Below are positions 1-64,000 of a DNA stretch of 64,000 nt, in pieces. Positions within the stretch are counted from its first letter, which is position 1, and the number at the start of each line of letters is the position of its first letter. Below the pieces are notes generated by a model. It saw only the letters and a list, made by a program, of their open reading frames with translations, made no database searches and was not told the origin of the DNA. Origin of the DNA: Undaria pinnatifida (Eukaryota; Sar; Phaeophyceae; Laminariales; Alariaceae); the NCBI GenBank assembly GCA_012845835.1, contig JABAKD010000006.1, positions 3,420,506-3,484,505 of the forward strand, in the 5' to 3' direction. Both the position numbers and the translations under genes were made by a program.

Positions 1-75
1 GACCCGGATCCAGGCCCTCGAGCGTGATTTCGGCGCGCTCTGCTTAAGACATGGCAGCAAGAGGACGGGACACTG
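1..75 (+). pseudogene. Decayed upstream copy of the 5' half of exon 541-729
   Basis: The stretch resembles 541-610 (shared CCCTCGAGCGTGA core, then GACATGGCAGCAAGAG versus GACATAGCGGCAAGAG). Small indels break the frame, and no donor follows. It lies upstream of the intact exon, as expected if a segment spanning the acceptor was tandemly duplicated. The window edge cuts its left side. Confidence 0.6.
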
Positions 76-540
76 CAAAAACCTTGAACGTTAAAAACTA
101 CCATTGACCCCCGTGGGAGTTCGGACGAAAAAAATGACGAAAACAAAAATTGGCTTGATTGTAGGGTAGCATCGGCCACGCGAAGCAATCCGAGCTGCTG
201 TTGGTGTAGGAAATGTGTGCGAAACTGCAGCGCAGGAAGCTGTGAGGCAAGCGTGAGACGATGGCGATTACTCGGGTTGCCTCAAGCTTTCCATAGACGC
301 TTGATGAGATTGCGCTCGTGGCTTTTCGGCCTTTATACTATAATCAAGATATAATCAACTCCCGAAAGAGTTTATCTAAGCATACCTTTAAACCCTAAGC
401 ATAGCCCTTGTAAGAGTAAACATGAAAGCATTACATATTTCCGCACTCAAATTTGACCATAAACAGATCCGTACTGCACATAATACATATACTAAACGCT
501 GACCTTAAACAGAACCGTACTAAACTTTGACCTTAAACAG

Positions 541-1420
541 AGCCGGGTCGAAGCCCTCGAGCGTGACGCGGTGCGCGCTGCTGAAGACATAGCGGCAAGA
601 GAACGGGACGTAGCAGGACTGATAGAGCAGAAGCGAGAGCTGGAAGCAGAGGTCTCGAGGGCACAGCGAGCACTGTCCCGCGGAGCCGTGGAGACCGCCT
701 CGATGGCGCAAGCAGAAATGGTGCTGCAAGTGAGTTTTTGGGGAGGCTTTGTTTTGGGCGGGGGGATGAGGGGGGGCGGTGGGGGGGGGTAGGGGTGGTT
801 GGGGGGGGGTTAGGGTGATGGGGTACGGGGGTGGGGGGAAGCGAATGTCTCGAGGGCACAGAGGGCGCTATCGCAAGGAGTGGTGGAGACTTCGTCGATC
901 GCTCAAAAGGGGAAGTGGTGCTGCCCGTAAGTTTGTTTTTGGAGGGGGTTAGGGGTGGGTGAGGGGCGGGCGAGGGCAGGGGGGGGGGGGATGCAGGCAC
1001 GTTTGTTTGGGCGGATGGTTTTGGTGGAGGGGGTGTTGGCGGAGTGTTGTTGGTGTTGATGATGGCGGTGGTTGTTGTTGGTACTAGTAATAGTAGCAGT
1101 CGTCGTAGTTGTGGAACACCTACGATAGCTCAAGCCGTAAAAGTGTTTAAGATCAACTTTCTCTCAAAATTGATCTTTAACATAATCTTTTAATTCCAAT
1201 CGGTATTTTGATTGAACTTGAATGCGCCAGGGGAGGCTGGAGGAAGCTTTGGACGATGTTCGCGTGCTGAGGGCCGAAGTGGGAAAGCTCACCGACAACC
1301 TCTTGGCTGAAGAGAGAAAGGTGGGCTTAGCCGTAGTAGCAGTAGGTATAGTATTAGTAGTGGCAGTAGTGGTATTGGTAGCAATCATACTACTTCTGGT
1401 AGTGGCAGCAGGAGTAGAGA

Positions 1421-1452
<32 letters not shown>

Positions 1453-1946
1453 CCCGTATTTTGAAAAACGCCCTTCCTTGTTTATTGAAAACCGTGAGGG
1501 CGGGATGAGACCTCCTTGCAATCCTAGAACTGCAGCAATAATTTGCAAGCAACACGCTATTATCACGGTTTCAGTGTTTGAAGGTGAAAGGCGTTGTCAG
1601 ACCAACCCCCAAAGACCTCACCTCCATTTTGATTGGTCAATCCTAATCCCACCCCACCCCATGTTACCATTTTGATTGACCGACCCTAATCCCACCCCAC
1701 ACCCTGATCCCATTTTGATTGGCCAAACCTTATCCCGCCCCACACCCTAATCCCATTTTGATTGGCCACACCCCACACCCTGACCCCACCCCCTGTAATT
1801 TTGGGGCTAAGTTAGGGCTTAGGCTTCTGGTTGGGTTGGGACCCTGCGGGCGCACCGTCGGGCGCTTGAGGCATTTTGAGAGGGGCCCCAATTCTGTATG
1901 GCGCCTTCCAAATTAGAAACTCGCGTTTGTTCGTGTTTATAGTGGT

Positions 1947-1991
<45 letters not shown>

Positions 1992-2041
1992 TAATAGTAG
2001 TGGTAGTAGTAGTAGTAGTAATAGTAGTGGTAGTAGTAGTG

Positions 2042-2096
<55 letters not shown>

Positions 2097-2190
2097 TAGT
2101 AGTAGTAGTAGTAGTGGTAGTAGTAGTAGTAGTAGTAGTGGTAGTAGTAGTGGTAGTAGTAGTAGTAGTAGTAGTAGCAGTAGCAGTAGC

Positions 2191-2222
<32 letters not shown>

Positions 2223-2227
2223 TAGTG

Positions 2228-2266
<39 letters not shown>

Positions 2267-5200
2267 TTTCACAGTAGTAGTAATGGTATTAATGTAGTAT
2301 AGCAATAATAGCTGTAATGTTAGTAGTATAGTATTTACAGTACTAGTAGTAGAGTTGTTTCGATAGCATTTTGATAAGAGTAGTGTCAATGTGTTCATAA
2401 TAGTAATAGTGGTATAATGATACGTAAAAGTGATAGCACACACCCCACCTTCCCAACCCTTCCCTTACCACCCCTTCCCTCCACCACCTCCCTCACCCTC
2501 TCCCGTCCCGTCCCCACCATTCTCCAATAGACGATTACCGTGAGGGACGAGGCAGACCGCTTGAGAACGAGCTTATCCCGCACTACTCCAGAAACCAATT
2601 TCCCCAAAAACCGCCGGTCCAGTTTTGAAGGGATGTTGGAGTTTTTGGGTGTGACCCCTCCCCCCCCCCCCCTCCCCCACCCCGGCCCTCCTCTATTCCG
2701 GGGAGTTTTCATTACTATGCAAAGGCGACTACGGCGCGAGATGAGGCAGACCCCTTGGCAATGAGACTATCCTATTCTGATTCCAAGTATTTGTCTCCAT
2801 AAACGCGAGATGTAATTTCAATATTTTTTCAGTACGTTAAATTTGGAAAAAAAATCACCTCCACCCCCCGCCCCTCCCCCCCCTCGCGCCATCCCCTTAT
2901 CTATGGCTTTCCACGTCAACGAACATTGACAGGCGACTACGGCGCGGGACGAGGCAGACCGCTTGGGAACGAGGTTATCCCACCGCAGCGCCGGTTTCGA
3001 AGGTTTGGAGGCGGAAGTAGCGTCCTTGCAAGCGGGGATGGCGGTGGCTAGGGTCGAGGCAGCGGAGCGGGAAGGGGTTTGCGCTCGGATGGAGGCCGAA
3101 TCCGAGAGGTGAGATGATGGGAGGGAGAGGGCGTACTCAGTTTGTGCATGGCCGTAATCGCATGGCCATAGACTCTCGCATCCCTACTATGCCGAGATGG
3201 AGCACGTCGGGTTTTCACCAACCAGGCAGACATTGCTTGCACCAAGCGCGACGCGCCGTGAGGTGTTCGGCGAGTCGCATGAAGAGTGAACTGCATCCTT
3301 CCAAGAACCGCTCGTAAGACGGACTTGGGCACCTTGTGCCTACGTTCTTGCTTATGGATGACAGCACCAATGAGTTACTTTGTTCTCTGGTATGGCCACT
3401 CCAGAGACAGCAATGGGTATTACTATGTAACTGCCTCGTGGGTGCCTTACCTTATGGGGCTTGGGGGCGGGGTGTTGGGGGGAGGAGGGGTGTGGGGGTG
3501 GGGGGTAGGGGGGGAGGGGAGGGGATTGACGGTGGGGGGGGGGGGGCAGAGATGGGGAGAGGGGCGAGAGGGGGGGGTGGGGGTGTATTCAGTTTGTGCA
3601 TGGCCGTAGTCGTATCGCCATAGACCCTCGCATCCCCACTATGCCGAGACGGAGCACGTCGGGTTGTCACCAACCAGGCAGACATTGCTTGCACCTAGCG
3701 CGAAGCGCCGTGAGGTGTTCGGCGAGTCGTATGACGGGTGAACTGCATCCTTTCAAAAACCGCTTGTAAGACGGACTTGGGCACCTTGTGCCTACTTTTT
3801 TGCTTATGGATGACTACGCCAATGAGTTACTTTGTTTTCTAGTGTGGCCACTCCAGAAACAGTAATGGGGATTACTATGTAACTGCCTTGTGGGTGCCTT
3901 ACCATGTTCACACTACGTGATGCGATCATTCCGCTTGTGCGGAGTTAGGGTTCTCCACCCCGCACAATATGATCCAACTCGAAAACCATCATGGCGACCG
4001 CCAAAAAAAGAAGGAAAAAAACGGTACCCTGGTTGTCTAGCTCACGCAGTGATCGGCATGTTTTACAGCGTCGTTGCCAACCAACGCCAACCCCAATGTA
4101 CATATATATATTTTACAGCGTCGGTTCCAATCGAGGCCAACTATGATATATATGTATTAAATGTGGGGGAGGGGGCTTCTGATGGGAAATGCAAGAGGGA
4201 AGAGACAACGATTTGGCCATTGTAGGGCAACTCACGGACAGATCTGCAAGCCTGTTCATAGAGATTGTAAAGCTAAGGCGAAGACTACAGCTGAAGCTCG
4301 GTCTCTCTTTCGCCCTCCTTCTCTCTGTGTGTATCTGTATTTCTGTCCCTCCCTTCCATTCCGTGTCTCTCCCTCCGCCTACCTCGCCCCTCTCGCCACC
4401 TCTCCGCCCCTCTCTGCCCCCTTGCCCTCCCCCCGCCCCCCCTTACCCCTCCCCCCCACCCGGCCTCCTCTATCTTGTTTTGGGTAGATTGAGATCGAGT
4501 GTGGCCGGTCTCGAGCAACAGCTGGCCCTGTCTAAAGAGGCCTTGTCGGACAAGAACGACGAAATCAGACGCCTTAAGGCTCTCGCCAGGCAGCTCGAAT
4601 GCTCCAGGTCAGTTTCATTTTTATTTCTTTTTTTTTCTCCAGCGGGTGGGTGGATAAGAACATCAAGACTTTTCACGGCTCGGCTCGGCTCGGCTCGGCT
4701 CGGGTCAGGGTAAACCCGAGCCGACCCATGATGTTTGAAAACTCCTGACTCGACCCGGCCCGACCCCACTCGACCCGCGAGATATTAAGCGGCTTGGGAC
4801 ACGACCCGTGAATAGCCCTGAAAAAAATATGTAACCCTGTTAGCACTGGACTCCCGACATGGGGACAAAAGACTTGGAATCTGACAAGGATCATTTTACG
4901 AGTAGGAAAGGGCTAATTAAGCTCACCATAGGTCAGACCCGGTCTTTTTTGCCCCATATCAAAGTGGCAAGTCGTAAATCCTGTGTTTTTTTGCTTCGTG
5001 TCCGGTACCAGGTACTTGTTACCCGGTAGTCATTTTTTCTTGTAGCTTATCAACTGCTACTGCTGCTGCTCGTACTACTACTACCATACCAGGTATGTCG
5101 TAGTAGTATTTTCACCGCGCATTAATCGTAATACAATAGCACTATTACCACCCGCCACTACTGACTACTGCTCCTACTTTTGCTGCTCCCACTACTGCTA

Positions 5201-8200
5201 GTACTACTACTACTAGTACTACCACAACCACCACTATAGTACTACCACTACTACCACTACTACTACTATTTCTACTACTACTACTGTTACTGCTACTACT
5301 ACTATTGCAAACGGTCTATCATGCTCTGTTGTTTTTGGTTGATCACCCTCTGTTCTGTCTCGTCCGCGTATCGACCGTTTACCCTCTGTCTTTCATAACG
5401 AAAACCTGTATGCACCGTCATCTCTTTGTTTTTTAACAGAGCCTTGTTTATATTTGTTTTTTCTTTCCGAACGACAAAATACACCCCTCAGGGAAACCCT
5501 GAAGGCCTCCGGCGACGAAGCTCGCGCCAACCTTCGAGGAGCGGAGTTGCGGATCGGACAGGCGTTATCAGAAGGGGATGGCGCCAAGAGAGATGCGGAG
5601 GCTTCGAGAGGAGAGGTATGATCATGTGATTACTAGCCCGTTTAGCACTGCACTCCCAAAATGGGCATACAACACTTGGAACTAGACTAGAAAGTTGGAA
5701 AAGGGTGAATTCACGTTTAGAAACCCTTAGGAAAAGCTTCATTGACACGTTATGGTGTTGCTCTCGAAAGCCCCTCTGAAGACCCAGGAAACGCGAGTAT
5801 GAGAAAAACAGCCCCCCCTACGATAACGCACCCTACTCGCATTCGTGCCGTGCAACGACCTGATTGACCGAGGATCGTTCTTTCGGCCGGCCAGTTTGCT
5901 CTGGAGAAACACGCCCGAAACGCGCGGCGGAGCCGCCCGCGACTGCCCCTGCCGACCTCGAGCCCCAAGAGCTGACGCGAGGGTTACGGCTCATGGTTAG
6001 GGTTGGGGTTAGGGTCAGAGTTAGGGACGCGCGCTACGATGCAGGTACCAGACTCATCTCACGGCAGGGGTACAGCAGATTCTAAAAATTTTCTGAGGTT
6101 TCCTAGCATGAGAAGCTCAATACCTCCCCCGAAACATGACTTCGAAGGCGTTCGTTCGCTGCGAATCCGGTCGACACTTCTATGTGCGGTACTGTTATTA
6201 ATAGTAGTCCTAAAGACAACCACACTCGTAAAGGTATGAGACGAACCGGTAGTTCTACGCTTGAGGAACTCAACCGGCCAGGTATACCTTTTTTTGGCTC
6301 AAATAGTGCAACTCCTACGGTGGGATGACTCACCAGTAGAACACGTTTCTGAATGACGAGGCTCCTTAACCTGTTAACACTGTTAATACTATTAATACTA
6401 TTAATACTATGGATAACATCGTCGGACTGGCTTTATTTCTTGTGTTACAATATATTTATATATATATTCTATATGTATGTGTACCTAGGCCATGGGCTTT
6501 TCCATCGGGTTTGCACTTTCCGTTTTTGACGCGTGCTACGATAGAGGCGTCAGTTTTCGTCTGAAATGGTTTCTGAATGACGGCGCTCCTTGACCCAAAA
6601 TCATCGGAAATAGGCCGTTTTTTTCGCGTGAGCATTCGCCGTGTACCTAGGCCGTGGGATTTTTCATCCGGTAGGTGAAGCAGTTATTTTTCTGCGAATC
6701 AGTTTTTTGGGAGAGGTCCTAAGCTCCCAAGTTGAGGAAAAAAACTCGGAAAAAAAACTTGGTGCACACCTTTATCGTAGCACGCGTTTTTTTTACTCAA
6801 AAATTAGTTTTTGCCTGAGAAGGGAAAGAGCTCAATAGGTTATGAGCCCCAAAAAAATAAAAAATGGTGCACATCTGAGCCATCCCACGCACGGTGGAGG
6901 TTTCCACATTTTGGGCCATATGGCGTTTCTGTCAGGTTGAGCCCCTCAAGTGAGTAACCACCGGTTACTCTGACACTGTTTCGAGTGTATTAATAAGGAC
7001 TAGCGCGTAGAATTGTTGGTCGGATTGCGAGAACGAATGCCTTCCAAGTCTTGTGTCGGGTGAAATGCTGAGCTCCTCGTGTCAGGAGCTCAGGAACTTT
7101 CTTAGAATCTGCTGTACCCCCCCCACCGTAGCATGCATGTAGGGTTAGGGTTAGGGTTGAGGTCGGCTTGAGTCTGGCGGACGACTAAGATTGAGTTGGA
7201 CCAAGTCGCGCCGCACGAATGAGGGTGCAGCGCCGCGTTGCGTATACAAGGGGGCCCCTGGTGGCACAGAGTCGACGTATGTCTTGGATGGCAGACGTAT
7301 GCGTGTGATAAAACAGGGGACAGGTCAACTTGCTCCCCCCTCTCTTGTCAGACCTTGCGTTTGCCCGAAATTTGGTGCAATATAGCTTTGAGAATCTCAA
7401 GCGAGCAGCACCGGGTTTAAGTGTTAAAAAAGCATAGATGGACCTGAAAGGGGGATACGTGTCTGTCCTAGGCTTATCATGTACTCCGTATAACATTTGG
7501 CGTCGTCGGCATGACGAAATATGACATTTTTTTTTATTATTACCTTATGACAGTAATTGATTCTTCGTGGTTTGCGTTGGCAGTGCGGCTAAATCATCTC
7601 CCGAAAAAGGACCGTATTGCTGTGCTTATGGTGCTGGTCATTGCTCCAATGTATAAATTAATCTTCCCTGCTCCCCTCTCCCGTTGCCCCAAAAACACCT
7701 TCGAAGGTGGAGCAGCTGAAAGCGGCGCTTGCCGAGCTGGACGCCGATCGAGACCGGTTACAGGTGACCATCAACTTAACCTTCAACTTGTACTTTTCAG
7801 CTGTTGCTTTTCTGTTTAAAGCCAAGTTGAAGTTGACTTCATGAAGATTAATCCATGTGGAGATTTTCGAGATAGAAATGATCTGGAAGTGCTTTTTTTG
7901 TGGTTGAATTCAATTTATTTTTTTTATGTTTGCATTCAAGTGGTTGAATTCATGACGGTGACGTCTGGTTGAAGTTTTGGTTTCACGTGGCCTTGGCACC
8001 AAATACAGAGTATACCTGCAAAGGCGTCTGCATCGTTATATGAAATATGTCGCTCGCGGGCGAGTATTTTTTCTCTTTCTTTTTTTGGGGGGGGAGGTGT
8101 TGATGTGTTGGCGTTGAAGTTTTCTTTCAAGTTTGATTACGTTTGGTTTTTGCGTGTTTTTCACCCAAGAGCACAAAATATTCCCACCGTGTCTCAAGTG

Positions 8201-11200
8201 TGATACCGTTGTTTAATCCATCGCTCCCGGGCGAATGATGTTTGATTTCATTTTGGCGGGCTGATTGGAGTGCTTTTTCTGTGGTAGGTATTGGTAGTGA
8301 TGTTGGTGGTGTTGCCTTAGGTGTTAGTGTTGGTATTGGTGCTGGTGGTAATGGTGGTGGTGTTGTTGCTGATGTTTGCGTGGTTGCAGTTGTTGTTGCT
8401 GTTGCTGTTGTTGTCGATGTTGTTGCTGCTGTTGTCGTTGTTGTTGCTGTGTTGTTGTTGTTGTTGCGGTTGTTGTTGTCGTGGTTGTTGTTGCTGCCGT
8501 TGTTTGTGTTTGGGTGTCGTCGTTGTTGTCACCGTTCCCGTTACCGCCCCTTGTCATTGCTGCCGATTTCATCGCCCACCCGCAACATCCTCCTCACCTC
8601 CCCTCGATTTCTTATCTCAGGACACACTGGACAAGCAAAGCGAAAGGCTTGCCGCTCTTCAAGAGGCCGACAATCGCTGGCGCCAAAAAGTGGTGGAGGT
8701 CGAAAAACGCCTCCGTGAAGAGGGATCGAGGTGCTCGGACCTGGAAAGAGCCCTCGAAGACGTGGAAAAAAGGTATGGTGTGCTGTGATAAAAGGTTATG
8801 CCGAGGAAAAAAAAGTACGCCACGGAAATAAATCATTCCGCCTTTTAAGAAAGGTATTGCGCATCCAGGAGCTATGTTTTGTTACATTGCTACAAATGCA
8901 GTAGGACAGCCGTGGTGTTCTAAAATTAGAAAATGCTTGGGGTCGAAGAGCGCCCATCAGTCAGTGTCGGTAGGCCGAAACGCACTCCCGCTACCGTAGC
9001 ATAGCTATTTGCGTTGATATGTACAAGGAGTTGCACAGGGATGAACACTATCACCCAATCCATTCAAGGTATATATTAATGACACGATAGTAGCAGTCGA
9101 AAGCAGCAAAGCAAGGAGTCACGATGGGGGATTAATACGGTGTCGGGGTTGATGTTTGCGGATTATTTCGTGGGGATATCAGAAACACCCGAAGGATTGC
9201 GGAAACAGAGAGAAAGCACTAGAGTACACTAAGGAATGCAGAGTGACAGCGAACGTGAAAAAATGCGCAGCAGCTGTATGTAACGAAGCTAAGGTGAATC
9301 CGGTATATTTCAAATAAAAGCGGGGAGAAGATGAACTACCGATCGTAGACCAATATACGTACATTGGCGTAGAGATCTCAAAGGACTGCTTTTGGGATGC
9401 ACACATAGCGAAAGTAATAGGAAAGGATAAATCACAAGTAGGCAAGATGGATGCGATCCTAACAGACCCACATCTTCACACTAGAATTAAAATATGTATT
9501 CTGATTTATGTGATTGTACCAAAGTTAGAGTATGCAGGAGAAGTGTGGGAAGGGAACGCGAAGGTTTTAAGACAACTGGAAACAGCGCAGGTGACAGCAG
9601 CTAAAAAGATACTAGGATGCTCAAGTATGACGAGTAGTACAGTTTTAAGAGCAGAACTAGCAATGTACCCACTTAAAACAAGTAGAGACGAGAGAAAGTT
9701 GAAATGACAATAAAAAGTAAATAATATGCCAGAAAAGAGGCTGCCAGCCATAGTTGATAATACTGTATGGGAGAAAGTAACGAAAGAGCGAGCTGGAATA
9801 AGATGGGATAACGTAGTCGAGAAAATATGGAAGGATAGAGGGGGAGACCAAGAAGAGATACTGTCTACAGAGAAGTTTGGCGGGTACAAGACAGAAGTAA
9901 AATGAAAAGTAGAAGAAAGGGAAAGGCAAACGCTAAGAAGTAAGGTGAAAGAGGAGAAGCACTTAGAGATATACCAGGGGTTGAGGGAAGACATTGGAAT
10001 GAAAACGTATCTTCACGGCCCAATGGACTACGCGAAAAAGCTGAAAGTGCGATTTTGTGTAGGGAACCTGGACCTACCAGAAAGAAGAAAGAGATATTCC
10101 AGTAGTCGGGAGGAGGACGTGGCTACAAATATGTGCCCGTGTGGGACAATAGAGTAGGGCTCACGTAGTAGGAGAATGTGAAATATACAAGGAGGAACGG
10201 GATGCGTTCGAAGAGGAGACGAGGAAATTAGACGTAAGTGATATGGAAGAGTTTGATAGACTAGAGAGTAGCGAGAAAACGATCGCTATCCTAGGAGATA
10301 GATGGTGGCCGCAGACGGCGAAACAGGATGGGGATAGGATAAGACAAAAAGTTTATATGTAGTATATGGAAGAAGCGCAATGAGCGCCCAAATTTTGGAG
10401 GTGTCTCTATTAGGAGTAGGAACGATGCTCCTTCTCCAAAGGGATGCGTAGTCAATGGTCGAATGGCTAAGACAAGCAACAAATGAGTACGCCCCCCCCC
10501 CACAATAAAGTGTACAACACTAAACTGGCCCCCCTCACTAAACTGGTCCTCCGCACTAACGAGTACCTCGCTAAACTGGACCTTCGCACGCTACACTAAC
10601 GCGGGACTACCACTGTTGTTTTGTCGTGAATCGACGTTTTGGTTTCAATTCGACTTTCAGAGCGAGCGAGGCGGGAGGGGAAGCGGCGGAAGGGTTGCGC
10701 AAGATGGAGGCGTTGTCTTCGGAGCTGGAGGCCAAGACTGGCCAGCTCGCAGCGGCAACGGAAGACCTAGAGGTAGGACACGGTAAAATTATGCTACGGT
10801 ATGGAGGGTGGCGTTGGTGGGGTTGATGGGGGTGGTGTTGCTTCGGCTGGGTGGCAAGGTGAAAATTGAAGGCATTGAAGCGTAGGTAGAAAACTCGGAG
10901 GTGTTGGAATTGGTGAATAAACGGGAGTGGGGGAGCGGAAGAAGGCAGGGGGGGGGAAGGAGGGGGGGGGGAGGAAGGGGGGGAGATGGTAGTGATGATG
11001 TTGGTGGTGTTGGTGTGTTGCTGCTGCTGCTGCTGTTGTCAATGCTGTAGCTGATGTTGGTGGTGGTTGGTGTTGGTGTTGGCGATGGTGCTGGTGTCAA
11101 TGGTTTTTCGTGGTATTGGTGTTTGTTTTTGGTGGTGATGGTGGCGGTGTTTCGTGTCGGTGTTGTGTGTTGTTGCCTCGTCCTTCCCTCGTCTTAATGC

Positions 11201-14200
11201 ATCTCATCTCAGAGCCACGCCGAAATCGATTGTGTACTTTTTGGCCGGATGCTTTTTTCTGGCCGAAAGACTGCCTAATGCGATACCAGGTATCTTACGT
11301 ACTATTTTCTAGGGGGGTTAGTCTAATAGTTAGTCTAGTTATTTTAGTGGAGGTCGAGGGGTGTTTTCATTTGTTGAAACAGTTTGGCGTCTCACGGCAG
11401 TTCAGACAGAGTCCTTGGTTTTCTCGCGTGGCTGCCGCGCGGGCTGGTGGGGAAAGCAGATCGCCCCATAGGGTCGTCGGTCGAGAAGCTACCACCAACG
11501 GTGCAGAACTTCATCTCAGTAGTGGGCAATAGCGGCCGGTGTATCACGCAGCTTGCAAAGATGAGTATCGCCCCTGTTATTTTCGGACTCACAGCTGATG
11601 TGTGAATTTCATAAAATACTTACTTTGCGTGTTGGAGGAAAAAAACAAAAACAATCCGCTAAGCGAATATCTGCGATATACTAGCCTTGCAAGTTTTCAT
11701 CGGGTGGCGCCGAGTGGCGCGTACATTTTTTCTCAGCATCTGGGTTTTGGTATGATACGAGTAAGGGCACATGCGGAGTCCCTTATCTCTTGTCCCATCT
11801 CTTTGCCTTTTATTTTCTTCATCCTGCGCGCTAAACTGCGGCCTGTAACTCGTGCTTCTCCCCGATTGCCAGATGATGGCCAAAGAAAATCAAGCGGTTA
11901 CCGGAGAGCTAGCGCGTCTGGGCGCCGAACGAGACGACAATCGACGCAAGCTTGGGGACGCTCTCCACCAGCAGGCCACTTCGGAGCAGGTAGGTAGAGG
12001 CACGCGCGCGGATAAATCAGACGGAAGCGCAACCACAAGCGAAACCAAACCAACTAAACCAAACCAAACCAAACCAAACCAAACCAAACCAAACCAAACC
12101 AAACCAAACCAAACCAAACCAAACCAAACCAAACCAAACCAAACCAAACCAAACCAAACCAAATCAAACGATACGAAGCGAAACGAAACGACAATAAAAC
12201 TTCATCCTTAGCCTTTTCACTACTGAAAAAATGATCCCCAAACCATGACGTATGCTTCCAAGCACTTTGCCCCCCAAAACCGTGAGTAGAGTTTTTCAGG
12301 GATTTAACGGGAGCAGGACGAAACGAAAACGAAACGAAACGAAACGGAGCGAAACGGAACACGTCCCCATCCCACCCCATCCCCCACTCCTCCGTTTCTC
12401 CAGAAGAGCGCAAAACCTAGCAAAGTCTCACAAAATACGTACGCTCGAACAAAGTCTACTGTAAACCAAATGCAACCCAAACGTTAACGGTGTATAACCA
12501 GAGCTAACCAAACCTAAGAATGTCTAGAACAAAATCTGCTCCATAACAAAATGTAACAAAACATGTTTTACGTACATAAATTTCGAACTACTACTACTAC
12601 CTCCGTGTGGATCGATCCCAGGCGACACGAGCTGCGCAGTTCGAGAAGGAAGATCTGCTGAAGAACTACAGGGGTTTACATGCGGAAAAAAGGCGTCTGG
12701 AGGCGGGGGTGGACGAGCTGCAGCTGGCCCGACAACGCCTTACCAAGGTATGTAAAAGGAAGCCATGGATAATGTTATGGGTATAATGAGGGCGCAATTC
12801 TAGAATGGTTTACCTTTACGTATTACTTCTATGGACCCTTTTAGGGACTTGAGAGGGTCGAAGTGTGGTTGTTTTTGTTGATGTTTTTGTTGTTGTCGTT
12901 GTTGTTGTTGTTGGTGGTGTTGGTGTTGTTGTTGTTGTTGTTGTTGTTTTGTCGTTGTTGTTGCTGTTGCTGGTGCTGGTGCTGATGCTGTTGGCGTTTG
13001 GTGATGTTGAGGTTGTTGCTACTGCTGTTGTTGTTATTGCCGCCACTATTGTTGGTCTTGATTGCTGCCGTTGCTGTGGTTACTGCTGTTGTCGATGCTG
13101 TTGCTGGTGTTGTCGGTGTTGCTGTTGTCGCCGTCGCTACTGTTGCTGTTGCCTCTTTATTTTATTCTCATTTTGCTGTTTGTATCGTTATTTCAGAGCC
13201 TGGCCGAACGCGATGCCGAGGTTTCTAAGCTAAGGGCGTCTGCCACCGCGGTCGAGGTACAGCTTCAGCGAAAGACAATGGACCTCGGTGCCCTTCAGCG
13301 TCAGGTAGGGTTGTGCAGCAACCGTTACATTCACTTCGTTCACTTTGTTTACTTAATCTTCTACGTTCACTCAATGCTCCAAATTTCACTTCATTCACGT
13401 CGTCTTCTACGTTCACTTCATGCCTTACACTTGCTTCATTCACTACGTTCCCTTCAGCCTCGTCATTATCTGCGTTCCCTTCACATCCACACGCTTTTTT
13501 GCTTGACGTTAGTTTCTCTCTCGTTTTCAAATCACGTTTTTCACTTTGACTTTCGCTTTTACTTTTGCTTTCAATATCGCTTTTTTATTTCACCTTCTTT
13601 TTCACGTTCATTTTCACTATATTATTGTTCACTTTCATTCTTTTTTCTTTCATTTTTACTTTCATTTTCGCTATGAGTTTGACTTCCGCTTTCAATTTCG
13701 CTTTCAATTTCGTTTTCATGTTCACTTTCGTTCCAGCGCTCATTTTCGCTCAAATTTGTTCATTCCCTTCTTCTTCATCCCATTTACTCAATTCGTACGT
13801 TCGCTTCCTTCCTTCACTTTCTTCACTCAATTCGTGCGCTCCATTCACTCTCTCATTCAATCCGTGCACGTCGTTCGCTCCATTCGCTTTTCATTTGCTC
13901 AATTTGATGTTCACTTCCTCCCCTTCGTTTGCTTCATTCACCTCACATTGACATAGCCATCTTCATTTTCACCTCCACACGCTAACTTTGCGCAATGCTC
14001 GTTTCATGTGCTTATTTTCATTCCTCATGCAAGTTTTCTTTTTCAATCGCAGCTGTCATTTCACAGCTAATTACTTGTACTGTGTATTTTTAGTTCATTT
14101 TTTTTTTGCGATTCTCCCCCATGCCTCTGGGAGATAGATAAATTGTCGCCACAAACGACCAAACAGGAAGAAGATAAGCTATGCAAACACTTTTTTTTAC

Positions 14201-17200
14201 TGCAATGTAACGATGAAACGTACTGAGCGCCCGAATGTTCGAGATAACTCTCTTACGAATAGGAACGGTGCTCCGTCTCGAAAGGCATGTGTGGTCAATG
14301 GTCAAATGACTAAGGCAAGTTGCAACAAATGAGTATCCCCCCCCCCCCTCGCTCCCGCTATTGATAGGCTGAAAATTTGTCGGCACAGCTCCTTCGAGGT
14401 GGTCGACAGGTGGAAGCGCTTGCCGCGGAAAACAGACGCCTGGTCTCCGATGCACGTGCTCAGCGCCACCACGCAAACGCCCTGCTGGAAAGGTTGGTTG
14501 ATTTTGCTGCGAGTTGATTTTTTGTTTTTTCGCTTGGGTGTGCTGATTGGTTGGTTTGGGTTGGTTGGGCGATTGTTTTGGTTGGCTGTAGTAGTGGATT
14601 GGTTTGTTGGTTTACTGTAGTTGGTTGGTTTGGGTCGGCTGGTTGGACGGTTGTTTTTCCTGCAGTAGTAGTTGGTTGGTTGGGTGGTTGCTGTAGTCGA
14701 TGGGTCTGTTAGTTTCTGCAGTTGGTTGGTTTGGGTTGGTTGGTTTGTTGATTGGTTTTGTTGGTATAGTGGTTGGTTTGTTTTTGCTGTAATTGATCGG
14801 TCTGTTGGTTACGGTAGTTGGCCGGTCTGTTGGTTTCTGTGGTTGGTTGGTTTAGGTTGTTGGTGGTTTAGGCTCTTGGTTGATTGATTGGTTTGGCACA
14901 GCAGTTGGTTGGTTTGTTGGTTACTATAGTTGGTCGGTCTGTTGGTTTCTTCAGTTGATTGGTTTGGGCTGGTTGGTTGGTTTGGGTTTGGGCTGGTTTG
15001 GGATGTTGGTTGGTTGATGGTTTGGTTGATACAGCAGGTGGTTGGATTGCTGGGTTCTGTAGTTGGTCGGTCTGTTGGTTTCTTCGTTTGATTGGTTTGG
15101 GTTGGTTGGTTGGTTTGCGTTTTTGGTGGTTTGGGATGTTGGTTGGTTGATGGTTTGGTTGGTACAGTAGTTGGGTGGTTTGTTGGTTGCTGTAGTTGGT
15201 CGGTCTGTTGGTTTATGTAGTTGGTTGGTTTGGGTTGGGGTTGATTTGGCCAGGGTGGGGAGGAGTGATTGATGGTTGCCCACAGATTGGTGCGCACATC
15301 ACGTACCTGGTGATATTACAATGGGTACCCCGAGGTAAGAGAGGTATGGTTCGGGCCGAAATAAACTCCCTAAAAGCATTTTCTCTTATCCATGTATGGT
15401 TCGGGCCAAAACTGCCTCTCTAAACTAGCGTTCTCTCTTATCTTTATTACTGTCCACACTACTTCCAAGTAGTTCTGTGTTTTGGTTCAAGCTGATTTGC
15501 CCCCTCTCAACTACTGTACTATTGCATTAACCAAGCCTCTCTTAAGTCGGGTTATCCACTGTATCTCTAACCCCCCTCCCCTCCCCTCCCCTCCTCTCCC
15601 CTTCCCTCCCTTCCCCCCCGCCCCCGCCTTCCCAATCGCTTACCCTCCTTTTTTTTTGTCGTCCCTCAGGATCCGATGTCAACAAGGACACAGCACGACG
15701 GCTAACCAAGAAGTTAACTCCCTCAGAGCGCGTTTGCAGGTGGGTTTCAGTTTCGCTATTTTGGTTCGTTTTATTTTTTATTTTATTTTATATCTTGTTG
15801 TCTCGTCTTGTTATGCCTTGTCTTGCCTTGCCTTGCCTTGCCTTGCCTTGCCTTGCCTTGCCTTGCCTTGCCTTGCCTTGCCTTGCCTTGCCTTGCCTTG
15901 CCTTGCCTTGCCTAGCCTTGCCTTCCCTTGCCTTCCCTTGCCTTGCCTTCCCTTGCCTTGCCTTGCCTTGCCTTGCCTTGCCTTGCCTTGGTTTGCCCTG
16001 CCTTGCCTTGCCTTTTTCTTTCTCTTGTCTTGTACTGTTATCTTTGTACCAGGTAGATAATATACCGACTGTACACAGAGTGTTTCCCCACGTACTACGA
16101 GATTAATGCCTTCCTCCCCAAAAAAATTCCTTCCGGCGGATGGGTAAAAATACACCTTAAGCTCACCACACTTTCGCGTCTGTGCCGTATCGGTAATAAC
16201 TCGGTTGTAGTAGACAACCGTACTATCGCAGCAAGAGCTCTCGTGTGCTATGGCTGCCGTGACCACGGTAGCACGAGGAGATGCATGAACCAAAGGTACC
16301 GCCGCTGTACCTTAGCATGACCCTCCCCCCCCTCCTTACCACAACACCGCCTCCCTACCACCATACTACCTCCCAGGCGCTAGAAGAAGAGCGGGACGGG
16401 CTTTCCCACATCCTGGGGAGGGAACGCAGCCACGGTTCGGGTCTGGAGCAGCTGATCGAGGCCTCGCGCATTCGAGAGGCTAGCGTTGCCGAAGAGCAGA
16501 GGCAGCTTGCTCGAGAGAAGAACCGTCTCGAGGCTAAGGTGCCATCAGAGCTATAACCCGTCAGAAAAGTACCCGGATACCCGGCGGGTACCCGGCGGGT
16601 CTTCGCTCGATTTCAATACGCATATACAGTTAGAACCCGTTGGCCTTGTTGGGTAATGCTCCAATACCACCCCCACCCACTCCTCCACCCGACCCCTCCC
16701 ATCCCTGACCGTGGGCCTCCCCTCTCCCTACCTGCCACCCTACCGCTACCCGTCCCTCCCCCTTATCTACCCCAACCCCCTGCCCACCCACCCACCCACC
16801 CACAGGCCGCGAAGCTCGCAGAAGAACTTGCTCAAGCGCGGGACTGCCTCGCTGACGTTTCCTCTAGAATGTCGGTGTCAATGTCAGCATCTATGTCTCG
16901 GCGTAGCGGTGTTGGTGTTGGTGGTGGGAGTTCGTCGAACGATCCCCGAACCCCCTCCACCCCTGCCTCTTCTGGCGCCTTAGGCCTCTCTCCCGCCGCG
17001 CGGGTTCATAGCGGTGGTGGTGGCAGTGGTGGGGGTCGGGTTAGTGGTGGGGGTGGGGTGGGTGGGAGTGACGGGGGTGGTTTGGGTATGGGTTATGGTC
17101 TTGGTTTTGAGAGCAATCGGGACGGGTTACGGCGCTCTTTTTCCGAAATCATGGGCAGCACACAGGAGTTGGAGGAGGAAGAGGGGGGAGCGGGGCAAGG

Positions 17201-17672
17201 GCAGGGGCACGAGGAGGAGAAGGGAGGGGGGAGAGAAAGAAGGGGGAGGGTGTTGTCATCCTCCACCTCTCCCCCACACCACCAGCAGCAGCAGCAGCGG
17301 TGGTCTGCAGCCACATCCCCTCAGGCAAACACGTCTTTAAGGGGTGTGCGGAGCCAAGGATCCTATAACGCCTCGGCCGTCATCGAACCCCCGGGGGAGC
17401 AAGGCGTTACCGCGGGGGGGATGTTTGGGAGACACGGGGGGGTAGATTTAGAAGTGGATTCGGGGACGGGGTTAGTGGCGGGGACTGGATCGGGGTCGGG
17501 AGGGGGGGCGGGGGCGGGGTTCGGGGGGGGGGCAGGGATGGAGGGACAGGAAGGAGATAGTGGGGTGTTTGACCTGGAAGATGTTAGAGGGTTTGTGAGG
17601 ATGGAAAGCCAGAGGCTTATGGAAAGCGTACGAGCTAGTCGGCGAGAAAGCGGGGGGGGGAAGCAAGGATAG
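541..17672 (+). CDS. Large coiled-coil protein, 3' portion, 15 exons (centriole/rootlet-like, tentative)
   Basis: Exons read by eye: 541-729, 1231-1320, 2933-3108, 4488-4607, 5492-5615, 7707-7763, 8621-8772, 10661-10772, 11873-11989, 12622-12747, 13197-13304, 14389-14492, 15670-15739, 16377-16538, 16806-17672 (stop TAG). Every junction is GT-AG and the phase closes throughout, giving 857 codons plus stop; the start lies upstream of the window. Residues 1 to about 590 are a nearly continuous coiled coil, rich in Glu, Lys, Arg, Leu and Ala with heptad Leu. The last 270 are low-complexity Gly/Ser/Glu with a basic-Ser patch (RRSFSEIMGS). Exon 9 starts MMAKENQAV, which recalls conserved stretches of CEP135/Bld10 and TSGA10-type centriolar proteins. 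Rootletin or another flagellar-base coiled coil fits equally well. The exon structure is firm; the family name is a guess. Introns carry LINE pieces and microsatellites. Confidence 0.85.
846..936 (+). pseudogene. Decayed downstream copy of the 3' half of exon 541-729 with its splice donor
   Basis: It shares GTCTCGAGGGCACAG and a diverged version of the following 60 bases with 650-740, including the exon end and a GTAAGT donor-like site. An indel near the end disturbs the frame. The spliced frame works without it, so I treat it as an intronic remnant. Confidence 0.6.
1947..2283. repeat. (AGT)n microsatellite, about 335 bp
   Basis: Almost uninterrupted AGT triplets with scattered GGT and AGC variants, within an intron of the coiled-coil gene. 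A shorter run lies at 1416-1450. Long Ser, Val and Tyr reading frames over it are artefacts. Confidence 0.95.
2527..2768 (+). pseudogene. Two decayed copies of the 5' end of exon 2933-3108
   Basis: GACGAGGCAGACCGCTTG at 2547 and GATGAGGCAGACCCCTTG at 2740 repeat the start of the intact exon (2951). Upstream of each is a diverged form of the acceptor-side sequence. Each copy stops after about 50 bases and is followed by C-rich tracts. Both lie upstream of the functional exon. Confidence 0.6.
3117..3903 (+). repeat. Dispersed repeat family B, two tandem copies of about 330 bp
   Basis: The segment 3130-3452 (GTGCATGGCCGTAATCGCAT through GTGGGTGCCTTACC) recurs with modest divergence at 3593-3903, separated by a G-rich tract. 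A third copy, in inverse orientation and split by a Copia element, lies at 47258-47417 plus 50921-51075. No protein is supported. It is a non-coding mobile-like repeat of unknown class. Confidence 0.75.
4664..4822. mobile_element. Non-autonomous foldback element, hAT-MITE-like, with CGGGT/GGCTC pentamers
   Basis: It opens near CTTTTCACGG followed by (CTCGG)n. The interior pairs with itself (AAACCCGAGCC), and it closes with GACCCGTGAATAGCCCTG. The ends match those of the element at 43562-43782 (CAGGGGTTTCCACGGGTC and GTGAAAAGCCCTG). CAGGG-type termini recall hAT MITEs, but I cannot show a clean 8-bp target duplication. Confidence 0.4.
5050..5312. repeat. Degenerate (ACT/CTG)n microsatellite
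   Basis: Imperfect ACT, CTG and ACC triplets inside an intron, interrupted by about 80 bp of other sequence. Confidence 0.8.
6335..6900 (+). repeat. Dispersed repeat family A, rearranged copy
   Basis: It contains the family's ordered landmarks: GAATGACG-GCTCCTTAAC, AAAATCATCGGAA, CCTAGGCCATGGGC, and GGTGCACA preceded by an A-run. Some blocks occur twice, suggesting internal duplication. The family has at least six further copies in the window and no long open frame. Confidence 0.65.
8290..8530. repeat. (GTT)n-rich microsatellite
   Basis: Imperfect GTT/GCT triplets on the + strand, ending about 90 bp before the acceptor of exon 8621-8772. Long Val-, Leu- or Gln-rich frames here are artefacts. 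Confidence 0.9.
9060..10501 (+). mobile_element. Decayed 5'-truncated LINE (non-LTR retrotransposon), RT 3' half and tail
   Basis: Interrupted frames on the + strand read like the end of a LINE reverse transcriptase. A FADY box at about 9155-9166 replaces the expected FADD, so a catalytic Asp is lost. Further on are YTYIGVEISK (about 9357) and KLEYAGEVWEGNAKVL (about 9520). A Cys-containing MCPCGTIE stretch (about 10132) is followed by stops and shifts. The copy ends AAGCAACAAATGAGTACG plus a C-run. The same 3' end recurs at 14110-14350, 31385-31622 and 45604-45668. It lies in sense orientation in the intron 8773-10660. Confidence 0.85.
10975..11165. repeat. Degenerate TGG/TTG microsatellite
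   Basis: Imperfect GTT, GGT and GCT triplets in an intron of the coiled-coil gene, preceded by a G-rich tract. Confidence 0.75.
12043..12165. repeat. (AACCA)n pentanucleotide microsatellite
   Basis: About 22 nearly perfect AACCA units in an intron, decaying into GAAAC-rich sequence on the right. Confidence 0.95.
12870..13180. repeat. (GTT)n-rich microsatellite
   Basis: Imperfect GTT/GCT triplets running to the polypyrimidine tract of exon 13197-13304. Confidence 0.85.
13325..13960. repeat. Degenerate pyrimidine-rich TTCAC/TTTCG repeat
   Basis: About 630 bp of diverged 5-6 bp units (TTCAC, TTTCA, TTCGC), strongly C/T-biased on the coding strand. Phe-rich frames here are artefacts. Confidence 0.75.
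14110..14350 (+). mobile_element. LINE 3' end, severely 5'-truncated
   Basis: It matches the last 230 bp of the LINE at 9060-10501 (GGGAGATAGAT, TGAGCGCCC, GGTCAATGGTC, CAACAAATGAGTA, C-run). The C-run ends about 40 bp before the acceptor of exon 14389-14492. Confidence 0.8.
14500..15245. repeat. Degenerate TTGGT repeat, about 745 bp
   Basis: G/T-rich sequence of TTGGT/TTTGG units with higher-order copies such as GTTGGTCGGTCTGTTGGTTT, which recurs several times. Intronic; Trp/Gly or Asn/Gln/Pro frames are artefacts. Confidence 0.8.
15814..16012. repeat. (CCTTG)n pentanucleotide microsatellite
   Basis: About 38 CCTTG units with a few CCTAG and CCTTC variants, in the intron between 15739 and 16377. 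Confidence 0.95.
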
Positions 17673-18639
17673 GGTAAGGTTGGGTCGGGGTGAGAGAGGG
17701 TGAGCAGGAGGCGGGGGGGACAAGGATAGGGCATTGTAGGAGGGTAGCATGCAGGGAAGGCGGGGGTCACGGGGGAGAGAGGGAGCGTGGCAGGCAGTGG
17801 TGACGGGTGGAGTAACGGAGGGGCGGGGAACTTGGCCTGTTTCCAACACAAAATAGTATTCTTCCCAAAACGGGAGTGCAGCGGAACTGGAGTGCGGAAT
17901 GTTGGTCGTTCAACGGGGTGTATGCGTTTAATGGTTTTAAATTGAATATTTTACGGCTGTCAAGGTGCCGTACCTCTTCACTGCGCTGCGTGATTTGGAG
18001 CCGGAACCGTTTTTTCAGGACCCCCAAGTTACTCTTAGAGGGGAGGAAATTGTGGGGTTTATTTTCTTTTTTGGCATTCCGTTTCGATCGTTTTTTTTTC
18101 GTTCTTTCGTGTATGCGTGAAGTGTGTGTTTTTTGTTGTATGCAGTGGGGGGGAGTGGGCTTTGTATCTGTCTTGTGCGGGCGTTCTGTTGCACGTGGGT
18201 ACTATTAATATTAATGAATACCTGGTATGCACAAGCTTGCTTTCCGACCAGGTAGTCCTCTTGCTTTGTCGCTGGGTGGTTGTTGTTGTTCTCACATTCA
18301 CCGCCGTAATCTAGATACCAATCTTTGTGGTCACAATCTACCGCATATCGGACAGACCACGATCTAGATCATCCACAGTAGGTCATATATCTGTCGTTAT
18401 GGTATGAAATGTTGTGCAGGATCTTTGTGGGACACAGATCCAACCAAGGAACCATACGCTAGATGTTGAAGATCATCCGGCTCTCACCCGGCAAGATGGC
18501 CTGTAGGCCATGCGGATAATGTTGACCAGGGACGATCCATCTCCCCTGGAATATACAGATCGTCAACGGATCAATCAGGGATATGATCTGTCCGATGTGT
18601 GCGGTGGTGCGTGCTACGATAATAGAGGGTGTAGCACTT
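17673..18639. other. Intergenic, no gene seen
   Basis: G-rich sequence follows the coiled-coil stop codon. From 18300 to 18600 there are many GATC-containing words (GATCTAGATCATCC, GGATCAATC). A short inverse match to the tail of the (AAC)n-tailed SINE-like family lies at 18284-18300. No coding evidence. Confidence 0.5.
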
Positions 18640-19285
18640 AATAATAGTCTTTTGATTTCGGAATGATGAAGCTCCTTTGGAGCCCCAAAATCCCTCCTTA
18701 TACTAACTTCAAGTAAATTTGTCCCCCAAAAGGGTTTCCAGTAGTGAAGGCGTTAAGACTGATTCTACGATACCCCCCCCCCCAACTTTTCTTTAACAAA
18801 ATCGCCGGTTGTTGAAATCCGCCCACGGCTGTCTCACTTGGGATACGACGCCCCTTGCCACCCGGACGTCGTCGGTCGATAGCACTTCGCGAACAAGGAA
18901 ATTTGTGAAGATACGTACTTTTCATAGCGTCCTTCCTCGTATCGAGCAGCCACGAAACGTTCGTTCAAGAAAATCTCTGGTTTTGACGGCGGGACTATCG
19001 TAGAATCAGTCGACGTTAACCCGAAATCATTAGGTACGCCATTTTCGTGTTTTGAGATTTTCTTACGTTTGTATACCCAGGCCATGGATGGGGTTGGTCG
19101 TCAGGTTGCACTTACAGTTTCCTCAAGATGTTTTTTAGATGAGGTACAGAGCCCCAAAAATCCCTCCCCATACTAAGTTCAAGTAATTTTTTCCCCAAAA
19201 GGGTTTCTAGTTGTAAAGGCGTTAAGTGAGGGGCCCCATAATAAAAATGGTGCACCTTTACCGTAGTAGCATGTGCCCAAAATCT
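18640..19285 (+). repeat. Dispersed repeat family A, long copy
   Basis: Landmarks in order: GGAGCCCCAAAATCCCTCC, GGGTTTCCAG-AAGGCGTTAAG, CCCCTTGCCACCCGGACGTC, ATCGTAGAATCAGTCGACG, CCAGGCCATGG and GGTGCACCTTTACCGTAG. The segment 18770-19010 matches 33900-34215 closely. No long frame. Confidence 0.65.
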
Positions 19286-19429
19286 ACGAAACAGAGATAC
19301 ACGGAAAGTCTAAATGTATCTGTCCGTCCGTCCGTCCGACCACTTGTTAGGATAAACCCTGCCATTTACTTTAATAAAATACATGCGTTATCGCTGTGTT
19401 ACTTGTCGCATGGTCGTTGCTGTTCTCAC

Positions 19430-19499
<70 letters not shown>

Positions 19500-20060
19500 G
19501 TTTGCAATCTGACAATGTAGTTGAGTGTCAAAAACCAGAAACATGGTGAAAGAACACAACATCCAGATGACAGCGGGAAACGATGTTTTCAATAATCAAA
19601 AACTACGAATACTACTAGATGTACCTCCCTGTTCTCCTGGCCCTGCCTCCTCCAGCCGCATGACATTGATCCTATTGCCGTCATCTGGCCCAACGAGATA
19701 CAAGCTCCGTGGTCATAAACTGCGAAACGGAGATAATACGTCGCAAAATCCCAACCACGTAGATGTCAACCTGGGATCTCTGTGACGAAATCTCCAAATG
19801 TGTCCGTCCGTCCGTGCGTTCGATAACTTACTGGGATACAAGATGCTAATTATTTAATCCAATGAATATGCACTGAGAAAATGATGAAGAGTAAAAATAT
19901 CGTAAACCAAGGGCTTCTGTCACGGAAACTCCAAATGTGTCCATCCATCCGTCTGTCCGTCCGATTACTTACTGGGGTAAACACTGCCAGGTCCTCAGTT
20001 TACTTTGTTCTCTGTGAGCTCTAACCCCCACCAAGCTGTTTGACTTTTGACTGTCCGTCC
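19280..20060 (+). repeat. Diverged tandem repeat with (CCGT)n cores, about three units
   Basis: GTCCGTCCGTCCG blocks at 19321, 19801 and 19940 are each preceded by ACGGAAA/GAAACTCCAAATGT and followed by an ACTTACTGGGATA-like stretch. The part at 19620-19760 recurs at 33190-33320. Includes (ATT)n at 19431-19498. No gene seen. Confidence 0.6.
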
Positions 20061-20219
20061 GTCTGGAGCTTACACACCAAGGGACAGCACGGAAACGCAT
20101 ATGGCTGGCTGCATTACAGTGTTATCAAGTGAACGAACGCTGAGCAAATGACGAAAAAAAACAAAGTGTCGCAAGGAGGAATGATTTTTCACATTGCTGC
20201 TTCACACTTTGTTTAGCTT

Positions 20220-20440
20220 GGGTGCCCTCGAAAAGCTGTGCTCGGAGGTCGGACTGCAAGCCTTGGCCGGTCTCATCTATAGACAAGCTTGGTGTAACCT
20301 GTTCAGACTGTGCAGATCATTGATCTATGTGATCTGTACAGAGATCTGACCTGTCCGACGCGGGAGGCCCATTTTAAGCTCCCGGTGTTGTCGAAGCTCT
20401 GCTCGCAAGTCGGACTCCAAGCCGTGAGTAAGCTGGTAAA
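20220..20440 (+). pseudogene. Two partial copies of the exon-like sequence at 20521-20610
   Basis: GAAAAGCTGTGCTCGGAGGT (20230) and GTCGAAGCTCTGCTCGCAAG (20388) resemble the start of 20521-20610. The second runs into a good GTGAGTAAG donor at about 20428. Both lie upstream of the intact copy. Confidence 0.5.
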
Positions 20441-20520
20441 GATTTCGAAGATCATTGGTCTGTTTAATCTGTACAAAGATAGGTACAATATACCCCAGGT
20501 GTAAAACTTTTTTAATTCAG

Positions 20521-20610
20521 CTGCAGGTGCTCTCCAAGCTGTGCTCGGAGGTCGGACCGCAAGCCGTGGCCGATCCCATCGACCGCCGTCTAGAAGCCTA
20601 CCACCAGTAG
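20521..20610 (+). CDS. Candidate orphan terminal exon, 29 codons plus stop
   Basis: A good acceptor (TTTTTTAATTCAG ending 20520) precedes an open phase-0 frame encoding LQVLSKLCSEVG, then about 17 residues including DPIDRRLEAYHQ and TAG. The predicted helix is amphipathic. It could be an alternative 3' exon of the coiled-coil gene, which ends 2.8 kb upstream, or the relic of another gene. I do not recognise the protein. Support is the splice site plus two upstream partial copies, the pattern seen at real exons here. Confidence 0.3.
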   Translation: MQVLSKLCSEVGPQAVADPIDRRLEAYHQ

Positions 20611-23128
20611 AGGTCTCGTCGGGAGACCTACGGGGCAGCGTTTAGCAGGACCGTTTAACACGTGCACGATAACACACCCTCCGCCTCGGATTAGGTTCGT
20701 TCCGAGCTGATTTACGCGAAAACTGGGACAGCAGTGCAAACGCTGAGCCATGATGCGCCGATGGAAACGTTTCGACGGCATCTGCCCAACGTCGCCGTTT
20801 TCGTTGTGTGTGTGCCCTCTTGGTTTCGGAGAAAATCGGGCCCGAAACGCATCCTACAGTCGGCGTCATCTTGCGTGCCATATGGTAAACCCGCGAAGAT
20901 ATCACACAGAAACATCCCCGACCCCACAAAGTGCTTGCAGGTAGCAGGGTTCGACTGGCGTGTCCGTGGAGCCCTGTGGTGGACACTGTATCACGCAGTC
21001 CGTCGCTGTTACTGTGATGTCAGACTGCTGTTGCTGGGTCCTTCCCTGGCGTTGTTTTTATACTGGCACGGCCAAATCGTATTAACTTGTATACGATTTA
21101 CCGTTGTATATCTGTCTCGTAGTTTGTGACACACACAGCTTGTATGTGTCAAGGGTGCGGACTCCGCACGGGCACTGGATGTGCACGCTGGATGCGGATG
21201 GGTACAACGGGCAGTTTAGTGTGAAGGACACACAAAATACTACCCACATGATATAATTGCGGGAAATGTACACATCATAGTACCAACAGAAACAAAAACA
21301 TGTGTTTTTGACATCTCCGCGCACGGAGAACCCGAGAGGGTACACGCACTGCCGCTTAACCGCACAGACAGCTAGACACACGCTGCGCCCAAAGAGCTGA
21401 AACTTCGTGAGAGGCAGATGATGAAATATGGCCAATGGAGCAGACGTGTGCGTCGCAGGGTTGCGTGGACCGAAAGTCTCGAAAAACGAACATTCCAGCC
21501 CCCCGCCCCAGTAGCAGTAACTAACCGGACACGAACGGCAATCAAAGAATAGTAACCGGCTACTACATTGTACACGTTTGGTGCAAGAAATATTGTCTGG
21601 AAGGGATATAGTCGGGGCGATAACCTTCTGAATATTTTTTTAGTGATGCCCGTTGTCCAGCAAAAAACTAAAAAACAAGGGAAACGAGCAGAACGGACAA
21701 ACTAACCCAGCAGCGCCGGGCTGTGCCGCATTCGTACAACTGTAGGTGTGGTCGATGCCGTAGAAGCTGCCGTTTTTGCTCATAACGTTTTCCCTGTCAG
21801 GTATTATTTTATAGTCCATACCATAGCCGTCCACAAGCAAAATAGCTCATGTCGCAGCCGTCCATCACATCAATGTAATGGTTGTCCACGACGAACCCAT
21901 GTCCCAGCACGTGGCATTAGACTCTTCAGAGGCTCCTCGAATCTCGAAACCCGCAAACCCTAAGCGACGGCGCCGCCGACAAGGCCACCACCACCGCCAC
22001 GGTCACCATCGCCGTGCCCTCCGCCCAAGCAACGATACACACTCAAATTATAGACGCTGCGCGGCCCGCGCCCACCCAAGGCCCACGACCCCCGGCAGAA
22101 AAACTAGGGAATCCAGCTTAGCAATACGCCGGAGACCTCAAACTGAAGAAATGAGTTATGAGAGGCGACCAAAGCTGCTGCTGCTGCCGTTGCTGCTGCT
22201 GACATCCTTAGCGGCGTCTGCGGGGGAAAAGAACAGCCCAAAATGCTGCACATGTACCGCCAACACTTCCGCCTTCGCCTATAGCTGCATTGCACTACTA
22301 TGATACGTGAAGGATAGGATAGCCTATAGGACTTTCCCGGAGGATGTTGGACAACACATTGCTTTCTACCCTTCCTCGCCCCCCCCCCCCGCCCTTCCCC
22401 GTACCGATGGCGTCGTCAAGGACGTTGCGGCTCGAAGTGCAAGCCCCCCCGCCCCTCCCCCACCCTCAAGGTACTATGCACCTCCCCCCTCCCCCCCGCT
22501 CCTTCCCCCATACGATTTTGTCGTTACGGATCTCACTTCTCGACGCAAGACCCTCTTCTCTCCCAAACACCTCTTCACACACACCCTGCCCCCCCCCACG
22601 GGATACCGAAGAGTTCTTCTCGCGGGATTCTGCTAGGCTATCGGAGGTGATCGCGTCATCTGAGTGGGGCACGTTTTTTCGCCAAGAATTTTTCGGCGCC
22701 AATTTCTCTCCGTTTTTGTTAGTGTTGCTGTGACTTTATCCCTGTTTTCTGCACCGACATTTTTTGGGGCGAAACTGTTTGGAATCAGACGTGGGATATT
22801 CTTTGCAAAAGTGTGCGTGCGTGTTGTTCATTCTACTGAACGACATCCTCAACACACCCAGTGTCCGTCCCGATTGTTCATCCTTGAGATACGCATTCCG
22901 TGAACACAAACAGTGAGACAAATAAAACCAAAAATCATAGCAAAAAAATGATCAAGGAAAGCAATCGAAATGCCAGCGTACCGAGCACAAACAACACAAA
23001 AAAAGCCAAACTCCAACAAGCCCATAACAACTACCAGTCTGGGCCCAAATATAAGCCATGTTTACATTGGCTAATAGATAATAAAAGTGACTTATATTTA
23101 GACCCTGATTGGTATAGCAGTACAAGGG
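20611..23128. other. Intergenic between convergent genes, no gene seen
   Basis: Mixed sequence without spliced or long open coding support. C-rich tracts lie at 22370-22600 and short CTG runs near 22180. The flanking genes converge on this interval, so their 3' UTRs should fall here; no unambiguous polyadenylation signal was identified. Confidence 0.5.
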
Positions 23129-40779
<17,651 letters not shown>

Positions 40780-43700
40780 CCCTGTGGTGTGGTTTGGCGT
40801 GGCGTGGTGGTGTGTGGGGTTTCACCAGGTGGCTGCTTCTGTCTGCTCTATCTCGCGGACAGCTGGTTAGGGATGGGGGCTACAGCTGGCAGGCTGGCAG
40901 TGGCAGCGGACAGCGGCAGCAGCAGTAGCAGTGTACTGCCGTCTAGCAGCGGCACTGCTGTGTAAAGCAGAAACAGCGACCTGTCTTCGCTTGGCCGATT
41001 ACTCTTAGAGCCAAGTAGCGATGCTCGTAGACAGTGGTTCGCTCACCATGGACCTTCGCCTTCTCTTCTTCCAAGTTCCACCGCGAGGGACGTGCTAAGC
41101 GTGGCTCAGTGCTTCAAACTACAGCTGAATCGAATGCCGAGATGCCGAGATGAACCTTGGGTCCGCACCGCACGAGACTGTAGGAAACCGCAACGTATAT
41201 ATGTGGAGGCATGTCTGAAAAGGGGACACGTGTCATTATGTTACGCAGAAGCCATCCTTGAATATTGTTGGGTTAACCACACCTAGCACAACGTCATCCA
41301 CACGTTTGATGAAGCAGAGCGGCCATGCTTCCACCCTGTCTCTACGACGAGTACGTAGATCGGATCAGTTGAGACTCGGGACGCGTACGGTGCGGCTCAT
41401 ATTCAATCGTCTCGACAAAGCGGAAAGTGCAAGTTCCATACATCGGACAGATCAGATCCGCATTTCGCGATCTACTGGTGCCAGGTAGTAGGTCTTCTTC
41501 TGTCGGGACAGACGCACCCTTGATTTGTATGATGTGCGCGATCTGGATCGTGCGTGCCGGGTGAAGCCTGTATGGCACGGCTCGTGCGCTCGTGTTATCT
41601 GTATGATACAGCCCTTCTTACACAAATTATCGTGCCTGTAACGAACGGCAACGAGTTTATCTACCAGGTAGGAATTGAGATCATCTAATTAATTGTTGCT
41701 GCAGCTGCTGTTGTACCAGGTAGATCGTAATCACTAGACTACATACATACGACATTCCACATTCGAAACATACTCGTGCTCTCGGCTACCACAGGCAGCA
41801 GCTATTATAGCTGGTCGATGGAACGTACCTTATATAAACCTGGTATGGTCTTATAATCGTGCGTGGTTGTATGATGCGTGTTGTGCTTGGATGGTGTAGA
41901 GTTCTTGCATTTGTACAAGGATATCAACGGGATTTTCAAACCACCACCAGCTCTCAAGGGTTCTCACGGGGCAAAAACGGCCCCTCTTATACACCCTTCT
42001 ATTAACTGAAAGTGCTGTATATGACACAGTGTGTAACACCCCCCTATGAGATGAAACGCTGAGCCGGTTTCCTCCGAAACCAGCGCTGCACGAATAACAA
42101 CGGTGTCGGCTTTGGGAGGATGTCATCCAGATTTTTCCGCAGACGTGTCGCTCTACCGGTCGTCGAGAAATCGGCATACGAAACTCGTCCGAGGGGGTGT
42201 GCTATACACCGTCACATACGGTAGCACGTCGACCGACTAGTTCAGTTACCATGCTTGTCCTTTGGAGAATTGTTTCTTTGGTTGTGGCGGTCGACAAAAT
42301 ATGTCGAAGATGGGGTGTCCACTCAGCATCGTCGCCCAATGTAACGGTAAACGGCAAACCACGTGGCGTGTTGCCCCCCTCCCTGTGTCAATCCCTCCCC
42401 AATCGCGTACTTTTTTCGGGGCAAAATCATTTGAGTTAGAGTGCGCTTAAATCGTTTTTTGCATTACTTACAAGTTTAACGCCTTCACTACTCGAAACCC
42501 TTTTGTGGACAAATTTACTTGAAGCTAGTATTGGGAGGGATTTGGGGGCCGGGTTTGGGTTTGCCTCGCCTCTTAGGAAGTACACTCAAGCTCCAGGGAC
42601 AAGCCACTTGGAACTACTGTAGAGTAGAACATAAGAGTTTGTTGGAGGTTGGAGCTGGAAATTTTTAGCAACATGCTCTCACAAGGACAAGTGCTAACAT
42701 TTCCCTCTACGTAGAAGATCTTTTTCGGTGGCAAATCTTTTGGTGCTGAGAGTTTTTTAAGTTGGATCGTTTTCACAGCATCCTCGTGAAAGTGGCCATG
42801 ACCTTTCTTTGAGGATTTCACTCGCGGTCTGGGGACAAATCACCCGGAGTTAGGGTAGAGTAAAAGGGTCAAGCCTTTACCCCTTTAGCTGTCGTCGGAA
42901 TCTCGGCTGGTAACGTATCACATTATTGATAGACATTTTTCTCTGAATCTTCCGCCGCCCCAAGGTGCGAAAGCGCGAGTGGGCAACAATCCATGAAACT
43001 TGAGAATAGGGAATGCTGAACCTTATTGCATGCACTCAGCGACACTTGAGAAAAAGAAAGGAAACAAAAAAGAGTGACGCGATGGAGCCTGTCCTGTGAC
43101 CACGGACTTATTGACTGTGAGGGAAAATGTGAGGACACACAACAACAATCATACATATGATACGTGACAGTTCATTTCGACATATAATCCCCCTGATGCC
43201 TCAAAGGGGTTAATGTGGAGGACAGGGTACGTGGATTCCGTCAATCTCCGATCACACACATGCAAGCCATGAAGATACGTCCAACCAACGTCCGACCTGG
43301 GAGACCCACCACCAATAACGGGTCCTCATAATGGTTGACGGTCGGGAATATCAAACCCAACCGCGCCAGGGAGTGAAGGTCCCCCTACGAGAACGACCGA
43401 GAGTCCCAAGTTTCACTCATGAATCGCTCATTGCTCGAAGCGCGGAAGGTTTGTGAAGGCACAACCGAGTCTCGGCCTCAGCCAACCCTCGTCCAAACCA
43501 AGACCGGGCCGATATCATCGGTGGAGGCATCATTCGTATTGGCGTCGACGGTGCTCAATTTTTACCAGGGGTTTCCACGGGTCGTGACCCGTCCCGCAGG
43601 TCGGGTCAAGGGGTCTCGAAAATCTCGCGGGGCGAGTCGGGTCAAATCAGGAGGTGTTCGAAATCTCACGGATCGGGTCGGGTCTGGTCGGGTCGGGTCA

Positions 43701-44189
43701 GGAGGTTTTCAAATCTCGCGGGTCGGGTCAACCCGATCCGACTCGTGAGAGGAGACCGCATCCGTGAAAAGCCCTGACTTACATCCATCCGCCGGAAAAT
43801 TAAAAATAAAAAAAAATACGCGCGATACCTTTGAAGGTAAGTACCAGGGGGGGGTGAGGGAAGGCACCCCGATGACCACGACTTGTCCAGAACGCCGCTC
43901 GGTGAGAGCGAAACTCCCACGAGATGGGCTGGATCATAAAAGCGACCGCTGACAAATAAGAAAAAATAACAGGCTTCTAATTGAACTCGGAAAATCCACC
44001 CCACCCCACCAGCACCTTACCTCTACCATCTAATGGACTGACAAAATAATAAGGTACTCGAAAAACAATCAGGACCACTGACTGCATTAGGCGTCGCTTT
44101 TCCTCGTCCCCCCAGCAAGAGAGGGATAAACGCTTACTGGTAGTTTTTATACAATTTTACAGGCCATCGTCAGGCCAACAACAACAGCA
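40780..44189. other. Intergenic, 5' flank of the TPR gene and 3' flank of SFT2
   Basis: No supported gene. Contents: repeated TACCAGGTAG at 41662 and 41713, a family A fragment at 42470-42560, a SINE-like 3' end at 43083-43150, and the foldback element at 43562-43782. The TPR promoter should lie just above 40779; I see no recognisable core motif. Confidence 0.5.
43562..43782. mobile_element. Foldback element, hAT-MITE-like, full of GGGTC pentamers
   Basis: It starts CAGGGGTTTCCACGGGTCG and ends GTGAAAAGCCCTG. The arms carry GGGTC/GACCC pentamers that pair internally (GGGTCAACCCGATCC). Same family as 4664-4822; a looser pentamer-rich relative may lie at 61380-61495. Confidence 0.45.
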
Positions 44190-47100
44190 TCAGCACCGGT
44201 AGCAGCAGCGGCGGCAAAACCTTTTCAAAAACATACTGTGAAATTTATCCCAGACGGATTTCAAGCAGTCTGTCTCCAAAAGCATGCGTTCAGTTTCAAA
44301 GAGGTGGCGGCGGCGGTGGCGGCGGTGGCGACCGTGGCGGTCAAGTACACCAGAATGCCGTTTTTCGTACCCGTCAAGACCTCTCGTCGTCTTAACCCTT
44401 TTAAGACCCAGAGACAGCGAAAAACAAAAACAAAAACACTTCGGTCTTATCCGAGCAGGGTGAACGAGCAAAAGTCTCGGCGTAGGGTCTCGCCGCGCCG
44501 GTGTCGTCCGACTACTTACATTGCAGCTCGGACACCCAAATCTGCCACCACCCAACCCAGAAATGGCCGACGCTGTAATCGTGAATTTTGCGTGATCACG
44601 TTTGCTCTGTCAACTCCCAAAAGGCTAGTTTCAGTGCGGGTACGCGGCCCGTCAAAGCAAGCCGTCAAACCCCGGGCTCCTATTAATAGCAGCTTTGACG
44701 GTGGTGACGGCGACCGCGACGCGTACAGGCCTCTTCTGACCATACTAGTTTTAGAGTAACTAGGTGGTCAGTCGTGGCGGTCAAACCGCGGTCTCCTAGC
44801 ATCTTGGACGGTAGTGGCGGTAATTCACAGGATCAAACTGCGATCTCCAAGCCTCTTCGGTGGTGGTGGTCGTGATGACCGTGACGGTGGTCCAATATTT
44901 CAGAAGGCCGGTCTTGTTTGATGCGTCAAGGTCTCTTCTGGTCCTAATATACCTAGTGCAGGTAGACGGTTGGTCAAAGCGGTCAAACCGCGGCCTCATG
45001 TCATATTTGACGGGAGTGACGGTGACCGTGACGCGTCATGAGCCACCCCGTCTGACGCAGAAGCAGAGGGCTTTGCTGCACCCCTCGATGCATGGCTTGA
45101 GGGTATATCTTGCCGTCTGTTTTATCGTCGCAACGAAATATCTGGCAGCGAAAAACAAAAGAAAACGTAAACATAAAAGGGGTTAAGGAGGCTTTCGACG
45201 TGGAAAGGGGGGAAGGGGGGGTTGAGGGGATGGGACGGACATTAAGTTCTACCGCCGTTTGAGTCACATCGATGGAGGGAATATCTAGCGGTCGGTTTTA
45301 TTGTCGAAACAAAAGTACCCGAGAGGGAAAAAGAGAAGGCAAGAAAACTGTGCAGGCCAGAGGGAAATCGTACGCACACACCCCAAACCAACCATAACCC
45401 CCTCCCCCACCTCATCCCTTGATTTCCGCCTGGTACGAAACTGAGGAAGTACCACGCCAGCGTGAGCAGCTACACAGCCAACAACAACCCTGCCCTAACC
45501 TCAAGTCCCTGACGATCCCGTAACCCTGTATACCCAACCCCAACTCCAACCCCCTAGCCCAAATCGAACCTTAACCCCTCCCCCCCCCCGTGCCCCCTCT
45601 CGATATGGATGCGTGATCCATGGTCGATGTCTAAGGCAAGCAACAAACGAGTACGCCTCCCCCCCTCACCTCATTCCTTGATTTTCCCCTCCTACAAAAC
45701 TGACGAACTCCCACGCCAGCGCAGAAAGCTGCACAACCAAAAACACCACCACATTGGGTACCACTGCGGGACGAAGCGTACAGTGTACCCAAATCCAGCT
45801 CAACTCAACTCAACTGAACTCAATTCAACCCAACCTAATCCAACCACCCCAACCCAACCCAACCCGCGACTCACCTCATGCCTTGACTTCCGCCTGGTAC
45901 GAAACTGAGGAAGTACCACGCCAGTGCGAACAGCTGTATACCCGAAAACACCACCACCATGGGGTACGACTGCACCACGAGGCAAGCGTACAGTGTCCCC
46001 GCCATGGACGCCAAGTAAGCCAGGGAGAAGGGCAAGCGATCTCGCGCCAGCATCGAGCGCACGTGCACCGAAGGTCCCTGGTTAGCGGAGGGGGGAGGGG
46101 GCGAGGGGGGATTATAGGGTTAGGCGCAGGGTCACGGCTGGGTATACCGTGACAGGTAGGGTTGGGCCTAGGGTTAGGGCTAGGGGAGGGGGATAGTGGG
46201 GGGTTAGGGTAGGAAAGGATATGGTATGGACAGGGTTTTAGGGTAAGGAATATGATTAAGGAAAGGGTTAAGGTTGGACGAGGCAAGCGTGCAGACTCCC
46301 CACCGTGGCCGCATACGTAAGCTAGGGAGGAGGGAAAGCGATCTCGCGATTAACGAAAGGGTTAAGGTTGGACGAGGCAAGCGTGCAGACTCCCCACCGT
46401 TGACCCCACGTAAGCTAGGGAGGAGGGAAAGCGATCTCGCGCTAGCATCGATCGCACGTGGACCGAATGTCCCTGGTTAGCATACGCGCCAGGGGGGGGG
46501 GGGGGGGGAGCATAAGGATTAGGGTTTGGTATAGGGTTGGGGCTAGGGAGGGGGGTGCATCGAGCTCAAGTGCATCGAATGTCCCTGATTAGCGGGGGGG
46601 GGGAGGGGACGGGTCGGTATAGGGTAAGGGCTAGGGGGGCGGCAGGGGATAGGGGTAGCATCAGCGCTACTGATGAAAGTAGGGGGGGGGACAAAGCGCG
46701 CGGGGAGGGGGTACGGTCAGGTTTAGGGCTAAGGTTACGGTAAAGTAGGGATGGGGTCAGGGTAAGGGATAGGGTTGGGGTTGGGGTTAGGAGGAGGCGG
46801 CAGTCCGGGATGAAAACGCGAGAAGAATTAATTTTCCGAAATGATTTAACAACTGCTATTAATAGAGTCTACTAACAGTGGTGTAGCGCGGTTTTGCGTA
46901 CTTGTGTCATTGTTGCTGTCACCAACGTTTTACTGCAACTGCCGAACATCGCATCACATCTAATTTTATGCGGGTAGTTGGCCACCACAAAGCGCTAGTA
47001 TTTTGGAAAATAGGAGAACAAACGCTTCCGCAGGAACGTGAAGTACACGCTGGTCAGCGAAGAAAGGCAGTGTGCGCACTCGAAAGTACGCCTCCCACCC

Positions 47101-50100
47101 TCTTCCTCCATCCCTCTCTTTCACGCACTCTGCTCATACCTATCTGCCTGTATCACATGTCTGTCTGTCTCTCCCTCTCCCCCGCCCCTCTCTCTGTCTC
47201 CCTGTATTTCGCCCCTCTTCCTCTCCCCCTTTTCTCTTAGCTTCTCCATTACCCTCCTCCTGACGAGGCTGTGGCATAGTATACACATTGCCGTCTTTGG
47301 AAGTAGCTACACCGAAACACAAGCCAACCACAGTAATTCGACGCTGCCATCCACATGCATACAGTACGCAAAAGGTGCGCAAGTCCGCCTCACAAGCACT
47401 TCCAGTAGGATACAACCTGTCAGGATATTTGTAGTGCAAGAACGACTCAATAGGATATTTGGGTTTTGTACCATATGGAAAGGAGGTTTACGAGGATACG
47501 AAACCGTCAGTACAGGCAGCTTCGACGCCTGTGCTGTGAGCGACAGGCAGCTTCGATGCCTGTGCTGTGAAAGGTTATATTCACTCTGTTTTTGCTCTAC
47601 CCCAACCTCTGGTCAGCGCTAGCTACTGCATGATCTACTGCTGCAGCGCTGCCAAGTTTCCCGACAGGTCATGAGCCAAAGTGGTAGTGTAGATTCAGAG
47701 TCAAACATGTCCTCCCCCTTCCGGAAAGGGTATTCTCCGTTCAACGGGGATCTCAACCAGTACCATGGTTGGATGGAATTACAACAATCGTTGATGTACG
47801 AGGACGGCCTTGGCAAAGTTATGTCAGGCCTAGAGACCGCCCCAGCAGCACCAAAGGAGAATGCCACTCAGGTGCAGAAGGCGCAATATGCGAAGGAGAG
47901 TCGCCGCTATGACGAAAAGAACGGTATGCTTTTTACGAGAATGCTTCTGGCTACCGCTGATTGCCGTGAACGATATGCTAGTGTTGCCGCTCAAGTCGTA
48001 CAAGCGTACGCCCCCGTAGGGACAGCTGAATTCGGCGACGGTCGCGGTGCTGTTATGGCACTCGAGGCCAAATACTAGATGGTGAATCCCGAATGCAAGA
48101 GCTGCACGATCAGCTGGCGAACTTGCAGGTCACCGAGGCCGAGCAATATGACCCTGCCCGAGTAATCCAGGAGTTGCGTCGCATTTGCGTCGAGCTGGGA
48201 GCTCTCGGTGACACAGTAGTGCCAGCACGAAAAACTCACGCATTTTTCAGGGCACTGCCTGATAGCCAATATGAATCGTTGAAGACAGTACTGCTTTGTG
48301 ATAGGCAGCGTGATGGCACCGCCTCAGTTTTCAAGATATGGCACCTCTTGCAACGTCTTACCAGGCTATGCAAATTCGCGACAAAGTCACCGCTAAAGAA
48401 GAAAGTGCGGGACGAGACGAACATGATGCAGGCAGTCGCGAGCGTGCGCTGAATACGGCAGGGTACGAGAGATCTCGCAACCCCTCCCGTAGAAACAACG
48501 GTCGAGATGGAAGAAGATATCGCGGAAATGATACGAGCAATACCAATAGCCCCGCGAGAGGTAACAACAATAACGATGGCTACACGTCGAGGAACACGAA
48601 CGGCAACTTGTCTGAGGATAGCAATTCAAGTAGACCGGAAAGTGCACGCGAACGTAGGCACGGCAACCGTGCAGGTCGAGGAGGACGACGGCGTAATCGC
48701 AATGACGGAAAGAACCGCCACGGCAGACGCAATTACTGCCGGAACTCTACTGAGCGCGGCTGGCATGACTGCCCCGTTCGCCACTCGCACCAGGAAAGTG
48801 ACGGCACGTACTCACGTTAATGCTGCACAGGTCAGTTCCCCACGGGAATGTATTTCTCACGCATGGTGCACGATCACCGAGAACGCCGGTTTGGAGAATT
48901 TTCAGGTTGTCATTGGTGACGGTGCCAAACGTCCCCCGATTAATGATGAAATGTATTGACTACAAACATGTAACGAATACGAAGGTGCAGGAAGATGTCG
49001 CATTCCCGGCAACGATGGAAATTGTAACCGGCGCGACCCCCGTTGATACAGCAGTGTTCATTGATACAGCAGCGTCAAACCATATGGTACCCGCCGGATC
49101 CCAGCTATGCCAGCATGTGGTCAACAAGATCGACAGCTGTATGCGTGTCAGAGGATCTTGCAGCGTAACTGCAGCCAGGACAAAAGGTACTCTCGCATTT
49201 GGTGTACGGAATGACCGAGGCGAGTTGGTACCGGTCCACGTGGAAGTGTCAATTCTTCCCAATTTGGGAGCGAGTGTGTTTTCGGTCGGAGCGCTCAACG
49301 AGAAGGGAGAAAAGCTCGATCTAATGGCTAATCCTCCTGTTTTACACGCGACGGTAACAGCGCGTTTCCAGTGTCGACGGAATATCCACGGACGTTCGTC
49401 CTACGTATACTACTGAATGGGCAAGATAAATCGCGCGATAAAATATTATCCCACACAGCGATGGACTCTGACTCGTGCCACCCAAGGATGGATCCCTGTC
49501 GCCCTCGCGCTATGAAACAGCTAGCGAAGGAGCTTACAACAGGTGCGGATGATGATATTGACAGCTCTGGAGCCGGAAAGCCGACTGTAATCGGATATAC
49601 GCTAGCTAAGCTGCAAACGGATGAGACGGTGGACCACGGAAGCGCGGAGCTCGCTACAGGCAAGGGAATAATTCAATACGTACACCACGGAAGCGCGGAA
49701 CTCGTTACAGGCAAGGGAATGGATCAAAACGTTCTCGCAGGTACATTTATTTTGACACAGGAAATGACTATCAGGACGACGCCAGAAACGTATGGAATTG
49801 CAGGTACATGCCCGACGGATTCGCGTACTGAAGGGAGAACCGTGCGGATAATGGATGACCCAATTTTGTTAACAGAGGATACTACAGAAGAAGCAAGTTT
49901 GTCAACAGAGGACACTGCAGAAGAACCCAGTTTGTCAACAGAGGACACTACCATATACAGATCTGCGACCGAATCTCTTTCTGATCTTGACAGGTGGGCG
50001 GCGATGGGGCTAATTTACAGCGACTTTGCAGAAGATGGAATGGGCTGCTCTGCGACACCGGTCGTTCCGTACCTGGTAGCAGCAGGAGCACCCCCCGCAG

Positions 50101-53100
50101 ATTGTAATAAGTTGTTGAACATGATATATGGTTGTGTTGAAATGCATCTACAGTAAAACTGGTGTGTCATGGATCACTACTGTTGTTGGAGGTGTGTCTG
50201 CTGATGCCACACCTTCAATTCTAACTAAGCTTTGGCATTCAATCTAAACGATACGTAGCGAGAAAACGAGAACGACGTTGGTTCATATGATAACTTGGGT
50301 GACACACCCACCAGTCGAACGAACAAGATAACGCCAGGCGCAAGGCACATGGACGTAAAATGTTACCATATAAGGTCCTTCTTTGCGAGCAGCGTAGCGG
50401 ATGCGCAGTACGGTAAAACAGGTATTCAAAAGGCAGACATTCTCACGAAATGCTTGGGCGCGCAAAAGTTTATATCAACCCGGCTCATGCTGCTCGGTGA
50501 ATGAACGCCCCCCCCCCTTTTCGAAATCAGGCATTAAGCCCAAAGGGTATGATGGAGCCCGTATGTAGATTAACGGGGGGGGTTACATTGCTGATGACAT
50601 TTCATGCAATTAATATTGATAATGTTATTTTGAGCTTCAAGATCAAAACGGATCAATATTCACGTGAATACGGAATTGGTATGCAGTAGTTCTTGAGAGG
50701 ACACGTCAGGATATTTGTAGTGCAAGAACAACTCAACAGGATATTTGGGTTTTGTATTATATGGAAAGGCAGTTTACGAGGATACGAAACCGTCAGTACA
50801 GGCAGCTTCGACGCCCGTGCTGTGAGAGATTAATTCACTCTGTTTTTGCTCTACCCCAACCTCTGCTCAGCGCTAGCTACTGCATAATCTACTGCTGCAG
50901 TGCCGCCAACTTTCCCAACACAGCCCACTCTTCATGCGACCCGCCAAACATGTCACGGCGCTTTGTCGCGCTTGGTGCACGCAACGCCATCCTGGTCCGT
51001 AAAAAACCGACGTGCTCCGTCCCGGCATGGTAGGGATGCGAGGGTCTGTGGTCATACGACTAAGGCCTTGCACAAAATGATTATATCCCCATCCCTCCCA
51101 CATCCCACCACCCCCCGCCCCCGCTCTAAGAACGCCTACCAGGTACATACCTTAAGCATGGCGAAGCTTCCCATGAAGAAGAAACTGCCCAACGTGAACG
51201 TTAAGGCGAATTTGTGCGGCCTTAAGATGATCGTCGGGAGCCCGATGAAAAACGCGAGAGCGAAGAACACCACGGATAACAGCAGAGCCACCACGAAACC
51301 CTGGAAAACGAAGCACAATCGAGAGAAAAACGAGGAAGGGGAGGGAGGGGGTAGGAGGGGGCGGTGGGGGAAGCAGGGACGGAGAGAGGGAGAGCGCGGC
51401 GACGAGGGGAAGGAGGAGGAGAACGGGGGGAGGGGGGGTCAGAACATCATGTGACTACTTCCTACGTGGAGGCTCGAGTGTAACAAAGAAAAAATCGGCT
51501 GTGGAAAACCGACGGCACCCATGTTGCTTGGGAAAGTATACTTGGAAATAGAAATGCACAATCCTTGCAACGGGAAAGGGTTAAGAGGTCAATGAGGGTT
51601 TTCGCGTCCGTCGACTGCTGCACATAATGAAAATACACAAATCTGCAAATGGTTGTCTGAACCCCTCCTCCCTCCCTTTCCCTAACGCTTGAAACGCCTC
51701 CGCTGTATCACCTCCACCGACAATAGCAAGAAAACAAAAAACAAAAAAGCGGACGGTTGTACTGTGTCACCCTACCCCCCCCTCCCCCCTCTCCCACGTT
51801 CGACACGCCCGCTCTGGGTTACTTAGACCGACAATACAAAAACGCAAAAACTACCCCCATTGGTTGAGTTTCGACGCCCCTTCCCCCCCACCCCATGCGG
51901 AATACGCTTCAGTTGTATCACCTCGACATGAAAAAAAATATCAACAGATACCCTCGGATAGCTGCACTGCTTTAACCCCCCCTCCCCGCCACCCCCCCTC
52001 GTTCGAAACGCCTCTGCTGGGTCACCTTGAACCGCTGCTGATACGACATCCCCATGATCATCGTATCCGCATCGGGAGCTGGCGGGCAAAAAAAAGGAAG
52101 GGGGCCAAGCATCACAAAGAAACGCGGCGGAGGGTGGCGGGAGGATGGATGGGCGGGTGAGGGCATGGATGGGTGGGCTAATGTGTGGGCCAATAGGTGG
52201 CGGGTGCACGGTATAACGGGTGGGTATGTGGATTCATGGTTAACCCGTTTGACATGATTGTCACCAAACGGTGTGCAACGGTATTCGTATTTATCGCCAA
52301 ACGGTGTGTAGCGGTTGCCGTGCTGGTCACCAAAAGGGACGTGAGTTTTCCCTTTTATCAAAAGAAGGCGAATGGGTGGGTGCACCGGGTAGTGGGTGGG
52401 TGGGCGTGGGTCACTATCCTTTTGACCTCATTATCACCGAGCCGTGTATAACGGGTGAGTAACGGTATTCGTACCTAGTCATGTGACAGTTTTCGTCTAG
52501 AAAGCAGCAACACATGGCGGGTAACGGTTTCCGGTATGCAACCGTGTCCGTTTCATCGCGAAAACGGTCGTACCTATCGCCACACGGCGTGTGCCGGCTT
52601 CCGCATTCCAAACGCCAAACGGGATACCTGCCATGTCGGTTTTTATAGATGTCGCCACTCGGTATGGAAAGATGTCCATACCTATTGCCAAACGGTGTGC
52701 AGCGGTTTTCGTGCTACAGCAGCTACCACGAGGTGTGTAACCGTTTCCCAATTCATCAAAAGTTTGGCACGGTTTTGAATTACCTCCAAACGGTATGTAA
52801 CGGTTATCGTACTAATAACCAAACGGCAAGACGGCGATGTGTAACGGCTTCCGTACATAACTGTCAACGGTGTTTAACGGTTTGGCATTTTTCAACAAAC
52901 TACGTGTAACGGTTTTTTCGTGCTTGTCGCTAAGTGGTACGTGATGGTTTTCGTATTAATCGCCAACTGGTGGGTAGCTGCTTCCGGTACTGGTACTGCC
53001 GATACGTGACGGGTTTTGTAGTTGAAGCCACAAACAGGGTGTAACGGATTTATTGTATATATCTACAAACGGTGTGTAATGGTTTTCGTTTACATCGCCA

Positions 53101-56100
53101 AACGTGTGTAACGGTTCACGTTTTTTTTTTTTACCCCCAAAAGGTGTGCAACGGTTTCGTAAAATTCACCAACGGTGTATAACCGGTAGTTATCGCTAAA
53201 CGGTTCGCCAAACGACGTGTAACGGTTGTCGTGTTACCGGTGATAACCCAATAGCCAAACGGTGTGTAACGGTTTCCATACATGAAGGCAAACAGTGTGC
53301 AGCGGTTTCGTGGACATATCAACAAACGGTGTGTAACGGTTTTTTCGTGCTTGCCGTCAAGCAAGCGATACGTAACGGTGTTCGAATGAATCACCAAGTG
53401 GTGTGTAACTGCTGTTTCCGGTCTGACAGTTTTCGTGGTTGTCGCCAAACAAGGTGTAACGGCTTTCGTTTATATTGTCAACCGGTATGTAACGTGTAAC
53501 GGCTCATGGGCTCATCACCAAAAAGTATGTAACGGCTCCGTATCTATCGCCAGACGGTGTTAATCAGTTAACGTTTTATCATGAAACGGTGTACCGGTAT
53601 AACGCTTGTCGCATTTATCGTGTAACGGTTTCCGATTTGGAACGGTTGTCGTAATTTCCGCCAAAAAAAGTGTAACTTTTTTCGTGTATGTCATTCAACG
53701 GTGTGTAACGGTTTTAGTATATGTCACCAAACGTGTGTAACGGCTGACGTATTTGTCGCCAAACGATGTGTAACGGTTAACGTATGTATCGCCAAACGGT
53801 GTGTGATGATTTTAGCATGTATCGCCGAACGTGTGTAACGGTTAACTTCATAGCCAAACGGTGGGAAACGGTTTCGTATTAGTCAACAAACGGCGCGGAA
53901 CGGTTAATTCGTGCTTGTTGCCAAATGGCACGTAACGGTGTTCATATGATATTAAACACCAAATGGTGAGATACTGTTTCCGGTATGTAACGGTCTTCGT
54001 ATTTGTCGCCAAACAGGGTGTAACGGGTTTCGTGTATATCGCCAAACGGTGTAACGGATATCGTCTGTATCACCAAACGGTGTGTAACGGTTGTCGTAGT
54101 TGTCGCCAAATGGCGTGTAACGTTTTCGTACGTCACAACGGTGTGTCACACGGTTGTCGTAGCGATAGCCAAATGATGTGTATCGGTAATCATATTTGTC
54201 GGGAACCGTTTTCCGGCGTGAAACGGCTTGCGTAAGTGAAGGCAAACGTTTGTAACGTTTTCGAATAGACCACGTGCGGTAATGCGTAAAAAACAGAAGA
54301 AAAAAAAGCGAAGGGAGCACAGGTACTTTCCACACTGAATTCAAAAATGAACGATCGCGCTCCCGAGTCAAGCCAGTCGCGCACGTACGGCAGGTCTGTG
54401 CAGCGACAGATATCAGAGAAGAGGGACTATGTTGCGGACTACCGCCGTACTCTTCTGTGGTGCTCTACCACCGTCGCATCTGCAAACCACAAAGTCCGAT
54501 AACCAACGTCAAGAAGGGGGGCTACGCACGTGCCGGTCGCCTATTGCTGCAGCTTGCGTGTTTGCCACCTCTTCAGTCAAACGGACAGCAGAAAGCGCTG
54601 GAGCAAGCCTAGTGCACAACTTGAGGGATTTGCAAACCAAGTTCACATCAACCTGCAGCTACCCCCAGTTATGATGTCCGATCAACTCGAGGTGCGAACA
54701 AACCGCCGAATATTGGGCAAGGGGCCATGGTAGAGGGAGGGGATCACAGCCGAGTGTACCAAGTAACGAGGGATGGTCATGACTCGGCAAGCGTGGACAA
54801 TGAGGAGGAGTGGGTGCTGCGAAAAATAAGGCTGCGGATCTGGTGATTTTAAAAAAGGGGGTCTTCCACACGGCAATGGCGTTTTCGACGCGGGGGAGTT
54901 TCAAACATTTTTTCTTCCTGCCGACGCTGACACTTTCGGTGTCGTGTCCAGCTTGGCACACTACAACTGCGTGAGCTTGCTTGTGAGGGCTGCCCCACCG
55001 ACCGGTTGCTACAGTAGTTCTTTAACCCTGTCTCGACCCACTCCCAAATTCATTGGCTGGGGTTCGGCTTTTGACGTTGATGACAAACACGAAAACCGCT
55101 GCACACCGTTTGGCGATGAATACAAAATCCGTTACACCCCATTTGGCGCCAGATATTGCTCGAAAACCGTTGCATACGCGACACCGTTACACATCATTTG
55201 GATATAAATACGAAAACCGTTACATACCGGAAAACGTTACACAACACTTGGTAATACATACGAAAACCGTTGCACATCGTTTGGGGACTACTACCAAAAA
55301 TATTATAAACCGTTGGGTGATAAACAAAAAAAAAAGGAAAAAACCGTTACACACAGTTTGGGGTTAAATGCCAAAACCGTTACACCATTTAGTAACAAAT
55401 TCGAAAACAGCTGTACGTTGCACGCCGTTTGGCCATACAGAAACCGTTACACCCCATTTACGGCCAAATACTGCTCGAAAACCATTGCATACGCAAAACC
55501 GTTACACATCATTGGATAAATGTGAAAACCGTTACATGCCGTTTTGTGACAACCACGAAAACCGTTACATACCGGAAACCGATACACACCACTTGGTAAT
55601 ACATACGAAAACCTTTGCACACCGTTTGATGAAAAACACGAAAACCGTTACACACCGCATGATGAAAAATACGAAAACGGTGACACCGTTTGGGGTTAAA
55701 TACCAAAACCGTTACACCATTTGCTCACAAATACGAAAACCGCTGCACGCCGTTTGGCGATGTATACAGAAGCCGTTACACCACATTTGGCGCCAAAATA
55801 ATGCTCGAAAACAATTGCATACGTGAAACCGTTACATATCATTGGAAACTGGAATACAACTACGAAAACCGTTACATATCATTGGAAACTAGAATATAAT
55901 ACGAAAACCGTTACATACCGTTTGGTGACAATCACGGAAACCGTTACATACCGGATACCGTTACACACCATTTGGCAGTAAGTAAGAAAAACGTTGCACA
56001 CCGTTTGGCAACTACTTCGAAAACCGTAATACACCGTTGCGTTATAAACAAGAAGCCGTCACATACCGTTTGGCGATGACTACCAAAACCGCTACCCACC

Positions 56101-57006
56101 CTTCGATGAAAATACAAGCAAAAAAAAACATTACACATCACCATTACACACCAACTGGGGTTAAATACCAAAACCCTTAAACCAGTTGGTGACAACATAC
56201 GAAAACCGCTGCACGCCGTTTGGCGATGTATACAGAAACCGTTACACCCCATTTGGCGCCAAATAATGTTCGAAAACCGTTACATACGCGAAACCGTTAC
56301 ACAGCATCTGGATATAACAAACGAAAACCGTTAGATAACGTTTGGTGACAATCACGAAACTCCTTCCATACCGTAAACCGTCACACACCGTTTGGCGATG
56401 ACTAGGAAAACCATTACACACCGATTGATGAAAAAAACAAAAACCGTTGCAGGGGTTAAATACCAAAACCGGTACACCATTTGGCGGCAAATAAGAAAGC
56501 CGCTGCCCGCCGTTTGGCGATATATACAAAAGCCGTTACACCCCATTTGGCGTCAAATAATATAAGAAAACCGTTGTACGCCCGCAACCTTTTACATACC
56601 ATATGGAAATAAATACAAGAACCATTACGCACCGTTTGGTGACAATCCCGAAAACCGTTACACACCATTCGATAATGAATAAGAAAACCATTATACACCC
56701 TTGGGTTACAAACAAGAAAACCGTTACACACCGTGTGGCAATCACTAGGAAAACCGTTACACGCCGTTTAATGAAAAATACGAAAAACCGTTACACAACG
56801 CTTGGCATTTAATACCAAAACCGTTACACCATTTGGTGACAAATACCGACCGAGAACTTCCGCGCTTTCTCACATGCTGCTGCTTCCTGCCGTCGGAAGC
56901 TAGGTAGGAGCGAGGCCTGCGCCCCATCTGTCTTCTTTTCGTTCGCTTGCCAGAACCGCCATCCTGCGGCACCGTCGCTCGGTGCTTCGGGGTCACCCTC
57001 TTCTGC
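44190..57006 (-). CDS. SFT2: SFT2-family vesicle transport membrane protein, five exons, first exon missing
   Basis: Exons in transcript order: 57006-56874, 52078-52026, 51300-51151, 46077-45875, 44235-44190. Phases close at every join, giving 194 residues plus stop without the start exon. SFT2 proteins are small four-helix membrane proteins of the Golgi/endosome retrograde fusion machinery. The sequence shows a soluble N-terminal region (GWRFWQ, SLLPSF), then MSYQQRFKGF before helix 1. Next come LRPHKFALTFTLGS before helix 2, ARDRLPFSLAY before helix 3, and WYFLSFVPGGSQGM after helix 4; all are family hallmarks. The last exon (Cys-rich tail KRFCRRCCYRC) is least certain. If it is wrong, translation would stop at the TGA at 45871-45873. 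The start codon should lie above 57006 and was not found. Introns hold a Copia element and a giant inverted satellite. Confidence 0.82.
44320..45060. repeat. Diverged GGTCAAACCGCGG-containing repeats
   Basis: Blocks such as GCGGTCAAACCGCGG recur at 44784, 44980 and, in diverged form, 44660 and 44827. GACGGTGGTGACGG / GACGGTAGTGGCGG partners accompany them. Apparently an old tandem repeat of irregular period in the last SFT2 intron; no gene is supported. Confidence 0.45.
45418..45790 (-). pseudogene. Two decayed copies of the 3' part of SFT2 exon 45875-46077
   Basis: The + strand sequence CTGAGGAAGTACCACGCCAG at 45440 and CTGACGAACTCCCACGCCAG at 45701 repeat 45905-45925. The second continues through the ACACCACCACATTGGGTACC block. 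Both lie downstream of the exon in transcript order, with donor-side sequence alongside. Confidence 0.65.
45604..45668 (+). mobile_element. LINE 3' terminal stub, about 65 bp
   Basis: It matches only the last 60 bp of the LINE at 9060-10501 (GGATGCGT, TGGTCGATG, AAGGCAAGCAACAAACGAG, C-rich end). It lies between two SFT2 exon copies. Confidence 0.6.
46274..46600 (-). pseudogene. Three decayed copies of the 5' part of SFT2 exon 45875-46077
   Basis: GACGAGGCAAGCGTGCAGAC occurs at 46277 and 46371, and both run through GGAAAGCGATCTCGCG as in 45980-46050. The second reaches a copy of the exon start and acceptor (TGTCCCTGGTTAGC, 46468). A third piece with TGTCCCTGATTAGC is at 46580. All lie upstream of the functional exon in transcript order. 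Confidence 0.7.
47258..47417 (-). repeat. Dispersed repeat family B, left half, split by Copia
   Basis: This is the inverse of the right part of the family B unit at 3290-3452: GAGGCTGTGGCATAGTA, TTGCCGTCTTTGGAAG, GGTGCGCAAGTCCG. The other half resumes at 50921-51075. The continuity shows the Copia element inserted into a pre-existing repeat. Confidence 0.65.
47418..47666 (+). repeat. 5' LTR of the Copia element
   Basis: Begins TG and ends CA. It aligns with 50704-50920 apart from about 15-20 substitutions counted by eye and one tandem duplication of about 30 bp. Confidence 0.85.
47671..48820 (+). pseudogene. Copia Gag, frameshifted
   Basis: The first open frame (47671-48078) has a Gag-like start with PFRKGYSPFNGDLNQYHGW. 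It stops at a TAG, and homologous reading continues in another frame from 48093 (QELHDQLANLQV, RALPDSQYESLK). A third frame (48338-48820) is Arg/Asn-rich with a degenerate zinc-knuckle-like Cys/His cluster near its end. The multiple shifts indicate a dead gene. Confidence 0.7.
48960..49416 (+). pseudogene. Copia aspartic protease remnant
   Basis: It contains FIDTAASNHMVP, corresponding to the family's D-S/T-G/A active-site motif followed by HM, and ILPNLGASVFSVGALNEKG, the conserved downstream strand. The expected integrase zinc finger does not follow, and the frame ends at 49416. Confidence 0.7.
49371..50156 (+). other. Unrecognised acidic open frame inside the Copia element
   Basis: A 261-codon open frame overlaps the protease end and occupies the space where integrase and RT should be. 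It has two copies of a segment with HGSAELATGKG / HGSAELVTGKG (49634-49720) and three tandem units of about 30 bp giving STEDT-EE repeats (49868-49955). I recognise no domain. It may be acquired or decayed sequence; expression is unknown. Confidence 0.35.
50295..50504 (+). pseudogene. Copia RNase H C-terminal fragment
   Basis: The open frame reads ARHMDVKCYHIRSF, then GIQKADILTKCLGAQKF. These match the end of Copia polyproteins (H-ID-KYH-IR and ADILTK-LG). The upstream RT and most of RNase H are missing. Confidence 0.75.
50704..50920 (+). repeat. 3' LTR of the Copia element
   Basis: Same sequence as the 5' LTR, with the first T changed to C and a single copy of the ACAGGCAGCTTCGA block. Ends AACA. 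Confidence 0.85.
50921..51075 (-). repeat. Dispersed repeat family B, right half, split by Copia
   Basis: The inverse of 3130-3290: CACTCTTCATGCGAC, CACGGCGCTTTGTCGCGCTT, CATGGTAGGGATGCGAG. It starts directly after the Copia target duplication. Confidence 0.75.
51680..52025 (-). pseudogene. Tandem decayed copies of the donor end of SFT2 exon 52026-52078
   Basis: GAAACGCCTCCGCTGTATCACCTC (51690), GACACGCCCGCTCTGGGTTA (51810), CGCTTCAGTTGTATCACCTC (51907) and GAAACGCCTCTGCTGGGTCACCTT (52006, the real donor) form a series of about 100 bp units. Only the last is attached to the intact exon; the others lie downstream in transcript order. Confidence 0.55.
52252..54258. repeat. Satellite arm 1, about 33-bp units
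   Basis: About 2 kb of diverged units with the core CGCCAAACGGTGTGTAACGG followed by TTTTCGTATTT-type spacer. This orientation is the inverse of the arm at 55078-56848. Tyr/Thr-rich or Cys/Phe-rich frames are artefacts. Lies within the SFT2 intron 52079-56873. Confidence 0.95.
54259..55077. other. Unique core between inverted satellite arms
   Basis: About 820 bp without satellite units, no recognisable gene, and short frames only. It would be the loop if the arms paired. Confidence 0.7.
55078..56848. repeat. Satellite arm 2, inverted relative to arm 1
   Basis: About 1.8 kb of units reading CGAAAACCGTTACACACCGT then TTGGCGATAAATAC. These are the reverse complement of arm 1 units. The arm stops about 25 bp before the donor of SFT2 exon 56874-57006. 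Confidence 0.95.
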
Positions 57007-60000
57007 CTGGGCAGGTTAAGGTGGGCTTGGGTTAGGGTGGTGGGGGTGTGTGCGTGTGTGGAGCAGCCGTACTCGCAGGTGTTGCTCACATTGCCGCTAC
57101 TGTATTGTTTCTGATATGCCAGGTATCTCGTACCATGTAATCAAAAGGGCATCAAAATCAGACCCGTACTACAGCAGTATGGAAACCCCAACAATGGCTT
57201 CTTGTAGTTGCTGCTGATGGAGACGCTGGTGGGTGGGTGGGCGCGGGGAGGGGGGGCAGTTAGGTGTTTGCTGTTGTTATCGCTGTCATCGTTGTCGCTG
57301 TTGCGGCCGTTTGTCCTCCATTATTCTGCTATTCCCAATCCTGCCTACTCGTGCGAGATGCGGTAAACACCTCACACCCACGCTTCGTGCTGCGATTCTT
57401 CCTGTAGAGAACACAAGCCCTGCTGCCACAAACATGATTATAAGCTGACCTTCGTGAAATCGCCTTGTTCACCCTTGTACTAACTAGAGCTAAGGGGAGT
57501 CATCGACCAATATTCTTCATGAAGATATCGATAATCTGTAGCACGAGGGATCGAATCGTCGCACACAGCTAGCAGGAGCGAGTTTCGACGAAATGCTCCA
57601 TTTCACAGCTGACAGGTATTTCATGTTTTCATTTTTTTTACTGAAACATACAGAGATTCCTCAACGACATAACCTGATACCAAAAAAGACCTCGGCCTGG
57701 ATCCTACCGATACCCATTTCCCCAACCAAAAACGCCTCCCGCGCCACTGCTACTGCGACTTCTATCGACATCATGTTGTACACGAAAAAAATGTGGTCTG
57801 CTCGTTTCATACGAAGAACTCACGGCTGACGTCCTTGAAATATTCTTAAAAAATACTCAGTATGATAGATCGGGACTGATCATCCCGTAGTAGCATATCA
57901 TGCAGCTTTCAAAGATTAGTGTAGACCCCTACTTAATCGAACTCACAGCTGACGTGTTTAGAACAATACTAAATACAGCATACTTTTTAACGTAAACTTG
58001 AAAAAAAAATCAAACGTACTGCCTGTACTGGATTCCAGAACGAACAATTACGCCGGTACTCCATCGAAAAAAGGGGGCGGAAAAGAACAAAAAAATACAA
58101 CACAGAAACAAAGCAGAAAGCTCGATCTTCATTTCTCTCTCGACTTTCCATTTCCATATGAAAGGTACATCCTCATATGCTGGTGTTCACGTTCCTGTTT
58201 TGATGAATCTCACTTTGCCTTTTCATCTTCTGGACAAGCCGTAGTCACGGGTGGGTGTCGTCTCGTTCCCCACCCGGTACGTGCCTTCATTTGTATCGCG
58301 CAGAGTATTCAGAATTTCCCTTGCTTATAGATTTTTAACGATTTTTGCTGGCTAATGCTCTCGCGCTTTCGGCAACGGAAGAAGACACAAGCAAAAAAAC
58401 CTGCGCGAATAATAGCATGCACCACCTGAGAACCAGGTAATGATCCCTCATAACCCCGAACCCACCCAGCTTGGGAATTATTGTCGCCTATGATACTCAT
58501 TACTCACGCACACCGGTATCTAGTCGGCAACGCTAACAGCACCGTCGACGAGATGTGGCATTGGTCGCCCCCCAAAAAGCCGTTGGCTGTCAGTGGAAAC
58601 CCTCAGACAATGCTTCCGAGCAATGACGCTATTAATAGGAGACCTGTTCATCAAGGAAAAACGTGCATGCCACCAAGAGTGCAGGCTCGACTGTTCCCCA
58701 CTAAAGTCTAGTATTTTGGCCTCCGTAAGGGGAAGTTGTTGCCTGTCAAGGGATGAACGCTGCCTCTTGACATATTTGCTTCTCTGTGAGGGACACCAAA
58801 ACACAAAAAAACACAAACCACAAAATACCGATTGAACGTACGTCGAATTTTGCTTCTTAGGGGGCGCGGAGCAGCTGCAAGCTGCATGGCTGCATCCTCT
58901 ACTGGGATGACAGAAGACACGGTTGTGCAAAGGATACCACCGAAAAAGCTCGTATTACACAGGACTGTGGGTTAGCTGGGCTTCATGGCTAATAAAAGTG
59001 AGGCTCACGGAGGGTTACGGTTATCTACTGACTCTGTCTGCGGCGAGCAGCTTCTAGTTCAGCGGCGGGGACATGGGAATATACATCAAGGCAACTGATG
59101 CGGAGACGGAGACGGAAACGGAGATACAGGGTGCCTACCGCTGCTACTAATAAGAGGTACGAGTACCACCGCTGCGCGTGCATGCGATGATACCCGGTGT
59201 TGCCGCTATTCCAGGACGCCTTGGGTAAGTAGTGATGGGTGCTGCGTGCTGAGCGCAGAGGTACAGACGTACCAACCTTCCGCGCAGGTAAATAATTGGC
59301 CGCCAGCACCTGTTTCAGTACGCCCGCACGCACAACGCCTACACCATGCGCCACCGACTACCATCGGAAAGAGGGACGTAGCTTCTAATGCCGAGCGGCG
59401 GAAACAGGGAAGGTACACACCAGCAACTGCTGTCGAGCCTAGGCGTGCCCGCAGCTATGTACCACCGCGCTGAGCTTGCGTGCTGCTGCGGCTGCCGCCG
59501 CTATTCCAACACTTGGCCGCAAAGATGCCAGAGGAGACGACAGCAGTTTTACGTGCCATCAGTTACAACGTTCTCAAAAAGGATATCCACATTTTGTACA
59601 CTAAACCTGGTATATTACGTCCAGACCAAAGTCGGTCACAGACCATCTGGCGTAAAACCACGTCTGTCTCCTGGCATCTTTGCTGGATAGGCCTGATTGA
59701 GGTCACCCGATATCCCAAAGCCAAACTCCCCGAGCCCTGACTTCATATCGCCTCACCTCCTTGGAGTCTTGCATGTCCGTGTACCACTGTCCGAAGCCTG
59801 TTGAGGCCTTCGTACCCCCAACTCCGAGCCCGGTCAACCCCTGCATCATGGTTTTTTATCGTATTTGCTGCTGTTTTTGCGATAGAGGAGCGGGTAAAGT
59901 AAGCAAAGCTTCGCCGATCGGGCCCTGTAATGAATGCACTTGCTTCCTCGCCCGTTCCTGACGTGTTATGTAGGTTTCTAGTGTCGCTCCTTTACTGCTT

Positions 60001-62340
60001 AGTTCCCAGCTGAGTGCCAGGCCTTCCTTAGAACAGCTTCTTTCTTCGAGAATAACTCAACACTCCCAACACTCTAGCGCTCAAGGAGGGTTTCTAACAT
60101 GTTCGCGGGGATTTGTTTTTCGGGGACGTTTCGAGTGAGTTTCACGCCAGGCTGAGTGGATCGAGCAACACCTCTCACGGACAGCCGCTGTTTCAGAAGG
60201 TATGACCCATTTCCCGCCCTGTCTGCGCCGAAGCGTGTTGAAGGTACATATAGTGATGTGTTGCTCAACCGTCCATCTTCGGAAGGGGGCGTTGGTCGAT
60301 AATATGACCCGGGCAACCCGAGCGAGTTTTCGTAAAATGCGAAACACCTCCAAAATGCTCGTCGTGCTGAGAATACTGCCCGTGGGCACGGAGGTACTCC
60401 GTGCTATTGCTAGTACTCTGATACTGCATGCTGGGATGCGACTTCATAACGCAGCCGTGCAACGGGCCTTGCTGGTGGTGCGTCTCTGGCATGCCTCCCG
60501 ACCCCGAATATTGTTCACCGGTCAAGGCTTTTTGCGATACACACACAGAAATGCCGTACGAGTAGGTATACCAGGCGCATGATACACCGCACGGCAAGAT
60601 GCCAGCAACAGGAGCTCGACTACCGCCGTAGTCTTGCGCTGCAGTTACTGCTGCTAGGTTGCCCCACTGACTGCCTGTGGTGTACTGCTTGTATCACGGC
60701 AGGTGCTGGTATCTATGTACGGCATACCGACACCTGTCTCTGTGGCTAACAAGCCTGTAGTATAATAACCTCTTACATACCTGTGCGAGCATGTTTGTAC
60801 CATAGGTCCGAGATGTATGAGTAGGTGGAGAACTACGATATACATCAGTCATGCTGGCCCACGATCGCTGGTCAATGTTAATATTAATAGCAAGGACACG
60901 TGTGGTACGGGATGGGACCGTCTCGCCGTCGCAGGCGGATTTTTTTGGGTGTTTCCAACGGACGGATTGGGAAAAGGTTCCCCTTTGTTTACCGCGGGGT
61001 GGGAATGGGACGGGAATGTGGGAAGCCATTTGGTTGACAAGACGGGATAGGAGTCCGCGATTTATTGGTGGGACGGTACGGGACGGGATGAGGGAGCGGG
61101 TCGGGAAATCGGTTGAGAGAATAGTCGGGAAGGTCGGGAATGTGGTTGGAAAATCTGCCGGGGGGTATGGTCGGGAATGCTTGGATTAGTTCCGCGTGAG
61201 CCGCCGAAGCAGACCAACCGGCACCATCCAACTCCACAACTGCCATGCTTGCCATGCCTTGCGCGTGCACAAGGGGGGTGCGTGTGTTTCTACTGTAGTG
61301 TTTTTAGACCTCACAGCTCACATCGCCGCTCACCATTTCCTCCCCCCTCTTTTTTTGAAGTTTTGGAACAGGCAGTGGGAACGTAAGCCAAAGACGGGAA
61401 CGGTCGGGAAATCGCGGTCGGAAACGAAATATTACACGTTTTCTCGTTACCGTTCCCGTCCCGTCCCGACCTTTACCGTGCGTGCCCCTGATTTAATTGT
61501 AGGTACCTATTGCTGTAGACTGCAGCAGGCACGTTTCGCACTTGATGATTTCAGATGTGCTCCCATGTTTTGAAGACAAAAAATATAATACTTGGGGTTA
61601 GGGTTAGTTGTGTTTGACTATTTTGCTGTACCCAAGGGGTTGTTGTTGTTGTTCTCACATTAACTCGCATAATTAAGTCAGTGGTCACAGGACAGGCTCC
61701 AGTCACTCTGGGGCTGAGGAATACCCCAGGGAAAAACACAAACCAAAGGTGGTACACGCATATATCACAGCTGACGCAGTTCATGCCTCCACCAAAAACA
61801 TATAAAGTGAAATCGGGAGTCAGTCTACGATGTGCCAGGTCCATACTGGTGCATACGTCTCACTACTCGCGCCTGGAAAAACCGACTATACCGCTTGCCA
61901 CCCAAGAAAGACTACCACGTATACGAGTATATATTGCACGTATCATAGTACCTATCACTACGCATACGCACGACAGACGCAAGTCAATTGGGAAAAAAGA
62001 AACAAAGAAAAGAAAAGAAGATAAAGGAAAGGAAAGAAAAGACAAGAAAGCGAAAAAATCGAAAAAGGAAAGGAAAGAAAAGAAAAGACAAGACAGAAAG
62101 GGGTAAATATTACTAAGCCCTTTAGAAATGCGCGTACACGCTTAAGAGACAGATTGCGTTGGAATTTGACTAGAGCATTTTGGAATTCCGACTAGACTTA
62201 CATGTGCAGGTTAACCCTTTTCCTATTGTATCATACCTTGAAATGTATCCCGCACTTATTCCAAGAATTTCCCTAAATATAAAAAACGTATGTGCAATTC
62301 GTGCTAAAGGGACCAAGCGGGGTAAAGGGAGCGCAACAGG
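57007..62340. other. Intergenic between SFT2 (-) and mL41 (+), no complete gene seen
   Basis: The missing SFT2 start exon may lie here. Contents: repeated CACAGCTGACGTG-type blocks (57600, 57828, 57947; also 11592), pentamer-rich GTCGGG tracts at 60930-61180, a possible foldback relative at 61380-61495, a SINE-like copy at 61625-61800 and an AAAGG tract at 61995-62100. No other coding support. Confidence 0.5.
61625..61800 (-). mobile_element. SINE-like repeat, inverted copy
   Basis: Inverse of 31945-32110: TGTTGTTCTCACATTAACTC, GGTCACAGGACAGGCTCC, GCATATATCACAGCTGACGC. The (TTG)n on its left corresponds to the AAC tail. Confidence 0.55.
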
Positions 62341-63034
62341 ATGCCGCTCCTGGACAACATCGTCACTGGAGGGGTGCGCATGTCCAAGTATATCTCGAAG
62401 TCTGCCCGAAAACGCATTCCGATGACGTCTAAAATGGGAAACAAGAACTACTACAAGGGAAAGGGAGCGACTAAGGAGGGAACCCTTAACAGCAAAGGTG
62501 CGCCGGCGTCTCCCTGTGTAGAGTTTGACCCACAACAAGCGATTTTTTTTTTTTTCATGTTTTCCGAAAAGTCTGGTGAAATTCGCGTAGTACACACCGA
62601 AAGGGCCCACACTTTGTGCGAATCTACTTGAAGTTCATGTAGTACTCTAAAAACTACCAGCACATGAGCGAGAAAACACGAAACAATACCCCATTTAAGC
62701 GACCAAATTGCGAGTTTTTTGGGTCAAAGCCTGCCCCTGTTTCGCACTTGGCTGCGCGTGAGCACAACGCCACCTGCTCAAAGTCAAACTCTCTGGCTTG
62801 CCTTCGCGTTCGCCGGAACCCCCAGTATGTTACTAGAGCAGAATTTGGCAGTCGCTGAACGCTCAGTCATCTACTAAGTGAGTAGGCACTGACTATTGCC
62901 TAATTTTCTTGCTTGGTTGATTGCTCGCTCGCTTTTCGCCAGGTCGCTTCATCGTCGACCCTGCAAGGCGATTGGAGATCGTCGCTCCAGACCTCAACGG
63001 CTTCAAGGTAAACCGTACGCATGCCGCGTGCTAG
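62341..63034 (+). CDS. MRPL41: Mitochondrial large-subunit ribosomal protein mL41 (bL41m), two exons
   Basis: Exons 62341-62497 and 62943-63034 join in phase (G|GT completes Gly) into 82 residues plus TAG. mL41 is a small mitochondria-specific protein of the large ribosomal subunit. The sequence shows the basic family core RKRIPMTSKMGNKNYYKGKG, then TKEGTLNSKG, then RFIVDPARRLEIVAPDLNGF, matching the conserved R-K-T-SKRGNK-(F/Y)YKG and VPDL-GFK motifs. Length is close to plant relatives. The ATG at 62341 gives the short MP-start usual in the family. One doubt: most relatives continue GFK with LKPYV, and AAG|GTAAAC at 63007 is a possible donor. The true C-terminus may therefore lie in a third exon beyond the window. 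Confidence 0.85.
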
Positions 63035-63099
63035 CTGCGAGAGAGGTGTATCACTTTTTGGACAAGGCGTTTACTGACGGAACTTAACCAATTTCCAAC

Positions 63100-63356
63100 T
63101 CCTAAATTTTCCTAGTCTAACTCCCAAGTGTTTTGTCTCAATGTTGGAAGTGCGGTGCTAAAAGGGTTAGTGGACTACCCTGTATCGCTGGAATACCGTC
63201 GTGTTTTAAGGTGTTGGTTATATACCTACTCCATGGGATTTTTCGTCGGGTTATTTTTTTGGCATCTTCTCAAGAGCGGTTTTTGACCGTGGCATAAAGC
63301 TCCTGAAACGAGGAGCCTCATAAAAAGAATTGTGCGCGTGCTAGCGTAGCATGCAC
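63100..63356 (+). repeat. Dispersed repeat family A, 3' part
   Basis: TACCTACTCCATGGGATTTT, TCGTCGGGTTA, AAGCTCCTGAAACGAGGAGC and GCGTAGCATGCAC follow the family order. Confidence 0.6.
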
Positions 63357-63371
63357 TCAAAGCATCCCGTA

Positions 63372-64000
63372 CCCGCCGATAGCGCTAACGACACCGCTGC
63401 TGCTACAACCGCTACTGTTACCGCCGGTACCGACGCCGCACCTATCAACACCTCGTTCGTCACGTACATATGTTTTTTCGTTATTGAAGCTGACTGTTAG
63501 GTCGGTGGCTATGGCGTATATCTGGCGAAAGTATACGCAATCTGGGGTTCGAAACCCCCCATCGCCGCTCTTGCCTTTTTTCTTGTTTGACTGAAACCAT
63601 GCAATAATACATCATCGTTGCTACCTCCGCCTAATCAGCCCCTACCTGCCGCTAGAGCTACAGCCCCCGCTGCCGCCACCGCCGCGGTCACTGTTACCGC
63701 CGATACTGACACCGCCCCACCGTACTGCGTTCGTCACGTACAACTGTGTGGTCAATATTGTAGCCGACTGTTGGGTCGGTGGTGGTGGCGTATATTTAGC
63801 GAAAGTACAATCTGAGGTTCAAACCCCCCGTAGTCATTCTTGGCCTGTGTTCTTTTTCAACATAAATTACGCAAGTAGCTCGTCACCGTTACTACGCCCG
63901 CCAAAGCAGCGCCTACCTGCCGCTAGCGCTACCGCCCCCGCTGCCGCTAACGCCCCCGCCGCTGTTGCCGCCGATGCTGACACCGCGCCTATCCGTACCG
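63372..64000 (+). repeat. Tandem repeat, about 270-bp period, GC-triplet rich, running off the window
   Basis: Units start near 63372, 63642 and 63912 with CTGCCGCTAG(C/A)GCTA, then GCCGCC-type triplets, TTCGTCACGTACA, GACTGTT(A/G)GGTCGGTGG and the tRNA-like end. The third unit is cut by the window edge. Confidence 0.75.
63500..63570 (+). other. tRNA-like segment inside the 270-bp repeat
   Basis: CGGTGG (63502) can pair with CCATCG downstream. GCGTATA and TATACGC form a perfect 7-bp stem. GGGGTTCGAAACCCC is a typical T-arm and B-box, and a T-run follows. At about 62 nt there is no room for a D-arm, so it is not an ordinary tRNA. The second unit (about 63772-63830) keeps the T-arm with TTCAAA but loses the long stem. 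Confidence 0.3.

Follow-up and report, generated by a model that had tools for sequence, protein, structure and literature searches.

Truncated exon copies in the window

Partial copies of exons lying beside their intact sources, as seen in a stretch of the Undaria pinnatifida genome, raise the question of whether exon borders provoke duplication or merely reveal a process that acts everywhere. The stretch analyzed, called the window below, comprises 64,000 nucleotides of contig JABAKD010000006.1. Three of its genes have definable exons, 24 in all, with variable lengths and remainders by three; their borders come from our own reading of splice sites and from protein similarity, not from RNA. 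Each exon was aligned against its same-strand flanks with block-shuffled controls (60 shuffles per side test, up to 50 side tests), and self-BLAST and a direct reading of the letters at the copies were added. Short tandem repeats with a period of up to 20 were removed before self-BLAST, exon-flank alignments, pair counts, and the noncoding and kinesin counts. Paralogous matches between TPR exons (6, 7, 8 and 10) were left out of the tally.

Strong partial copies were found near five of the 24 exons, 14 copies in total with identities of 74–97% (Table 1), and at all five the preliminary description had claimed them. An additional weak match, 441–471 to 515–545 (score 37; highest shuffled score 32), also has the expected polarity. 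The echo claimed at the SFT2 exon 52026–52078 was marginal: its best score was 31 over 23 bp, and shuffled sequence reached 25. It was rejected, since about one hit of such strength is expected by chance among up to 50 side tests; exon 37886–38013 also reaches a score of 31, yet away from its borders. The orphan exon described at 20521 fared in between. The direct copies upstream of it, at 20221 and 20374, are real and both retain AG at the corresponding position (site scores low, 1.5 and −1.9), but they belong to a three-unit array and the exon status of 20521 is unproven. A search for relatives in viral contigs and prokaryote genomes returned none.

Table 1. Intact exons, their partial copies, and related arrays in the window.
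Feature	Position	Strand	Remarks
Coiled-coil exon A1, intact	541–729	+	AG/GT borders, frame open
A1 acceptor-side copy (source 540–609)	1–71	+	82%; acceptor AG just upstream of window
A1 donor-side copy (source 642–737)	837–934	+	74%, GT kept; unmasked match extends to 989
Coiled-coil exon A3, intact	2933–3108	+	Flank alignment and reading
A3 acceptor-side copy	2529–2579	+	86%
A3 acceptor-side copy, second	2723–2772	+	86%
Three-unit direct array, period ~150 bp	20221–20580	+	Between-unit stretch also homologous
TPR gene exon 1	39211–40821, 5′ limit provisional	-	Pfam TPR_12, E = 2.4e-13; donor GTTAGT at 39211
TPR exon 1 donor-side copy	38964–39036	-	89% in exon part; homology continues into intron part of unit
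TPR exon 1 donor-side copy, second	38775–38850	-	84%
TPR exon 1 fragment	39065–39097	-	97%, without splice site
TPR exon 11, intact	27005–27131	-	
TPR exon 11 acceptor-side copy	28061–28116	-	84%
TPR exon 11 donor-side copy	24323–24362	-	85%, GT kept; distance 2.7 kb, hence BLAST only
SFT2 (Got1/Sft2 family) exon C3	45875–46077	-	Pfam PF04178, E = 1.5e-29, translation of joined exons
C3 acceptor-side copy, main	46372–46481	-	86%
Nested 94-bp tandem duplication within C3 echo	46254–46441	-	Copies adjacent; yields extra acceptor-side copy 46278–46348
C3 acceptor-side copy, short	46557–46593	-	86%
C3 donor-side copy	45665–45790	-	78%
C3 donor-side copy	45408–45471	-	92%; 400-bp spacer without clear homologous partner

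Recurrence and polarity

The same pattern recurs elsewhere in the genome. Among 45 kinesin-motor exon cores, those of 130 family matches that lie in the 29 loci used (30 less one apparent duplicate), nine have partial copies, which brings the exons with copies to 14 of 69. Four of these 14 (A1, TPR exon 11, SFT2 C3, and the kinesin exon at L051) have copies on both sides, possibly a sign of local hot spots.

The strict polarity that had been proposed, with acceptor-side copies upstream and donor-side copies downstream, held throughout, for 14/14 copies in the window and 10/10 at kinesin exons. The copied unit spans exactly one intron-exon border, kinesin borders being inferred from the ends of the family matches, and none of the 24 copies covers a whole exon or core. 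Polarity of this kind is an obligatory outcome of any direct tandem duplication and so by itself calls for no extra biology.

Orientation, spacing, and homology of the duplicates

Exon-flank and kinesin alignments were made on the same strand only, so that direct orientation rests on counts of local pairs. Within 1 kb, direct pairs outnumbered inverted ones by 41 to 1 in the window and by 130 to 5 in 115,407 bases of other loci (L001 and L014 dropped). The locus L031, at a contig end, alone gave 61 of the direct pairs in the latter count. With L001, L014, L031, and L037 all left out, the ratio was 120 to 7 in 270,921 bases and 98 to 1 in 206,900 repeat-filtered bases, the filter also masking stretches that match between kinesin loci. 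The array at 52200–57000 was omitted from the pair and rotation counts of the window, from the noncoding controls for the window exons, and from the later orientation counts. Among 11 pairs of at least 90% identity after repeat filtering, the gap was at most 10 bp in two and at most 50 bp in five. The view that young duplicates are mainly spaced from their sources was withdrawn in part: three of the youngest pairs, at L035, L012, and L047, belong to a single repeat family whose terminal repeats have the form TG...CA.

A strict tandem origin predicts homology through the whole spacer between source and copy. Using partner stretches picked by hand, we found such homology beyond the exon at TPR exon 1 (spacer 82%, P = 0.003), between the units of the 20221–20580 array (P = 0.003), in the C-rich tract beside exon 2933–3108 (P = 0.003 and 0.007), and in one of the two stretches tested at TPR exon 11 (P = 0.003 and 0.14). 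At the kinesin loci L053 and L055, unit homology also extends beyond the exon into the intron. Homology over the full period was seen at TPR exon 1, in the 20221–20580 array, and in the nested 94-bp pair. It was not shown for the A1 donor copy (P = 0.58), the SFT2 copy at 45665 (P = 1.0), and the main SFT2 acceptor copy (P = 0.36), which are older or of low complexity. Nor was it shown at the young SFT2 copy 45408–45471 (P = 0.056), and for this reason a strict tandem origin is not established for every copy. A kinesin copy of 96% identity at L061 has an intron match of about 13 nt followed by an 80-bp spacer. The proposal of a tandem duplication across one border thus agrees with the polarity and with the homology running into the intron at TPR exon 1, L053, and L055.

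These two young copies, each set apart from its source by a spacer without clear homology, are what a templated ectopic insertion could leave, in which break repair copies a nearby short stretch into a second site (repair-mediated, by strand annealing). Insertions of this type are known in vertebrates, where the copied sequences described in the part of the report available to us include partial exons (PMC2671141). Such a process should, however, favor neither side of the source and neither orientation, and the polarity of the echoes argues against it, as does the 98 to 1 excess of direct pairs. In nine events (A1 acceptor, A3, both at TPR exon 11, C3 acceptor, C3 45408, both at L051, and the L060 donor) the mirror position also lies outside the exon, and all nine fall on the predicted side, on a list drawn up by hand and post hoc. 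We consider templated insertion an unlikely source of the echoes.

Exons compared with the noncoding background

Genome-wide self-alignment of exons with their flanking introns had been put forward as the check on the generality of the pattern. For the window and kinesin exons the outcome was divided: all 24 copies showed the side bias, but there was no significant excess over noncoding sequence. Random noncoding segments have local copies at a rate of 12–16% against 20–21% for exons, a difference that is not significant. The window exons (5/24) did not significantly exceed 400 noncoding segments (65/400, P = 0.57) or 600 repeat-masked ones (88/600, P = 0.28, or 74/600, P = 0.18; loci L001, L014, L031, and L037 left out), nor did kinesin cores within 740 bp (6/35) exceed noncoding segments that were not repeat-masked (49/400). 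The score cut-off of 45 used for the noncoding and kinesin counts was chosen after the exon scores were known. In the window 6/19 clusters hit an exon, compared with 3.9 on average when the annotation was rotated (P = 0.14). With pairs as the unit, which are non-independent, the figures were 13/41 and 6.4 on average (P = 0.036). Exons moreover decay more slowly than their surroundings, which favors the detection of copies at exons. The echoes are real, and no significant preference for exon borders as targets was observed.

The pair count is one of the points in favor of a process linked to exons, in which the border itself provokes duplication, for example through G-rich intron starts or splicing-related breaks. 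At three echo donors the intron does begin G-rich (G fractions 0.64, 0.61, and 0.43; one-sided P = 0.012 in comparison with 19 other donors), in one of several tests and with TPR exon 11, which has a distant donor copy, placed among the other donors. A G4-type motif in or near the span accompanies 8/10 exon-linked pairs against 6/17 others in a hand-picked set of 27. Over all 27 pairs, however, 14 had the motif where random placement gave 11.2 on average (P = 0.17), and the G-quadruplex association was rejected as not significant. The acceptors gave no counterpart in C-richness (P = 0.44). Together with the lack of a significant exon excess in the noncoding-control and kinesin counts, this makes an exon-linked process highly unlikely.

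Copied splice sites

The AG or GT is kept in 12/12 window copies whose alignment reaches the border, reaching the border being the condition for inclusion. Of the ten copied sites that were scored, seven exceed the 95th percentile of intronic sites, and at TPR exon 1 and SFT2 the donors in the copies equal real donors in score; the suggestion that echoes seed decoy splice sites is therefore supported in silico. The companion suggestion that they seed new exons found no example: the one candidate examined, 39050–38969, is 82 nt long, which is not a multiple of 3. Kept and strong sites would also be expected of copies selected as alternative or mutually exclusive exons or splice sites, but this is scarcely credible for truncated copies, given that read-through from TPR exon 1 in the direction of its copies runs into stops, that the proto-exon has this length, and that the two copies of TPR exon 1 differ more from each other (79% identity) than from the exon (89% and 84%), as expected where the exon alone is constrained.

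Proposed origin and known systems

The echoes probably arise from ordinary short duplications in direct orientation, most of them tandem in type, that are not targeted to exons. Such duplications, displaced by tens to several hundred bp, would arise genome-wide, either by template switching or when a staggered break is filled in and its ends are joined. A unit that happens to cross one exon border would leave the exon intact and add a truncated copy, with the splice site of that border, to the adjoining intron. Selection would presumably purge copies that damage the exon, while harmless truncated ones would persist and decay; we infer both this selection step and a decay without function.

Among the reports considered, and as far as the portions available to us go, the closest precedent is a tandem duplication in the potato RdRp gene. 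It spans a single intron-exon border, and the truncated copy lies upstream of the exon that stayed intact; RNA reads demonstrate a new intron made by this copy via a cryptic donor (PMC4974935). Both cases involve one border, but the copies of Undaria pinnatifida look decayed, are known from DNA alone, and occur at 14 of 69 exons. The intron-gain models of Rogers, Hellsten, and Gao and Lynch, as presented in these sections, have an internal tandem duplication double the splice signals (PMC3443670, PMC4974935). In the Rogers model an exonic AGGT segment is duplicated into a new intron, whereas the units described here span a border that is already present and make its intron longer. The repair-mediated duplications of vertebrates are short proximal copies (median 147 bp) that include splice sites as well as partial exons; one exon copy there is in opposite orientation, in contrast to the nearly all direct local pairs and one-sided echoes found here (PMC2671141, in part). 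Fill-in of 3′ overhangs with end joining gives small tandem duplications at induced breaks in cells, with direct copies and obligatory polarity as here, but with no exon context in the available part of that paper (PMC8355091). In brown algae, exon shuffling of LRR and TPR exons has been described, in the account accessible to us, for whole, equal-length, in-phase exons that stay coding (PMC11378527, citing Zambounis 2012). Intragenic duplication in repeat-protein genes is common to both, but the echoes are partial, involve a single border, and occur also in the unrelated SFT2 and kinesin genes.

The proportion of exons with copies suggests that small duplications have left an unusually rich record in nature here. 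Since the direction of an exon is fixed and the exon is the constrained member of the pair, each echo records a side, a breakpoint, and a relative age, and public data would allow tandem duplication, tandem duplication with filler, and templated insertion to be told apart. The same data would show how often copied splice sites serve before they decay, and the copied donors of TPR exon 1 and SFT2, scoring like real ones, call for caution in gene prediction. It is conceivable, if rather doubtful, that about one exon in five across this 511-Mb genome carries an echo, that its introns grow partly from their own borders, and that strong copied sites are used in part and lead to alternative splicing; the exon would then serve as a direction marker that separates duplication with filler from templated insertion.

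Partial exon copies in the window

Three spliced genes were recognised in the window (see the table), which spans positions 3420506-3484505 of a contig in an assembly of 511,146,479 bases and 68 contigs. We aligned 24 exons, each extended by 40 bp, and a supposed orphan exon at 20521 to their same-strand 2-kb flanks, and compared the scores with those of block shuffles. As the preliminary description had claimed, strong partial copies ("echoes", truncated copies of one exon end) were found at five of the 24 exons, namely 541-729, 2933-3108, TPR exons 1 and 11, and SFT2 45875-46077. They number 14, including a donor copy of TPR exon 11 that lies 2.7 kb off and was detected by BLAST. The border is reached by 12 of the 14, and AG or GT is kept in all 12; the acceptor AG of copy 1-71 is seen just outside the window, in the upstream DNA, and copies 39065-39097 and 46278-46348 stop short of the border.

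A further copy, claimed at exon 52026-52078, was rejected as marginal, its score (31 vs a shuffled maximum of 25) being on par with other marginal matches in the same test. Around 20521 we found three direct units spaced about 150 bp apart, with an AG of low score at the corresponding place in both upstream units and a homologous inter-unit stretch (P = 0.003). The copies reported there are therefore real, but 20521 itself is at most a putative exon.

Genes, exon copies and repeats located in the window
Feature	Position	Strand	Detail
Gene A, coiled coil	541-17672	+	at least 9 exons
Gene B, TPR repeats	about 40.8 to 23.1 kb	-	12 exons; Pfam TPR_12
Gene C, SFT2	exons 52078-52026, 51300-51151, 46077-45875	-	three exons recognised; Pfam Got1/Sft2 E=1.5e-29
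LTR-type retroelement in large SFT2 intron	47419-50920	+	terminal repeats 47419-47666 and 50705-50920, 81% alike; Pol_BBD match under the curated cut-off
Copies of exon 541-729	1-71, 837-934	+
Copies of exon 2933-3108	2529-2579, 2723-2772	+
Copies of TPR exon 1 (donor at 39211)	38964-39036, 38775-38850, 39065-39097	-
Copies of TPR exon 11 (27131-27005)	28061-28116, 24323-24362	-
Copies of SFT2 exon 46077-45875	46372-46481, 46278-46348, 46557-46593, 45665-45790, 45408-45471	-
28-bp tandem pair	490-545		duplicates the stretch bearing the acceptor AG immediately 5' of exon 541-729
Repeat of about 320-347 bp	3133-3451, 3585-3903		two in succession, 452 bp apart; dispersed genome-wide (4002 first-look candidates, 40 of them scored)
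33-bp minisatellite	52250-56850		two large, oppositely oriented arrays that face one another

Recurrence in kinesin genes and polarity of the copies

The kinesin motor family was searched across the whole assembly, giving 130 matches, and 45 exon cores within 29 kept loci were examined. Nine of the 45 had a copy scoring at least 45 within 1.5 kb (ten copies). Longer alignments, obtained for six of these nine cores (seven copies), revealed border-crossing units in loci L053, L055, L051 and L064. The observation is real at five exons of the window and is met again in this genome's kinesin genes, with copies at 14 of 69 exons when both sets are combined. Two kinesin matches, L036 and L037, have the same score and open frames and are separated by 29 kb; they are apparently a duplicated locus.

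The strict polarity that had been claimed was borne out: the seven acceptor-side copies all lie upstream in the transcript, the seven donor-side copies all downstream, and the kinesin copies are on the predicted side in 10/10 cases. A direct tandem unit crossing one border necessarily leaves its truncated copy on the intron side of that border, so this geometry accounts for the polarity and no further mechanism is needed. The polarity is still informative, since a copy inserted at an independent site would not hold to one side. We counted as informative those events whose mirror position (same gap, other side) falls outside the exon or, in the kinesins, outside the exon core. In this hand list, drawn up after seeing the data, the nine events (exon 541-729 acceptor, exon 2933-3108, TPR exon 11 on both sides, SFT2 acceptor, SFT2 45408, L051 on both sides and L060 donor) were all on the predicted side, for which the chance under free choice of side is 1/512. 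Two borderline cases, SFT2 45665 and kinesin locus L058, were likewise on that side.

Structure of the duplicated units

A clear tandem case is TPR exon 1, where the match of copy 38964 continues past the exon end into the unit's intronic portion and copies 38964 and 38776 are spaced 186 bp. Within the SFT2 echo, the units of a 94-bp pair (46254-46441) are exactly adjacent. On the donor side of exon 541-729, the period is 195 bp and the match aligns 154 positions of it, the remainder being low-complexity (P = 0.58). At exon 2933-3108, unit homology is supported by a C-rich tract (P = 0.003 and 0.007); one of two stretches tested for TPR exon 11 was supported (P = 0.003; the other P = 0.14), and the short SFT2 copy 46557 gave P = 0.033. 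The partner-stretch test detected no clear partner for SFT2 45665 or the main SFT2 acceptor copy (P = 1.0 and 0.36).

The proposal of tandem duplication across one border holds as far as border crossing, given the units at TPR exon 1 and in the kinesins and the polarity; a strictly tandem origin is less certain for some copies. SFT2 copy 45408-45471 is 92% identical, and the rest of its 464-bp period is without clear partner (P = 0.056); the copy at kinesin locus L061 (96%) has intron homology of no more than about 13 nt and a spacer of 80 bp, and the 301-bp stretch around it has a single genome match, itself. Among 11 repeat-filtered pairs of at least 90% identity, the gap was at most 10 bp in two and at most 50 bp in five. 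These spacers and gap counts suggest that the echoes may be a mixture of plain tandem duplications and others with junction filler or later partial loss of the unit.

Exons compared with noncoding sequence

A process specific to exons is unsupported. Local copies were found at 5/24 window exons vs 65/400 random noncoding segments (P = 0.57). Repeat-masked controls gave 88/600 noncoding segments with all sequence as target (P = 0.28 vs exons), 74/600 with exons masked (P = 0.18 vs exons) and 64/400 for segments drawn at random from the flanking 40 kb; kinesin cores had copies within 740 bp in 6/35 cases vs 49/400 controls, with repeats left unmasked. Rotation of the annotation linked 6 of 19 clusters to exons vs a mean of 3.9 (P = 0.14) and, for pairs, which are non-independent, 13 of 41 vs 6.4 (P = 0.036). 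We reason that constraint preserves an exon, whereas a noncoding pair decays in both its arms; exon echoes would then be recognisable for up to about twice the time, and the small exon surplus needs no other cause.

Such pairs are also present in other DNA of the genome. Repeat-filtered local pairs were direct in 98 cases vs 1 inverted in 206,900 bases, window included, and 39 direct clusters were counted in 115,407 bases from other loci, a sample that includes repeats and one contig end. That contig end (L031:1-10000) holds dense direct repeats at a displacement of about 80 bp (61 direct pairs). A short repeat at L035:8106-8483, L012:340-714 and L047:2401-2778 is bounded by direct repeats of some 90 bp with TG...CA ends and has an interior of about 200 bp and a purine-rich stretch ahead of the second terminal repeat; it looks like a miniature LTR element, presumably TRIM-like.

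Copied splice sites and intron growth

Copied donors of TPR exon 1 and SFT2 reach 9.1 to 10.5 bits, within the 5.2 to 11.2 spanned by true donors, and copied acceptors of SFT2 and TPR exon 11 reach 7.6 to 9.6, where true ones span 3.5 to 12.6. The scoring matrix was built from 22 donors and 23 acceptors, among them the parent sites of the copies. Ten of the 12 copied sites were scored, and seven exceed the intronic 95th percentile (4.8 for donors, 5.1 for acceptors); the three below it belong to exon 541-729 (donor) and exon 2933-3108. On these scores, echoes would seed decoy splice sites, as had been proposed. The proposal that they also give rise to new exons fared less well, the sole candidate examined being 82 nt and none being established. 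By coordinates, the two TPR units and their fragment account for 428 bp in an intron of 1197 bp.

Tandem duplication is an established route of intron gain according to a review (PMC3443670), and in a potato RdRp gene a border-crossing duplication of the same anatomy as the echoes is reported to have produced an intron (PMC4974935). Small tandem duplications are described at induced breaks, where 3' overhangs are filled in and the ends then joined (PMC8355091). Repair-mediated duplications described in vertebrates include partial exons and one inverted exon copy (PMC2671141), and exon shuffling in brown algae is described for whole in-phase exons (PMC11378527). Among the listed titles and abstract openings of open-licence papers, we found no report of a comparable rate of one-border exon copies. 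The interest of the echoes lies in their frequency and in the directional record of duplication that they provide.
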